Positions 1 through 64,000 of a stretch of 64,000 nucleotides of DNA are shown one piece after another. The stretch is from assembly GCF_038051925.1 (NCBI RefSeq), contig NZ_CP150634.1:4286300-4350299 (forward strand). Direction: 5' to 3'. The notes beneath the pieces were generated by a model. It did not search any database. It was given only the letters and a program-made list of their open reading frames with translations, and was not told the DNA's origin. Numbering within the stretch: position 1 is the first letter of the stretch; each line of letters starts with the position of its first letter. Source of the DNA: Methylotuvimicrobium sp. KM2 (lineage in GTDB: Bacteria; Pseudomonadota; Gammaproteobacteria; Methylococcales; Methylomonadaceae). A program made the position numbers and the translations under genes.

Positions 1-200
1 GTGCCGGAATGCTGATGCGCGCGGCGCGAGTGACGGCATGGCTAAACGGTCGTACGCACGTCTTGCCGGAAGATATCCGCGAAATTTTCCATGAAACGAT
101 CGCGCACCGTGTGTTTTTCAACCCGACTTACGAATTGAGACGTACACTGCTCGCCGAACAGCTCAGCCAAAAAATACTGCAGCAGGTAGCGGCGCCCTAA
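1..200 (+). CDS. mxaR: MoxR-type AAA+ ATPase, C-terminal end (partial)
   Basis: The frame is open from base 3 and ends with TAA at 198-200, so only about 65 C-terminal residues lie in the window. They show the helical lid region of MoxR ATPases (MLMRAARVTAWLNGR followed by VLPEDIREI). MoxR proteins are chaperone-like AAA+ ATPases that act with VWA-domain partners to insert cofactors or activate metalloenzymes. The next three genes (DUF58 protein, membrane-anchored protein, VWA protein) match the mxaRSAC order of methylotrophs, where these genes are tied to methanol dehydrogenase maturation. The mxa assignment rests on this context plus the xoxF locus 40 kb away; a generic MoxR-BatA cluster is the alternative. 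Confidence 0.75.
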   Translation, partial: AGMLMRAARVTAWLNGRTHVLPEDIREIFHETIAHRVFFNPTYELRRTLLAEQLSQKILQQVAAP

Positions 201-317
201 GAAAATTTGCTCCAGTCCATTTGTACGTGAAACTTAATCGGATGATGCTCTAAGAATTTTATTATTTATCTTTCCGCTCACTGCTCACTACTAACCGCTT
301 ACTACCACAAGCCAACG

Positions 318-1151
318 ATGCTCGAAGAATTTCATTATCAACTGCCTTGGCGCACCGCGAGCGCGCACCCTGGTCGACATGCCGGCAAACACAGCGGCGG
401 CGAACACGAGTTCCACGGGCATGCGCCCTTGATTGCCCGTCCCGAAGCGCACAATATCGATATTCACGCCAGCCTGCTCGACCCGTTCGGCCAATTCATG
501 GTCAGGACTTTTCGCCAACGCGGCTTGATTTCGGTCAACATCATTGCGGACTTATCGGCCTCGATGGGCTTTCACGGAAAAATGAAAACCCTGGCACGGT
601 TTACCGAATTGACGGCTTATTCGGCCTATCGTAGCGGCGATCATTTTGGCTTTTTCGGCTGCGGACTGGATTTATTGCCGGACTTTCATCTACCGCCGCG
701 CTGGTACAAAGGCGGTGCCGCCGAACTCGTAGACCGGCTCGGGCAATTCGCCCCCGGCGACAGCCATTGCCGAAGCCTGCTCTCGATCGCCGAGCATTGC
801 CCCCGGCACCGCTCGTTGATTTTTCTAGTCTCCGACTTTCATTTTCCGTTTCATGAAACCGCCGAAATTTTCGATTCGCTGTTGAAACACGACGTGATCC
901 CGGTCGTATTATGGCATCCCCAAGAGTATCGCAATCTGCCGGAATGGGGCCTGGTGCGCCTGGAAGATCCGGAAACCGGTAAAGGCCGACAATTACTGAT
1001 GCGTCCGGCCCTGAAACGCAAAATCATCGCGGCATTCGAGACCCGGCAAGAACAGCTCAAGCATTTGTTTACGCGCTACGGCCGCCAAGCGTTTTTTCTC
1101 GACGACACCTTTCAGGCCGATCAGCTCACCCATTATTTCTATGAACAATAA
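318..1151 (+). CDS. mxaS: DUF58 domain protein, MxaS-like
   Basis: A 277-residue DUF58 protein with a VWA-like core: the stretch ISVNIIADLSASMGF holds a D-x-S-x-S MIDAS-type motif near residues 90-95, followed by a typical DUF58 C-terminal half (SLIFLVSDFHFP). The length is close to MxaS of methylotrophs. No signal peptide or membrane span is evident, so it is probably cytoplasmic and works with the upstream MoxR ATPase. The ATG at 318 lies 117 bp after mxaR. A dispersed repeat begins 3 bp after the stop codon and separates this gene from the coding core of mxaA. Genetic work in methylotrophs links mxaS-type genes to calcium insertion in methanol dehydrogenase; a role here is inferred. Confidence 0.7.
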   Translation: MLEEFHYQLPWRTASAHPGRHAGKHSGGEHEFHGHAPLIARPEAHNIDIHASLLDPFGQFMVRTFRQRGLISVNIIADLSASMGFHGKMKTLARFTELTAYSAYRSGDHFGFFGCGLDLLPDFHLPPRWYKGGAAELVDRLGQFAPGDSHCRSLLSIAEHCPRHRSLIFLVSDFHFPFHETAEIFDSLLKHDVIPVVLWHPQEYRNLPEWGLVRLEDPETGKGRQLLMRPALKRKIIAAFETRQEQLKHLFTRYGRQAFFLDDTFQADQLTHYFYEQ

Positions 1152-1154
1152 ACA

Positions 1155-1344
1155 CTTAGGAATATGCACAAAATAACTTCTACAATTAGCAGGCTTTGCG
1201 GAGGTTCGGTGACTCGCTTGACAGGACGCAGTGAATACGTCCGTGTAGGCTTGACGGCGGCTATCCCTGCCGCCGACACCTGCCAATCGAGCCACCGAAC
1301 CCCCTTCCAACAGTTGTCTAAATTGTTTCATGCTCGTTCCTTAG
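1155..1344 (+). repeat. MITE-like dispersed repeat, family 1 (copy 1)
   Basis: A ~190-bp block between mxaS and the mxaA core. Its left end (CTTAGGAATATGCACAAAAT, then AACTTC) and the complement of its right end (CTAAGGAACGAGCATGAAAT, then AACTTC) form imperfect terminal inverted repeats of about 26 bp. A second copy with the same ends lies at 53001-53226 in the opposite orientation. The interior carries GGACGCAGTGAATACGTCC, a near-palindrome also found in the family 2 repeats. It has no transposase gene, so it would be a non-autonomous element. Confidence 0.8.
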
Positions 1345-2243
1345 CTCATTTTTACTTATGGCTATTGCTGTATTTATCGGGCGCCATGACCGCAAACGCG
1401 GCCAACATTGAAATCGAACTCGATTCGCCGCGCAATTACGGCTACAGCCTTGGCGACAAAATCACCCTGACGGCCCATATCGGGGTACCGTTATTCTATA
1501 CACTGGAATCTGGCTTTCTGCCGGCCCCTGGCCCGGTCAACGAATGGCTTAGGCTTGATAGTATCGAATCAATACCAAACAAATCAGGAAAAGACTACTC
1601 GCTTGCGATCACCTATCAGGTTTTCAAGAGCGTACGCGCCACCGAGGAACTGACGATCCCGCCATTGCCGATTCGCTTCATGCACCGAGGCAATCCTGAA
1701 ATTGAAACGCTTCCGCCTTGGACTTTCAGTTATCATCCGCTGATTCCAATAAACAAAGCGGACCGCGACATCGAGCCTAAACCGGAAGTGCCGCCGCGCC
1801 TGATCGATGCGACTTCGCACCACCGCGCCTTGACTTATTTGCTCGGGGTATCTTCGATTATATTGCTCTATATCGTGTGGTTTTACGGCAAAATCCCGTT
1901 TCTCGAACGTTACAGCGGCTCATTCGGCAAAGCCTGCCGGGAACTCAAAAAACTCAAAAAGTTGCCGCAATCGAAGGCCGTGACCTTACAGGCCCTGCAA
2001 TGCTTTCATCATGCCTTGAACGAACTGGCAGGCGAAACACTCTTTGCCGGACAATTGCCGGACTTTTTTCAAAGTCATCCGAAGTTTTTAACGCTTCGAG
2101 AAAAGACCGAAGCTTTATTCGCCATTTCGCAGCAACTCTTCTTTGCCGAAGCCGCTAGCGAATTACCGGCAATAAGTCCGGCTCAAATCGAGAAACTGTG
2201 CTTGCTATACCGGAAGCTCGAAAGGAGCGGTCGATGGATTTAG
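1164..2243 (+). CDS. mxaA: Membrane-anchored MxaA-like maturation protein
   Basis: The open frame is 359 residues, but the first ~60 are translated from the repeat at 1155-1344 and look unlike the family. The conserved protein begins near residue 64 with a hydrophobic export segment (HFYLWLLLYLSGAM) and an A-N-A cleavage-like site, then a beta-rich periplasmic domain, a membrane span near residues 220-240 (LTYLLGVSSIILLYIVWFYG) and a cytoplasmic helical tail. This layout fits MxaA/BatD-type partners of MoxR systems, and the gene lies between mxaS and mxaC as in methylotrophs. The real start is unclear: ATG 1164 in the repeat, an in-frame TTG near 1318-1330, or ATG 1387, which would remove the export signal. 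The 3' end overlaps mxaC by 10 bp. Confidence 0.6.
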   Translation: MHKITSTISRLCGGSVTRLTGRSEYVRVGLTAAIPAADTCQSSHRTPFQQLSKLFHARSLAHFYLWLLLYLSGAMTANAANIEIELDSPRNYGYSLGDKITLTAHIGVPLFYTLESGFLPAPGPVNEWLRLDSIESIPNKSGKDYSLAITYQVFKSVRATEELTIPPLPIRFMHRGNPEIETLPPWTFSYHPLIPINKADRDIEPKPEVPPRLIDATSHHRALTYLLGVSSIILLYIVWFYGKIPFLERYSGSFGKACRELKKLKKLPQSKAVTLQALQCFHHALNELAGETLFAGQLPDFFQSHPKFLTLREKTEALFAISQQLFFAEAASELPAISPAQIEKLCLLYRKLERSGRWI

Positions 2244-3250
2244 CGCTAAGTCATCCCTGGGTACTGCTGTTTTCACCACTGGCCTTACTGCCGTTTTTCG
2301 GCAAGCATCTAACCGCGCTGCGTTACTCAAGCCTGTCGGTATTGCCGTTCGACCCTTTGTCATTTTTGTTGTTTACGCTATTGAAGTTGATCGGCGCCGG
2401 CGTCATTCTGTTGTTGCTGATCGCGCTGGCAGGCCCCTATCTCAAGGAGCAAACCGTACAACGACTCGGCCAGGGCGCCGAAATCGTCATCCTGCTCGAC
2501 CGAAGCGCAAGCATGAACGAAAATTTCGCCGGCCGTTATTTCGGCGGCGCGGCAAAAGAAAGCAAGATCGCGATTGCCCGAGACTTACTCAGAGATTTCA
2601 TTACACGCAGAAAAGACGATTTTTTCGGCATGATTTCGTTCAGTACCGCACCGATTCATGTCATGCCGTTGACCCAAAACAAAACCGCGATTCTAGCCGC
2701 GATCGACGCGACCCGATCGCGCGGACGGGGCGTCACCAATATCGCGCCGGGCCTCGCGATGGCACTGGATTATTTTCAGGAACGTCCATTGACCGGATCG
2801 CGCGTCATTTTACTGGTATCCGACGGTGCAGCGCGCATCGATCCCGAAACACAAAGCACGCTCGCTCAACTGTTTCATCAATACAAAGTGATGTTGTATT
2901 GGGTCTATCTGCGAGACGATAGAAGCCTCCCCCTCGATAGCAAGCCGGCTAATGCAAACGAAACAACCTCGCCGGAATATTTTCTGCATCAGTTTTTCCA
3001 AAGCATCGGCATTCCGTATAAAGCTTTCGAAGCCCAAAACCCGGAAGCGCTTCAGAATGTGATCGACGAAATCGGACGACTGGAAAACAAGCCGATTCAA
3101 TACACCGAAAAGATAGCCCGGCAAAGCCTTGCAGAGTATTGTTATCTCATCGCGATTACCGGCATTTTATTGTTACTCATCGCCCGCTATTTCGAGCTGA
3201 AATCCGAACAGCATCTATCGGAATCGAAAGAATGGCTCGGTCGAAAATGA
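2234..3250 (+). CDS. mxaC: VWA-domain membrane protein, MxaC/BatA-like
   Basis: About 338 residues from the ATG at 2234, chosen because AAGGAG (2222-2227) lies 6 nt upstream and the frame overlaps the end of mxaA by 10 bp, which suggests translational coupling. Two N-terminal hydrophobic segments (the second LIGAGVILLLLIALAGPYL) precede a von Willebrand A domain with the MIDAS motif LDRSASM, and a C-terminal span (YLIAITGILLLLIARYF) follows. The topology is that of BatA/MxaC proteins, which present the VWA domain next to a MoxR ATPase. MxaC-type proteins are implicated in metal insertion in methanol dehydrogenase. No mxaK, mxaL or mxaD follows; the next gene is an ion channel. Confidence 0.7.
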   Translation: MDLALSHPWVLLFSPLALLPFFGKHLTALRYSSLSVLPFDPLSFLLFTLLKLIGAGVILLLLIALAGPYLKEQTVQRLGQGAEIVILLDRSASMNENFAGRYFGGAAKESKIAIARDLLRDFITRRKDDFFGMISFSTAPIHVMPLTQNKTAILAAIDATRSRGRGVTNIAPGLAMALDYFQERPLTGSRVILLVSDGAARIDPETQSTLAQLFHQYKVMLYWVYLRDDRSLPLDSKPANANETTSPEYFLHQFFQSIGIPYKAFEAQNPEALQNVIDEIGRLENKPIQYTEKIARQSLAEYCYLIAITGILLLLIARYFELKSEQHLSESKEWLGRK

Positions 3251-3284
3251 TGGTAAGAAATAATGGTAAGCAACAGGTTCCGAT

Positions 3285-4151
3285 ATGCTTGATGATAAAC
3301 CGCTAAAACGCACTCGCATCCATGAAGAAAGCCCTACCTCGGCTTGGCGGCAAACCTTGAACCGGATTATTTTCGGCGCTGAAACCAAAGCAGCTAAAGC
3401 TTTCGACGTTGTTTTGATCATCATGATCTTGCTCAGCATCGTCACGGTTATGCTCGACAGCGTCGAAGTAATCCGTAATCAGTATCGGCAACTGCTCTAT
3501 TTATCGGAATGGTTTTTTACGCTGTTATTCACGCTCGAATATATTTTACGCCTACTTTCGGTACGCCGCCCCTTGCTGTATGCCCGTAGTTTTTTCGGCT
3601 TCGTCGATCTGCTCTCGATCCTACCGACTTATTTGGGCCTGTTGATTCCCGGCGTCGGATATATGCTGACATTGCGAATCTTACGATTGCTGCGCATATT
3701 CAGAGTATTGAAGTTATCCGAATACATGCGCGAAGCCAATGTTTTATTGATTGCACTAAACAACAGCTTCAAAAAAATCGCGGTATTTTTGTACACTGTA
3801 TTGACGCTGGTTGTGGTATTCGGCGCACTAATGTATATCGTCGAAGGCAGCGAAGCCGGTTTCACGAGTATTCCCAAATCTGTCTACTGGACCATCGTCA
3901 CGATCACCACAGTCGGTTATGGCGACATTTCGCCACAAACCGCATTAGGACAATTACTCGCCTCGACTATCATGATCATGGGCTACGGAATCATCGCCGT
4001 GCCGACCGGCATTTACAGCGCGGAACTGATGAAAAGCCAAAAGCAAAACCGAATAGACAACCGACCTTGCCCCGATTGCGGCGCGACCGGCCACGACTTC
4101 GACGCTGGTTATTGTAAATATTGCGGGCACCGGTTAGATGAAAATGAGTGA
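3285..4151 (+). CDS. Voltage-gated potassium channel with C-terminal zinc ribbon
   Basis: A 288-residue 6-TM channel of the Kv/KCNQ-like bacterial family. Segments S1-S4 occupy about residues 45-145; the S4 region is arginine-rich (LRILRLLRIFRVLKLSEYM). The pore helix and selectivity filter TTVGYGD lie near residue 210. After S6 there is a short cytoplasmic tail with two C-x2-C pairs (CPDCGATGHDF, then YCKYCGHRL), a small zinc ribbon, in place of an RCK domain. It would conduct K+ across the inner membrane in response to voltage. It starts 34 bp after mxaC, but no functional tie to that cluster is evident. Confidence 0.88.
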   Translation: MLDDKPLKRTRIHEESPTSAWRQTLNRIIFGAETKAAKAFDVVLIIMILLSIVTVMLDSVEVIRNQYRQLLYLSEWFFTLLFTLEYILRLLSVRRPLLYARSFFGFVDLLSILPTYLGLLIPGVGYMLTLRILRLLRIFRVLKLSEYMREANVLLIALNNSFKKIAVFLYTVLTLVVVFGALMYIVEGSEAGFTSIPKSVYWTIVTITTVGYGDISPQTALGQLLASTIMIMGYGIIAVPTGIYSAELMKSQKQNRIDNRPCPDCGATGHDFDAGYCKYCGHRLDENE

Positions 4152-4783
4152 GATCCTAAGCTATTGTTCAATGTCTAACTAACCTTGGATAACAACGTTC
4201 GTCAATAGATGGATAAGGAGATTAAGGATATTTTCAATTTGAATTGTGAAGAAGGTGATCGATTAAGCGCTAACGACGCAGAAATGGGGGCATAATCGGC
4301 ATTGAGCGCCAGGCGAAGCGTGCCCAGCAAGCAGAATCGCCCATTGATCCAGCCGGGCCGCCCTTTATCGAGTGACACGATGCGCGTAGCTTACCATCCG
4401 TTTGGGTTGATGCTGCCTCCTTGAGGAGGTTGAAAAATAGCATCGCGTAACGGGCGTATGCAGTACAGGTGCTGCAGGCCTAACAGTAGCAAGGGAATGT
4501 CGTCTCATGAAGTGACATCAATAACGATGTCGGCAATGTCGATTTTGACCAATGCACAACTGGGGTGATAAGACGTTTCTCATGGGCTTGTGTCCAACGA
4601 AGTTTTAACAAAATAGGGCGGCGATTGAGGTTAATGGCTGGCTAAACTTTAAAACGCGAAAAATAATAACATTAACTATCAACCGGTTAATTAAAACAGC
4701 ATTTTTCACGCCAATTAGATCACCGCCGCTAATCTTTGCACGCTTATTTTAGTTTAACTTGTTGTTTTATATTAGCATTTAAA
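4152..4783. other. Gene-poor junction at the left edge of the defence island
   Basis: About 630 bp without a convincing gene. A short ATG frame at 4209 (MDKEIKDIFNLN...) runs only 28 codons to a TAA. The minus strand has short open stretches such as one reading LLKLRWTQAHEKRLITP near 4570-4620, which resemble fragments of degraded genes but which I cannot assign. The last ~170 bp before 4784 are AT-rich. No attachment-site repeat of the tRNA genes at 34.3-34.6 kb is visible beyond an 8-base chance match at 4561-4568. Confidence 0.4.
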
Positions 4784-6922
4784 TTACCGTTCGAGCACTA
4801 AATAGCGGCTAGCTTTCCCATGCGACGAAATACTTAAATATTTAATTGCACGGGTAGCTGCAACATAAAATAACGCTTTTTCGCTTTGATTCCTCAGAGT
4901 AGTTTCTGTTAAACCCTTTGTGACTGTTCCTAAATTTAGTGGAACGATGCCATCGTTGATAGCAACCATAAATACGGCTTTAAATTCCAAGCCTTTTACT
5001 CGGTGCATAGTAGCCAAACGAATTCCGGGTAGATTTCTGTTGTCTGGGGCTTGTCTGGATAATTTTCGGATTTCGATACCCATCGATTGAAGCTGCAATT
5101 GGAATTCATCTAGGAGGTGATTGGTTCTTGCAACCAGACAAATATCTTGTGACAGCATTCCGCTTGAAATCAACGACTCGATTTTTTCGCCAATCCATTT
5201 GGATTCATCGCTTATCGAACTGAAGTGATGTACATCAGGATAATCTCCGTGCATCAGGGAACGATAATCCATCAACGAATCCAGAGAGTCATCCATGTCA
5301 TCAATCGGAATCCCTTCTAATATCCGCGTCGCAAAGCGCCGAATTTCCTCGGTAGTCCGGTAATTGATTCTCAGTTTTTTACCTCTTCCACGGATATTGA
5401 TACCGCATTGACTTAAAGCAGCCTTTTTATGGTAAATCCGCTGGTGGCCATCGCCGACAATAAACAGATCGTCTTCATTTTCGGGTACTAAACGACGCAA
5501 TAACACCAGCATTTCAGGCCCGAAGTCTTGTCCTTCGTCCACCACAATTGAACGATAACGTTTGATATGGCTACCCGAGTCAAGCATGGAGATGATGTCA
5601 AAAGCGGCATCTTCGATAGTCGTCAACTTTCGTTGCGTCAATTGGATGCGCATTTCCTCAAACACAGGCCAACTATCAGCACGCTGCTTTCTGGTTAGCG
5701 GCACACCACGCCCAATGCGACTGGCGGTTAAATACGCATGCCTAGTGCGAATCGATTGCGGAAGAATCACGCGTTCCCATTCCTCCCGAAAAAAACTAGC
5801 AGTTAATCCTAAACTTGGGTTAATAAGTCCTTCAGCCAAAGACCAACATTGTTCATATTCGCTATCCTTGCCATTGGGATAAACAACACGTAAGTTGTAT
5901 TCCAAACGCTTTAGACAATTTACAACCCAGGCATCGATATGTTGCACATCAATTCGTTGAAATTCTTGAGTTGAGCAAATTTTCCGTAAATTCTCTTGAA
6001 TATCGACAGCTAGATTACTGGTAAACGTTGTAAATAGGATGCGTTCACTCGGACCAGTCTGTTGGCTAGCCAGCCATTTTGCACGGTGCATGGCGACGAC
6101 CGTTTTACCCGTACCGGCACCGCCGAGAACACGAACAGGACCTGACCAATGTCGCGCGATCAATCGACGCTGTGAAGGATGCAAAAACACCCGCCATCTC
6201 TCCAATGGCGCTTCCAGCATCTCTAATAACTCCATTTCATCGCCAACCACGTAAAAACGACGGCGAGATGCATCTTGATTGAGGGCTTCGGCAAAATCTT
6301 CGGTATTCACGTCTTTGGTCGCCGTCTTTGAGGCGTAATCGAGTAATACGTCGTCTAGCGGTGTGCCAGCTGCGAGTAAATAAAGCGCCTCAAACGCTTC
6401 AATCGGCAGCGTTTTTTCTATCGATTCCAAGTCTTCTACACAAGTCAGATCCTTGATTCGCGGTAAATCTTCAGCGGGGACGCCTAGACTCAACAACGTG
6501 TCGTCCGACAAATTAAATAACCGAGGTGTTGTGTTTTCGGCAGCTGGAACTTGACTGCGTTCAATTTCCGGTTGATCGCTTTGTACAATTTCGACCAACT
6601 GCAAAGTCCCCGTCTGCGGATGAATATGACAGCGATGGGAACGAGCCCAGTCATAAGCATCATCATGTTTGTCGACCCACAGCAAAATATAAACATTGCC
6701 TTGGGCAGGTTTCAGGATAATGCCTCGATAATCTTGGTCGATGCGAACTGAACGGAAATTTTGATCGCGCGCATCGTTAATTTTTTCGTAATTGATGCCG
6801 CTGGACATGGGGTTGTAGCGAAACTTCGCGACAAACTCCATCACCTTTTTTTGTTTTGCTTTTGGGATCTGGGCAAACGATTCCAGAAATCCGTCACCAA
6901 TAGCTATTTTCAAATTTTCCAT
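4784..6922 (-). CDS. UvrD/Rep-type helicase with RelE-like N-terminal domain
   Basis: A 712-residue fusion. Residues ~1-100 look like a RelE/ParE-fold module (FRSVRIDQDYRGIIL, then VYILLWVDKHDDAYDWA). From about residue 240 follows a superfamily-1 helicase: Walker A GGAGTGKTVVAMHRAKW, motif II VVDEGQDFGPEML, motif III/IV IVGDGHQRIY with INYRTTEEIRRF, and motif V/VI LATMHRVKGLEFKAVF with LFYVAATRA. It probably unwinds or translocates on DNA; whether the RelE-like part is an active RNase or a docking domain cannot be read from sequence. It starts 3 bp after the stop of the giant helicase, so the two are surely co-transcribed, and it is the last gene of the island row. RelE-UvrD fusions occur in other defence islands. 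Confidence 0.85.
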   Translation of the reverse strand: MENLKIAIGDGFLESFAQIPKAKQKKVMEFVAKFRYNPMSSGINYEKINDARDQNFRSVRIDQDYRGIILKPAQGNVYILLWVDKHDDAYDWARSHRCHIHPQTGTLQLVEIVQSDQPEIERSQVPAAENTTPRLFNLSDDTLLSLGVPAEDLPRIKDLTCVEDLESIEKTLPIEAFEALYLLAAGTPLDDVLLDYASKTATKDVNTEDFAEALNQDASRRRFYVVGDEMELLEMLEAPLERWRVFLHPSQRRLIARHWSGPVRVLGGAGTGKTVVAMHRAKWLASQQTGPSERILFTTFTSNLAVDIQENLRKICSTQEFQRIDVQHIDAWVVNCLKRLEYNLRVVYPNGKDSEYEQCWSLAEGLINPSLGLTASFFREEWERVILPQSIRTRHAYLTASRIGRGVPLTRKQRADSWPVFEEMRIQLTQRKLTTIEDAAFDIISMLDSGSHIKRYRSIVVDEGQDFGPEMLVLLRRLVPENEDDLFIVGDGHQRIYHKKAALSQCGINIRGRGKKLRINYRTTEEIRRFATRILEGIPIDDMDDSLDSLMDYRSLMHGDYPDVHHFSSISDESKWIGEKIESLISSGMLSQDICLVARTNHLLDEFQLQLQSMGIEIRKLSRQAPDNRNLPGIRLATMHRVKGLEFKAVFMVAINDGIVPLNLGTVTKGLTETTLRNQSEKALFYVAATRAIKYLSISSHGKASRYLVLER

Positions 6923-6925
6923 TCA

Positions 6926-9900
6926 TTACTCCTGCTTTGGCAGCAATTGCATCAATTCATCCAGCCAATCAGCTTGATGGACACTGATCAATTTCCAATT
7001 GGGTATTTCGGCAAATGTATCAGGCGTCTCCAGCATGATGGCTAGCATGGCATCCGGCCAAGCCAATTCTGCCGTTGCGACTACCTGACCGTTTGCGACA
7101 AGATCAAATCCAACTTCCGGACAGCTAATACCTGCATTTATCAGGGATTCCAACGCAAATCGATCAATTTCGCACAGCTCGAATATCTCGGTCCAAGGAT
7201 TGTCGGATGCTGCCGAGGATACCGATTGAATCTCGTGCGGTTTCGATGGCCATCCTTGCAACAAATTTTCATACACTTGTTCTAATACACCCCCTCGCGT
7301 TGCAACGGTAAAGCGCGGAGCAAATTGCAACACATTGACCGCATGCCAAAAGCCTCGCCAGATTTTTTCAAACACCTTGATTTGCTCGGCACCGGTTTCA
7401 TCCAGAACAACAGCGACAGACATTTCGGTTAAAAGTCGCTCTCGGGAGGTTAAACCCGCAACTGGCAAGAATACGGCTATATCGACCGGTGCCGCACTGG
7501 TTTCAAGTCCTTCTAACAATCCACCAAACGCGAGGGGCTCGTCGAGATTTTGCATCCAATGCCAAATGGTGGTCGGTATTAGTGCCTTCAGAGCGAACTG
7601 TGGCTCTTGCCAAATCGGGGCCTTTAATGAAGGCAAGCTTAGCCAGCTGATGGCGTTGCACAAAGAAGCTTGCTTTAGTCGTTCACGGTTTGACACAGGA
7701 TCTTTTAAATAATCCAGTAACAGCTTGAAAGGGCCTGATACCAAGCTACTTTCAAGATTGGCGTTCGATTGCCAACCAAAACGCTCTGCTAATTTGTCAT
7801 ATTGAGTAAGCATGGCCGGTTGGCGGTTCTTCAATAAATAGTCCGACATGACCGAGTTGGGTTGCTGGCCTATCTCAGGAATATCTTGCCATCCTAAACT
7901 CCAAACCCTTCGGCCAGATCGCATGACTGCCAAACGTTTACGAGTGTCATCGGTTTGAATGCCAAAATGGGGGCCAAAGCCATCCAGATACAGAGCCCAT
8001 TCCCCTAACTCTTTAAGGTCGCCTTCCCGAACTGGTCGTAACATAAAATCCGGAATGGTTTGTAGAGTCACGTTTTGGGTGGGGCCCAATTTGACTTGTG
8101 GCTCCAGTTCCCAAACGCGCGTATTTCCAGATGAGTCGCTGACGTTGATCCAGTAGCCGGGTTTGCCGTTCACGGTTTTTTTGGTCATATCCGTAAAACG
8201 AGCCAAGGCTGACACGAATAAGGCCTCCAAGGGACTACCCAGAGCGCTGTTTATGTCGATGTCACTCAATTTGGCAACCGATTGCAATTGACCCTGCAAA
8301 TCCAAAATTTGTTTGAGTAACGTTAAGGCAACTTTTCGCGAAATGGCCGACCTATTGCGGCTATCCCGATAAGCCAGAATACAGCGATAGCATCCGTCTT
8401 GATCAGAGTGTTCAGCACAGGAACAGCTTTCCAGTAAATCGTAAGCCTGTTGCAACAGCCCCATCAAATTCTCGGGTGTGCGCATCAATTCTTTCAGATA
8501 TCCCGTTCCCCCAGGTACGCGGTCATAAATCACCAAATACTGCCGAGTGGCGTGACCATCCGAAGCGGACTCAGACATTTCTGTAATTTCCAGATGCTGA
8601 ACATTACCCTTGAAATACTGGCGCAAACCCATATTCAGCGCAGCAACAAAAGACATTTTCCGCGTTTCCGACTGCGCGACATCCGCCAACGGCAGCAAGA
8701 TACGAATCGCTTCGGAATTCAGTTCGCGGTAAAGATATAAACTGGTTAACCAATCCTCATCAGTCGATTCAACCCCTGGTTTGGACAATGGGCAATCTAA
8801 TGTATGCGCGTATTGACCCTTGCGGAGCCGATGACGGCGAACCATGCCACAATGCCGACAAATCTCGAAGCCTTTACGCGCATCGCTTCTGCCGGCAACA
8901 TGAAAAGTCTCTGCCGTATCGCCTGGCTCACCAAAGTTGATTTCTCTGAAACGGGCATTGCGCAAATACTCAAAACCAAACGGTAATTCCTCGCTGGCCA
9001 AGCGATAGCCACCTTGCTGGGATTCAGGTGGCACATCAACCAATAATTGCCTTTGGTAAAACTTGGGCTCGCGTTGATCACTGTCATCGCCAATTCGATC
9101 GTTGCGAGAGTCTGCTCTGGCGTAAACCTGGCGTAATTTCAACAGCGTGCGTTTTTGTCCGGTGTCTGCCCATTGCCCATTACCGCAACGAGGGCAGACA
9201 CTATGCGGATCACCGCTTTCATCAATGTTTTCGTTGTAATGACAAGCAGGACATAGGCGCCAATTTTGCGGTTTGGATAGCCTTAAATCCACTTGCTCGA
9301 TATTGAGTTGATGTTCGGCGGCATAAAACCTGGCCTCCGGCACCAATTCCCCCAATGCGGCTTGCGCGGATCGTTGGAAGGAAAAGCTCAACGCTTCGTA
9401 GCGTTTGCCCTCATTGCCTTCATCGCGAACTTCTTTGCGGCGCAGAATCACGGAATTAAGCGTCACGCCTTCTTCAGGGAAGGCATAATTCGGCAACAAG
9501 CCCTCGTCGGTAAAAAAATTTAAGGTTAATCGCCGATTGATGCTGCCAATCAAAGCCAGCAATGCCTGTCGCTCGCTCTTGGAATCGGCCAATAATTGAT
9601 CGCGGGCTTCATCGGTCGGTTGGGCTTCTAATTGAGTGATACGCTTTTTGAGTTCATCGGCTCGGCTTCTAACCGACTGGCGAGTTTGCGACAACTCATT
9701 GAGTCTATTTAAAATTCGCCAACCCAATGTTCCTTCGGTTTTACTGCCCAGTAAAAATTGTTCGATGTGGTGAATACCATCGGCGTCCAAATCCGGAAAC
9801 AGTGCCAAAAAACGTTCGATGATTGCCAAGCCGTGATCATCGACGTAGTGCAGCAAATTATGCGGAAAGCCTTCCAACCTGCCTGATTCGACCGTATCCA

Positions 9901-12900
9901 GCACGGCTTGCAAAGTGCCGGGAATCGCGGCAGCATCGATACCGGTTGCCACCCAGCGGTCAAAGTAAAATGCAATGAGCTGTCTTTCCAAAACCGCCAT
10001 CGCCTTCAGAAAAACACCGGGTGGCGTGATTTGACCCGCCATCATCTCTTTTGGACTACTGTAAAAATACAGGTCGTGCTGATGTCCGGTCGCGATGGTT
10101 ACCGCCAATGCGTTACCATCACGGCGACCGGCCCGGCCAATTCGTTGCAAATAATTCGCTTGAGCAGGAGGCACCGAGCAAAGCAGGACCGTCGACAAAT
10201 CACCGATGTTGATCCCCATCTCCAGTGTTGGTGTGGCTGACAGCAGGTTGATATCCCAAGTATCGGCACCCTCGATAAATGAGGTTTCAATGGCATGGCG
10301 TTTCTGACCATCCAACAGCCCGGTATGCTCACTCGGCACCAAACGCCGCGGCCATGCACGATAATGTCCGGAGCGGGATGACATGGGCGCAGCCTGATAA
10401 TGACCGAAGCAACCTTGGCGCAGGCATTTCATACCAATCAGCCAATGCAATTGTTGATTCGGCGCCGATAACCGATGCTGGCAATCCTTACAGGCCACTT
10501 CCAGCACTTGTGTGGTAACTTGCCAATACGTTGGGATCAATCCCCACACGGTTTGTTGTCGTACAGACAGGGCTTGCACCCAACCCTCTTTTTCCAGAGC
10601 GTCTAACGTGATCGTAAACGCTTGTTGGTATTCAGCAGATACCAAAGGCTGATCGGCCGCCAAACATTTGTTAAACCAATCGCGATACCAGGCGCTTGGC
10701 TGCATCAAGTTGTCGAAGTTATTGGAAACCTGATCCATGCTGAGCATGGCGGGCGGGCGATTACTAAAACCATAGCCCGGCATAAAGGGAAGACGTGTGA
10801 GTAGAAACTCTTTCCCTCCCTCTCTGACGTAAGTTTCGAGCTCCTTGGTGTAGAAGGCGCCTTTTTGGCGGAGTCTCGTCAAAAATCCCAATAAAAAATA
10901 CTGCACATCAGAAACGCTGACTTCCGTTAGCATACCGAGTTCTTCACGAAGCCGGCGGGTTAAGCGTTCACCGCTGGCAACCAGCCGTTCTCCGTCGGGC
11001 AGCACGGTAGCCACCACCGAACGTTCAAGCGTTCTTCCGACTCGGCTACGCAAGCCAAATTCCGTCATGACTTCCCAGGACAATCGTTTTGCTACCAAAT
11101 TGACCACATCGCTACCCGGCGGGATTTTGCCTTGCGCTTTCAAGGCCTGGTAGCCTTGCAACCATTCCATATTCGGCGCAATGAAGGTGCCGACAAAAGC
11201 GGCTTCGCTGCCCGATTGTTGCAACCAGAAATTGGGAAACTCTTGCGCTAAACGCGGTAAGGATAAACCTTCACCTTGTCGCCGAATGAAGTGGGCTAAG
11301 GCATTGCGTAACGTCTGCGAATAGGTACGAGCGCCAAAAAAGCCCGCTCTATGCGCGGCATCTTGCACCGAGTCGGAAAAAGCAATCAGCTTGTAATCGT
11401 CGTTGAATGACGAACCCAACAATTCGCCAATCAATACACTGGAAAGACTAGCGGCCCTCGAGCCGATGATCGACAGCGATTCATGCCCGCTGCAACAAGG
11501 ACAATCGGCCGAAACGATGGTTCTATTGATGCCACCACGCTGAACCTGCTTACGAATCTCAGGCATCCAGACTGCGATCCGATGTCCCTGGCAACCGCTA
11601 CAAGTATCGCTGCCTTTCAAAGGGGATAACTGATGACAGCTCGTACACAGCCAGCGTTTTTCACCCTCTGGAGCCTTTCGTTCGGGTTCAAGCGGAAACA
11701 ACAACGAGGCATCCGGTTTTTGTCCAAACCAAGACTGATAAAAAGCTTGTAAGTCAGGCCTAATGCGCTGTTCGCCTTCCGCTACCACCGCCCCCCAAGT
11801 GACAGCATGACATTCGCGGCAATGCAGTAACGGCAGGTGCAAGGGATCAGCCAAATCGCGCAGATCGTCGGCATGGGTTAATTTAGATGGATAGGCGACA
11901 CTCGCTACCATGCGTCGCAATTCCCGTAACCAAAGTTGCACACGCACTTGTAAAAATGGGTCAACATCCTCTCGGGTTACAGAAGCCTGCAAGGACGATG
12001 TTTCTGGGTTTTTCCAACGCCTGGCCGCTGAAATCAAGGCGATCAAACTATCGATCAGAATTTCAGCCGCTGTGATGTCTGGCAAGCGTAAACGTTGCCG
12101 CCATAATTCAGCGAGTTCGCCAGCGTCACATAACACATGGGTTTGTCGCAGCAGTTCGTGAAAGGCGGTTAAGCGCAGCAATTGTTCACCCAACTGCACC
12201 GAAGCCTTGAGCCGATTGGCTTCATCCGGTGAATCTAACGCTAAAGTTTGACCTAACCAAAATTCCGCCGCCCGACGCAGATAAACCCCAGATTCCGATT
12301 CGCCAGGACGCAATTCCATCAGGGCTTCGACCGGCCAACGGGAAATCGGCTCAACACTGTCAGCGTAGCGGCCCAAATATTCATCCACCGATAAGCGATC
12401 TTCCAATACGATGCCATCGTCATCGAAAGCTGTGTCGAAAACCGCTTCTGCGTATTCGCGTAACGCAGTCACTGCAGAGGCATCACCAATAGTCGCCGAT
12501 GTGCCGACACAGGCCATTTCCTCGCCGATGCTTAACTTGTCGCGCAAGCGCCGAATCAAACACGCCAAATCCGTGCCTTGAGCGCCGTCGAAGGTATGCA
12601 ACTCGTCAACCACCAGATAACGCAATACGCCCGACGTGTTGAACTGCCAGAGCTTTTGATCCTGCGGACGCATCAACAAGAAATCCAGCATCTTGTAGTT
12701 GGTCAGCAAGATATCCGGCGGATTCTCGCGCAAGGTGTCGCGGTGTGAAATGACCTGTTCAGGTGTCATCGCACGATTATTCGAGCCATCGTCGCCGGTG
12801 AACAAACCCACGCTCAGTTTCGGATTGAGCTTGCTGCATTCCTTGGCAAACCGCCGCGCCTGATCGGTAGCCAGCGCATTCATCGGATAAATGATGATGG

Positions 12901-13291
12901 CCTTGATGCCCGAGTGTCGATGAGTCAGGCAATAATCCAGAATGGGATACATGAAACACTCGGTTTTACCAGAGCCGGTACCGGTAGCCACGATGGTCGA
13001 GCGTGCGGCATTTCCCGACAGGCGTTGAAAAGCCTTCAGTTGATGTTGATAGGGCTGGAAGCCAATCACATAGCGACTAAACGGCAATGTTGTATCCGCA
13101 CCTGCCGTACGGAAAGGCAATTTGACTTCCAACCAAGGGCCTTTGGACAAATTGCCATTTTCGTCCAGAAAATCGTCAATCAACGTGCGATTGGCATCTC
13201 GTCTAAATCCAGGGGTCGTGACTGGAAAAGTGGTGCGCAGGAACGTTTGTAAGCCCTCTGTGATCTGGCGGGCGACGAGGATAGGCAACAT
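6926..13291 (-). CDS. Giant DEAH-box helicase with DUF1998/MZB domain (DruE- or DrmA-DrmB-like)
   Basis: At 2121 residues this is the largest protein here. The N-terminal helicase has Walker A GTGSGKTECF near residue 107, motif II VVDELHTFDGAQGTD, motif III VGTSATIGD and motif VI YLQRIGRAGRRDGN near residue 1000. Between and after the RecA lobes are several Cys pairs (CRECH, CTSCH, CSGC, CPCC, CKDC, CPAC with CPRC, CRHC), then the DUF1998/MrfA zinc-binding signature CSCAEHSDQDGCYRC around residue 1640, and a C-terminal ~400-residue tail. DISARM uses two proteins, DrmA (helicase) and DrmB (DUF1998); Druantia DruE is a single ~2000-residue protein of this kind. With a methylase, SNF2 helicase and PLD-like gene upstream, I favour a fused DrmAB role. 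Start is 5 bp after the AbrB gene. Confidence 0.85.
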   Translation of the reverse strand: MLPILVARQITEGLQTFLRTTFPVTTPGFRRDANRTLIDDFLDENGNLSKGPWLEVKLPFRTAGADTTLPFSRYVIGFQPYQHQLKAFQRLSGNAARSTIVATGTGSGKTECFMYPILDYCLTHRHSGIKAIIIYPMNALATDQARRFAKECSKLNPKLSVGLFTGDDGSNNRAMTPEQVISHRDTLRENPPDILLTNYKMLDFLLMRPQDQKLWQFNTSGVLRYLVVDELHTFDGAQGTDLACLIRRLRDKLSIGEEMACVGTSATIGDASAVTALREYAEAVFDTAFDDDGIVLEDRLSVDEYLGRYADSVEPISRWPVEALMELRPGESESGVYLRRAAEFWLGQTLALDSPDEANRLKASVQLGEQLLRLTAFHELLRQTHVLCDAGELAELWRQRLRLPDITAAEILIDSLIALISAARRWKNPETSSLQASVTREDVDPFLQVRVQLWLRELRRMVASVAYPSKLTHADDLRDLADPLHLPLLHCRECHAVTWGAVVAEGEQRIRPDLQAFYQSWFGQKPDASLLFPLEPERKAPEGEKRWLCTSCHQLSPLKGSDTCSGCQGHRIAVWMPEIRKQVQRGGINRTIVSADCPCCSGHESLSIIGSRAASLSSVLIGELLGSSFNDDYKLIAFSDSVQDAAHRAGFFGARTYSQTLRNALAHFIRRQGEGLSLPRLAQEFPNFWLQQSGSEAAFVGTFIAPNMEWLQGYQALKAQGKIPPGSDVVNLVAKRLSWEVMTEFGLRSRVGRTLERSVVATVLPDGERLVASGERLTRRLREELGMLTEVSVSDVQYFLLGFLTRLRQKGAFYTKELETYVREGGKEFLLTRLPFMPGYGFSNRPPAMLSMDQVSNNFDNLMQPSAWYRDWFNKCLAADQPLVSAEYQQAFTITLDALEKEGWVQALSVRQQTVWGLIPTYWQVTTQVLEVACKDCQHRLSAPNQQLHWLIGMKCLRQGCFGHYQAAPMSSRSGHYRAWPRRLVPSEHTGLLDGQKRHAIETSFIEGADTWDINLLSATPTLEMGINIGDLSTVLLCSVPPAQANYLQRIGRAGRRDGNALAVTIATGHQHDLYFYSSPKEMMAGQITPPGVFLKAMAVLERQLIAFYFDRWVATGIDAAAIPGTLQAVLDTVESGRLEGFPHNLLHYVDDHGLAIIERFLALFPDLDADGIHHIEQFLLGSKTEGTLGWRILNRLNELSQTRQSVRSRADELKKRITQLEAQPTDEARDQLLADSKSERQALLALIGSINRRLTLNFFTDEGLLPNYAFPEEGVTLNSVILRRKEVRDEGNEGKRYEALSFSFQRSAQAALGELVPEARFYAAEHQLNIEQVDLRLSKPQNWRLCPACHYNENIDESGDPHSVCPRCGNGQWADTGQKRTLLKLRQVYARADSRNDRIGDDSDQREPKFYQRQLLVDVPPESQQGGYRLASEELPFGFEYLRNARFREINFGEPGDTAETFHVAGRSDARKGFEICRHCGMVRRHRLRKGQYAHTLDCPLSKPGVESTDEDWLTSLYLYRELNSEAIRILLPLADVAQSETRKMSFVAALNMGLRQYFKGNVQHLEITEMSESASDGHATRQYLVIYDRVPGGTGYLKELMRTPENLMGLLQQAYDLLESCSCAEHSDQDGCYRCILAYRDSRNRSAISRKVALTLLKQILDLQGQLQSVAKLSDIDINSALGSPLEALFVSALARFTDMTKKTVNGKPGYWINVSDSSGNTRVWELEPQVKLGPTQNVTLQTIPDFMLRPVREGDLKELGEWALYLDGFGPHFGIQTDDTRKRLAVMRSGRRVWSLGWQDIPEIGQQPNSVMSDYLLKNRQPAMLTQYDKLAERFGWQSNANLESSLVSGPFKLLLDYLKDPVSNRERLKQASLCNAISWLSLPSLKAPIWQEPQFALKALIPTTIWHWMQNLDEPLAFGGLLEGLETSAAPVDIAVFLPVAGLTSRERLLTEMSVAVVLDETGAEQIKVFEKIWRGFWHAVNVLQFAPRFTVATRGGVLEQVYENLLQGWPSKPHEIQSVSSAASDNPWTEIFELCEIDRFALESLINAGISCPEVGFDLVANGQVVATAELAWPDAMLAIMLETPDTFAEIPNWKLISVHQADWLDELMQLLPKQE

Positions 13292-13296
13292 GCCGC

Positions 13297-13575
13297 TTAA
13301 CGGATGGTTTGGGTATTTAAATTCAAAGAGGCAGTTTCACGGCGGCGATCGGCAATCAATTCATCAGCAAGGCTAATTCCGGCTGGAATATTGGCAAAAC
13401 GCACCTTTAGCCGCTGACGGACACTTTCGCGTTTCTCAAGAATCAGACGGCCGTTTTCCACCTTGCCGATCAATGAAGTATCCTTGTCTACGGTAAAAGC
13501 TTGAATGAGCTCAGCTGGAATAACCAAATGGCCTTGCTGGTCAAATTGGACTTCGGCTTGCAGTATAGTTGACAT
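13297..13575 (-). CDS. AbrB/MazE-type DNA-binding antitoxin
   Basis: A 92-residue protein with an N-terminal SpoVT-AbrB fold (VQFDQQGHLVIPAELIQAF) and a charged tail. The ATG at 13575 is preferred over an upstream ATG because AAGGAG stands 7 nt before it on the minus strand. AbrB-type antitoxins bind DNA as swapped-hairpin dimers and normally neutralise a partner toxin. No PIN, MazF or Doc toxin lies directly next to it: upstream is the DUF262 gene and downstream the giant helicase. It may act as a local repressor of the last two genes, or be an antitoxin whose partner was lost. Confidence 0.75.
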   Translation of the reverse strand: MSTILQAEVQFDQQGHLVIPAELIQAFTVDKDTSLIGKVENGRLILEKRESVRQRLKVRFANIPAGISLADELIADRRRETASLNLNTQTIR

Positions 13576-13680
13576 TTGAGACTCCTTGAAATGTAAGAAA
13601 AAGTGGAATTGTGTATGCCGATAACAGTAGAACGGCAATCATTGTTAAGCGAAACATCCTGGCAAGAAGGCGAAATTTCG

Positions 13681-15366
13681 TCATTCGTAAGAAATATTCC
13701 ATGTTTCCACGGCTTGTTTAGCAAGCCAGGATTGGTAGTCATTCAAGTTTTGCAAATTCCATTGCGGGTAAGAAGCAACTTTTTCCGCCAGAGGATAGCG
13801 AGAATTGATATAGGCTAATTTTTTATTAGCAAAACTCGATCGGCCCAGTTGATCTTTATCTAATAAAATGACATTACCCAAGCGGTCCTGAATATCATTA
13901 ACCCCTTCGCCAAAATAGCTATCCCAATGTTCATCGGCGTTATAGGGACAAATGTGTTCCAATGTGGTTTTACTGTAGTTGGTGTTATGCCCGAGATAAG
14001 TTTCTATTTCTGCCAACAGGAAGCGTATTTTCTTTTCACTTCGCCGGCTTGGCATTTTGTGAAATTCAAACGCATTAAAAAATGCCTCATCGCTGGGATA
14101 CAGTTTCTTAAATAGTTCACTGTTCTTGATATGACTGGCGCGGGTGAATTCTTGCTTATCAATCTTTATCGCCAATTGGTTGTAAGCACTTTCCTGTTCA
14201 TTCGGCGAGAAATGACAAACAACATTATAACGAATGGATAATACATATAAGTATTTGACAAGTTTGATAAATTCATCGGCGGTAAATTTAAAAAAAGCGC
14301 TCATTAAAATGGTAAAGGGTTGCTTGATATTGAATAAAGCAAAGCCTTCCAGGTATTTTTTAGCGGAACGGTAATCTTGGTCTTGACTAGCCCACCATTC
14401 ATCTTCCGGATTCAATAACGAAGCATATACCGGCGCATAGTCGCCTAACGAGCGTAAATAGGCATAGGCTTTCTCTGGCGTATTGGCCAATTTTCTAACC
14501 GAAGAAAATAGCTCTTTTTTTTGCGATAAACTGGCCTGAAAATTGTGATGATAACGAATGAAGTCGGTAAAATTACTTTCCCCTAACTGAGAAACAATTT
14601 CCGACCAAGTTTCGTCGAGCTCATTGAGTTCCTCATCCGGCACATTATTATTCTTGGTGACGATGGAAAAAATATAGTTTTTCAATAGATCCGGTGTAGA
14701 CAGTTGTACTCCGCGTGCATTCAGTGTTTCGAACACTTTATAAGCATTTAAATCATCTTGAACCACAATTTTGGTAAAGATCATCCCTGAAGCAACGCGC
14801 TCGATAAATTCAGCAATTTCCTGGCCGCTACCACCAAATTTCTTTTCTTGAAAAAACTTAAAGCATCTATTGATTAATTTATTGGTATGCGTTTGTCCAC
14901 GTCGATTAGGTGCATCGAGGTTTGCGCAGATAGATTTGAAATTAGCGCTATTATTTCGATTCAGTGAGAGTTTGCTATCGACTTTCAAGGATATGGGATT
15001 GGTTGAGCCAATGTAGCGCTGCTTCAAAACGCTTAATCGCTGGGTATTGTCATCAACTTCTTGGTTTTTATCGATCAAATTTTGAATATTTTTCATCGCG
15101 GCAAGAATCAACAAAGATAAGGTAATGAGTCGTTGTTGGCCATCAATCACTTCAAAATCGTATTGTCCTTTGCGTTGCAGCACGATATAGCCCATGTAAT
15201 GGAATTGTTCTTCAGCGATGGTTTCGATATCTGCCCATAAATCCTCCCATTGCTGCCTGTCCCAAGCATAGTCACGCTGAAACCGTGGCACCTGGTATTT
15301 GATGCCGTTGCCGATGAGCTCTTGGAAACTTTGATTGGTGGGTTCCATTAACATGAAAGAAGCCAT
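13681..15366 (-). CDS. DUF262/DUF1524 protein (GmrSD-type restriction family)
   Basis: A 561-residue protein. The DUF262 N-terminal domain has the entry motif YQVPRFQRDYAWDRQQWEDL and the ParB-like nucleotide-binding motif EVIDGQQRLITLSLL. The C-terminal DUF1524 domain has the HNH-type pattern TTLEHICPYN, then DRLGNVILLDKDQLG, with the catalytic-type His in LEHI. GmrSD-family enzymes cut modified DNA in a nucleotide-dependent manner (type IV restriction). This would sit oddly beside a methyltransferase unless it is tuned to foreign modifications, or it may be a passenger. It is followed by the AbrB gene at a 105-bp gap. Function is by family only. Confidence 0.85.
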   Translation of the reverse strand: MASFMLMEPTNQSFQELIGNGIKYQVPRFQRDYAWDRQQWEDLWADIETIAEEQFHYMGYIVLQRKGQYDFEVIDGQQRLITLSLLILAAMKNIQNLIDKNQEVDDNTQRLSVLKQRYIGSTNPISLKVDSKLSLNRNNSANFKSICANLDAPNRRGQTHTNKLINRCFKFFQEKKFGGSGQEIAEFIERVASGMIFTKIVVQDDLNAYKVFETLNARGVQLSTPDLLKNYIFSIVTKNNNVPDEELNELDETWSEIVSQLGESNFTDFIRYHHNFQASLSQKKELFSSVRKLANTPEKAYAYLRSLGDYAPVYASLLNPEDEWWASQDQDYRSAKKYLEGFALFNIKQPFTILMSAFFKFTADEFIKLVKYLYVLSIRYNVVCHFSPNEQESAYNQLAIKIDKQEFTRASHIKNSELFKKLYPSDEAFFNAFEFHKMPSRRSEKKIRFLLAEIETYLGHNTNYSKTTLEHICPYNADEHWDSYFGEGVNDIQDRLGNVILLDKDQLGRSSFANKKLAYINSRYPLAEKVASYPQWNLQNLNDYQSWLAKQAVETWNISYE

Positions 15367-15384
15367 GGGGTTGCCTATCCGTTT

Positions 15385-15620
15385 TTAAGGTTTAACTAAT
15401 AAATGACCACGTTCTAAAATCTGATCAATATGAAAATCGAATCGATCGTTCCAATAAATACGACGATTTTTGAATTTCACAGATTTGAATAAATTCAAGT
15501 CATAAAGTGGTTTATAGCAAGGGATTCTTTCCAATTCCGCTTTGACATCGAAATCGAATCATCGTCCAAATAAACGCGCACAATATAATTATCTCCTGCT
15601 TCAGCGTTTATTAATTTCAT
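15385..15620 (-). pseudogene. DUF2442 protein gene broken by one frameshift
   Basis: Reading the minus strand from ATG 15620 gives MKLINAEAGDNYIVRVYLDD and then, after D-S-I, the frame breaks. Adding one base near 15550-15560 continues as FDVKAELERIPCYKPLYDL and IYWNDRFDFHIDQILERG to a stop at 15385. The joined ~78-residue protein has the DUF2442 pattern: fD..a-L...P-y..L-D...F..V......I-W. Such proteins often accompany DUF4160 proteins in toxin-antitoxin-like pairs; no DUF4160 neighbour is present. A single missing base indicates recent decay or a sequencing error. Confidence 0.7.
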
Positions 15621-15634
15621 AATCCCATGGCGCA

Positions 15635-16957
15635 TTAGTTACTTTCAGGGGCGGCATCATACTCACTAAACAACTGAGCCACCATTCGCTCCCCGCCACC
15701 TTTTCGCATAGTGTCAGCTAGTGCAGCCCGGAATTTCTCATCATTAATAGACTCGTAGGTTACATCTTTGAAAACCACGCTGATGTCAGGCGAAAAAATT
15801 TGTTCGATAGAGCCAAATGCATCAAACAAATCTTGTTCGATGATCGCCAAATAATCTTCGTCGCTTGGCTCAGTTGTGAAAATAAATTTTCTGTAGCATT
15901 CCGGTGGATTGTCTTTGACTTTTGGTAACAGTGATTTGGCTAAATCTTTAACGGAATTTATTATTTCTGCTTTGAGCTGTTTTTTAACCTTTTCTGCAAA
16001 GGCTTTGATATCCGCTTTAAAACAGGCAATCCTTTTATCGAAATCGTCCCTACGTGAGCGCATGATTACCCAGCCATATCGATTAACGCACAGCAAAAAA
16101 TCATCATAGATTTTTTTACGTTCATTCTCTAAGGTCGCCTCGTCATAGTCGCGTTCGATATTGTGTTTATTTTCATCAAAGATAGGCATTGCCGATTTAG
16201 GTTCCAACTTGGGTATTTTTACTTTAATAGCTGTAGAACCTTGCAGAAGCGAAAAGCTGTTTTTAATCCGCTTTCCAAGCTCTTGATCATCACCAACCAA
16301 TAAGTAATTGGGAATGGTGACTTTTTTACTTGATAACCGATAGCCCTTTACTTCCAATTCCACATATTGAATTTTAGTGTTGAATACTCTTTCAACCCTG
16401 GCGATGTCGAACCGTTTAGGGGGTATTTCTTTTAGATTGGTAAGTGTTTGTTCTATTTCAGCAGGTGTTGCTGCTTGACGACCAATCTCGGCTTCCATCG
16501 GCAATGCATTTGAACTTTCACACGCTGGGGCATTTGCGGCGCAGGCATGGGTGATTTCCGCTAAAGGATTACTGCCGATTACAATAGCGTTAGGTTTTGA
16601 AGGCGCATCAGATCCCGCTTCAATCAACTGTGGGGTCGGCGCATAAACATTCACTGCGTCATCCACAATTAATAAACCGACGCGTAATCCAGGTTGATAA
16701 CGCAACTCGAGTGAATAGGACTGTGCTATTTCTTGTAATTTTTTTAATCCCTCTTCTGTCCCATAACCCAAGCGACACACCTCTGGGTCAAGATCAACAA
16801 TAACGGTAATCGCTGGTAAATCGCGTTTACTGCTTTGATCACCGATTGCCAGAGCGACAGGCTCAGAAATTCCTGGCGCAACATACACCAATCGCTTCGT
16901 GCAATTTTGAATCGCGGCAACCAATGTTTCATCATTTATTACGGTGAAGGTCGTCAT
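15635..16957 (-). CDS. PLD-fold protein without HKD residues (DrmC-like position)
   Basis: A 440-residue protein that begins like a phospholipase-D-fold domain (LVYVAPGISEPVALAI, then ITVIVDLDPEVCRLGYG). Where active PLD enzymes carry H-x-K-x4-D, this one has GLRVGLLIVDDAVNVYAPT: the His is Arg and the Lys is lost while the D-D ends are kept. The second half is lysine- and acid-rich and helical and lacks a second HKD. Start and stop codons interlock with the methylase (TAATG at 16957), so the two are translationally coupled. In DISARM the PLD protein is DrmC; this could be a catalytically dead DrmC-type sensor or scaffold. The fold call is by eye and needs profile support. Confidence 0.6.
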   Translation of the reverse strand: MTTFTVINDETLVAAIQNCTKRLVYVAPGISEPVALAIGDQSSKRDLPAITVIVDLDPEVCRLGYGTEEGLKKLQEIAQSYSLELRYQPGLRVGLLIVDDAVNVYAPTPQLIEAGSDAPSKPNAIVIGSNPLAEITHACAANAPACESSNALPMEAEIGRQAATPAEIEQTLTNLKEIPPKRFDIARVERVFNTKIQYVELEVKGYRLSSKKVTIPNYLLVGDDQELGKRIKNSFSLLQGSTAIKVKIPKLEPKSAMPIFDENKHNIERDYDEATLENERKKIYDDFLLCVNRYGWVIMRSRRDDFDKRIACFKADIKAFAEKVKKQLKAEIINSVKDLAKSLLPKVKDNPPECYRKFIFTTEPSDEDYLAIIEQDLFDAFGSIEQIFSPDISVVFKDVTYESINDEKFRAALADTMRKGGGERMVAQLFSEYDAAPESN

Positions 16958-19900
16958 TAGCTTTTATCCTTTTCAAAAAACTCCCAGGCAATCCGATAGT
17001 CTTCTTCGCGGTTGGGTTTGAAGAATGGCGCGGTGTAGGTGATGGTGCGTTCGGTGGGGCCGCCGGGGAGGGTGTCGTCCAAGAAGGTTTTGGTGACTTG
17101 GCCGGATTGCATGTCGGCTATGTCTTCCCAGCCGAGGGCGATGTTTTGTTCGTGGCGGTCGTCGCTTTGGTTGCCGTAGCGGATGCCTTCGTTGAGATCG
17201 GACTTACGGGCTTTGCGCGGCAGGCCGACGCCGACCAGGCCTTTGCTGGGGGTAAAGACGATGCGGCCGTTTTGGTCGTACCAGGTATCGACTTCGTATT
17301 GGCGCATCACCGGGAATTGCACGCGGTAGATGGTGAGCAGTTCGTCCAGGGTCATGCCCAAGGCTTGCGCGACCAATACGTCGATTTCCAGTAAGGCTTG
17401 GCGGCGGGCGTAGTCGGTACGCAGGGCGCATTGGCGTTGCCACTCGGGGGTGAGATTAGCGAAGAAATCTTGCGGTAGAATTTGAGATCCGGGGTAAGAG
17501 CTATTGATCTTGATGGACCAACGTTGTTCTCGGAAAGCTGGATCCCATGTGGTTTCCCAAAGCTCAGCATAGTGCGTTGTGAGAGAGGATAATACTAGTA
17601 CTCGTGATTGGAACGAGTGTGATCCAAATAAGTTTCCTGGGATCGCGTATTCTTCAAGACTCCGATGAAGATTTGTCCTTCCTGATAATTTCGTAATGAA
17701 ATCATAAACAATCGAGAAACAGCATCCGACGACTGTCAATAATTTTAAGATATCCCTAAATACATATGAACGAATTCCATTAGTATGCGCGATATACTTT
17801 GGTGCTAGTGCAACAACTAAAGCTTTTTCTGCACCAATACTAATCATTGATCGGGCTACCAGTCGGTAGTAGTCCATAACTGTTTTTAACTCTGACGCAT
17901 CTTCTTTAAGCCAAGAAACTTTTGGTGTCCGCGAACGATAATCACTAGCTGAACAAGCAGGAACATAATTAGTCCGGGGCAAATAGTCGTCAGGCAATGT
18001 AATTAGGTCAAGCGTGTCATAAGCTCGATGGGTATTGCACTCTTCTCGAGGTGTCTGAAAAAAAGGATTCCCAACGGAGAAGTGGGGGCCAGAAAGTATC
18101 AAGCCCCTAGCTTCATTTGGAAATGACGTATCTCGTCGGATTGTGCCATCAGTTTGAGCATTAACCTCATTCCAACAAGTTGATGGTGTAGGGAAAAACT
18201 CACCATGAAAGTCTGCTAATCGCATTGATTGAGCAGCAAACTTTTCAAGAACGCTCATCAACTGATGAGCGTGTATAGTTGGCAGCCTTCCCTCAAGAGC
18301 AGGCGTACCCACTTCATCATAAAGTTGTGAAAACAGTAATAATTCTTTCTCGGTTACATTAATGATGCGGTCAGGGTGGCCTTCGATATTCCAATCATCT
18401 TCACCATTTTTAATGCCTTGAACTGATTTATCGTGTAATGGTTCATAGCATCCGTCTATTGTATTTGGGATAAAAAGATTTGAAATGCTTTTAAAGTAAA
18501 TTTGATTAGTCGCTGAGCCAAAAATATTTATACTGAACTTATTTCGATTCCCAATTGGAAATAGTGCTTTCTCATTTTGAAATTGAAAGTGTAAGCGAAG
18601 ACGCCTATATAATTTATCCCTGAAAGCACCACCATTAGGGTCATCATAAACTCCTTCCGGATGCAAAAAACCGCTGATACCTTTCCCTGACCCATTCGCC
18701 CAAGCTTTTGGTAAAAAGCATTTATATAAATTTGCTTTTTGTCCAGCCAGTTCTTGATAATTACCTACTGCATTCAAAAAGTTCTGTGCCCCCTCTGATT
18801 CCTCATATTCAGATCGCCAACTTTCTTCTAATTCGGGTAATTTATGAAAAGTTTCTGCTCGTAAATCCGCCATCCGCTTAGCACTATAGCTTTTCAACAC
18901 AAAACTCGGCTCGAAATCACCCAACACCGAGCCGCTGTTCCATTCCACTCTTAACCAAGGCGGATTTCCCAAAAACAAATCAAAGCCGCCATTGCCGGCA
19001 AACACATCGGCAAACGCCAAATTCCAATGAAAGAAGCGGCGTTGCAGGGCAATGTCGTCGGCGCGTTTCAGGCGTGGCGAGGCTTTGAACAGTTTGCTCA
19101 AGTTGACCACACCGAAGCGATTGACGAATTGCACAGCCTCTTGCTGCGGTTGGGTTTCGGCAAATAAATCGCTTTGCAGTTTGGCGGAACCAACGGTTTC
19201 GGTTTGTTGGCTGGTGGCGATGGTGTCGCCGAGCAGCAGTGTTTCAAGATCAAACAGCCATTCTTCGCGGCTGGGCAGATCGCCCTCGGCATGAATCGGC
19301 CAGAACCATAAGGCGCACCAGTAATCCATCACCAGTTTCAGGCGGCGGTAGGCGCTGGTGTTTTGCTGTTCTTTGGTTTCCAGTTTTTCCGTTATCACCT
19401 GATCTTTTTCATCCAGCGTTGTAGCTTTGCCGGATTGTTGGAAACCATAAATCTGATACGGATCGGTGGTTTGTTTGCGGAAATTAGCCTGGGTTCGCGC
19501 GTGTTCCTGCCACAGTTCCTCCAGCTTGACGCTGAGTTTTTCCAGGCGTTCTAATTCGGTTTTATTGAACGGCTGGATAAACGTTTTACGCCAGGTGTTG
19601 ATGGCCTTGATCTGATCCGGATAAAGGGCTTTGACTTCCTTATCGCTGTAGTTGGCCATGCCGCTGTCTGGCAACAGAAAATGCCAGATTTGTCCGGGTT
19701 GGCGCAGCGTGGCCATGGGCACGGCTTTGGGCGCTTGGTTGAGCCAGCAGGCGTCATCGCTGGGTTTGCGGTTGAGCTGGTCGCTGCTGAACACTTCGCG
19801 GCGGGCGCCGATCAAGGAATTGCCGCAATACAGTTGCAAACCAAACCAGGGCACGAAGCGGTCTTTGGATAAGGCGTTGAGCCACAGCGAGACTTCGGCC

Positions 19901-21903
19901 AGTTCCACGGCGACCGGGTTCAAGTCGATACCGAACACGCAGTTGTCGGCCAGATACATCTTTACTTGTTGCAGTTCATCTTTGTATTGATGCTGCGGAA
20001 TGCGCTCATTCAGCGCTGATTGCATCAACTCCAGGTATTTTTCCGCAAGTTGGTTGATGGCTTCGTTCAAGAACGCCGCCGAGCCCATGGCGGGCTCGCA
20101 GATTTTTAAGGTCAGCAGTTTTTCGGCGCGGGCGCGATCATCCGGCAGCGGATCGAGTTGTTCTTTGAAGAGTTCTTTCAGGGCGTATTTGACCAGGCTG
20201 CGGGTCAATACCTCCGGCGTGTAGTACGACGCGGATTTTTGCCGGTCGCGGCCAGCTAGGCGGTAGATGAAGCTGCCTTTTTTATGTAAGCGCAGCATTT
20301 TCTCGCCGCGCTCGTTACGGTCATACACCCGTTCGTTGTCGTCGTATTCGTCCAGGGCTTCGCGGGTAACGAAGTAGCCGGTGTCGAGTGCGTTCGGTTC
20401 GGTATCGGCTTTTTTGACTTCGTATAAATCGTCCTGCGCAAAGAAGCCGCGATAGGACAATAAGGCCTCGTACACCGCGCCCAATTGGTTGATGCCGAGC
20501 TGGGCATAGGAAATGCGCCCACGGCGGCGTTTGCCTTTGGCCGGGCGGCTGAGCGACATCAGTTGGATGATGCGTTGCAGAATGTGGTTGGGGAATTGGA
20601 CTTTATCCAATAACGCAGTGCGGCTGGCATCGAACAAATGCGACTTCAAGGCCGCCATTTGGAAGGCATCGCGGCCGGATTGTTGATTAATGAGATGGAG
20701 ATCATCTTGGCGAGTATCAGCTGTTCCATCCGATACAAGTCGGAACAACATTTGTATCGAGTGATGCAGATAATGGCCGTTGCGTTCGGCTTCGCTGGTC
20801 AGCGGCATCAGCTCCAAGTCTCGCAAGGCTTCCAGGGAATAGCCTTTGAGATAGACATCGGAATCGACCGGTGCATAGCCCAAGTCCGGACGGGCTTCGA
20901 TGTAAAACAAAAACAGCAGACGGTACATATAGCGCAGGCATTGCAAGGACAGTTCGCCGGGATCGAGCGCGTCCTTGCCGGTGAATATGCCTTTTTTGTC
21001 GGCGCGGGCTTGTTCGATCAGCTGTTGCGCGGCTTCGTTGCCGAGTGATTCGATACATTCGCGCAGGGCGTATTTCAGATCTTCCGAGACGCCATAGGCA
21101 TGTTTATGGGCGTTTTCGTCCAGGGTATCGAGTAGGCTTTGGCCTTGGGCGTCGAGCAGGGATTGTTTATGCAGCAATACAGAGACAGCCTTGAGGGTGT
21201 CGGTTTCGCGGCGGCTGAACAGTTCTTTCCAGTCGAATCTCAGCAAGCGATGTTGGGCAAATTTGGCGCGATCCAATAACAGCCATTGATACGGGCTGAC
21301 CAGCAGCACCCAGCGCGGCGGACGCGGTTGGGTAAACACGGTGCTGGACAACAGCTTTTGCCAATCCGGGGCATCGGCGGCTGTGATTGCTTTAGCGACG
21401 GGGATATTGCTGAGACTGGTGAGTTGACCAGCATGCAGACGCAGGCTTAATGGGTCGGCGTCAAGTTCATCGCCTTCATCTAAGGCTTGAGCTTCCAATA
21501 CCCATAACAAGGGTTCGTCTTGTGGGGTCCGTAATTCACCGAGTAAAGGTAATTCCCAGTCGTCATTGCCGCTGATAGGTTGACGGGTAGGTTGATAGGG
21601 CAAGTCGAAAATTTGCAGAAGTTGGCGAATGACTGCGCGGCCTTTGGAAACTCGTTCACTGGGTGGCTGTGGGCGTTGCAGGGTGTCGAGTTGGTTGAGT
21701 GCTTCCCGCCAAATGCTGTTTAGCCGGGTATGGGGCGCGCGATACTCCGGTTCTTTTTGATTATGGGCGCGGGCGGTTTCACGGGCTTGGCTTTCTTGCT
21801 CCGCCCAGGCTTCCAATACGCCGCGCACGTCGCCGGAAAAGATTTCCGACAGATAATGCTGGCTGTAAAACTCGTTTTCGTTGCTGATGCCGATCCAGTT
21901 CAC
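16957..21903 (-). CDS. Large N6-adenine DNA methyltransferase (DrmMI/PglX-like)
   Basis: A 1648-residue Eco57I-type gamma-class methyltransferase. SAM-binding motif I reads [15 protein letters not shown] (about residue 610) and catalytic motif IV reads [12 protein letters not shown] (about residue 990), giving NPPW. The long N-terminal part has no clear PD-(D/E)xK nuclease; the C-terminal third is a probable target-recognition region. The start is GTG 21903. In DISARM class 1 a methylase of this type (DrmMI) marks self DNA, and in BREX/Pgl the related PglX does so. It lies 24 bp downstream of vapC and overlaps the PLD-fold gene by one base. The recognition sequence cannot be predicted. Confidence 0.9.
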
Positions 21904-21927
21904 GGTATTGCTTGTCCTTGAATGGGT

Positions 21928-22344
21928 TTATCGGGGTAGGGTCCAATCTTCCAGCCGAAGACCGGGAACTCGTTCAAATTCGCGGGTATTGTTGGTGACC
22001 AGAATTGCGTTTAATGCCAAGGCATGGGCCGCGATCAAAAAGTCCATGGGGCCAATCGGGGTGCCTTGTGATTGCAATTTCGATCGGAGAGGGCCGTATG
22101 CGGTGGCCGATGCGCGGTTAAAGTCGATCACTTCGAAATCGAGTAAAAACCGCTCCAGCCGCTTGGCGTTGTCACTTTGCTTTTTGCTAGCCGCAATGCC
22201 ATAGTCCAGTTCAGCTACGGTAATGGCCGAAATACCAATGTCTTCACGGCTCATGCCGTCCATGCGCTGGATGATGTTTTCAAAGCCGCCACGCTGGTTG
22301 AGCAGGAAGATGCAGATATTGGTATCCAGCAAATAAAAACTCAT
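21928..22344 (-). CDS. vapC: VapC-type PIN-domain toxin
   Basis: A 138-residue PIN ribonuclease. The four acidic residues of the family are visible: LLDTNICIF (first Asp), [10 protein letters not shown] (Glu), [12 protein letters not shown] (third Asp) and [12 protein letters not shown] with a following W-x-L-P end; the usual fourth Asp position is N or E here. VapC proteins cleave RNA, often initiator tRNA or rRNA, when freed from VapB. The start overlaps vapB by 4 bp (ATGA), the classic antitoxin-toxin arrangement. Its place inside a defence operon between an SNF2 helicase and a methylase suggests either operon stabilisation or an abortive-infection output. Confidence 0.9.
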
Positions 22345-22568
22345 TCAAAGTCCCGTTCTTGAAGTTCGGCTGGCTGTTGACGCTCAATATCCATTGGGCC
22401 GATTTCCTGCAACATGGCCATTAGACTTTCGGCCCGGTAACGCTTGGGCAAAAGCACCACGATGTCGCCCAGCTTTTTGATGACGACTTCGTCTTCTTCG
22501 AAGCGAAATTCTTTGGGCAATCTAACAGCCTGGCTATTGCCATTAGTGAAAATTCTTGCAGTTTGCAT
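22341..22568 (-). CDS. vapB: VapB-type antitoxin
   Basis: A 75-residue AbrB-fold antitoxin ([20 protein letters not shown], then VVLLPKRY). The ATG at 22568 is chosen over one six codons upstream because GAGGAG stands 7 nt before it. The N-terminal half would bind the operator as a dimer and the C-terminal tail would fill the VapC active site. It starts 70 bp after the stop of the SNF2 gene. The pair is complete and looks functional. Confidence 0.9.
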
Positions 22569-22638
22569 AGCACTCTCCTCTGTCAACTCAAATGTACATC
22601 CTTAATATATACGTCAACATCCAGGATGACTAGTCATT

Positions 22639-25515
22639 TCAGGCAATCGTGCCGGTAAAGACCGCAGCAACCTGTATAAACGGCTCTTCTTCGGTAGTTT
22701 GAGTATTTTGTAACCAGTCCAGATGATCTTGAAAAACCCGCTCGATATGAGAACGCCTATCGTCGATGCGGTGCTTTTTGATGGCTTCGGGTTGAGCACT
22801 GTCACCGAAGTCGATTTCCAACTGTTCAACGTGGCGACGTTTTAAGGCGTTCATTTGATCCAATTGTGTAAGCAGGCGTTCGCTGAGTTTGGATTGTTTA
22901 TTAAGTCGGAGTTTTTGTAATGCCTTTTTTGCGGGTGGTATGGCCAAGGGCAGAAGCGCCTGTAATGATGCGGTGTCACCCACTGCGCCGCGATTGGCCA
23001 GTTTACCGGGTTGAAGTTGCAACTGTTCCAGGAATGCTTCGAGCGATTTGATGCCGAGGACGGTTTGATTGTTAAATTCAACCGCCAGCCAATCATGCAC
23101 CAGAATATGGCCGCGCTTATTGGGAAACCCGCCGTAGATCAAAACGAACTGTTGTTGTGCCGATAAGGTGTTGAGACGCAAAACCGGGGCTGTGTGCCGG
23201 CCAAATGCATTTAAGGCTCTGTCGGCCAACCATTCCATGACCGGATGTTGCTCCCAAAGATATTGAATGTCCGGCCAGGGGCTATCTTCTTCACGGCAGC
23301 GTTTCAGTTCGTCGTAAATGCGCTGTTTGTTGTTGGACAGAATAAAACGATCGTTATCGGGGCGGACTTCACTGGGCAGGTAGCGTAAGCGTTGCACCAG
23401 GTCGTTTGGTGCTGTGAGTCGCATTAAATCGCCTTCGATATCGGCTTGCAGATCGACACCGCTTTCACGCAGCCAGCGTAAGGCTTGTTCCGCATAGTGC
23501 AGATCCTGCTCGAACAAACGCGGGCTTTGTTTTAACACTTGCTCAAAGCTGTGACTGGGCGGTGTGTCGGGTGTGAAATGCGCCAATAGATCAGAGGATG
23601 TATCGGTGCCATTCAGCAAATCGGCGAAGATGTCTGAAATGTCGTCATCGTCTTTCTTGTCGCGTTCGATGGCTGCAGCGACGATGGCTTCTTCTTCCTC
23701 GGGGTTAAACTTGCCCATGAATTCGGAAGGGTCACCAATGTTCTTGCCGGCTTGTGCGTCTTTTTCGATCAGAATATCCAGGACGCGGGAGTCGCCTCGA
23801 ACCTTTGTATTGTCTGACTCGGTTAATAGGTAGCGAATTTGCGGCTGCCTTTGTTGACCGTAACGATCGATACGACCGTTGCGTTGCTGGAACACCATCA
23901 ACGACCAGGGAATATCAAAATGGATCATCCGATGCGAAAGGTGATGCAGGTTGATACCTTCCGATGCCACATCAGAGCACAGCAGCATGCGTACGGGGCT
24001 ATCCAGTTTGTTGAATTGCTCGACGGCATCCATCAAGTCTTTGTCGCGCATGTCCCCGCGCAGGACGGCGACTTGTTGAGATTTTAGGCCTAATTCATCG
24101 GGTAAGTGCTTGTGCAGAAACTCCAGGGTAATCAGACTTTCGGTGAAAATGACCAGTCTATCCTCGGCTTGTTTGGGACTCCAGCCCAAGCTGCTTGAAC
24201 CTTCTGGTTTTAGTAAGGTTACCAGGCGTTGGTATTTACTGAATTGAACTGGCTTGATGGCTTTAATGGCCAAGCGCAATCCCTCTAGCATACTGATGTC
24301 GGCCACAATTTCGTCACTCGATGTTCGGCTTTGCAAACGTTTCAGGCGATTTTCGATCGTGGACAAACAGGCTGCCGGGCTGGAGAACAAGGCTTTTTCG
24401 AGCACAGTACGAAATAACTGGCCGGCGCTTTTGCCATCCAGCGTATAAAATTTGGCGGCACAGAGTTGGTCATAAGCCGCCTCTTCGACAGGGCTTGCGG
24501 GTGTGCGAACGGTGTCGATTTCGCGTTCCGGAAAATTTTGCTTCAGTTGTTCGCGCACATCTTTTTTGAAGCGTCGGATCACCAAGCCTTTGTCGCGAAA
24601 ATCCTCTTGCGAATAGTCTTTAGGGTTGGCAATGGCTGTGGGGTCGAGCATGTTCATCAAGCTGGCAAAGCTGGTTGCCTTACCATCGTGCGGCGTCGCA
24701 GACAGCATAATCAGAGTGTCTGAGCGGGTAGCCAGCAGTTTGGCTAATTTGGCGCGTTGAGAATTGGCGTTACGTTCCGCGACATTATGAGCTTCGTCGA
24801 TAATGATGATGTCCCAATAGGCTTTTTCCAGGTGATGTCGGTATTCGATGTCCTGTTTAAGTGTATCGATCGAAATGATGGAGCGGTCGAAATAATGAAA
24901 TGGGTTGTGATTGGCGGGGATGCGATTCCGCACCCGTTGCAAGCCGACAGAATCCAGCCTGACCAAGGGAATGGAGAAGCGATTCCAAAATTCTTGTTGG
25001 AACTGGGCCAGCATGGATTTGACGGCCAATACCAGTATGCGTTTGCCACGCCCTCTAGCAATCAGTTCACTGACCAAGATACCTGCTTCTAATGTCTTAC
25101 CCAAACCGACCGAATCAGCGATCAAAATACGTTGTCGAGGCTGATTTAAAGCTTGGAGGGCGGGATCGAGCTGGAAAGACAGTTGGTCCATCGCCGCGCG
25201 TTGTGCGATGTGAATAAACTCGTCAGTCGGCGGTGTTTTGCGCAGTAAGGTATCTAGGTACAGCAAGCTGGCCCGAAAATTCGGTGTTAAATCGTCAACC
25301 AATTGAGTGGTTTCCGGATCGAGAATGCGAATTCCGGCACCGTGAGATTCTTGTTCAGTAAGAAACAGCGCTTCCTTGCCGCGAACGATTTCCGATAAGC
25401 CCTCGCAAGCCAGCAAGTAGCCGCCATCCGATGAATGATCGACGCGCTTGATGCGCCATTCGGCATCGCGGGCTTCGATGCGAAGGCCTGAAGCAAATTG
25501 TTGGTGAGTGGTCAC
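22639..25515 (-). CDS. SNF2-family helicase (DrmD-like)
   Basis: A 958-residue superfamily-2 translocase. Motif I ADSVGLGKTLEAGILVSEL lies near residue 135, motif II IIIDEAHNVAER near 240, motif III LSATPHDGKATSFA near 272, and motif VI FQQRNGRIDRYGQQRQPQ near 565. A ~350-residue C-terminal region with charged helices follows. This is the architecture of HepA/RapA-like SNF2 proteins and of DISARM DrmD. The start is GTG 25515. The 281-bp gap upstream, with a TATAAT box at 25565-25570, suggests that the DISARM-like half of the island can be transcribed on its own. It probably translocates on duplex DNA without strand separation. Confidence 0.88.
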   Translation of the reverse strand: MTTHQQFASGLRIEARDAEWRIKRVDHSSDGGYLLACEGLSEIVRGKEALFLTEQESHGAGIRILDPETTQLVDDLTPNFRASLLYLDTLLRKTPPTDEFIHIAQRAAMDQLSFQLDPALQALNQPRQRILIADSVGLGKTLEAGILVSELIARGRGKRILVLAVKSMLAQFQQEFWNRFSIPLVRLDSVGLQRVRNRIPANHNPFHYFDRSIISIDTLKQDIEYRHHLEKAYWDIIIIDEAHNVAERNANSQRAKLAKLLATRSDTLIMLSATPHDGKATSFASLMNMLDPTAIANPKDYSQEDFRDKGLVIRRFKKDVREQLKQNFPEREIDTVRTPASPVEEAAYDQLCAAKFYTLDGKSAGQLFRTVLEKALFSSPAACLSTIENRLKRLQSRTSSDEIVADISMLEGLRLAIKAIKPVQFSKYQRLVTLLKPEGSSSLGWSPKQAEDRLVIFTESLITLEFLHKHLPDELGLKSQQVAVLRGDMRDKDLMDAVEQFNKLDSPVRMLLCSDVASEGINLHHLSHRMIHFDIPWSLMVFQQRNGRIDRYGQQRQPQIRYLLTESDNTKVRGDSRVLDILIEKDAQAGKNIGDPSEFMGKFNPEEEEAIVAAAIERDKKDDDDISDIFADLLNGTDTSSDLLAHFTPDTPPSHSFEQVLKQSPRLFEQDLHYAEQALRWLRESGVDLQADIEGDLMRLTAPNDLVQRLRYLPSEVRPDNDRFILSNNKQRIYDELKRCREEDSPWPDIQYLWEQHPVMEWLADRALNAFGRHTAPVLRLNTLSAQQQFVLIYGGFPNKRGHILVHDWLAVEFNNQTVLGIKSLEAFLEQLQLQPGKLANRGAVGDTASLQALLPLAIPPAKKALQKLRLNKQSKLSERLLTQLDQMNALKRRHVEQLEIDFGDSAQPEAIKKHRIDDRRSHIERVFQDHLDWLQNTQTTEEEPFIQVAAVFTGTIA

Positions 25516-25564
25516 TGCGGAGCCGTCCCTGTTTGTTGTTATATTTATCTGTTAGAGGAAAGGG

Positions 25565-25586
25565 ATTATAGAACAAGGTGCTTGTT
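25565..25586 (-). promoter_or_regulatory. Candidate internal promoter and operator before the SNF2 gene
   Basis: On the minus strand TATAAT occurs at 25570-25565, about 50 bp before the GTG of the SNF2 gene. Immediately upstream is the palindrome AACAAG-CAC-CTTGTT (25572-25586) in the spacer region. The -35 is weak. An overlapping palindrome is a typical repressor site. Confidence 0.4.
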
Positions 25587-25796
25587 AGAACTAATCATAG
25601 CTACTAGGTAATCCTGTGAATTTGACTTTGCTGTACGGCTATTGTTGTTATGGGGTAATCAGTAAAGACTATGCTGATCCAGTTCAGTAATTTGCAATTA
25701 ATTAATGAGCCCGTCACCCTTATTTAAGCTCTGACAACGTTAGGTTAATGGTATTAGCTAACTTCTAATATAAAGTTTTTCCTCTTTTGTCGGATA

Positions 25797-28229
25797 TCAA
25801 TCTATATCTCCTAATGCATCGATGACATAAGCTTGGCCCAAATGTAACGGTGACGGAAGAGATGTTTTTTGTTTGTCAATCCAGGTTAAATTTTGGAAGC
25901 AAAGCTTGGAAATGGTCGTGACGAGTTCTTTTTCCTCAAAAGACCCTTTGTTTAATACAACGATTTCGGTCAATGTCTGAGCCTGGCGATCATTTTGTAA
26001 ATTGCGCGGTTGATCAGCAAATCGAGTCCTTCCCCTAGAATAATCTTTATCTAACACTGCGGAAGTTTGCGTACAGTAGTAGGCGCCATGGTAGTCTGAA
26101 TCAATATGACTAAATATTCCTTTTGAACCTCCCGGATTCAGCTCTCCCTTTTCATTTAGTGGACTATTGAAATCAATTGTGCCAGCTGGCCGAGGAAGAA
26201 TGCTGGAGTCGTTTCGAATACGAACAATGGATACTCGTTCGTCGCGCGAAATATCGGGCAAGCTACCAGTTCCTTCTGGCTGCGTATCATTCAGTTCGGG
26301 CCACAGCGTACCCGACGCACCAACGTCCATCAATAGAATGAATCTAGCCTCGGGGAAGCGGTTTACAAAAAGTTTCAAACCATGATTGATGAATTTACAA
26401 GCATCGGCTTTTTGTTTTGGACGATCTTGTGCGGATATATAACTTGCTATGCCTCTAGGTATGATTTCCCAGCTTCCCGTCGGGCTCAGCATCAACGATT
26501 GATGAGACCCCGCTTTACAAGCCGTTATGGCGATATGGAAATGATTGTTATCCTTACTTGACTTGCGAATGAAGTGACCGATGAACCAGCAGTCTTTGGA
26601 AGAATCTGGGCTTTCCTCGAAAGGAAGCAAATAACAGCCGGTCATCCTAAGTAAATCGTGGATTGCGCGTTTGGCACCATGGCAAACGCCTTTGCCATCC
26701 TGCTGGCGTAAAGTGCTTGCTCTGACAAACTGGCTGACATGACCATGCGTAGCTAATAACCGCCTAATCAACGGTTTGGGGTCGGCATAGTTTTTCGGAG
26801 TGTTTTCTAGTACGTCGTTTTCACACGTTTCGACAATAAATCCGGATAATTCATTTTGAGATAGTTTGATGCCCTCTATTACTTGTTGCATCCATGAAAT
26901 GATGTCTTCTTCCGGATTAGTGGATAACAAAAATTGTTGATTGGATTCTGGCGAAATGAACAAGATTTTCACAGGACCAGCCTGAAACCAATGACCATCT
27001 TCAACGTCGATTGGGACTTCCATTACGCCCATCAACAATTGTTGTAATTCATGTTGCAATCGTTTTCGAACGATATGAGATGAATATAAGCAAATGATTT
27101 GCAGATGATTACCACCGGCATCCTGAATGAACGAGTGCCATTGGGTTGTATCCGGCTTTTGGGTGGATAATTCTTTTACGGGTAATTGCTTTGGCGCTTC
27201 TTTTTGTAAACCGATTGGTTTGGCTTCATTCAAAGTTGAATGGGCGTGCGCTGCTACATAATGATGGAATGGTAAGCCGACACCTTTGCCGATGGGAAAA
27301 TTAACCGGTGTTTTCTCATAACGTGCTCTTACCGGTTGTAAGTAGGCAAGATCATAACCTTCCGGCTCAGAAATATCGGTATATCCGATGCGGTTGAGCA
27401 AGCGGACCGATAAATCGCTCCAAACCTTGAACCATTTTTCTTCTTTTTTGATTGAAGCAATTGAAATGTTTAATAAAGGTTTATCTTGGGAGACTTGAAA
27501 CCAGGCATGTTTAAGCGAATATTTTTTTGAATCTTTCCACTGCGTAGCCAAGCGACTGATACTGCTATTGAGATGAATGGCCGGTAATTCAAACCCCGGT
27601 ACCGTTATCAAACGTGGTGTTATCACATGCATGCCGTAACCTTGGACTTTCCCAGTCTGATTGCCCAGCGGCCTATCCCAACAAACTAAACTGGCCTGGC
27701 TGTCTAAAATGAACTTAAGCGGCGTATCGGTATCGATCCTTAGATCTTGCTGAACGAGACGTTCTGCTACACGCCACTTACTGGCCTCCCATACCCATCC
27801 CGGTGCTGTGGGGCATGCATTTTTTCTCGTTTGAATATTCGCGCCGATGTCCAAAGTACATTCTGTCAGTGCACCCTCTCTGACTAATGAACCTAAAACC
27901 GGAGTGTCACATTGCCGGTCAATTTCGTCTTCCCAGAAATCCAAGCAAGTTGCCAATATGTCCCTGGGCACTTGCTTGCTGGCGACTAAAAATAGCTGCT
28001 TCCCAGATTTAAACATATCCTGATAAGGGTCTAAACGAATGAAACATCCCAAATGCCAACGTAAGGCAGTCGCTAAAGATCCAAACGGTAGATACGATTT
28101 GTTTTTTCGAAATATTTCATTGAGTTCTTGCCAACGCCTTACAAAATCATTAGAAACTTGGTAGCCATAGACAGCACCGTAACTTTCCAAAGGCAAAATA
28201 AATGATGTCGTTTTTAGGTCAAAACGCAT
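25797..28229 (-). CDS. PIWI-RE family Argonaute-like protein
   Basis: An 810-residue protein with the layout of bacterial PIWI-RE proteins: a DUF3962-type N-terminal half (about 1-390), a MID-like region (LQIICLYSSHIVRKRLQHEL, near 400) and a C-terminal RNase H-fold PIWI domain. The end has the family pattern GIFSHIDSDYHGAYYCTQTS, an R-T-R-F stretch, then RQAQTLTEIVVLN, which supplies the conserved Arg and Glu. Earlier strands FILLMDVGASGTLWP and VSIVRIRNDS fit the RNase H core. No PAZ domain is evident. The two genes upstream, a DinG helicase and a PD-(D/E)xK protein, are the known partners of this family. It would bind guide or R-loop nucleic acid; catalytic competence is uncertain. Confidence 0.8.
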   Translation of the reverse strand: MRFDLKTTSFILPLESYGAVYGYQVSNDFVRRWQELNEIFRKNKSYLPFGSLATALRWHLGCFIRLDPYQDMFKSGKQLFLVASKQVPRDILATCLDFWEDEIDRQCDTPVLGSLVREGALTECTLDIGANIQTRKNACPTAPGWVWEASKWRVAERLVQQDLRIDTDTPLKFILDSQASLVCWDRPLGNQTGKVQGYGMHVITPRLITVPGFELPAIHLNSSISRLATQWKDSKKYSLKHAWFQVSQDKPLLNISIASIKKEEKWFKVWSDLSVRLLNRIGYTDISEPEGYDLAYLQPVRARYEKTPVNFPIGKGVGLPFHHYVAAHAHSTLNEAKPIGLQKEAPKQLPVKELSTQKPDTTQWHSFIQDAGGNHLQIICLYSSHIVRKRLQHELQQLLMGVMEVPIDVEDGHWFQAGPVKILFISPESNQQFLLSTNPEEDIISWMQQVIEGIKLSQNELSGFIVETCENDVLENTPKNYADPKPLIRRLLATHGHVSQFVRASTLRQQDGKGVCHGAKRAIHDLLRMTGCYLLPFEESPDSSKDCWFIGHFIRKSSKDNNHFHIAITACKAGSHQSLMLSPTGSWEIIPRGIASYISAQDRPKQKADACKFINHGLKLFVNRFPEARFILLMDVGASGTLWPELNDTQPEGTGSLPDISRDERVSIVRIRNDSSILPRPAGTIDFNSPLNEKGELNPGGSKGIFSHIDSDYHGAYYCTQTSAVLDKDYSRGRTRFADQPRNLQNDRQAQTLTEIVVLNKGSFEEKELVTTISKLCFQNLTWIDKQKTSLPSPLHLGQAYVIDALGDID

Positions 28230-28266
28230 GATCCGTCCTCATAGTAATTCCGTTAAAAATTGTCAA

Positions 28267-31200
28267 TCAGCGTTGAAAACTTTCCAATGCATGTATCAAT
28301 GCACCATGTATCCGTGTCATTTCTTCCATTTTTCCTTGTGTCTGCCAGGTCGATAAAGTCGTTTGGGCCAATTCCTGCCATCCAGCATTGGAATCAGCAA
28401 AAGCACTGTCTACAAGGAATACATCGATAGGAGTTTCGCCACGGCGGCCTCGTCCGGCGAGCTGCAACATTTCAACCAATACGTTACAGAAACATTCCAT
28501 ACGCAAATCTTCCGGTAGCGACTTAAATGGACCTATACGTTCATAAAAGCCATTAAGCCGAGCATAAGCATGACGCTGCTCCCATTCCAATGTTTCCAGT
28601 GGCTGCATTTCAGGTGTACAAACATTCAACAGTGAATAATTAACATGTGCCAAAGCTATTCCCGGTGAATCCAATGTTGGCACAGGTCTGACTAGAACAT
28701 AAATTGATGCGATTGCTGATTTGTCTGAACCTGGTTGAAGAATATTATGACCCCGACAAATACTTAAAAAAGGGGCAATCAATATATCGGCTTCACCATA
28801 GGCAAAATTGCTCAAATCTTCCCGGCTAATAGCCATACCGTTGTTGTTTTCCGACTTATCATCGGCATTCTGCAGGTAACGTACGCGCCTTAGTGCATGC
28901 TTTTCGCCCATGACTTGCGATAAAGCCTCTGCCGACCAACGAGCCTCTCGTCCACTGTTGGTCACTAAAAGCACCCGAGCTCTATTAGGTTGTTTTTGTT
29001 TAAGCTGCTCAATATCAAAAGATAAATATTGTTCCCATAAGCCTTTTGTCAGTAATCTTGTTTGTAGCTCTCTTTTGTTATGCTCGCCCATTCCCGATAT
29101 CCGGATCATTTCGTCCGAATCAGAAGATTTAATCAACCTTAATGCCAATTTCAAATCGGTGGTATCGTCTGGCTGATAGTAACGAACCGATCCTTTAACA
29201 TCGCTCGCTGAAGCTCCAGGAAAGTAGGCAGTTGCCGAAAGTCCTAAAACGATACGTGATTCACCGCCATAACCTCGACTTATTAAATTTCCTATTTCCG
29301 AGATGAACAAATGCGGGTCACCGCATAATGACTGTACATTTAATTGCCTATGTTGTTCTTTGCCCCCAAGATGAAATCCGTAATGCCTCCGTCCAAACGG
29401 CCCCATATAGGAAGTGCACCAAGGACGGTAACCAATGAGCTGGGCATAAAACTGAGCGGCCTCTTGTGATTCTTTTAAATCGGTTTTGCCAAAGCTATAG
29501 GTAACATCTTGTAACAAATCTTGTAAATGAAATAAAACTCGATGAAGAATCAGCAAGCTGGCGAGTTTATTACGTTTTTCGAGAGCAATTTTCGGGGCGA
29601 GTTTTTCTAATGATTGTATAACGCTAAATTTTCGCTCTGCTTCACTTGTTTCGGTTAGTCGGTTAGGCGTTAGCCATTGATTTAAAGATAGGTTTAGTTC
29701 ACCCCACAACGGTTCACTACTTTTACGATCAATGAGTTTGTCGATGTTTGAGTGTTCAGATTCAGGTAGGTATTTTTTAAATTTATGACTGATTTTTTGT
29801 TCCAAAGTAGCCGGTAAAACAGTTCCAATACCATAATTGGTCGGCCATTTAACTCGATGATTATTCAAGGCATCGCGTAATAACAAAGGTAACCGCTCTA
29901 ATTCCATTAGAGGGTCAATCACATCATAATTATTAACACTAGTGCCATTATCCGTCAGGTCGCGATGAACCTTATTGGCTATGGTCGGGCCTTTGTCTTT
30001 AGTCAAAGGAATCTGACCAACCTGCTGATCGATAAGTACCTGTTGCAGCTGATCGATTTCATCCACAATCACGAAATGAGAACGTTTGACCACTAGGTCA
30101 AAAAAAGTATTGATTCGAGTAGACTCTTCGTCTTGAGCAGGCAGATACAAGCGACCCGATAAAAAAGCGTGATGATTAATGATCAACAACTTGGCGCCTA
30201 AGGCTGCTTTTTGATGACGAAACTTGGGGCATTCCGTCAAGAAAGGGCAATCGAATCGGCTATGGCGACAAGGTTCTTCGCCGAATTGTATTTCGTCTCC
30301 TTCTTCGGCATAAGCCTGTAATGCGCAGTGATAGCCCACTGTTTCTAAAATGCTTGTAGCATCATTCGAATTGGGATCGCTTAAACTATTCCGCAACAAG
30401 TCAATAACAATGCGGCCTGATGAACGTGAAGAAAACAGCATACTAACGACGTTAGCCGGCATTTGTTTTTGTAGAATTTCCGAACACTGCCGATATTCTT
30501 GGATAACATCTTTAATGACCGGCAAAACAAGCGTTACGGTAAAGCCTTTTTTCACCAACAATGTCGCTAAGACTCTACTTAATACCGACTTTCCTCGACC
30601 GGTTGGCGCCACCAGCATCTGCAGCTCACCCGCTGTGAAAGCCAAGTCTTTGATTTTTTGGTTGGTCTTCCGACAGCGAAGTTCGTCCAAAAATATTTGC
30701 ATCCGTTTTTTGTAAAAATCCTGGCCGGTCAGTCGGCTAATATTCTCGGCTTGGGCCCTTAACTCAACATAGCTGATCGATAGATTTTTTAGGCTGGAAG
30801 CTTTTTGGATTTTAACTGGGTCGATAGTATCCGGAACCAGTTTGACGGGAACTTTGAATGATTTACCGGAAAAACTCTTTTTAACCCAGAATTGGTTTCC
30901 AGGTCGCTTTTTAAAAATAATGGGGTTGGCTATTTGAAGATTTTTTAGAACACTGATAATTTCATCGACACGTTGCTCAATATCTTTGCCGGGTAATACC
31001 CGATAGCATCGCTTTGAGTCTGATTCATTATGGCTAATAAATTCAAAAGGCGAATCCTCTGCTTTGATTCTTTCAGTCAGTAATTTGACTAGTCTTGTTT
31101 TATTTATTTCATTCAAATGCGAATATCGCAATAACCAAAGATATCGATTTTGCTCCAATTCGGATAAATGATCCCATTGTCGCCAGCGATGCAAACGACC

Positions 31201-31302
31201 ATGAGCTATTAAAACAAGATCACCAACTCTAACTTCCGGCTGGTGTTTGTTCCCCAATAACAGCAGTGCATCTAAGGCTAAGTGAAGTGGCTGTTCGTTC
31301 AA
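28267..31302 (-). CDS. DinG/XPD-type helicase of the PIWI-RE module
   Basis: A 1011-residue superfamily-2 helicase. Walker A LVAPTGRGKSVLSRVLA lies near residue 237, motif II FVIVDEIDQLQQVL near 415, and motif VI LQLAGRGRRGETPIDVF near 960. Four cysteines between motifs I and II (YHCAL, EPCRH, FDCPF, TECPK, about residues 325-365) sit where DinG and XPD carry a 4Fe-4S cluster. The first ~200 residues would be the PIWI-RE-associated Z-type domain. The start codon is TTG 31302, whose last bases form the TTGA overlap with the stop of the nuclease gene, so translation is coupled. A 5'-3' DNA or R-loop unwinding role is expected from DinG relatives. Confidence 0.85.
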   Translation of the reverse strand: MNEQPLHLALDALLLLGNKHQPEVRVGDLVLIAHGRLHRWRQWDHLSELEQNRYLWLLRYSHLNEINKTRLVKLLTERIKAEDSPFEFISHNESDSKRCYRVLPGKDIEQRVDEIISVLKNLQIANPIIFKKRPGNQFWVKKSFSGKSFKVPVKLVPDTIDPVKIQKASSLKNLSISYVELRAQAENISRLTGQDFYKKRMQIFLDELRCRKTNQKIKDLAFTAGELQMLVAPTGRGKSVLSRVLATLLVKKGFTVTLVLPVIKDVIQEYRQCSEILQKQMPANVVSMLFSSRSSGRIVIDLLRNSLSDPNSNDATSILETVGYHCALQAYAEEGDEIQFGEEPCRHSRFDCPFLTECPKFRHQKAALGAKLLIINHHAFLSGRLYLPAQDEESTRINTFFDLVVKRSHFVIVDEIDQLQQVLIDQQVGQIPLTKDKGPTIANKVHRDLTDNGTSVNNYDVIDPLMELERLPLLLRDALNNHRVKWPTNYGIGTVLPATLEQKISHKFKKYLPESEHSNIDKLIDRKSSEPLWGELNLSLNQWLTPNRLTETSEAERKFSVIQSLEKLAPKIALEKRNKLASLLILHRVLFHLQDLLQDVTYSFGKTDLKESQEAAQFYAQLIGYRPWCTSYMGPFGRRHYGFHLGGKEQHRQLNVQSLCGDPHLFISEIGNLISRGYGGESRIVLGLSATAYFPGASASDVKGSVRYYQPDDTTDLKLALRLIKSSDSDEMIRISGMGEHNKRELQTRLLTKGLWEQYLSFDIEQLKQKQPNRARVLLVTNSGREARWSAEALSQVMGEKHALRRVRYLQNADDKSENNNGMAISREDLSNFAYGEADILIAPFLSICRGHNILQPGSDKSAIASIYVLVRPVPTLDSPGIALAHVNYSLLNVCTPEMQPLETLEWEQRHAYARLNGFYERIGPFKSLPEDLRMECFCNVLVEMLQLAGRGRRGETPIDVFLVDSAFADSNAGWQELAQTTLSTWQTQGKMEEMTRIHGALIHALESFQR

Positions 31303-32390
31303 AACGGCGCCTCCTGTTTAGCAATGATTTGTTTCACCGTTTTTAGTAATTGACTCACGGACATAAACTGTAAATGTTTGAGGCTCGAACAGTTTTCTTG
31401 CAGAACTTTTACTTGATTTCGGCGATCATCCGGCACGACATAAATCAAGTTTTCGGTATTCAGGTCGTTATTGATCGCCTTTGCAAGAGCCAATACATTG
31501 ACCCAATCCTTAACGTCTATTTTTAGTTGCCTCTCACCGATCTGAACTAGCAAATCATATTGATCCAAATTGGGCCATAAAAGTACTCTTACGCCATCAA
31601 GCTGTTCCAGACGCGATTTCAAATCTAATTCAATTAAGCCAGGTAATAACGTGTATCGCCAAAAACCGTGTTTTAACCTCAGCATCGCATCAGCGGATTC
31701 GGGTGTAGGAGCCTTCAATTCTCCGAGTGGAGACAATCGGTCTTCGACCAAACTAAATTGGGCACCTCGTGAAAAGCATCTGCTTCCAGAGCATTGAACT
31801 CTATTTTCATGTCGTTTCATCGGCCAATAGCAAACGGGACAGGGGAAATAATGAGTTAAATTCTTATCAAGACAGGTACTTGGGATGTCTTCAAAAACCT
31901 GAGTCAGAGTTAAACCCGTTCGTAACAATATTTCCCTGGCTTTTTCTATAGATACAACGGGGGATGAAATAAGTTTTTCACGAAAACGGCTATAAAGTTG
32001 ATCACCATTCTTATGTGGACGTAGCCTGGACATGACTTGCAGCATTTGGTCTTGAACGAGTGTTGCTTCGGATTCGTTACCATGTTCCGCCATCCAATCC
32101 TGAGCAAAAGCTGTCACACCAAATCCGTCAACTAATCTTTCTTCTAAATCGAGAGGCAGCCATTCGCAAATCGGCTTTTTCATCAGCGCCAAAAACTCAG
32201 CTGGATTCTGAATCTGACTTTGTCCGTTATTAACACGCTGAATCCATGAAATGGCCAAACTCAATTGGTGCATGACCAACTCAATGTCTACAATCTCAGG
32301 ATCATTGGATATCGTGCACCATTTCAACACTGCATTGGCTGCATGGTTTAATGCAAGTTGACTTTCTATGTTAAGGCTATCCAAAGGCAC
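31299..32390 (-). CDS. Zinc-ribbon PD-(D/E)xK nuclease of the PIWI-RE module
   Basis: A 363-residue protein, first gene of the minus-strand row, with GTG start at 32390. A zinc ribbon lies near residues 182-203 (FPCPVCYWPM, then CSGSRC). The C-terminal third has a restriction-endonuclease core: WPNLDQYDLLVQIG supplies the first acidic residue and LKIDVKDW the D-x-K motif, near residues 275-295. This matches the Y-domain plus REase protein that accompanies DinG and PIWI-RE proteins. It overlaps the helicase gene by 4 bp. Its upstream region faces the WYL regulator across 163 bp. It probably supplies DNA cleavage when the PIWI-RE protein and helicase have engaged a target. Confidence 0.78.
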   Translation of the reverse strand: MPLDSLNIESQLALNHAANAVLKWCTISNDPEIVDIELVMHQLSLAISWIQRVNNGQSQIQNPAEFLALMKKPICEWLPLDLEERLVDGFGVTAFAQDWMAEHGNESEATLVQDQMLQVMSRLRPHKNGDQLYSRFREKLISSPVVSIEKAREILLRTGLTLTQVFEDIPSTCLDKNLTHYFPCPVCYWPMKRHENRVQCSGSRCFSRGAQFSLVEDRLSPLGELKAPTPESADAMLRLKHGFWRYTLLPGLIELDLKSRLEQLDGVRVLLWPNLDQYDLLVQIGERQLKIDVKDWVNVLALAKAINNDLNTENLIYVVPDDRRNQVKVLQENCSSLKHLQFMSVSQLLKTVKQIIAKQEAPF

Positions 32391-32484
32391 ACCTCATATC
32401 GTTAAAAAGCATCCCTTAAAAAATGTTAAAGACTAACGAATACCAATGTTTGGAACTATATAGCCATACCCTAACAATTTGCGT

Positions 32485-32499
32485 AAGGGTTAAACCCTT
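32485..32499. promoter_or_regulatory. Candidate operator for the WYL regulator
   Basis: The sequence AAGGGTT-A-AACCCTT is a perfect 7-bp-arm palindrome in the divergent intergenic region between the WYL gene and the nuclease gene. A further half-site, ACCCTAAC, lies at 32469-32476. Position and symmetry suit binding by the dimeric WYL protein and control of both directions. Confidence 0.5.
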
Positions 32500-32553
32500 C
32501 ATTGTTTTTGTCATTGATTCAATAACACGCTTTTTACATCGGGAAGCAAGGGA

Positions 32554-33624
32554 ATGAGCCAACAAAAATCGCAGGCAACACTGCAACGACGAAATCTGGT
32601 TTTGGAGAGTATTCGCAGACTCAGCGGCAAAAATTTGCGATGGGTGACTGGCAGAGAAATCGTTCAGGATTTGAAAGCCCAGGGTTACGCGGTAGAAATC
32701 CACAATATCCGTCGCGATTTAAAAGCCTTGCTACCGCTACACCCACAATTGGAAGTCAACGATAACAGCAAAGGCGACGGAAAGCCCATCAATGGCTTAC
32801 CCCATGGATACCGCTGGGTCGGAACGAATGTTGAACCGGCAACAGGTTTAACCCTGCCAGAAGCCTTGTCACTGGTGATGGTCGAGCGCTATTTGAGCCA
32901 GTCCTTACCGGTGTTACTGACTCAATCCTTGCATGATTTATTTCAGAAAGCACAACAAACTCTGGATTTACACAAGAAAAGCCAAGTGACTCATTGGCCC
33001 GAAAAAATCACTGTGATTCAACCCGCGCAAACACTGCTATCACCCTCGATCGATTCCACTGTGTTAACCATAGTACATGAATCGCTGCTCATGGAAAGAC
33101 AAATTCAGGTTTGCTATCAATCGATTTATCAAAAAATCGGCAAAGAAAAAAACTACCGATTACATCCCTTGGGTCTGATTCAACGCGGCCCCATCACGTA
33201 TCTCGTGGCAATGGCTAACGATTATGAAGATGCGTACATCTATGCATTGCATCGAATCATTTCAGCCCAATTGCTAGATGAGGCCAGTCGTCAGAATGAC
33301 GATTTCGACCTCAATGTCTACGCACAAAAACAAGGACATTTTGGTTCCGGAGAAACGATTTTCTTTAAGGCCAGAATCGTTGATCATCTTGCGGCCACCT
33401 TATCCGAAACACCGCTGCATAAATCCCAGGTAATCATGGAAGACGATAAGCCCGGCTATAAAATTCTGCAGGCGGAATTAGCAAATACCTGGCAATTACG
33501 TTGGTGGATATTGGGTGAAGGCGAACGTATTGAGGTGATTGAGCCAAAATCGCTACGTGATGATGTTGTCAATACAATATCCTTAACATTACAACAATAC
33601 GAGCAACCACTGATTAACCAGTAA
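32554..33624 (+). CDS. WYL-domain transcriptional regulator
   Basis: A 356-residue protein with an N-terminal winged helix-turn-helix (GREIVQDLKAQGY, then NIRRDLKALLPL, residues ~25-60), a linker helix (LTLPEALSLVMVERYLSQ), a WYL Sm-like core (YRLHPLGLIQRGPITYLVAM, near 205) and a C-terminal WCX-type domain. Such proteins (BrxR, CapW) repress phage-defence operons and are thought to sense nucleic-acid ligands through WYL. It is divergent from the whole island and is the only plus-strand gene there, so it is the likely master regulator. Start ATG 32554 follows AAGGGA at close spacing. A small hairpin (33677-33694) lies after the stop but has no T-run. Confidence 0.88.
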   Translation: MSQQKSQATLQRRNLVLESIRRLSGKNLRWVTGREIVQDLKAQGYAVEIHNIRRDLKALLPLHPQLEVNDNSKGDGKPINGLPHGYRWVGTNVEPATGLTLPEALSLVMVERYLSQSLPVLLTQSLHDLFQKAQQTLDLHKKSQVTHWPEKITVIQPAQTLLSPSIDSTVLTIVHESLLMERQIQVCYQSIYQKIGKEKNYRLHPLGLIQRGPITYLVAMANDYEDAYIYALHRIISAQLLDEASRQNDDFDLNVYAQKQGHFGSGETIFFKARIVDHLAATLSETPLHKSQVIMEDDKPGYKILQAELANTWQLRWWILGEGERIEVIEPKSLRDDVVNTISLTLQQYEQPLINQ

Positions 33625-33802
33625 CTCAGCTATCGTGCTAGTAGAATGCATAACTCCCGGAATGGTTGAGCGAAAACTTGTCTCAATAGACAAGAAGTTT
33701 AATCGAGCTGTTGGTTTCTGACGTTGAGCCATCGTTTGATGATTCGTAGGGTCTCGGTATTCAGGTATGCTATGCGTTGCTTGTTGCCTTTGCCGACTTG
33801 AA

Positions 33803-34308
33803 TTGCCGCCGCATTTGGAAGCGATGGCGCCTTTTAGTTAGCTGACTGGATTGCGTGAATGCAACGTGACGCTGCTGGAGTGGAATCAAATCGATTTGCA
33901 AAGACGAGTCGCTTGCGTTCATCCCGATCAGGCCAAAGCGGGCAAGTCGATCGGCGTGCCGCTGAATGACGAAGCGGTTTCTATACTGAGATCGCAAATA
34001 GGACGGCATCATATCCGCGTGTTTACCTATTAGGGCACACCGATTGACAAAGCTGGCACAGCGGCATGGCGAAAAGCATTAAAACGGGCAGGAATAGAAA
34101 ATTTCAGATGGCAAGACTTGCGGCACACCTGGGCAAAGTTGGCATGTACAAAACGGCACGTCAATGCATCTGCGGCTGGTCTAGTCTCGAAATGGCGCAA
34201 CGCTATGCGCACTTAGCACCGGAACATTTGGCGGAGTATGCAAACAACGCGAAAGTTGCAAAATCGTTGCAAGCAAAGAATGAAGTTAAACTGAAATTAG
34301 TTAAGTGA
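33803..34308 (+). pseudogene. Tyrosine recombinase (integrase) remnant
   Basis: The C-terminal half of a phage-type integrase, broken in at least three places. The plus strand reads LPPHLEAMAPFS, stop TAG at 33839-33841, then LTGLRECNVTLLEWNQID and AKAGKSIGVPLNDEAVSIL to a second stop at 34031-34033. Beyond it AWRKALKRAGIENFRWQDL and RHTWAK continue in the same frame until a shift near 34160, after which CGWSSLEMAQRYAHLAPEHL carries the catalytic Tyr. The N-terminal half is missing. It ends 10 bp from the 3' end of tRNA-His, a common integration target, so it is probably the relic that brought in all or part of the island. Confidence 0.8.
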
Positions 34309-34318
34309 TTGATTTGGA

Positions 34319-34395
34319 TGGGGTGAACGACGGGGCTCGAACCCGCGACAACCGGAATCACAATCCGGGGCTCTACCAACTGAGCTACGATCACC
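34319..34395 (-). tRNA. tRNA-His (GTG)
   Basis: The minus strand folds as a cloverleaf with the extra 5' G of tRNA-His, anticodon stem-loop CCGGA-TTGTGAT-TCCGG (anticodon GTG), a T-arm with TTCGAGC and an encoded CCA. The acceptor stem GTGATCG against CGTTCAC has one T-T mismatch. The 3' end faces the integrase remnant and the island. Confidence 0.93.
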
Positions 34396-34419
34396 ACAGA
34401 AAAAAATTTCAACAGGAGA

Positions 34420-34496
34420 TGGCACGCTTGGCAGGACTCGAACCTGCGACCCTCGGCTTAGAAGGCCGATGCTCTATCCAGCTGAGCTACAAGCGC
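34420..34496 (-). tRNA. tRNA-Arg (TCT)
   Basis: Cloverleaf on the minus strand with acceptor GCGCTTG/CAAGCGT, D-arm TAGCTCAGCTGGATAGAGC, anticodon loop TTCTAAG (anticodon TCT), T-loop TTCGAGT and encoded CCA. It is separated from tRNA-His by 24 bp and from tRNA-Pro by 4 bp, so the three are one transcript. Confidence 0.95.
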
Positions 34497-34500
34497 AGAG

Positions 34501-34577
34501 TGGTCGGGGTAGAGGGATTCGAACCCCCGACATCCTGCTCCCAAAGCAGGCGCGCTACCAAACTGCGCTATACCCCG
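34501..34577 (-). tRNA. tRNA-Pro (TGG)
   Basis: Cloverleaf on the minus strand with acceptor CGGGGTA/TACCCCG, anticodon loop TTTGGGA (anticodon TGG), T-loop TTCGAAT and encoded CCA. It is the first gene of the Pro-Arg-His tRNA cluster. Confidence 0.95.
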
Positions 34578-34736
34578 ATTGACCTTCGTGAATGAGTTCG
34601 AATCTTGTCTAACTATCCACCCGTGAAGAGCTGTGTATGATAAAGACTCTTATGATTTCCGTCAATAGATTTTTTAATCTTTTGCAAAAAACCTGAATCA
34701 TTATACTGCGCTTTCAGTAAAGTGTTCGGTTTGCTT

Positions 34737-35366
34737 CTATAGCCTTTCTTTTACAATGCGATAAACATCATCGACTGCTTGTTCGATGCCTTCCAAAATC
34801 GATTCGAGGTCCTGAGTCTTACGTTCGGCAAATTCCTTGTCTTTCAAGCTGCCGACATTGATATAGACATTCAATGCCGCGCTTTTCAATCCGGCGTAGG
34901 CCGACATGACTGCGACGCCGGCATCGCTTATGACACCGGTGTTGCCTTTTTCGGCCGCGATTCGGCTCAGCTCGATCGCTTCGAAGCAAGCTCGGGCGCA
35001 TTCAAGCGGCACTTCGGTCGCTTCTTCCAATACGGCCTGTATCGCTTCGGAACGGACCGCCTTTTGTGCTTCGGTTTCTTTCGGCATGCCGTAACAGGCC
35101 ATCAATCGGTCGAAGACGTCGACGTCGGCCTTGATCATGCCGGTTAGGCGTTCGCGTAACGTTTCGGACTTGTCTAATAACACGCGCATTTCCGCTTCGA
35201 CTTCGGCGTATTTCGGTTTGCCTATCGTCAAGTTGCACACCATGCCAACCAGCGCGGTTGCTTGCGCGCCCATCAAGGCAGCGGCGCAGCCGCCGCCGGG
35301 GGTTGGCGCCTTGCTGGCTAATTCATCGAGATAGGTTTTTAGTGATTTATCTTTGATATCGGTCAT
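34737..35366 (-). CDS. fchA: Methenyltetrahydrofolate cyclohydrolase
   Basis: A 209-residue protein of the formimino-THF cyclodeaminase/FchA family. The N-terminal motif APTPGGGCAAALMGAQATAL is diagnostic, and helix-rich repeats follow (EVPLECARACFEAI). FchA hydrolyses methenyl-THF to formyl-THF and is part of the tetrahydrofolate C1 branch and serine-cycle region of methylotrophs. It lies 50 bp downstream of cysS on the same strand, in the place where many gammaproteobacteria carry folD, whose product does this reaction plus the dehydrogenase step. Full length, start ATG 35366. Confidence 0.88.
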   Translation of the reverse strand: MTDIKDKSLKTYLDELASKAPTPGGGCAAALMGAQATALVGMVCNLTIGKPKYAEVEAEMRVLLDKSETLRERLTGMIKADVDVFDRLMACYGMPKETEAQKAVRSEAIQAVLEEATEVPLECARACFEAIELSRIAAEKGNTGVISDAGVAVMSAYAGLKSAALNVYINVGSLKDKEFAERKTQDLESILEGIEQAVDDVYRIVKERL

Positions 35367-35416
35367 GGATCGATTTGTTTATTTTATCATTACAAGCAAT
35401 GCCGTTTTGGCTGTGC

Positions 35417-36805
35417 TCACTCCCGGCGCCAGTTAGTGCCGCCGCCCGGAACGTCTTCGAGTATCACGCCTTGTTGCTTCAATTGATCGCGTATTTTATC
35501 GGCTTCCGCCCAATTCTTGTTCTTTTTGGCGTCGATTCGCGCCTGTATCAACGTTTCGATTTGCTCGGTCGTCAAGCCTTCGATTTGGTTATCGCCTTCT
35601 TTCAAAAAGCGCTCGGCATCGTCTTGCAATATACCCAGAACGCCGCCCAGCGCCCGTATAGTGGCGGCCGATTGACTCGCCCTTTGCTTATCGGAATCTT
35701 TGACTTTATTGAGTTCCCTAGCCAGATCGAACAGCACCGACAACGCGACCGGCGTATTGAAGTCATCATCCATCGCTTCCTTAAAGCGCGCCTCGTAATC
35801 GGCGTCGACTTCAAACTCGCCGGCATCGATACCACGTAAAGAGGTATACAGACGGGTCAACGCGACTGCCGCCTCGTCCAGATGTTCGTTGGAATAATTT
35901 AGCGGACTGCGGTAGTGGCTAGTCAGGATGAAAAAGCGCACGACTTCCGGCCGGTAACGTTTTAATACTTCGCGAACGGTAAAGAAGTTGCCCAGCGACT
36001 TGGACATTTTTTCTTCGTTGATACGCACGAAGCCGTTGTGCATCCAGTAATTGACGAACTTTTCGCCGGTCGCGCCTTCCGATTGCGCAATTTCGTTTTC
36101 GTGATGCGGAAACTGCAGATCCATACCGCCGCCGTGTATGTCGAAATGATTACCCAGGCAACCGGTCGACATCGCCGAGCACTCGATATGCCAGCCGGGA
36201 CGCCCCGAACCCCACGGCGATTCCCAAGCAGGCTCGCCGGGCTTGGCCGCTTTCCATAATACGAAATCCAGCGGGTCTTGTTTGGCTTGTTCAATCTCGA
36301 CACGTTCGCCGGCTTGTAACTCGGCAAGGTTTTTGCCGGACAAGCGGCCATAGTTGCTAAATTTCGAGACCGAATAAAATACATCGCCGTTAGAGCCGAC
36401 ATAGGCTATGCCGTTCGCAATCAACTTTTCGATCATTGCCAGGATTTCAGGAATCGATTGCGTCGCTTTAGGCTCGATATCGGGAGGCAATACTGAAAGC
36501 GCGCGTTCGTCCTCGTGCATCGCCTCGATGAAGCGTTCGGTTAGGGCTTGAAAATCTTCGCCGTTGTCGCGTGCGCGTTGAATGATTTTATCGTCAATAT
36601 CGGTTACATTGCGCACATAGGTCAGGTTATAGCCCGAGTAACGCAAATAACGCGAAACGACATCGAATACGACCATCACACGCGCATGCCCGACATGACA
36701 ATAATCGTAGACCGTCATGCCGCAGACATAAAGACCGGCCTTACCTTCGACACGGGGTTTAAAAAGTTCTTTTTGGCGCGTCAGAGTGTTATATATTTTC
36801 AACAT
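35417..36805 (-). CDS. cysS: Cysteinyl-tRNA synthetase
   Basis: 462 residues from the ATG at 36805; this start ([13 protein letters not shown]) matches the usual N-terminus of the family better than the TTG three codons upstream. Class I motifs are HVGH (in [13 protein letters not shown]) and KMSKS (in [12 protein letters not shown]). Zinc ligands include the Cys of [10 protein letters not shown], the Cys of WHIECSAMS and the His/Glu of [10 protein letters not shown]. It charges tRNA-Cys in the cytoplasm. The divergent start of the cyclophilin gene is about 110 bp away, so the two share a promoter region. Confidence 0.97.
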
Positions 36806-36917
36806 GACAGACAAGGCGGATTAACAACAAAACAGGGCAATGTACCAAGCGAGCGCTTCTCTTTCAAGACAAAAACACATAGAATTCTTGCTTAATTCGT
36901 TACTCACGGGAACAACC

Positions 36918-37499
36918 ATGCGTACTTTTTTAACTGCTTCCCTGCTGTTAATGACAGCAGCCCATTCTTTTGCAAAGGAAAACATGATGTCAGAACAAGT
37001 AAATAAGGTCAAACTCACCACGACACTGGGCGAAATCACCATTCAATTGAATCACGAAAAAGCACCGATCTCATCAGAAAATTTTCTGACCTATGTTAAA
37101 GATGGTTTTTATGACGGCACGATCTTCCACCGTATTATTCCAGGATTCATGGCCCAAGGCGGCGGTTTCGACGCCGACTTCAATCAAAAAGCCACGCACG
37201 AGCCGATCAAAAACGAAGCCGACAATGGTTTAAAAAACGACCGCGGCACGTTGGCAATGGCCCGCACACCCGACCCAAACTCGGCGACCGCACAATTCTT
37301 CATCAACTACAAAGATAACGCCTTTCTGAATTACACGAGCCCGACTCCAAACGGCTGGGGCTATGCCGTTTTCGGCGAAGTGATCGAGGGGATGGACGTG
37401 GTCGATGCGATGGCCAAGCAACCGACCGGCAACCGCGGCATGCATCAGGATGTTCCGAAAACCGACATCGTGATCGAAAAAGCCGAAATCGTCGAATAA
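36918..37499 (+). CDS. Cyclophilin-type peptidyl-prolyl isomerase, probably periplasmic
   Basis: About 193 residues from ATG 36918. The first 22 form a signal peptide ([19 protein letters not shown] before KEN). The cyclophilin domain follows with [10 protein letters not shown], the catalytic Arg in [28 protein letters not shown] and [17 protein letters not shown]. Cyclophilins speed cis-trans isomerisation at proline during folding. A second possible start, ATG 36984 or 36987, has AAGGA upstream at good spacing and would give a cytosolic PpiB-like form. A TTG at 36840 is unlikely. It is divergent from cysS, as ppiB is next to cysS in many relatives. Confidence 0.9.
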
Positions 37500-37563
37500 G
37501 ACTCTTTTGCCAATGGAACACGGATGCTGCCGGCCAACACCCCACGCAAGCTCATCGTTCCCA

Positions 37564-37716
37564 TGCTCTGCGTGGGAACGCTGCTTTAGACGCTCAGCGT
37601 CGACTGCGACAGTTAGGTTGCTTGATAGACTTTAGGAAGTGTATGGGTTGGCTTTTGCTTGTTTTATCGGCCATCGGGGACTCAGAGCGTCCCGGGATGC
37701 ATTCCCACGCAGAGCA
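37564..37716. repeat. Intergenic inverted-repeat element (TGCTCTGCGTGGGAA ends)
   Basis: A perfect 15-bp inverted repeat, TGCTCTGCGTGGGAA at 37564-37578 and TTCCCACGCAGAGCA at 37702-37716, brackets about 120 bp in the 610-bp gap between the cyclophilin gene and lpxH. The interior has a small palindrome (GACGCTCAGCGTC). No reading frame is evident. Confidence 0.7.
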
Positions 37717-37821
37717 CTCGCCGTTATACACAAGTATCGGTAAACTTGCTAAACAGAGGTCATCGTATACCTGGAAACGGTGCTGATTGATAAATCAGCG
37801 GATATTGAACATCAGTGGCTT

Positions 37822-37895
37822 TCCCTCACCTAGCGTTAGGTGAGGGACGACGAAGGCGTCGCTCCCACAAGGGGCCGGATGCTCTGTGGGAGCGA
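37822..37895. repeat. Paired hairpins (REP-like) in the cyclophilin-lpxH gap
   Basis: Hairpin 1 has 11-bp arms, TCCCTCACCTA and TAGGTGAGGGA, around GCGT (37822-37847). Hairpin 2 has TCGCTCCCACA (37859-37869) paired with TGTGGGAGCGA (37885-37895). Neither has a T-run. They look like REP-type palindromes. The rest of this gap (37500-38117) shows nothing else I can name. Confidence 0.6.
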
Positions 37896-38117
37896 TCCCC
37901 AGATCGCGATTTCGAAGTCGGGAACGTTGGGCGACAAAAAATGGTATCGAGGCCTCATTAGCTAAGCTTGCAAAACGGTAATTTTTGACTTATGTATAAC
38001 GATGAGCGCAGAGCACGGGAACGATAATTTAATGGGCAGTTTTTTGTTACAAAGTCCTTAGCCGCATCCCTGCTCCATTCCCTACCCCCCCCAATTCATT
38101 GAGCCAGTCTTTTGCCC

Positions 38118-38843
38118 ATGCCCTGCGAAATCCAATTTATTTCGGACCTGCATATCTCGCTTGAAAAAACCGAAATCACCAAGCGCTTCCTATCTTATTT
38201 GGAACGCCAGGCGCCGCGCGCCGAAGCCGTGTACATTCTAGGCGACCTATTCGATGCCTGGATAGGCGATGACGATCCGACGCCGCCGAACGGTAAAATC
38301 AGAAAGCAACTCAAACAACTAACCTCATCCGGCACGCAAGTCTATTTGCAGCAAGGCAATCGAGATTTCCTGCTCGGGCAACGATTTTGCGACGAAACAG
38401 GCGCGAATCTGCTTGGCGATTATGCCGTGATCGATTTGTTCGGAACGCCGACCTTGCTTTCTCATGGCGACCTGCTCTGTACCGACGACCTCCCGTATCA
38501 AGCATTCCGCGAAAAATCGCATACCCCGGAGTGGCAGCAAAGTGTACTTTCCAAGCCTTTATGGCTAAGACTAATCGCCGCACGCTGGTACCGCTTGCGC
38601 AGCCATTTCCACAAACGCGGCAAAACGCAAGACATCATGGACGTCAACCAACAGACCGTTATCGAGATAATGCGCGAACACGGCGTGTTGCAACTGATCC
38701 ACGGTCACACACACCGACCGGCGATCCATGAATTCGAAATCGACGGACAAAAGGCGAAGCGCTTCGTATTACCCGACTGGAAAAAAGGCAGCGCGCAAGT
38801 TCTATGCTGGACCCAGCAAGACCATCGCTTCGAAGTCATTTGA
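38118..38843 (+). CDS. lpxH: UDP-2,3-diacylglucosamine diphosphatase
   Basis: 241 residues from ATG 38118 (a TTG two codons earlier is less likely). The metallophosphoesterase motifs are complete: ISDLHIS, LGDLFDAWIGDD, QQGNRDFLLG, LLSHGDLLCTDD and IHGHTHRPAIHE. LpxH removes UMP from UDP-2,3-diacylglucosamine to give lipid X in lipid A synthesis, as a peripheral protein at the inner membrane, using Mn2+. It lies downstream of the cyclophilin gene, as lpxH does downstream of ppiB in other gammaproteobacteria, but across a 618-bp repeat-rich gap. Confidence 0.93.
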   Translation: MPCEIQFISDLHISLEKTEITKRFLSYLERQAPRAEAVYILGDLFDAWIGDDDPTPPNGKIRKQLKQLTSSGTQVYLQQGNRDFLLGQRFCDETGANLLGDYAVIDLFGTPTLLSHGDLLCTDDLPYQAFREKSHTPEWQQSVLSKPLWLRLIAARWYRLRSHFHKRGKTQDIMDVNQQTVIEIMREHGVLQLIHGHTHRPAIHEFEIDGQKAKRFVLPDWKKGSAQVLCWTQQDHRFEVI

Positions 38844-38953
38844 CACTTCAACAAATAGCGAATCAATACCGCCACTCACAATTCATTTTTCCCTTGCTAT
38901 AAAATAGTGAGCAGTGAAATGATGAGGCATTTCACTTACGTGTCAAGTCCTAA

Positions 38954-39050
38954 TTTCCTCTTTCCTCTTTCCTCTTTCCTCTTTCCTCTTTCCTCTTTCC
39001 TCTTTCCTCTTTCCTCTTTCCTCTTTCCTCTTTCACCTTTCACCTTTCAC
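38954..39050. repeat. Tandem 7-bp repeat (TTTCCTC)
   Basis: Eleven perfect units of TTTCCTC run from 38954 to 39030, followed by two units of TTTCACC and a partial TTTCAC to 39050. The array ends 2 bp before the stop codon of the antiporter gene. Perfect units suggest slippage-prone DNA whose length may vary between isolates. Confidence 0.95.
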
Positions 39051-39052
39051 TA

Positions 39053-41491
39053 TCAAGCATAACGCCCAAACTCCGCATCCCTTAATCGACCGGCCAAATC
39101 CGGCGCTTGCTCCGACAACTCAACAACCTGCTCGACTGACAAGCGCAGCACGGTAATATACGTTTTAGCTCTAACCGTCGCGGTTCTGACCGCCTTGGCC
39201 GATAACGCATGCTCGCCGATAAAGCTGCCTTTACGTAATTCGGCGACATGAAAGCTTTGCCCCTGCTCATCCTGTTTGAATACATTGACGCTGCCGCTGA
39301 CTAATATATAAATACAATCGCCTTTGTCACCTTCATTGAACAAGGTATCTCCAGGCAAGAAACTGATATAGCGCGCCTGCTCCGCTAAGCGCTTGATTAC
39401 CTCCCTCGACAACCCGGAAAACAAAGGGACGCTATCAAACCAATCGTCTCGTTTAGCCAGACTCAAACTGGCTGTCATAGCCGGCAATTGTTTTTGCGCA
39501 TCGAATAAGCACTGTTCTAATCGCCGAAAGACCTTAACCGACAATTTACCTTGTTCGTATTCCTCAACTACTAACTTATGCGAATAAAGCAGCGCCACTT
39601 CTTGAAACAGCCTGTTTTCATATTGACGATAAAAATCAGGAAATAATTCGCCGAAGCGCTTTAAACGCCCTTGCCGTCGATGCAAGCGGTTCCGATATAT
39701 TTTTTTAATGATATTTAATTTGTCGCCGGATAAATTCGGATCGGCAGTTTTAAGTTTTTGCAAAGCGACATGCGCCATCAATACACCGGCAATATCATGC
39801 CGAATGAGATTCGAAAACCGACCGCTTTGGTATTTAATGAGCCAACCGAGCGTCCATTCGTATTTGCTTAAAAAGTGGATCATCGACATTTCAAACCGCA
39901 AAAACGGATTATTTTCATCTTTAGCGGATTCGATGAGCAACAACTCCTCTATCGTTTTCGCCCGGTCTTTTCTCAATAGATCCTGAAAATTAAAATAGGT
40001 GTAATAATTCACCAGACCGATATCGTGCAACCGCGCCAACTCATCCGTTTCGGCTTGCAATGCCAACAAATGCAATTGTTTTAACTGCTGATCCTCGGAC
40101 ATCGGCTTGTCGCTCGACGGCAATTTTTTGCGCAAATCGAAGACAACCGAGTTTTGAATATCACTGTCAAGTAAATGCAAATTGGCAAAGCTATGCAAGA
40201 CATCGTCGACCGAATACTTAAGCTGAACCATGCCTTGCTGTAACTCGAGCCACTCTTCGTTGCTCAATCGATCTATTTTCAACCAATGCATCAGCGGCCT
40301 AAGCGTGGATGCATTAACCAGCATACTCACCATCACAACGCCTAGCGTCAACTCTTTCAATAATTGTTTATCAGCTACTGTATCGGGTATCGAGAAAGCA
40401 ATCGCCACTGCCAAACCGCCCTTCAGACCACCCCACCACATAATATGCCGGCTAGTCAGATAAATCTTAGGCAACCCGAACACATAGGTCGTAAACGGCA
40501 TGAACGCATAAACACTCACGGCTCGCGCGACTGCCACAGCCATTACCGCCCACAACACCGGGTTCCAATTACCGAGCAACGAGAATAGATCGACCGATAA
40601 GCCGATCATAATGAATAGCAGCGAATTAAATATTAAAACAATAATTTCCCAAAATTCTTTGACAATATGCTCGTGGTCTCCCGATAACCTTGGCAAGCCT
40701 ACTATTTTAAAACATAGCGCCGAAGCCAACACAGACATGACGCCCGACACATGAAAAATATGCTCGGCCACGATAAACGCCGAATAAGCCATAATCAGCG
40801 TAAACACCAAAATAATACTCCGACCGCTTTGAGCCAATCGAACCATCAATTCGCTAAAAAGCAGGCCGCCGACAAAGCCGACTCCCGCGCCGCCTATAAA
40901 CACCCGGATAAAATCCTGAACTGCCGATAGCGAATCAGCCCAGTCATATTGTCCGGTCAAAAGAAAACCAAGCACGATATTAAACAATACGATCGCCGTG
41001 GCGTCGTTGAATAACGATTCGCCCTCCACTAATACAGCAAGCCTTCGACTGACGCCAAGTTCCTTAAACAAGGCAATCACCGCGACCGGATCCGTTGCGG
41101 AAATTAGTGCACCGAACAATAGCGCGACAATCCAATCGACGTGTAGCGATACCACCAACCCCAACCCCACCAGAAATGCCGATATCAACATACCCGGTAT
41201 CGCCATCACAACCACCGGAACCAGATCTTTTAACAAGGCCCGCGCATCGAGACTCATCGCGGAATCGAAAATCAATGCCGGTAAAAAAACAAACAACACC
41301 AATTCATGAGTCAACCGAAACCCACCCACAAAGGCCACTTGATCGGTCAATGTGCTAGTTAAATTAATCATTACGCCCATCAACACCAACAAAACGGTAT
41401 AAGGCAACCGCAAATGCCTGGTCAATCCGGCAATAACCATTGCAACGGTCAGAAACACCAAAACAACAGAAAGCAAGTAGGAAATTTGCAT
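39053..41491 (-). CDS. CPA1-type Na+/H+ antiporter with cyclic-nucleotide-binding domain
   Basis: About 812 residues from ATG 41491 (a TTG seven codons earlier is also open). Roughly 12 membrane spans fill residues 1-400, with the CPA1 signatures FLPALIFDSAMSLD, GALISATDPVAVIALFKELG and EGESLFNDATAIVLFN. A long cytoplasmic helical region (400-670) follows, then a cNMP-binding fold near 680-800 (LFNEGDKGDCIYILVSGSVN, FIGEHALSAKAVRTATV). The R-x-A-T-V end of the phosphate-binding cassette is present. It would exchange Na+ for H+ under ligand control, as in SOS1-like proteins. This fits a salt- or alkali-tolerant host. Confidence 0.92.
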   Translation of the reverse strand: MQISYLLSVVLVFLTVAMVIAGLTRHLRLPYTVLLVLMGVMINLTSTLTDQVAFVGGFRLTHELVLFVFLPALIFDSAMSLDARALLKDLVPVVVMAIPGMLISAFLVGLGLVVSLHVDWIVALLFGALISATDPVAVIALFKELGVSRRLAVLVEGESLFNDATAIVLFNIVLGFLLTGQYDWADSLSAVQDFIRVFIGGAGVGFVGGLLFSELMVRLAQSGRSIILVFTLIMAYSAFIVAEHIFHVSGVMSVLASALCFKIVGLPRLSGDHEHIVKEFWEIIVLIFNSLLFIMIGLSVDLFSLLGNWNPVLWAVMAVAVARAVSVYAFMPFTTYVFGLPKIYLTSRHIMWWGGLKGGLAVAIAFSIPDTVADKQLLKELTLGVVMVSMLVNASTLRPLMHWLKIDRLSNEEWLELQQGMVQLKYSVDDVLHSFANLHLLDSDIQNSVVFDLRKKLPSSDKPMSEDQQLKQLHLLALQAETDELARLHDIGLVNYYTYFNFQDLLRKDRAKTIEELLLIESAKDENNPFLRFEMSMIHFLSKYEWTLGWLIKYQSGRFSNLIRHDIAGVLMAHVALQKLKTADPNLSGDKLNIIKKIYRNRLHRRQGRLKRFGELFPDFYRQYENRLFQEVALLYSHKLVVEEYEQGKLSVKVFRRLEQCLFDAQKQLPAMTASLSLAKRDDWFDSVPLFSGLSREVIKRLAEQARYISFLPGDTLFNEGDKGDCIYILVSGSVNVFKQDEQGQSFHVAELRKGSFIGEHALSAKAVRTATVRAKTYITVLRLSVEQVVELSEQAPDLAGRLRDAEFGRYA

Positions 41492-41590
41492 AATAGAAGG
41501 TTGTTGATACAATGACCCTGATAAGCCGAACCCTGAGCTTATATTCCCGAACGACAGTGTAATTTAAAGGCTTGTCGTCCGCCTTAAAAG

Positions 41591-41618
41591 TTGACTTTTA
41601 GGAAAAAATCCTTAAATT
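41591..41618 (+). promoter_or_regulatory. Candidate xoxF promoter
   Basis: TTGACT (41591-41596) and TAAATT (41613-41618), spaced 16 bp, lie about 140 bp before the xoxF start in an otherwise gene-free 260-bp region. The -10 is imperfect, so this is a candidate only. Confidence 0.35.
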
Positions 41619-41742
41619 TACACACCTGGCGCGGCACTTGTTAGTTCTCCGGTAGAGGGAATGATCGTCGCCCCATAAATTACTTAAAACTAATATTAGT
41701 CTTAAAAATCATAACCCGTATTCTGTCGTGTAACAGGATACC

Positions 41743-41748
41743 AGGAGG
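41743..41748 (+). promoter_or_regulatory. Strong ribosome-binding site of xoxF
   Basis: AGGAGG stands 6 nt before the ATG at 41755. A full consensus site fits a very highly expressed periplasmic enzyme and fixes the start. Confidence 0.85.
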
Positions 41749-41754
41749 AAATAT

Positions 41755-43608
41755 ATGAAGAAGCCTGTCAAAAGCTGGCTGATTGCCTCAACTGTCGCTG
41801 CCTTGCTTGCAGTACCTGCAGTATCTCAAGCGAATAGCGAAGTTGAAAAATTGACCAAGAACCCAGCGAACTGGGCGACTTGGGGCGGTAACTATCATGG
41901 TACCCGTTACAGCGAACTCAAACAAATCAACACTTCTAACGTCAAAAACCTGCAACCGGCATGGACTTTTTCAACCGGCGTTCTGCGCGGCCATGAAGGC
42001 GGCCCTCTGGTTGTCAATGACGTCATGTATATTCATACTCCGTTCCCTAACACCGTTTATGCGATCGATCAAAAAACACAAGCGGTTATTTGGGAATACA
42101 CTCCGCAGCAAGATGCCGACGTCACTATTCCTGTGATGTGTTGCGACACCGTTAACCGCGGTTTAGCTTACGGCGACGGTAAAATCTTCCTGCAACAATC
42201 CGATACCGTATTAACTGCGTTGGATGCCAAAACAGGTAAACGGGTATGGAGCGTTCAAAACGGCGATCCTAAATTGGGCATGACCAACACTCAAGCTCCA
42301 TTAGTCGTTAAAGACAAAGTCATCACCGGTATCTCCGGCGGTGAATTCGGCGTACGCGGCTTCTTGGCGGCTTACAACATTCGCACCGGCGAGTTGGATT
42401 GGAAAGGCTACAGCATGGGACCTGATGCCGACACCTTGATCAATCCAACTAAAACCACCACTTGGAAAGACGGTAAAGTCCAACCGGTCGGAAAAGATTC
42501 GAGCACCAGCACTTGGGAAGGCGACCAATGGAAAATCGGCGGCGGCACCACTTGGGGCTGGTACAGCTACGATCCTGAATTGAACCTGGTTTATTACGGA
42601 TCCGGCAACCCTTCGACTTGGAACCCGGCGCAACGCCCTGGCGACAACAAATGGTCGATGTCATTGTGGGCTCGTGACGCAGACACCGGCGAAGTCAAAT
42701 GGGTTTACCAAATGACTCCGCATGACGAATGGGATTACGACGGCATCAACGAAGTCGCGCTAGTCGATCAAGAAATCAAAGGCCAAATGCGCAAAACTGC
42801 CGTTCACTTTGACCGTAACGGTTTCGGCTACACACTGGACCGCGTCACAGGCGAATTGTTGGTTGCCGAAAAATTCGACAAAGCGGTTAACTGGGCGTCT
42901 CATGTCGACATGAAATCCGGCCGTCCGCAAGTCGTTTCTCAATACAGCACGGAATACAACGGCGAAGACGTCAACACTGAAGGCGTTTGCCCTGCGGCAT
43001 TAGGAAGCAAAAACCAACAGCCTGTTTCTTACTCTCCGCAAACCGGTTATTTCTATATTTCCGGCAACCACGTTTGCATGGACTATGAACCGTTCGAGGT
43101 TGAATACACCGCCGGCCAACCTTATGTTGGCGCGACGTTATCTATGTTCCCGGCCGGTAAAGATGTCATCACAGGCAAAGAAGACGGCTCTAACAACCTA
43201 GGTCAATTCACTGCTTGGGATGCTACAACCGGCAAAATCATCTGGTCCAACAAAGAACAGTTCTCGGTATGGTCAGGTTCTCTCGCCACAGCCGGCGGCG
43301 TCGTTTTCTACGGCACTCTGGAAGGCTACCTGAAAGCGGTTGACGCGAAAACCGGTAAAGAACTATACCGGTTTAAAACACCTTCCGGCATCATCGGCAA
43401 CGTCAATACTTGGGAATACGAAGGCAAACAATATGTCGGCGTACTGTCAGGTGTCGGCGGCTGGGCCGGTATCGGTATTGCTGCTGGCCTCGACTCCGGT
43501 GAAGAATCTTCTAACTCTGAAGGTTTAGGAGCGGTCGGCGCATACAGAAGCCTGAGTTCTTACACTAAATTGGGCGGCACATTAACTGTATTCGCATTGC
43601 CTAATTAA
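41755..43608 (+). CDS. xoxF: Lanthanide-dependent methanol dehydrogenase
   Basis: A 617-residue PQQ dehydrogenase. Residues 1-26 are a signal peptide (ending AVPAVSQA). The eight-bladed propeller motifs are visible (W-x-W repeats such as [23 protein letters not shown]). The vicinal disulfide is C129-C130 ([11 protein letters not shown]). The catalytic Asp is D327 in DEWDYDG and D329 follows two residues later; that second Asp marks lanthanide-binding XoxF enzymes, where calcium-type MxaF has Ala. It oxidises methanol to formaldehyde or formate in the periplasm and passes electrons to a c-type cytochrome. The preceding consensus RBS and a strong terminator after the stop suggest a monocistronic, abundant transcript. 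Confidence 0.97.
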
Positions 43609-43636
43609 GAAATTATCTAATTTTTAGATAGAAACA

Positions 43637-43670
43637 AACCCCGGTCGATTTTCGACCGGGGTTTTTTTTT
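43637..43670 (+). terminator. Rho-independent terminator after xoxF
   Basis: A perfect 12-bp stem (AACCCCGGTCGA with TCGACCGGGGTT) around a 3-base loop is followed by a run of T to 43670. Confidence 0.95.
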
Positions 43671-43715
43671 GACTAATACACCCTACAGAACCGGAACCCA
43701 ATAATGCCTGCGTTG

Positions 43716-43875
43716 TATACTCTTCGCACTTCAAATTTCGGCAGTGCCTTAGGAGGCACCGGGGTGCTCGGCAAAGGCTTTGCCAGCATGGAGCTGGCAT
43801 AGAGCCTACAGGGACGTATTCACGGCGTCCTTTGACGGGCACCCCGGTGCCGAATTTTGATCTCCGATAGGTATA
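43716..43875 (-). repeat. Dispersed repeat, family 2 (copy A)
   Basis: A 160-bp element between the xoxF terminator and xoxJ. Its ends, TATACTCTTCGCACTTCAAA (43716) and, from the other strand, TATACCTATCGGAGATCAAA, both run on to TTCGGC and form imperfect ~28-bp inverted repeats. The core GGACGCCGTGAATACGTCC (minus strand) is shared with copies B (47218-47379) and C (63049-63332). No protein is encoded. Confidence 0.8.
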
Positions 43876-43941
43876 ACTTAGCCTTTACGGCTCAGATACA
43901 TTAAACTAATGGACCTAGTTCCGAACTCACCAGGAGAAAGA

Positions 43942-44793
43942 ATGACTCTCAGGACTTTATTATTTAGCGGTTTGTTATTTACCGCCATAACCTCCCCAGC
44001 TAATGCCGAAGACAAATTCAGAGTCTGTGCAGACCCGCTGGATCCTCCGTATTCCACTAAAAACGGCGATGGCTTCGAAAATAAAATTGCCGAATTATTC
44101 GCCAAGAAATTGGGGCAAGAACTTGAGTACACTTGGTTTCCCAATCGCATAGGCTTTATCCGCAACACACTAACCGCGACAGTCGGCGATTCCGAAGATG
44201 AGTATAAATGCGATGTCGTCATAGGCGTCCCGGCCGGCTACGATCGAACAATGACAACCAAGCCCTATTATCATTCGACCTATGTCTTGCTAATCGCCAA
44301 AAATCGTGGCTGGGACGATATCGAGTCTGCGGAACAATTAAACGATTTACCACTCCAGCGTCAAGAATCGTTACGCATAGCAATGTTCGACAGGGGGCCG
44401 GGTACGGCTTGGCTGCAAAAGTTGGGCTTACTCGATCAAGGCGTACCTTACCAAACCATGACCGGCGATAATGAAAACAATGTGGCGATGCAGATCGATA
44501 AGGATCTAAAAGCCGGAATAATTGATATGGCTATACTCTGGGGTCCGATGGCGGGCCATGTGCTCTCGCAAAGCCCCAAAGGCAGCTTCACAACCATCCC
44601 TATGAGCTCGTCACCGGGCATGAAATTCGATTTTTCGATAGCTATGGGGGTTCGGTACGGTGATAAGGCGCGAAAAGAAATGCTCAACCGGCTCATTGAC
44701 GAAAATTTCGATGACATTCAAAAAATTATCGCCGGCTACCAGGTCCCATTATTACCGATTCCAAAACAAAAAATCCGCAAAGATGACGATTAA
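43942..44793 (+). CDS. xoxJ: Periplasmic solute-binding-like protein XoxJ
   Basis: 283 residues from ATG 43942, chosen because CAGGAGAAAG stands 2-11 nt upstream; the longer frame from 43909 lacks this. A signal peptide (MTLRTLLFSGLLFTAITSPA, then NAED) leads to a family-3 solute-binding fold: FRVCADPLDPPYSTKNGDGF, ELEYTWFPNRIGFIRNTL, CDVVIGVPAGYDRTM and a YYHSTYVLL strand. XoxJ/MxaJ proteins assist activation or assembly of the dehydrogenase in the periplasm. A terminator and a repeat separate it from xoxF by 333 bp, so it may have its own promoter. No cytochrome (xoxG, C-x2-C-H) gene is next to it. Confidence 0.85.
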   Translation: MTLRTLLFSGLLFTAITSPANAEDKFRVCADPLDPPYSTKNGDGFENKIAELFAKKLGQELEYTWFPNRIGFIRNTLTATVGDSEDEYKCDVVIGVPAGYDRTMTTKPYYHSTYVLLIAKNRGWDDIESAEQLNDLPLQRQESLRIAMFDRGPGTAWLQKLGLLDQGVPYQTMTGDNENNVAMQIDKDLKAGIIDMAILWGPMAGHVLSQSPKGSFTTIPMSSSPGMKFDFSIAMGVRYGDKARKEMLNRLIDENFDDIQKIIAGYQVPLLPIPKQKIRKDDD

Positions 44794-44923
44794 TACAAAC
44801 CGTTATCTTCCCGACTAATTCGCCGGATATTTTATTGCCCTTTTACTTGAATTCAAGCTAGGAGCAAGTCAAGCATTCGGCTTTTATAGCTGAGGCGAGA
44901 ATCAAAATGCAGACATAAAACCC

Positions 44924-44960
44924 ACCAGGCTAAATCATTTGAATTTAGCCTGGTTTTTTT
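44924..44960. terminator. Bidirectional terminator between xoxJ and glgB1
   Basis: A 12-bp stem, ACCAGGCTAAAT with ATTTAGCCTGGT, has seven T after it on the plus strand and, on the minus strand, GGTTTT after it. It ends both convergent genes. Confidence 0.88.
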
Positions 44961-44965
44961 CAGGA

Positions 44966-47191
44966 TTAATTCTTTTTGGGAGGCGTTAACACCGCTTGCG
45001 GACCGGGCGCCGTTTGGCTGTGTTTTAAGACGACCCCACCTAAAGGCGGCAAGGTAATATAGAGCGAATGAGGCCGATTCATCCAAGCCTGCTCTTGAGT
45101 CCAAATACCCTCCGGTGAATTTATCACCCCGCTGCCGCCGAATTCCTGCGCGTCGGAATTAAGGATTTCATCATAACGCCCGGCTGCCGGTACACCAATG
45201 TGATAATACTCACGAGGCACCGGGGTAAAATTCAACGCCACAATGAGAAACGCGCCTGTCTCCGGATCCTTACGGATATAGATCAGCACCGAGTTATGGG
45301 CATCATGGCAATCGATCCACTCAAATCCCGCATCGGTAAAATCATTGGCATGCAAAGCCGTCTCCTTTTGATAGGTGTGATTCAGCGTCTTAACCAGATG
45401 CTGCAGTCCTTGATGGAAAGGGTAAGCCAACACATACCAGTCAAGCACTTGACTGCTGTCCCATTCGCGCCCTTGACCGAATTCACAACCCATGAACAGC
45501 AACTTTTTGCCGGGGTGGGTAAACATATAAAAATACACCAAACGCAAATTAGCGAAGCGCTGCCACTCATCGCCGGGCATTTTATATAACATCGATTGCT
45601 TGCCGTGAACCACTTCATCGTGAGAAAACGGCAACAAAAAATTTTCCGTAAAGGCGTAAATCAGACTAAAGGTTAATTCTCCCTGATGGTATTGGCGATA
45701 GATCGACTCTTTTTCCATGTAGCGCAACGTATCGTTCATCCAACCCATATTCCACTTCAAATCGAAGCCAAGCCCACCGACATAAGGAGGTTTAGTAACT
45801 TGCGGCCAAGCGGTCGACTCTTCGGCCATAATCAGCACGCCGGGAACTTGCTGATGGGTAATTTCGTTCAAAGATCTTAAAAAGTCGATGGCCTCCAAAT
45901 TTTCGCGACCGCCGTATTTATTGGGTATCCACTCGCCTTCTTCACGAGAATAATCAAGATACAACATTGAAGCTACCGCATCGACTCGCAAGCCGTCTAC
46001 ATGATATTCCTCGAGCCAGAATAGCGCACTCGAGATCAAAAAGTTCTTAACTTCATAGCGACCGAAATTAAAGATCAATGTCGACCAATCACGATGTTCG
46101 CCGAGCCTTGGATCTTCATGCTCGTAAAGCGATGTGCCGTCGAACCATGCAAGCGCATGCGCATCTTTTGGAAAATGCGCAGGCACCCAATCGAGAATGA
46201 CACCGATCTCGTGCTGATGACAATAATCGACAAACCAGCGAAAATCTTCGGGACTACCGAAACGGCTAGTTGGCGCATAGTAACCCGTCGTTTGGTAGCC
46301 CCACGATTTATCATAGGGATGCTCAGTAACCGGCAATAACTCAAGATGAGTAAAGCCCAGGGTCTTGGCATATTCCACCAAGGCCACCGCTAATTGCCGG
46401 TAATTGAGCAACTCGCCTTCGGAACCTCGTTGCCAAGACCCCAAATGCACCTCGTAAATGCTAATCGGCTTGTGCTGCCAATCGAACTTCTCACGCTGTT
46501 TCAACCATTTTTGGTCATGCCAATTAAACTTATCGTTTGCCGTTACAATGCTTGCCGTATTCGGGCGAACCTCATAAAACCGACCGTAAGGATCTGTCTT
46601 TAATAAAATATCGCCGTTCTTCGCGCGAATTTCATACTTATAAACCAAGCCAGGCTCTAATCCTGGAATAAAAAGTTCCCACACCCCATTGCCATGCACT
46701 CGCATTTGATGGCATCGACCGTCCCAGCGATTAAAATCGCCGACTACACTGACCCGCTCCGCATTAGGCGCCCACACGGAAAACAGCACACCGGCGACAT
46801 TTTCGACTTCATGTACGCGCGCGCCCAGCAAACGGTAAGCATGCCAATGTTTACCTTCACTGAATAAATGTAAATCGTAATCCGGCAATTGCGGTCCGTA
46901 GCAATAAGGATCATAACCAATGTGCTCGTAATGGTCTTGATCGCGCCAAATCAGCCGATAGCGTGAAGGAACTTGTGATGCTAAGCCATGCCATTCGAAA
47001 AGAGCAGTACCTTCAATTCGAGTCAATGGCACGTTTCCTTCAGCCAATGCCACGCTTTCGGCATGGGGCAAAAAAGCACGCACCACAACCTGTTTATCAT
47101 CTTTGGGATGACGGCCTAAAACGGCAAAGGGATCGCTGCATTTTGCATCGACAAGACTCTGTAATTCTGTGGACAGTTTTGTTTTACTCAT
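44966..47191 (-). CDS. glgB: 1,4-alpha-glucan branching enzyme (copy 1)
   Basis: 741 residues from ATG 47191 ([14 protein letters not shown]); the frame extends 15 codons upstream into repeat B, which is unlikely to be translated. N-terminal CBM48 modules ([20 protein letters not shown]) precede the GH13 barrel: nucleophile Asp in [19 protein letters not shown], acid Glu in [12 protein letters not shown], and [14 protein letters not shown] holding the third Asp. GlgB cuts alpha-1,4 chains and rejoins them in alpha-1,6 linkage in cytoplasmic glycogen. It is the last gene of the minus-strand glycogen row and one of two glgB genes in the window. Confidence 0.96.
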
Positions 47192-47217
47192 CTGCTTTTG
47201 CGGGAAGCCCGCGAATT

Positions 47218-47379
47218 TATACCCCCTGCTTGTCAAATTTCGGCGCTGGGGAGCCCGTCAAAGGACGCCATAAATACGTCCATGTAGGCCCTGTGATAGC
47301 ATCCATGCTATCAAAGCCTTTGCCGAACACCCCGGCGCCTCCATAGGCTAATGCCGAAATTTAAAGTGCGAAAGGTATA
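47218..47379 (+). repeat. Dispersed repeat, family 2 (copy B)
   Basis: A 162-bp uninterrupted copy, from TATACC at 47218 to GGTATA at 47379, in the gap between glgB1 and the GH13 gene. It has GGACGCCATAAATACGTCC in its core, the empty site that is filled by an insertion in copy C. The remaining ~140 bp of this gap to 47517 shows no gene. Confidence 0.8.
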
Positions 47380-47517
47380 TCATTCGGGTGGGGATAGCTC
47401 AGCTCGCCTCGGCAAGCCCGGTTCCCGCTCTCCTGTTCTAATGTGCTATCCTGGTTTAGCATCGATTCGGCGTCGTTAGGCACCTGTAGTTATAAAATTC
47501 TAATTTTGTCAAACCGC

Positions 47518-48786
47518 TTACTGCGTAGTAACCATCACTCGAACCATGCCCGGCAATAAGTCGAAATGATAAGGACTCGGCACATAAGCTAGCGGATACT
47601 CCGGCGAAAGATCGGTAAACGGCGCGCGCGACTGAACATATTGATAGAGATCGGGCGTCGAAAACTCATGACGGTGCCAAGGGTCCTTATTTAACAAGAT
47701 CAAAGCTTCTTGTTGCCCGGATAGGCTGGCTTTCCAGAAAAAGAGTATCGGCGACTGCGTATAACCGATTAGGTTAAAAGGGCCCTCTTCCTGGAATATA
47801 GGGTAATCGGCTTTCACCGTGTTGACTTGAGTAATAAACTCGGTCAAATTCACCTCGGTATTTTCCCAATCCTCGGGGCGTGTATGCACCACATGCAGCG
47901 GTTTACTAAAACCGTATTCGTAACCCATCGGCATCATCACGCCGCTGCTGAACACTGCGGAAAACAAGTAACGCTGCTTTAGGGCTTCAGCATTGCCGTT
48001 GCTTTCGGCAAATAAACGAGGCGTATCGTGGCTTTCGGGAAAACCGATCGACGGAGCGGCTTGGCGCAACAATTGATACTGTTCCGGTAACCAAGGACTT
48101 TCGAAATCCCACCATTTGGAACTATTGAAAATATAATCAAACCCGGCTTGCGCGGTTTGCTTGGTACGCTCGGCGCTACAGCCTAGCGTTTCAGCGGTAA
48201 ACACCACATCGGGATGTTTTTGTTTCGTATCCGTAATCAATTGCCGCCAAAGTTCGGGCGATAATTGATAGGCGGCATCGCAACGAAAGCCTTTAAAACC
48301 CAGATCGATGTATGACTCGATGATTTTACGAAAATAGGCATAAAGCCCATTATCGTGACTGCGGCCATGATCGAGTTGCGCTAAATCCTCCCACACCACT
48401 TTATGGCCGCCGTCTTCGAGACAAAAAGGACGCTGCACCTGCCCATGCTCACGAACAAACCATTCAGGGTGCTGTTTTAACAAGGGCGAATCGATCGCAC
48501 AGTGATTCAATACCAAATCGGTCATAAAGCGGAGTCGGTGTTTTTTCTCAGCCTGATGAATCAAGGTCCGCAATTGTTGCTCGGCGGTCTTTTTGGATTT
48601 CGGATCGACCAACAGCGGGTTTAACTGAAAATAATCGGCAATGGAATACAGACTGCCGGACGCCCCGGTTTTTTGTAACGGGTTGACGAAAACCCAATCG
48701 AACCGCATCGCCGCGGCCCTTTCCAAGTGCGTCTCCCACTGCCCGAAGTGGCCTGCCAACAGGGGGAACAAGTTGTACATCCTCAT
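47518..48786 (-). CDS. GH13 alpha-amylase family protein
   Basis: A 422-residue (beta/alpha)8-barrel enzyme. The GH13 regions are TDLVLNHCAIDSPL (region I), FKGFRCDAAYQLS (nucleophile Asp), VVFTAETLGC (acid/base Glu) and FPESHDTPRLF (third Asp). It has a short C-terminal beta domain and no signal peptide, so it acts on cytoplasmic glucan. The exact reaction (hydrolase, debranching or glucanotransferase) cannot be told. It lies 12 bp downstream of glgA1 and is surely co-transcribed with it. Confidence 0.85.
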   Translation of the reverse strand: MRMYNLFPLLAGHFGQWETHLERAAAMRFDWVFVNPLQKTGASGSLYSIADYFQLNPLLVDPKSKKTAEQQLRTLIHQAEKKHRLRFMTDLVLNHCAIDSPLLKQHPEWFVREHGQVQRPFCLEDGGHKVVWEDLAQLDHGRSHDNGLYAYFRKIIESYIDLGFKGFRCDAAYQLSPELWRQLITDTKQKHPDVVFTAETLGCSAERTKQTAQAGFDYIFNSSKWWDFESPWLPEQYQLLRQAAPSIGFPESHDTPRLFAESNGNAEALKQRYLFSAVFSSGVMMPMGYEYGFSKPLHVVHTRPEDWENTEVNLTEFITQVNTVKADYPIFQEEGPFNLIGYTQSPILFFWKASLSGQQEALILLNKDPWHRHEFSTPDLYQYVQSRAPFTDLSPEYPLAYVPSPYHFDLLPGMVRVMVTTQ

Positions 48787-48798
48787 GAATCGGCCTCT

Positions 48799-51330
48799 TT
48801 ATTTGTTACGAATATAATCATAGATATTCAGGTAATGTTGGCCCGGATATTTCCAGGAGTAATCGTAACGCATTGCATTTTTTATCAATTCCCGAAAATG
48901 ATCCGGAAATTGATAATAACAATCGATCGCTCGCGACAATGCCGACTCCAGTCCTTCATTGTTGTAATCCCTAAAAACATAACCGTTGCGCTCGTGTAAA
49001 GCTTTATGATGAGCATGGTCCTTATCGAATACCGTATCGGCCAAACCGCCGACCTCGCGAACGATTGGAACCGTGCCGTATTTCATCGATATCAACTGCG
49101 TTAACCCGCAAGGTTCAAATAGGCTAGGCACGACGATCATATCCGCACCGGCATAAATCAAATGAGCCAAGCCTTCGTCGAAGCCGACTTCGATATGGCA
49201 ATCGGGGCTGTCGTTCAAATGCCGCTTCAACTCCCAGAAATAGCTATTGATATCCCGCTCGGGACTTGAGCCTAGCAACACGAACTGCGCCCGATGATTC
49301 AATGAATAAAACAATGCATGACGAACCAAGTCCAGCCCTTTCTGAGGATCGAGCCGACCGACGAAGGCAACAATCGGTTTTTCATTATCCGCTAGCAACA
49401 AGCGACCGCGTAAAGCTCGTTTATTGACATATTTATTGTCTACTTTTTCCACGGTAAAGGGAGCGGCGATATGCGGGTCGATTTCGGGATTCCAGACATC
49501 ATAATCGATCCCGTTGACCACACCGCCGAACTTATAATGATGCGTATGAAGGGTCGGTTCCAAACCGAATCCTTGACCGCCGTCTTTGGTTTCTCCGGCA
49601 TAGCGAGGCGATACCGTCGTAACGAAGTTGGAATAGACTATACCGCCTTTCATTAGATTCAACGCATGCGGAATCCGATTATCCAACAAGCGATCATGAT
49701 GAAAATAATACTCCGGTCGATGCAGGCCCGTCGCATTCAATAAGAAGTCGCCCGTCAACCCTTGATGTTTGAAGTTATGAATCGTAAAACATACTCTCGG
49801 ATGCCAGAAGCCTAAATTCTGATAGATTTCATATAAAAACACCGGCACCAATGCCGTTTGCCAATCATGGCAATGAATCACATCGGGATGCTTGCCGGAT
49901 TTCCAAAGAAATTCCAATGCGGCGCGGCAAAAGAACGCATAACGCAGCACGTCATCATTAAAGCCGTAAATCGTGCCGCGATTGAAGAAATTATCCGGGG
50001 AATGGGGCTCGATGAAAAAGCATTTACGGCCATGAACGAAACCGAACCAGACCGTGCAATGAATATGGCCGTTATACCAAGGCACCCAAAGGTCGTCATA
50101 GGTTTGACATAAGCCCCAAATATGATCGTAATGCATACAATCGTATTTAGGCAAAATAATCTCGACACTGTGTCCGCGCAATTCCAGCTCCCGGCTCAAA
50201 CCGGTCACAACATCCGCCAAACCGCCAACTTTCGCGAGGGGCGCCAATTCCGGAGTAATCTGCACGACAAACATATGCGGATAGTCGGGACCGGGTTGGT
50301 CGTGGTAGGGAGCATGCTCGAGGTGCGACATCATGTCGGCAACGGGCTCGGGCTCCGGCGCCGAAGATTCGGGTGTCGGCGATATTGGCTCTGCCTTTCT
50401 ATAATCGGGCTGCCGATAAAGCTTTTCCGACGGCAAATCGGGACTGATGGATGCCGCCTGAGCAACCTCGGGTAAAGGCGTGATAAATGCCGTATTGGGC
50501 TCCCGGTATACGGATTCGGCGCCCTTGGAAGATGTCGTGGCTTGGGTTTCTACGGTGGTAGCGGACGGTTTTGGAACGGCTTTTTCGGGAACTTGACTAG
50601 GAGCCACAGCACCCTTCGAAGGAACATTCTCTGCCACCGCAGTCTCGTTTTGCGGAACAACAGGCAAAACCGGCGCAGGCGACAACGACTCCGTTTTCGG
50701 CTTTTCCTGCTCTGTTGTTTCTGGTGCTTTATTTTGCCGATCAGATTCAGTCGGCTTATCTGATATTGTGTTCGCTGACTTACGCACTGGCGCCGACTTA
50801 AGTTGCTCTGCAGACTTAGTGTTCGGAGAATCCTTAGCTTTTATTTCGGCTTGACCCTTCTCTTCATCCTTCTTAGCTTGAGTCGGCGTCTTGACGCTAG
50901 AGACGGTCTTGGTTTTTTCAGAAGGCTTGTTTTTAGGAGCTGCTTTCGCTTTAGGCTTAACAGGAGATTTTGCCGCATTTGCAGTTTTTGACGAAGCCTT
51001 TTTCACAGGCTCTGCTTGGGACGGTTTTGTAGTCTGCGCTTTAGGTGAAGACTTAACTTCCGGCGCCGTTTTAGCTTTCGGATCCGCTTTAGATTTTGCT
51101 GCCGTTTCGGATTCCGAAGACAGACTAGGCTTCGGCGCTTCATCTGCCTGAGTCGGCTTCTCCATTGCCGAAGACTCGGCTTTAGGGTCGTCTTTTACGG
51201 TCGACCCAGCTTCCCTCTCCGCCTCAAGTGTTAACTTCGATTGATTCTCTATCTTCGGCTTTTCGGGCGCCTTATTCGTTGTTGCTGTTTTTGTTGAGCT
51301 TCTGGTTTTAGTTGTAGTTTGCTTTGCCAT
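48799..51330 (-). CDS. glgA: Glycogen synthase with long disordered N-terminal extension (copy 1)
   Basis: 843 residues, of which about 490 are a normal GT5 synthase. The catalytic part begins near residue 352 (HMFVVQITPELAPLAKVGGL, with the K-x-G-G-L ADP-glucose motif) and ends with EPCGLTQLISMKYGTVPIVR. The first ~350 residues are low-complexity, rich in Lys, Ala, Pro, Ser, Thr and Glu, with no predicted fold. The frame is open throughout, and the N-terminal region lacks stops, so it is likely translated. GlgA adds glucose from ADP-glucose to glycogen ends. The extension could tether the enzyme to glycogen or partners. A second, normal-length glgA lies at 61590. Confidence 0.93.
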   Translation of the reverse strand: MAKQTTTKTRSSTKTATTNKAPEKPKIENQSKLTLEAEREAGSTVKDDPKAESSAMEKPTQADEAPKPSLSSESETAAKSKADPKAKTAPEVKSSPKAQTTKPSQAEPVKKASSKTANAAKSPVKPKAKAAPKNKPSEKTKTVSSVKTPTQAKKDEEKGQAEIKAKDSPNTKSAEQLKSAPVRKSANTISDKPTESDRQNKAPETTEQEKPKTESLSPAPVLPVVPQNETAVAENVPSKGAVAPSQVPEKAVPKPSATTVETQATTSSKGAESVYREPNTAFITPLPEVAQAASISPDLPSEKLYRQPDYRKAEPISPTPESSAPEPEPVADMMSHLEHAPYHDQPGPDYPHMFVVQITPELAPLAKVGGLADVVTGLSRELELRGHSVEIILPKYDCMHYDHIWGLCQTYDDLWVPWYNGHIHCTVWFGFVHGRKCFFIEPHSPDNFFNRGTIYGFNDDVLRYAFFCRAALEFLWKSGKHPDVIHCHDWQTALVPVFLYEIYQNLGFWHPRVCFTIHNFKHQGLTGDFLLNATGLHRPEYYFHHDRLLDNRIPHALNLMKGGIVYSNFVTTVSPRYAGETKDGGQGFGLEPTLHTHHYKFGGVVNGIDYDVWNPEIDPHIAAPFTVEKVDNKYVNKRALRGRLLLADNEKPIVAFVGRLDPQKGLDLVRHALFYSLNHRAQFVLLGSSPERDINSYFWELKRHLNDSPDCHIEVGFDEGLAHLIYAGADMIVVPSLFEPCGLTQLISMKYGTVPIVREVGGLADTVFDKDHAHHKALHERNGYVFRDYNNEGLESALSRAIDCYYQFPDHFRELIKNAMRYDYSWKYPGQHYLNIYDYIRNK

Positions 51331-51377
51331 AAATCAGACCTATCATGCCGATTAAAAGATATACCATCCCTCTGGCC

Positions 51378-52991
51378 TTAGTATGTTGTCCGCGGTTGTG
51401 TTTTATAAGTCCGAAAATCAAGCATCGGAAAAATATCATCCATCACTTCTAACGCCGTCAAATAGTGTTCGTTTATTGTATCCATACGAATGTTTTCTTG
51501 CAGATAATTAAAGCGAGCCAAATGATCGAGAATACGCTTTTTAGCGTACTCGACGGTCGTCCCTGCCTTCATAATGAACGGCCAGTCCGAGGCCTGCGCC
51601 AATAATAACGACCGTGCCGCCTGATTCAAAGCCCGCTCCTCCAAGGAAAAACGGGGAACTTGTTGAAACTCTTCGGCTAACTCCTCCATCAACATCGCCG
51701 ATTTGTGTAAAACGGGATAAATCCAAGCATTGGTTTCATTGAGCCAGTATCCGGAATAGCCCTGTTCGCCCCAACTCGATGCCGAAGGCGTTGCGGTTTG
51801 CAAGTGTTGAAAACGCGACAAATAATCGCTGCCACTGACCAACTGCATTCCCGACTTATTGCCGCCAACTAGGCGTAATAAAAACTCCAGCCATTGCGGC
51901 CCCTCAAACCACCAATGACCGAACAGCTCTGCGTCGTAGGGGGCCACAATAATCGGCGCTTTTCCCATACGATAACTCAGATCGTCAAGCTGTCGTTGCC
52001 GCTTCAAATAAAAGTCTTGAGCATGCTGCCTAGCCTTAATCAATGCTTGACGCGGTCGATAAGCCGCTTTCGGGCCTCCGCCTCCCGTCACTCGCCGATA
52101 TTTGATGCCGACGGGTACGCGAATCGTTTCTTCCAATAAATACGGTGCGAGATAACTGTCCGGAATAGTGGAATCATAACCGATATCGCAATGATATTCA
52201 CGATAGTCGCTGTCTCCCGGATACCCTTCCTGCGCGCTCCAGACTTGACGCGACGATTCGGGATCACGGGCAAAAGCCGCGACTCCGTTGGCGCAGGCTA
52301 TCGGCGCATAAACGCCACATTCAGCTTGGGGTCTTGCTTGAGTTAAAGCATGACTATCCACAAAAAAATAACCTAGACCGGCTTCGTCAAGCTGTATTTC
52401 CAAGCCAGGGTAATAACCGCATTCGGGCAACCAAAATCCTTTAGGCATAAAACCGAAACACTGCTTGAAGGTTTCAACGCCCATGTTGATCTGATTGCGC
52501 ACCGCGCTTTCGGAAACGTTCAGTAACGGCAAAAAACCGTGGGTAGCCGCGCAGGTAATCAATTCCAGGCCGCCTAATTCAGCCTGTTTTTTGAAAGCCG
52601 CAACTAAATCGCAATCATAATACTGCCGATAACATTGCAATGCCGCCTTGAAATTACGTCGATATAAACGAGCCAAATACTGATATTCGGCTTGCTTGCG
52701 AGTTCTGATAATTTCCTGCTCAGCTAACCTGATTAAACCTTGCAAATGGCGAACATAGCGCTGTTGCAATAATTCATTATTCAACATCGTCAACAAGGTC
52801 GGCGATAACGACAGTGTCAGTCGATATCGCACACGATCCCGATTCAAGCGCTCGCACATGTTAAGCAACGGCAAATAACACTCGGTTATCGCTTCAAATA
52901 ACCAGCGCTCTTCAAAAAATTGCTCATACTCGGGATGATGTACATAAGGCAAATGGGCATGTAATACAATGCATAAACCGCCCCTATCCAT
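51378..52991 (-). CDS. GH57 alpha-glucan branching enzyme (DUF1957 type)
   Basis: A 537-residue GH57 protein of the branching-enzyme group. It opens with LCIVLHAHLPYVHHPEYEQF; the catalytic nucleophile Glu lies in GFWLPECGYYPGLEI and the acid Asp in VAPYDAELFGHWWFEGPQ; a C-terminal DUF1957 helical domain follows. It would form alpha-1,6 branches in cytoplasmic glucan, a third branching activity beside the two GlgB proteins. It lies 47 bp upstream of glgA1 on the same strand. A family 1 repeat begins 9 bp before its ATG (52991), so its leader region comes from that repeat. Confidence 0.88.
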   Translation of the reverse strand: MDRGGLCIVLHAHLPYVHHPEYEQFFEERWLFEAITECYLPLLNMCERLNRDRVRYRLTLSLSPTLLTMLNNELLQQRYVRHLQGLIRLAEQEIIRTRKQAEYQYLARLYRRNFKAALQCYRQYYDCDLVAAFKKQAELGGLELITCAATHGFLPLLNVSESAVRNQINMGVETFKQCFGFMPKGFWLPECGYYPGLEIQLDEAGLGYFFVDSHALTQARPQAECGVYAPIACANGVAAFARDPESSRQVWSAQEGYPGDSDYREYHCDIGYDSTIPDSYLAPYLLEETIRVPVGIKYRRVTGGGGPKAAYRPRQALIKARQHAQDFYLKRQRQLDDLSYRMGKAPIIVAPYDAELFGHWWFEGPQWLEFLLRLVGGNKSGMQLVSGSDYLSRFQHLQTATPSASSWGEQGYSGYWLNETNAWIYPVLHKSAMLMEELAEEFQQVPRFSLEERALNQAARSLLLAQASDWPFIMKAGTTVEYAKKRILDHLARFNYLQENIRMDTINEHYLTALEVMDDIFPMLDFRTYKTQPRTTY

Positions 52992-53000
52992 CTTAAGTAC

Positions 53001-53226
53001 CTAAGGAACGAGCATGAAATAACTTCGACAACTGTTGTAAGGCAGTTTGCTCGGCAATTCCCAATTTGGGCATCAAAAAGGGTATCGGAGATGCTTTGCG
53101 AGGGTTTCGGCAGCGGGGAGTTACCCACATGCACCCACGAATGGGCTTACGACATTCTGTCAAGCGATCCATCGAACCGCCGCAAAGCCTATTACTTGTA
53201 AGAGTTATTTTGTGCATATTCCTAAG
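53001..53226 (-). repeat. MITE-like dispersed repeat, family 1 (copy 2)
   Basis: A 226-bp copy in the opposite orientation to the one at 1155-1344. Its ends are CTAAGGAACGAGCATGAAAT (53001) and the complement of CTTAGGAATATGCACAAAAT at 53226, the same pair as copy 1. It lies between the GH57 branching gene and the DUF4912 gene; the last codons and stop of the latter (53205-53226) are in the repeat. Confidence 0.8.
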
Positions 53227-53885
53227 TGAGTTTTATTTCTATTCTGCAGACAGGATATACCTGCGCTCGAATAACTATCCATATCATGAAGCTCAAATCG
53301 TTCCGCTGGGCTCAAGTGAATCGGAGACGCCGGAGAAAAAGGGATTTTTTCGACATCCGGCTCGCTTAATGTTTGCCGAATTTTAGCGTCAATATCGGCT
53401 TCATCAAAGACTAAAGGCCCTGTTAGTTCGGTCACCGGCGTCATCGCAGAAGAAGGCATACTAACAGGCAGCGAGCGAACATATACAATAAAATCTCCAT
53501 TACTGTCGCATTGACCGATCGCCGCCGTATAAATTGCGCCGGCGACCGGCAATTGAATTTTAGCATTGGCGTACGAGGATACTTCGCCGGCATCAAACCA
53601 TGGACGCTGATGCTCTTGTGTATCCGCCCAATCAAGTTGCCAGAACAAGCGTAATATTAACGGATTATTCTTCGCCTGCAGCAAAGGAGTTACGCCAGCA
53701 ATACGCCAATAGGCATGAAGATGATAGGGATCTATCGGTAAAATAATGAGCGCTGGAAAATTAAGCGGTTCAGCCTGACTGAATTGCAAAGGATGATAGG
53801 TATGACTAATGGTTTGACTGATGTGTTGAATTTCTTGAGACGATAGAGCGAGCTTAGGGTTATGCCTGGAATGCCAATATCTCAT
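53205..53885 (-). CDS. DUF4912 domain protein
   Basis: 226 residues. The core (residues ~30-165) shows the DUF4912 pattern: LIILPIDPYHLHAYWRIAGV, LILRLFWQLDW, QLPVAGAIYTAAIGQ and a V-Y-V-R-S-L-P strand. This domain is thought to be a small beta-sandwich, often found with GH57 and glycogen genes, possibly glucan-binding. The last ~8 codons (LGICTK and stop) come from the family 1 repeat, so the original C-terminus was replaced or extended. The sole ATG at 53885 is accepted although its RBS is weak. Its link with glycogen is by context. Confidence 0.75.
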   Translation of the reverse strand: MRYWHSRHNPKLALSSQEIQHISQTISHTYHPLQFSQAEPLNFPALIILPIDPYHLHAYWRIAGVTPLLQAKNNPLILRLFWQLDWADTQEHQRPWFDAGEVSSYANAKIQLPVAGAIYTAAIGQCDSNGDFIVYVRSLPVSMPSSAMTPVTELTGPLVFDEADIDAKIRQTLSEPDVEKIPFSPASPIHLSPAERFELHDMDSYSSAGISCLQNRNKTHLGICTK

Positions 53886-53983
53886 TCATTATTTCCTGAT
53901 TTTATAAAACTTTTACTCCCTTTTGATCGAAAAACAGTCTAAGAATAAAAGGTATGGGAGTGTCTATCGAGGACCGCCGTTCA

Positions 53984-54048
53984 CCCAGCACCTAAATTCC
54001 ATAGCCCAATGACTATGATTAACTATCCGGGATAATTTAGGTGCTGGG
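53984..54048. repeat. 65-bp palindromic element, family 3
   Basis: CCCAGCACCTAAATT at 53984 and AATTTAGGTGCTGGG at 54048 are 15-bp perfect terminal inverted repeats of a 65-bp unit. Two further copies, one nested in the other, lie at 63106-63238. The element sits in the 480-bp gap 53886-54366 between DUF4912 and malQ; the rest of that gap contains further small inverted repeats near 54060-54150 but no gene. Confidence 0.85.
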
Positions 54049-54366
54049 TAAAGCCATCCATGGGGGCTCTGACGGCAGCTCGAACGCCAAGGATGGCGTG
54101 AATGCGGATTCTGCAGGAGAAAAAAATCCGCCCTGCTGCCGACATCCTCGCTAGCCACATCTCATACCTTCATCAAGTTAGCCATTTTTTGAGTATAAGG
54201 GGAGTAACCGCATTCGCAGTACTGAAAAGTAACCGTCATATCGACATGACTCATTAGCGGATTATCCTGACTGAAGCCTTAAAGTGTCAATTTAAATTAT
54301 TCTTTTTGCCCGCCAATGTTGCTGAAAAGGTAAACCTCAGCAAATCTTCGGCAAACGACAACCAGC

Positions 54367-55842
54367 TTAATCTCGCCCGTAAAGTTTAATCGCACGCGCC
54401 AAACGTTGACTGTGCAATGGTAATAACTGATCCCATGTAAAACGCCACAGCCAATTCCCTTCGGTCGTACCGGGAATATTCATGCGATGCTCGGTATCTA
54501 ACTCAAGAATATCCTGCATTGGAATGATAGCGAGATTCGCAACCGAAGCTAAAGCGGTTTGTATTAGCGTATAGGGCATCGAGCTGGCAGGCTGACCCAA
54601 GTATTCATAAACATAAGCTTGCTCTTGCTCACTGATCTGACGGTACCATCCTAAGGTAGTGTCGTTATCGTGCGTGCCGGTATAAACGACGCTGTTTTTA
54701 TCCAGATTGGCCGGCAAATAAGGATTACTCGGCCCGCCGCTGAACGCGAATTGCAGAATTTTCATGCCCGGCAAAGAAAAATCGTCCCTGAGCTTTTCGA
54801 CTTTATCGGTAATTACGCCTAAATCTTCCGCAACCAATGCAATAGGCCCAAACGCATCGAAGATCATTTTTAACAAGGCTTGCCCCGGGGCCTTGATCCA
54901 GCAACCATTGATTGCCGTAGGTTCGGATACTGGAATTTCCCAGGCGGCCTCCAGCCCTCTGAAATGATCGATACGGATAATATCGAACATTTCGACTTGT
55001 GTCTTGATTCGATCAAGCCACCAATGAAAGCCATTTTTTTTAAGATATGACCAGTTGTAATGCGGGTTACCCCAACGCTGCCCTGTTTCCGAAAAATAAT
55101 CGGGCGGAACTCCTGCCACAACCGACATTTCGAACTGCTCATCCAGTTTAAACACCTCCGGATGAACCCAAACATCGGCGCTATCGTAAGAAACGAAAAT
55201 AGGAATATCGCCAAACAACAATACACCATGGCGCGCAGCATAATCTTTAAGCTCTTGCCACTGTGTAAAGAATACGAATTGCTCGAATTTAATTGCTTCA
55301 ATTTCAGTGCTTAAGCGCCTAGAGGCTTCTTTGAGCGCCGAAATATTGCGCGATTTGTACCGTTCAGGCCATTGATTCCAGCTAAGGTTATTGAATTCTT
55401 TTCTCAGCGCGATAAATAAGGCGTAATCATCCAACCAAAACTTTTTGTCGATACAAAATTTGGTAAATTCGATTTTTTCGTGCTCGGTCGCGTGCAGCTT
55501 AAAGCCATAGTATGCGTGATTGAGTAAGCACTCCCTTGCAAATGACGGACTGCCGCCACACTCTTGACAACGCTCGCCACGACTCAGCCAACCTTTGTCA
55601 ACCAACTTATCCAAATCGATCAAGGCGGTATTACCGGCATGAGCGGAGATGCATTGATAGGGAGACCCATCATCGTGAGGCATGTTTAATGGCAAAGTTT
55701 GCCAAACCGTTACACCGACACTGTTTAGAAAGTCGACGAACCGATAAGCTTCCGGTCCTAAATTACCATTATCACTATTGCCTGGGAGTGATGTAATGTG
55801 CAATAAAATTCCGGCACGGCGTCTATGTAAAATATCAATCAC
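54367..55842 (-). CDS. malQ: 4-alpha-glucanotransferase (amylomaltase)
   Basis: 491 residues, GH77. The start (GTG 55842) leads into GILLHITSLPGNSDNGNLGP, the family N-terminus. The catalytic Asp is in DIIRIDHFRGLEAAW, the Glu in ALVAEDLGVITDKV and the third Asp in VYTGTHDNDTTLGW. It moves alpha-1,4 glucan segments between chains in glycogen turnover. It lies 15 bp downstream of the GH57 amylase gene and is part of the glgC-GH57-malQ transcript. Confidence 0.96.
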   Translation of the reverse strand: MIDILHRRRAGILLHITSLPGNSDNGNLGPEAYRFVDFLNSVGVTVWQTLPLNMPHDDGSPYQCISAHAGNTALIDLDKLVDKGWLSRGERCQECGGSPSFARECLLNHAYYGFKLHATEHEKIEFTKFCIDKKFWLDDYALFIALRKEFNNLSWNQWPERYKSRNISALKEASRRLSTEIEAIKFEQFVFFTQWQELKDYAARHGVLLFGDIPIFVSYDSADVWVHPEVFKLDEQFEMSVVAGVPPDYFSETGQRWGNPHYNWSYLKKNGFHWWLDRIKTQVEMFDIIRIDHFRGLEAAWEIPVSEPTAINGCWIKAPGQALLKMIFDAFGPIALVAEDLGVITDKVEKLRDDFSLPGMKILQFAFSGGPSNPYLPANLDKNSVVYTGTHDNDTTLGWYRQISEQEQAYVYEYLGQPASSMPYTLIQTALASVANLAIIPMQDILELDTEHRMNIPGTTEGNWLWRFTWDQLLPLHSQRLARAIKLYGRD

Positions 55843-55857
55843 AAACGGCTTCCCTGG

Positions 55858-57549
55858 CTAAACGTTTTCAATACCCGGCCTCATCGTGCCGCCCATGGCG
55901 GGAGCTCCGGATCCCTGAGTGAACGATAATGCCAGATAAGCCGGCGGATCTTCTCCTAACAACAGATAGAGATTACTCAAGTTTAAACGAAACTGTTTTT
56001 CAAAGCTGCTCACAGCCTCCCCCGGATTGTAATCGCCGAACCACCAAAACCAATCCGAACCTTCGCAAATAGCAAGCTGATGCTCGGCAAGAGCCAACTG
56101 CTCATCGGTCAAGCGCCCGGTGGATACGACTTTGTCAAACGCCCATTTGGCATCGCCCAACATATCCCACCCCCGATTTTTATCGACATCGCCGATCCAG
56201 GTAGAAAAAGTTCCGTATACCCAGCTGCCGGCCATCAACTTCGGCAGAGATTGTATTTCAATGGCTTGGTCGAGGCATTCGGAAAATGTTGTCAGCTGAA
56301 TCTCAGGATGATGGCTCAAGCGTTTATAGAGCGCGCTGAGAAAATGATAGCCGTTTTGCGGAAAATACTCCCAAGCATTTTCGCCATCCATGATAATCGA
56401 TACCACCTTATCCGTAGAAGTGTCATGCTTATGGATTTGTTCCAAATGATTGACCAAATCGGCAACCGCATCGTCGGCATGCCACTTGGAATATTCGAAT
56501 CCGATCAAGTCCGATAAACCATCGTCCCTAAAAAAACAAGGAATACCGGTTCCGCTAGCGCGAAACGGATGATGCGGACTCACGCCATCGATGTCAGATA
56601 ATCGCAAGCTGTTATGCAACACGTTACCGCCGGTTGCAGCCCAATCAAAACCGAACTCGGAGAGCATCTTCAATGTCTCGGTACTGACCGCTCCTTCTGA
56701 TGGCCAACAGCCTCTCGGGATGAACCCGAAAAATCGCTTAAAGGTTTCGACACCGTGTTTCAGATGCCATTTCACCCTTTCCTCGCCTCCCGGATAAGTA
56801 TCCAGTTCGGGAAGCGGAGCATCCGGCATCGCCTGCAACGTGCTTTTGATATCGATTAACAAAGGCATAATCGGATGCGCATAAGGCGTTACCGAAAGCT
56901 CGATGCGTCCTTTTCTTGCCAACGCCTTGTATCGGCATATTGCCGTCGAGAGCTGTTCACCGATGACTTCGACGATTTCGATCCGTTCATGTAATGTGTA
57001 GCCTGAGCCTTTGGCAATCAAGCGCTTGACTCTGACATCGGTCAGTTTGACACTTTCGCCCATCCAAGCCAGATGATACCACGCCAAAAGATCGCTAATG
57101 AATTGGGAATTCATATAGCTCAACGCATCATGATTCTGTTCCATCCATTCGGCCATTTTGACCAGTTTCTGGAACGTCGGATATCGTCCGATCTGCCGCT
57201 CTCGATTAGCGCGCATGCAATCCTTAACCAGTTTGAGCCGTGCATCGGGATCCGAGGGAGTCGATGGAGCAACCAGTGCCGCCAACAAAGGATCCTTGAA
57301 TGAAATGCGATCGTGCAGATAGCGACCCACTTGCCTGGCATAGTCCTCGATCTGCTCTAGAAGAATCGGCGCAAAATTAACTACCGCTTTGGCTTCCGGC
57401 GCTGCTTCAAGATGAGCGATCATGTCGACATAATCCTTCATGACATGCAAATAAGTCCAAGGTAGTTGAAATTCGCCGGTTTGCAAATCGCGATACTCAG
57501 GCTGATGCATGTGCCAACATATCACTAGCTTCAGTTTTTTATCTGACAT
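55858..57549 (-). CDS. GH57 alpha-amylase family protein
   Basis: A 563-residue GH57 enzyme of the amylase/4-alpha-glucanotransferase group. It begins [20 protein letters not shown]; the catalytic Glu lies in [20 protein letters not shown] and the Asp in [19 protein letters not shown]. No signal peptide, so it acts on cytoplasmic glucan. Its ATG at 57549 overlaps the end of glgC by 11 bp, which implies translational coupling to ADP-glucose synthesis. It is distinct in sequence from the GH57 branching enzyme at 51378. Confidence 0.9.
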
Positions 57550-58813
57550 AGTGCCTGCTCTGTCCTAACATATCCGGGGTCACCAATACGACTCCGCCCG
57601 GGCTGACATGAAATCTTTTTTTATCGTCCTCGAGGTTCTCTCCGATTACCGTACCTTGGGGCACTTCGCAACCTTTTTCGATGATTGCCTTGGTAATTCG
57701 GCAATGCCGTGCAATATTGACCTCAGGGAGCACCACCGCATCTTGTAACGTCGTGTAAGAATTAACCCGGACATTGGAAAATAACAATGAATGCCTGACC
57801 TTGGCGCCGGAAATAACGCAACCGCCGGATACCATCGAATCGACCGCCTGCCCTCTTCTTTTGTCGTCGTCGAAGACAAATTTTGCCGGCGGCGTTTGTT
57901 CCTGATAGGTCCAAATAGGCCAAGTCTTATCGTATAAATTCAAATCGGGCTTGACGCCGATTAATTCCATATTTGCCGCCCAGTAGGCATCTATCGTCCC
58001 TACATCGCGCCAGTAACTTTGATCGCCTTGCAAATTCAAAAAGGGGTATGCACTGACCCTATATTTATCGATAACCGCAGGAATAATATCCTTGCCGAAA
58101 TCCCGGTTCGAGCCTTTGGTGTCGGCATCCTTGATCAACTGCTCGAATAAAAATGCCGCATTGAAGACATAGATACCCATCGAAGCCAAGGCTTTGTCAG
58201 GCTTACCCGGCATCGAAGGCGGATTGGCGGGTTTTTCGACAAAGGCTTTTACCCGTCGATTTTGATCGACATCCATGACCCCGAACTCGGTCGCCTCTTC
58301 AAGGCTTACCTCGAGGCAACCAATGGTCAAGTCTGCATTATTGGCCACATGATCGGCAAGCATTTCGCCGTAGTCCATTTTATAGATATGATCGCCGGCC
58401 AATATCAGAACATACTCCGGTCGGCGGGTTCTTAGAATGTCGATATTCTGATAAACCGCATCGGCGGTTCCCTCATACCAAGACGTTTCGAGGCGTTGTT
58501 GAGCCGGCATCAAATCGACATATTCACCGAATTCGCCGCGTAAAAAACCCCAGCCTTGTTGAATATGTCGAATCAAAGAATCGGCTTTGTATTGCGTTAA
58601 AATGCCGATTTTCCGGATTCCGGAATTAATGCAATTGGATAGCGGAAAGTCGACAATCCTGAATTTTCCGCCAAAAGGAACCGCCGGTTTGGCGCGCCAA
58701 TCAGTCATGTTTTTTAACCGTGAGCCGCGGCCGCCCGCAAGAATCAAGGCAATTGTATTTCTAGTTAGATGACTGACGAACCTGTCTTGAGGTTGGTTGA
58801 TTGACTCTGACAT
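57539..58813 (-). CDS. glgC: Glucose-1-phosphate adenylyltransferase
   Basis: 424 residues. The nucleotidyltransferase signature [15 protein letters not shown], the activator-region motif [19 protein letters not shown] and the [19 protein letters not shown] strand are all present, followed by a C-terminal left-handed beta helix. GlgC makes ADP-glucose, the committed donor for both GlgA copies, and is usually regulated by glycolytic metabolites. It is the first gene of the minus-strand glycogen row and is divergent from glgB2 across about 90 bp, so one promoter region may serve both rows. Confidence 0.97.
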
Positions 58814-58904
58814 TTTAATCCCCTTCTGGAATTGACTATTACATCTGTTGCTTAGGTGGTAACATTCCGATAAAAATCATTCTACTACATTGAGGCGTTT
58901 CGAA

Positions 58905-61124
58905 GTGAAAAAGCAATCCAATATGCCGCTGTGTGATGATTTATGCAAAATCATTGAAGCCAAACATCACGATCCTTTTTCCGTTTTAGGTCGACTCAGC
59001 GATAACAATTTGAACAAGGTAAGTCCTACCAAAATAAGGCTCTATTTGCCTTACGCCGATTCGGTCCGTTTTGCAGAGAAAGGCCCTGAAATACTTCGAC
59101 TCGCAGAAACGGACTTTTTTGAATATACCGCTCAGCCCGGCGAATTACCAGAACATTATCAAATTTCTTGGATCGACAAAGAAGGCCAACAACACACCGA
59201 TTACGACCCTTATGACTTTCCCGAGCAATTGCCGGAATTCGATCGTCATTTGTTCGGCGAAGGCAAGCATTGGCATATCTACCAAAAACTTGGCGCGCAT
59301 CGACACAATATCGACGGAATCGGTGGCGTATTATTTACCGTCTGGGCCCCGAACGCGGCGCGCGTTAGCGTGGTCGGCGATTTTAACCGCTGGGACGGTC
59401 GCTGTCACTTAATGCGGGTGCTAGGCAACAGCGGGATCTGGGAGCTTTTTATTCCGAGTCTCGACGCGGGCTGCTTATATAAATTCGAAATACTGAACCG
59501 TCAAAACCAAGAAATTTTAATTAAAACAGACCCTTATGCCCAGCAATATGAGCATCGCCCTAAAACCGCTTCGATCGTCGTCAAAGAAGAAGCCTATCAA
59601 TGGCAAGATGCGAAATGGATGACTTATCGCAAAACCCGCGACTGGCTACACGAACCGATGTCGATTTACGAAGTGCATTTAGGCTCGTGGCAACGGGACG
59701 ATGCCGGCAATTTCTTGAATTACCGAGAGATCGCGAAACAGTTAATCCAATACGTCAAAGACATGGGCTTTACCCATATCGAATTATTGCCTATCACAGA
59801 GCATCCTTTCGATGCGTCTTGGGGTTACCAATCAACGGGTTACTTCGCCCCGACTAGTCGGCATGGGACGCCCGACGATTTCAGGTACTTTATCGACCTC
59901 TTCCATCAAAATAATATCGGCATTATTTTAGACTGGGTCCCCGCGCATTTTCCGAAGGACTTTTTCGCACTGGCTCGGTTTGACGGTAGCGCGCTCTATG
60001 AGCACGAAGACCCCCGCAAAGGCGAGCATAGAGATTGGGGCACCCTGATCTTTAACTTCGGCCGCAACGAAGTTAAAAATTTCTTACTGGCGAGCGCGAT
60101 ATTTTGGCTTGAAGAATTTCACCTTGACGGCCTTAGGGTCGACGCCGTCGCATCAATGCTTTATCTGGATTATTCCCGCGATGAAAACGACTGGATTCCC
60201 AACATGTATGGCGGCAACGAAAATCTCGAGGCCATCGCTTTTTTGCGAGAACTCAATACCGTAACGCATGAACAACACCCCGGTACAGTCATGATGGCAG
60301 AGGAGTCGACCGCTTGGCCTCAGGTAACCCGCCCGACCTGGACAGGAGGCCTCGGTTTTTCGATGAAATGGAACATGGGCTGGATGCACGACATTCTCGA
60401 TTATATAAGCCGCGACCCGATACACCGACGCTATCACCACGATCAACTGACCTTCGGCCTACTTTATGCCTTTACCGAAAACTTCGTCCTTCCGTTCTCT
60501 CATGATGAAGTCGTTCACGGCAAAGGTTCGTTACTCTACAGAATGCCGGGAGACGAATGGCGAAAATTTGCGAATTTGCGCCTACTTTACACCTTGATGT
60601 TTACCTACCCGGGTAAAAAATTATTGTTCATGGGCAGTGAGTTCGGGCAAGGCACCGAATGGAATTTCAACCAACCCTTGGATTGGTACGTGCTGCAATA
60701 TCCTCGACACCAAGGCTTGCAAACTTTGGTCAAAGATCTTAATCATTTGTATAAAAACCACCCCGCACTTTACCAATACGACTTCAATCACAGCGGCTTT
60801 GACTGGATCGATTGCCATGATGTCGAACAATCGGTTATCAGCTACCGCCGCAAAGGCGCCAGCGATGATTTGATCATCATACTTAATTTCACACCGATTG
60901 TGAGAGAAAACTATCATATCGGCGTGCCTTTCGAAGGGGTTTATTTTGAAATTTTTAATTCAGACTCTGCCTATTATGAAGGCAGCAACGTCGGCAACCG
61001 CGAGATACTATCGGAACCGGAGCCTTGGATGGGACACCAACAATCTATATACTTGACTTTACCTCCGCTAGGCGGAATCATCTTGACGCAGCAAACGAAA
61101 GTCATAAACAACTCTGCTTCCTAA
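58905..61124 (+). CDS. glgB: 1,4-alpha-glucan branching enzyme (copy 2)
   Basis: About 739 residues from GTG 58905, chosen because GAGG stands 9 nt upstream; ATG 58923 and TTG 58890 are alternatives. CBM48 ([20 protein letters not shown]) and the GH13 barrel are complete: [31 protein letters not shown] and [14 protein letters not shown]. It is close to copy 1 throughout but not identical in the N-terminal ~100 residues. It is divergent from glgC and 465 bp upstream of glgA2. Two branching enzymes may differ in chain-length preference. Confidence 0.96.
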
Positions 61125-61287
61125 ATTGAGTCCTGTTTGAGAAAAAAACCCAGCGAGCCGTTGCGCATCGCAAATTAACTGACGACAGCCTAGCTTATAG
61201 AAAATTCGCTTCGATATTTATGCGTGATAGGCGCACCTACGGGCAAAATATCCGCCAAATAGAGCTGCCGCAGCCCCGAAAATGAAC

Positions 61288-61441
61288 TTAACCCAACCTC
61301 AACATCTGCCGAACATAAGCTGTTGAATATTATAATAAAATCAATATTTCGGCATTACAAAGCCATTTTCGGTACATTTTTTAATCCTTATGATTCAATA
61401 ATATAGCCCGTAGATACTACCTTTAGTTAAAGCTGGGTTAA
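61288..61441 (+). repeat. MITE-like repeat, family 4 (copy 1)
   Basis: A 154-bp element in the glgB2-glgA2 gap. Its ends are TTAACCCAACCTCAAC (61288) and GTTAAAGCTGGGTTAA (61441). Read on the minus strand it aligns along its length with 63434-63586, including GTAGTA, TATTGAA, a run of ATTAAAAA and CTTTGTA. The rest of the gap 61125-61589 shows no gene and no clear promoter. Confidence 0.8.
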
Positions 61442-61589
61442 ACTGATTCTTCAATAAAGCCGGACGACTCTACTACAGCAGACAGTGAGCCAATAAACCC
61501 TCAATCGACTATTTTGGTGAAATATACCTCGATAAACTTAATTCCTTGAAATGCCTAGAACCGAATTTTGACTGCCATTAAATTTAATT

Positions 61590-63020
61590 ATGAAACGAAT
61601 TCTTTTTGTTACCAGTGAAGCACATCCTTTAATAAAAACCGGCGGCTTGGCAGATGTTTCAAGCAGCTTACCTAAGGCTTTGGCGGATCTAGGCCAAGAT
61701 ATCCGTATCATCATACCCAACTATCAAGCTATAAAAAAAACCGAAAACGTCCAACATCGGTGTACGTTGAGAATCAATAATTGCGATGTCAATATTCTCG
61801 AAACCCGCTTGCCGGATTCGAAAGTGATTGTATGGCTGATCGATTGCCCCCAGTTTTTTGACTACCCGGGCAATCCATATCACGATGAATACGGTAATGC
61901 CTGGGCAAACAGCGCCGATCGCTTTTCGCTGTTCTGCCGCATAACCGTAGAAGTCGCGATGAACAGAGCCTACTTAGATTGGAAACCGGAAATCGTCCAC
62001 TGCAACGACTGGCAAAGCGGTCTGGTTCCCGCCTTGTTGACGCTGGAATATAACCGCCCGGCAACCATTTTTACGATCCATAACATGGCCTACCAAGGAA
62101 TCTTTCCCCACTCGACCTACCATGCGCTTAATCTTCCAAGACAGCTTTGGAATCCAAACGCACTTGAGTATTACGGCAACATGTCGTTTTTAAAAGGCGG
62201 CATTGCTTGCTCCGATCGAGTAACGACGGTAAGTCCTACCTATGCCAAAGAAATTCAATCATCCGAGTTTGGTTACGGGCTAGAAGGCTTGTTAACTCAT
62301 CGCAAGGAATTTCTAAGCGGTATACTCAACGGAACCGACAATGACTGGAATCCCGAATTCGACAGCAACATCGTACAACGCTACAGCCATAAAACGCTCC
62401 ATCACAAACAAGCCAATAAGGCTGCATTACAAGAACGGCTCTCGCTGCCTCTCGAGCCGTCCATTCCCATTTTCGGATTAATTAGCCGTTTGGTTGAACA
62501 AAAAGGTATCGACTTGTTATTAGAATGCTTGCCGGAGTTACTAAGTATGTCAGTACAATTTGTCTTACTTGGCAGCGGCAACAAAAGCTTCGAACAACGT
62601 TTATATAATTTTGCCGAAGCCTACCCTGAAAAAATGTCTATTACTATCGGCTACGATGAACAATTGGCTCATTGGATAGAAGCGGGAAGCGATATTTTCT
62701 TGATGCCATCGCGCTTCGAGCCCTGCGGATTAAACCAAATGTATAGTCAACGCTATGGAACTTTGCCGATCGTAAGGAAAACCGGCGGCCTTGCAGATAC
62801 GGTAGTCGATGCTCTACCCCATACGATTGACAACAAAACGGCAACCGGAATTACCTTCAATGAATCGACCCCCAGTTCGCTTCTGGAAGCCATCAAACGC
62901 GCGTTGATTTTATATAGGGTCCCGGAAATTTGGACACAACTGCAAACCAATGCCATGAAGAAAGACTTTTCGTGGAATAGTAGCGCTAAACAGTATTTAT
63001 CGCTCTATGATCATTTATAA
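61590..63020 (+). CDS. glgA: Glycogen synthase (copy 2)
   Basis: A 476-residue GT5 synthase of ordinary length. The ADP-glucose motif KTGGLADVSS lies at residues 16-25, VTTVSPTYAKEI near 220, FGLISRLVEQKGIDLLLECL near 300 and SRFEPCGLNQMYSQRYGTLP near 375 with the catalytic Glu. It starts at ATG 61590 and has none of the N-terminal extension seen in copy 1. It forms a second synthase-branching pair with glgB2. Confidence 0.96.
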   Translation: MKRILFVTSEAHPLIKTGGLADVSSSLPKALADLGQDIRIIIPNYQAIKKTENVQHRCTLRINNCDVNILETRLPDSKVIVWLIDCPQFFDYPGNPYHDEYGNAWANSADRFSLFCRITVEVAMNRAYLDWKPEIVHCNDWQSGLVPALLTLEYNRPATIFTIHNMAYQGIFPHSTYHALNLPRQLWNPNALEYYGNMSFLKGGIACSDRVTTVSPTYAKEIQSSEFGYGLEGLLTHRKEFLSGILNGTDNDWNPEFDSNIVQRYSHKTLHHKQANKAALQERLSLPLEPSIPIFGLISRLVEQKGIDLLLECLPELLSMSVQFVLLGSGNKSFEQRLYNFAEAYPEKMSITIGYDEQLAHWIEAGSDIFLMPSRFEPCGLNQMYSQRYGTLPIVRKTGGLADTVVDALPHTIDNKTATGITFNESTPSSLLEAIKRALILYRVPEIWTQLQTNAMKKDFSWNSSAKQYLSLYDHL

Positions 63021-63048
63021 CTCGATTGATTAAGGGTTTGGTCGTAAA

Positions 63049-63332
63049 TATACCCATCGCAGATGAAAATTCGGCCTTGGGGTGCCCGCCAAAGGACGCC
63101 GTAAACCCAGCACCTAAATTCCATAGCCTATTAGCCATGATTGATTACATAGATAATTCATCCAGCACCTAAATAAGCCATGATTTTGAATCATTGCCAA
63201 GGACCTATGGAATTTAGGTGCTGGATTTAGGTGCTGGGTAAATACGTCCATGTAGGCTATGCTGACAAAGCCTTTACCGAACACCCCAAGGCCTCCTGCG
63301 ATAATGCCGAAATTTGAAGTGCGAAAGGTATA
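63049..63332 (+). repeat. Dispersed repeat, family 2 (copy C, interrupted)
   Basis: A copy in the same orientation as B, from TATACCC at 63049 to GGTATA at 63332, split by a 133-bp insertion at 63106-63238. Removing the insertion and one TAAA restores the core GGACGCCGTAAATACGTCC seen in copy B. Part of a family 1-like sequence may follow at 63345-63400. Confidence 0.8.
63106..63238. repeat. Nested family 3 elements with TAAA target duplication
   Basis: An outer family 3 unit (CCCAGCACCTAAATT ... TTTAGGTGCTGGG) is flanked by TAAA on both sides (63102-63105 and 63239-63242). Inside it, 63161-63225 is a second 65-bp copy in the reverse orientation with TCCAGCACCTAAAT ... ATTTAGGTGCTGGA ends. 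Removing the inner copy leaves 68 bp, one unit length plus a few bases. Confidence 0.85.
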
Positions 63333-63433
63333 ACTTCCCTGTTTTATGGAGGGCTCGGTAACCCGATTGACAGGTATCGGCGGCAGGACAGATTTTTTGC
63401 TCCTCGGCAATTGCTGAGTAACTCACAAAACCC

Positions 63434-63586
63434 TTAACCCAGCTTTAACAAGTGTAGTACCTACCGCCTATGCTATTGAAATATAATAATTAAAAATCAT
63501 GCCAAATTTAACTTTGTAGTGCCATAAAATTAATTATTGCATATTATTCAATAACCTATTGACGCGCAATGTTAAGGCTGGGTTAA
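63434..63586 (-). repeat. MITE-like repeat, family 4 (copy 2)
   Basis: A 153-bp element with ends TTAACCCAGCTTTAAC (63434) and GTTAAGGCTGGGTTAA (63586), in the opposite orientation to the copy at 61288-61441. Its last TTAA gives the stop codon of the adjoining helicase frame. Confidence 0.8.
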
Positions 63587-64000
63587 GCCAATTCTTTACA
63601 TTTAAGCTTTTCCGGGCCCTTGCCATCAAACCGAGACATGCGCTTTTTTCGCCGGCGCGCATTATTCGCTCTTTTCTTATTTGAATTAGCGTTTATTTTT
63701 TTGATATCCAGCTTTTGCCGTTGAATCTCAATCGTTTTCAAATGGTGAAAAATATCCTCCGGCATGCCTTCCGGCAATTCCACAATAGTAAATTCATTAC
63801 GCATATCGACAAGGCGAATCATTTTCCTTTCGACACCGGATTCATCGACCAACACATCTTTGATTAGCTCTTTCGACGCGCCATGTTTATGACCGACCGA
63901 CAATCGATAACGAACCATTTTGGGCATAACGGAAACTATGTCCGAAATAGACGAATCCAAAACATTCGTTTCCGACATCATTCGCATGCCGCCTTCAAGC
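63583..64000 (-). CDS. DEAD-box RNA helicase, C-terminal RNA-binding domain (partial)
   Basis: The frame runs off the right edge with no stop (codons before the first ATG read L-E-G-G), so this is the tail of a longer protein. About 138 residues are visible. YRLSVGHKHGASKELIKDVL, RKMIRLVDMRNEFTIVELPE and IQRQKLDIKKIN match the DbpA-type RNA-binding domain of DeaD/CsdA helicases, and a basic tail (KKRANNARRRKKRM) follows. Such helicases remodel RNA in ribosome assembly and cold adaptation. The stop codon lies in a family 4 repeat. A free-standing protein from ATG 63987 is possible but less likely. Confidence 0.7.
   Translation of the reverse strand, partial: LEGGMRMMSETNVLDSSISDIVSVMPKMVRYRLSVGHKHGASKELIKDVLVDESGVERKMIRLVDMRNEFTIVELPEGMPEDIFHHLKTIEIQRQKLDIKKINANSNKKRANNARRRKKRMSRFDGKGPEKLKCKELA

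Follow-up and report, generated by a model that had tools for sequence, protein, structure and literature searches.

Do two sets of defence genes that stand side by side in a bacterial genome make up one immune system or two? This question is raised by a stretch of 64,000 nucleotides of Methylotuvimicrobium sp. KM2 (contig NZ_CP150634.1, positions 4,286,300 to 4,350,299; from here on, the window), where a pPIWI-RE module is followed by a row of helicase and methylase genes. The original prediction took the latter for a DISARM-like set and proposed that both act as a single system, with methylation as the mark of self and the PIWI-RE part recognizing or cutting unmarked DNA. The present analysis leads to a different answer: the genes very probably form one horizontally acquired 30-kb defence island that carries two systems, each complete and with a mechanism of its own, along with passengers; the two would be layered and not one obligate machine.

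The island and its insertion site

The island lies between an ion-channel gene and a tRNA-His gene, with the following features at its borders:
4285..34308, no strand: whole insertion, strain-specific, 30.0 kb, between the ion-channel gene and tRNA-His
33842..34310, plus strand: decayed tyrosine integrase (PF00589 8.8e-9 on 33842-34030, stops thereafter), ending at the tRNA-His 3' end
34319..34394, minus strand: tRNA-His (ARAGORN), flank of the insertion; the site is empty in relatives

In a relative of the same genus (G003), homology to the window runs up to 4284 and starts again at 34309, which identifies the 30.0-kb block as inserted; the ion-channel gene and tRNA-His are 0.27 kb apart in this relative. 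Counting three more relatives with an empty site, the flanks are ~0.27-0.35 kb apart in four genomes, and in a fifth, fragmented assembly they are found on different contigs. Direct att repeats of the tRNA-His were sought at the left end of the island and none were found. Between 4784 and 33624, all the genes named in the original prediction are present, intact and in the place assigned to them, as judged from open reading frames and profile matches. Full-length, multi-domain profile matches such as those obtained across the island are no chance outcome.

The pPIWI-RE triad

The predicted three-gene PIWI-RE module was confirmed by profile matches to each of its members, which form one operon:
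31299..32390, minus strand: PprRE, pPIWI-RE restriction endonuclease (PF18154, pPIWI_RE_REase, 3.7e-22; alignment)
28267..31302, minus strand: PprDinG helicase (PDLC02422 5e-110; alignment)
25797..28229, minus strand: PprPIWI (PF13111/PF18157/PF13032; profile match 1e-86)

The order (REase, then DinG, then PIWI) and strand are the canonical ones of the pPIWI-RE three-gene system (Burroughs et al., 2013; PMC3702460). According to the alignments, PprRE has an intact PD-(D/E)xK motif (D...DVK) and PprDinG retains both the Walker A motif (APTGRGKS) and four conserved Cys. The one exception is PprPIWI, where an R replaces the first catalytic Asp of PsPIWI-RE, the RNA-guided DNA nuclease of P. stutzeri which requires D525 and D610 (PMC10991935). 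Once the PsPIWI-RE numbering is transferred via a Stutzerimonas homologue with D at both positions, D635 is the equivalent of D610, and R555 stands in place of D525. An R in the D525 column is also found in the actinobacterial PIWI members compared, and the Asp pair is a feature of the characterized PsPIWI-RE that is not family-wide. In consequence, R555 is predicted to weaken the slicer activity of PprPIWI, not its membership of the pPIWI-RE family.

The triad differs from the described three-gene systems in that it adjoins a methylase system and represents a deep branch: its DinG shares 25-27% identity with any DinG found. No close relatives of its PIWI were detected, other than in its own genome, among 151 relatives and 301 genomes of the order; PF13032 gave two further matches in 398 genomes of the phylum, of which one belongs to a full triad without ARMADA nearby and the other is weak; and a search for pPIWI in viral contigs found none.

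The ARMADA type II system

Next to the triad, the genes follow the SNF2-methylase-YprA-UvrD order described for ARMADA type II (Bell et al., 2025; PMC12458937). The four core genes are listed below, with identities that refer to the E. coli plasmid locus L092:
22639..25515, minus strand: ArmA, SNF2/RapA (BrxHII-like) helicase (54% full-length identity to E. coli plasmid ArmA; K140/D240 retained)
16957..21903, minus strand: ArmB, PglX/YeeA-like adenine methylase (54% full-length identity to E. coli ArmB; G607 and NPPW N980 retained)
6926..13291, minus strand: ArmC, YprA/DruE-like helicase with DUF1998 and a Vsr-like C-terminal nuclease (41% full-length identity to E. coli ArmC; K109/D229 retained)
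4784..6922, minus strand: ArmD, RelE-like N-terminus fused to a UvrD/GajB-like helicase (49% full-length identity to E. coli ArmD; K273/D462 retained)

Profile searches matched ArmA to SNF2/DrmD-like helicases (1e-99), ArmB to IIG/DrmMI adenine methylase profiles and PF07669, ArmC to a DruE-like helicase with MZB/DUF1998, and ArmD to a UvrD helicase. The ArmA-ArmB-ArmC-ArmD order on one strand is kept despite embedded genes and is collinear with E. coli ARMADA II. Furthermore, all the residues mutated in the E. coli work (ArmA K/D, ArmB GxG/NPPW, ArmC K/D, ArmD K/D) are retained, the 49% identity of ArmD covers the RelE-like N-terminus too, and the Vsr-like motif near residue 1769 of ArmC aligns with that of E. 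coli ArmC. Judged by these comparisons, what had been taken for a DISARM-like set is ARMADA type II in complete form, with the UvrD gene (ArmD) as its fourth core gene. It shares with the published system the gene order, a 41-54% full-length homology, the catalytic residues, the RelE-UvrD ArmD and the Vsr-like ArmC C-terminus; it differs in having VapBC between A and B and U440-GmrSD-AbrB between B and C, as well as in adjoining pPIWI-RE, which is absent from the main text of Bell et al. (2025; PMC12458937).

The resemblance to DISARM class 1 concerns an SNF2 helicase, a PglX-like methylase and DUF1998. Membership of DISARM was rejected because (i) the DrmA helicase and the DrmB DUF1998 protein, separate in DISARM, are fused in one 2121-aa protein (ArmC); and (ii) the DrmD score, 335 bits, is far under the curated cutoff of 610. 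In addition, no DrmC PLD nuclease was confirmed in the window, and an ArmD-type UvrD is present. Regarding Druantia III, the island has no DruH-like gene, and ArmC matches DruE3 over 225 aa only. The Zorya II-Druantia III-ARMADA II islands of E. coli are similar insofar as ARMADA II is part of a tRNA-linked multi-system island with WYL and DUF262 genes nearby, but the partner of ARMADA in the window is pPIWI-RE, not Zorya or Druantia.

Embedded genes and putative accessory slots

Apart from the UvrD gene (ArmD), the genes that the original prediction had left unlisted are VapBC, GmrSD, a frameshifted small ORF and an AbrB/MraZ-like gene. These four, together with U440, are embedded between the core genes of ARMADA:
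22341..22568, minus strand: VapB-like antitoxin (ORF directly before VapC, judged by eye)
21928..22344, minus strand: VapC PIN-domain toxin (NF047863 3e-49, over cutoff); VapBC sits between ArmA and ArmB
15635..16957, minus strand: U440, a 440-aa protein without an assigned family; its start overlaps the ArmB stop (TAATG junction)
15385..15635, minus strand: small ORF remnant, frameshift-split, resembling DUF2442 by eye
13681..15366, minus strand: GmrSD-type (DUF262/DUF1524) type IV restriction enzyme, PADLOC HEC-06 (PF03235 3e-37, PF07510 5e-14, PDLC04154 1e-210)
13297..13638, minus strand: orphan AbrB/MraZ-like small protein (PF02381, weak, 0.003)

U440 had been described as a PLD-fold protein, which is unproven: profile searches of Pfam, PADLOC and PDB gave no match, a scan for the HxK(x4)D (HKD) motif found none, and the single-sequence AlphaFold model (pLDDT 36) is useless. 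No relatives were detected in viral contigs. Distant homologues are present on two plasmids, and the Acinetobacter towneri copy lies between pglX and pglZ of a BREX-1 operon, that is, directly after a PglX-type methylase, as in the window, although the BREX core genes are absent from the latter. This position suggests, by analogy, that U440 might be a partner of PglX-type methylases.

The junction between ArmB and ArmC is occupied by other genes elsewhere: (i) HEPN plus a ParA/AAA ATPase in G931; (ii) a 202-aa protein with a weak PEGA match in G833; (iii) a MoxR-like gene in Nostoc; and (iv) an IrrE/M78-like gene in Haematobacter. The G793 contig ends short of ArmC, with an FRG-domain gene behind ArmB; other ARMADA II loci have no insert at this point. 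Seen across these loci, the junction reads as an accessory slot, on which no statement was found in the main text of Bell et al. (PMC12458937). The best reading is that pPIWI-RE is one of several plug-in modules gathered by ARMADA loci, others being Zorya, Druantia, GmrSD, HEPN and FRG.

Arrangement and regulation of the two halves

The same-strand row that had been described behind one WYL regulator holds for the genes, all of them on the minus strand, but not for the WYL gene itself, which is divergent:
32554..33624, plus strand: WYL/WCX transcriptional regulator (PF13280 8e-10, PF25583 2e-10), divergent from the triad
32485..32499, no strand: palindrome AAGGGTTAAACCCTT, 15 nt, between the WYL and PprRE genes, candidate operator

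Likewise, the coupled starts that were thought to run through the whole row occur inside each half (a 4-bp overlap of RE and DinG, the TAATG of ArmB and U440, and gaps of 3-5 bp among AbrB, ArmC and ArmD) but not between the halves, since the triad and ARMADA are parted by the 281 bp that separate PIWI from ArmA. The GC3 forms a mosaic, with values of 0.375-0.41 in the triad, 0.53-0.55 in ArmA-C and 0.38-0.42 in U440/GmrSD, and these differences suggest that the island was put together stepwise.

Both the gap and the unlike GC3 of the halves argue against a single composite system, in which ArmB methylation would mark self, a guided pPIWI-RE nuclease would recognize or cut the unmarked DNA and the ARMADA helicases would supply the substrate. 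The same can be said of the palindrome: it is the sole exact copy within the window and, allowing for up to 3 mismatches, no copy was found before ArmA, where a shared WYL operator is hence lacking. In three alphaproteobacterial plasmids, a WYL gene lies directly upstream of ArmA and, by analogy, WYL control of ARMADA in general is plausible. In any case, location in one island, on the same strand and with one WYL gene, would fit one regulon or one system as well.

At the opposite extreme, one tRNA-His site could simply have collected defence modules that have nothing to do with each other, whether in function or in regulation. The mosaic composition, the passengers VapBC and orphan AbrB, the decayed integrase and the frequency of accessory slots are all in favour of such pure hitchhiking, to which we would give slightly less than an even chance. 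On the other hand, the large ORFs are all intact and co-oriented.

Distribution of the two systems

The distribution of both systems was studied by a DinG-alignment scan of 84,980 species genomes (two peptide patterns, 10-kb flanks), in collections with a single genome for each species; the window proteins served as tblastn queries for ARMADA, a search which may miss divergent sets. The scan yielded 79 triads, in all of which DinG is 24-32% identical to that of the window over the best segment. About 74 of these 79 have no ARMADA within 10 kb. An ARMADA-type set is close to the triad in five: S. iranensis, A. terrae, A. litoris, A. roseirufa and Actinomadura sp. NBRC 104425 (no YprA gene was detected in the set of the latter), while a few other triads have a lone SNF2- or YprA-like match nearby. 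In S. iranensis, ARMADA II is followed by the triad, yet relatives of this triad with a DinG 90-93% identical have no ARMADA within the flank read. Conversely, the flanks read around the 14 ARMADA II loci found independently of PIWI contain no triad, although some of these flanks were short.

The genus Actinomadura offers natural cases of presence and absence. Among its 65 genomes, the triad is present in 10, ARMADA I in 15 (one or two as fragments) and both in five, so either system occurs alone, the triad in 5 of its 10 genomes and ARMADA I in 10 of its 15. The five co-occurrences compare with 2.3 expected (Fisher p = 0.043, relatedness uncorrected), an excess that speaks somewhat against wholly separate halves. 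In three of the five (two of them independent), the systems lie within 10 kb of each other; random placement in 9-Mb genomes would give ~0.01 such close cases, though defence genes cluster in general. In G1052 and G1081, ArmD and ArmC are directly divergent with no triad between them (the junction measures ~0.3 kb in the former and holds 2.4 kb of other sequence in the latter), whereas in A. terrae and A. litoris the whole triad occupies exactly this junction and homology resumes on both sides. Because of this exact insertion, the triad appears to behave as a cassette that enters ARMADA loci, and comparison of the loci indicates that pPIWI-RE, as a plug-in cassette, has landed in or beside them several times.

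Thus, both module types are real, complete and together in one island, as originally claimed, and their pairing, which recurs in two phyla and at least four independent arrangements, is commoner than random placement predicts. This recurrence weighs against pure hitchhiking and is, along with the shared island, strand and WYL gene, what can be said for a single system. Nevertheless, the single methylation-marks-self system is very unlikely: each half is complete and common alone, a wide separate occurrence that had been named beforehand as evidence against it; each independent case arranges the two halves in its own order and orientation, in disagreement with a fixed order across genomes; and four genes suffice for protection by E. 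coli ARMADA II (PMC12458937).

Between both extremes, the systems could be separate but cooperating neighbours, kept together as one makes the ssDNA, R-loops or ends used by the other. The repeated independent juxtaposition, the exact insertion kept in two Actinomadura species and the close cases in that genus are consistent with it, as are the precedents of synergy between Druantia III and Zorya II and between ARMADA II and Druantia III (PMC13192584 and PMC12458937). Against it, close relatives of the S. iranensis triad lack ARMADA, and other defence genes are about equally frequent beside triads: ARMADA is next to 4 of 41 triad groups (clustered at 85% DinG identity) and RmrA-like profiles match 5 of the 77 scanned neighbour proteins in the same flanks, with no evident enrichment of ARMADA over them. 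General defence-island clustering therefore accounts for most of the pairing, and cooperation is possible but doubtful. One reservation about two independent systems is that the window triad branches deeply: its nearest kin may not be represented in the collections and could, without exception, be linked to ARMADA. Cooperation and hitchhiking are refinements of the preferred explanation, and the probabilities given to them overlap with its own.

Proposed mechanism

Under the preferred explanation of two layered, independent systems, both the biochemical steps and the protection against phages are predicted from gene content. In the first layer, PprPIWI would bind short guides, DinG would open R-loops or duplexes and PprRE would make the cut, the latter being favoured as the cutter because PprPIWI lacks one of the two catalytic Asp. 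In the second layer, ArmB probably methylates host adenines, while the ArmA/ArmC/ArmD motors and the ArmC Vsr nuclease would act on phage DNA that is unmarked or replicating. Phage DNA with modified bases, in turn, would be the target of the embedded GmrSD.

E. coli ARMADA II requires all four of its genes and no others, its protection is non-abortive, and it synergizes with Druantia III, each being active alone (PMC12458937). The ArmC relative DruE loads onto 3' ssDNA, and the system to which it belongs synergizes with Zorya II via shared DNA intermediates (PMC13192584). The two layers would be complementary and, by analogy, may be synergistic via shared DNA intermediates, and cooperation between ARMADA and the triad is possible on the ARMADA-Druantia precedent. 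A more far-reaching proposal, which we consider improbable, is that ARMADA is a hub with accessory slots and pPIWI-RE its functional plug-in, in such a way that guided cleavage or R-loop opening would make or use the DNA intermediates of the ARMADA helicases, with a physical coupling of methylation- and guide-based immunity in four or more independent lineages.

Significance

The island links two poorly understood defence families, and the label of its methylase half is corrected from DISARM-like to ARMADA II. The ArmB-ArmC and ArmD-ArmC junctions of ARMADA loci are places where new defence genes can be sought by embedding. Finally, the loci with and without the triad (A. terrae and A. litoris versus G1052 and G1081) provide natural pairs for asking whether guide-based and methylation-based immunity cooperate.

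Gene content around the triad and the ARMADA genes

A fourth gene, called PprPDDEXK by PADLOC, precedes PprRE in several actinobacterial triads, and an HTH gene occupies this position in another group (loci L032, L049, L084, L071, and L019); the window triad has neither of them there. Ahead of ArmC, the window carries an orphan gene, its toxin partner being absent:

13297-13638, small AbrB/MraZ-like gene, directly ahead of the ArmC start

Close to the triad of Actinomadura sp. NBRC 104425 (L117/L118) lie two SNF2/PglX-like pairs, with which no YprA helicase was detected. ARMADA type I has been described as lacking ArmD; nevertheless, in some Actinomadura its loci contain a divergent ArmD-like RelE-UvrD gene (A. 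terrae, L115/L116; G1052, L147; G1081, L149).

The U440 family has members in a BREX-1 operon (L091:19992-21248) and in the window ARMADA II (15635-16957), in both cases following a PglX-type methylase gene. In genome G169, a relative of the C-terminal half (L159:9849-10496) adjoins an ORF with weak SNF2/ArmA similarity.

Finally, five otherwise collinear ARMADA II loci (L097, L101, L102, L128, and L129) have accessory genes at one common position, 3' of ArmB: (i) HEPN plus ATPase; (ii) PEGA-like; (iii) FRG; (iv) MoxR-like; and (v) IrrE/M78-like. This position is a slot where new defence genes could be sought.
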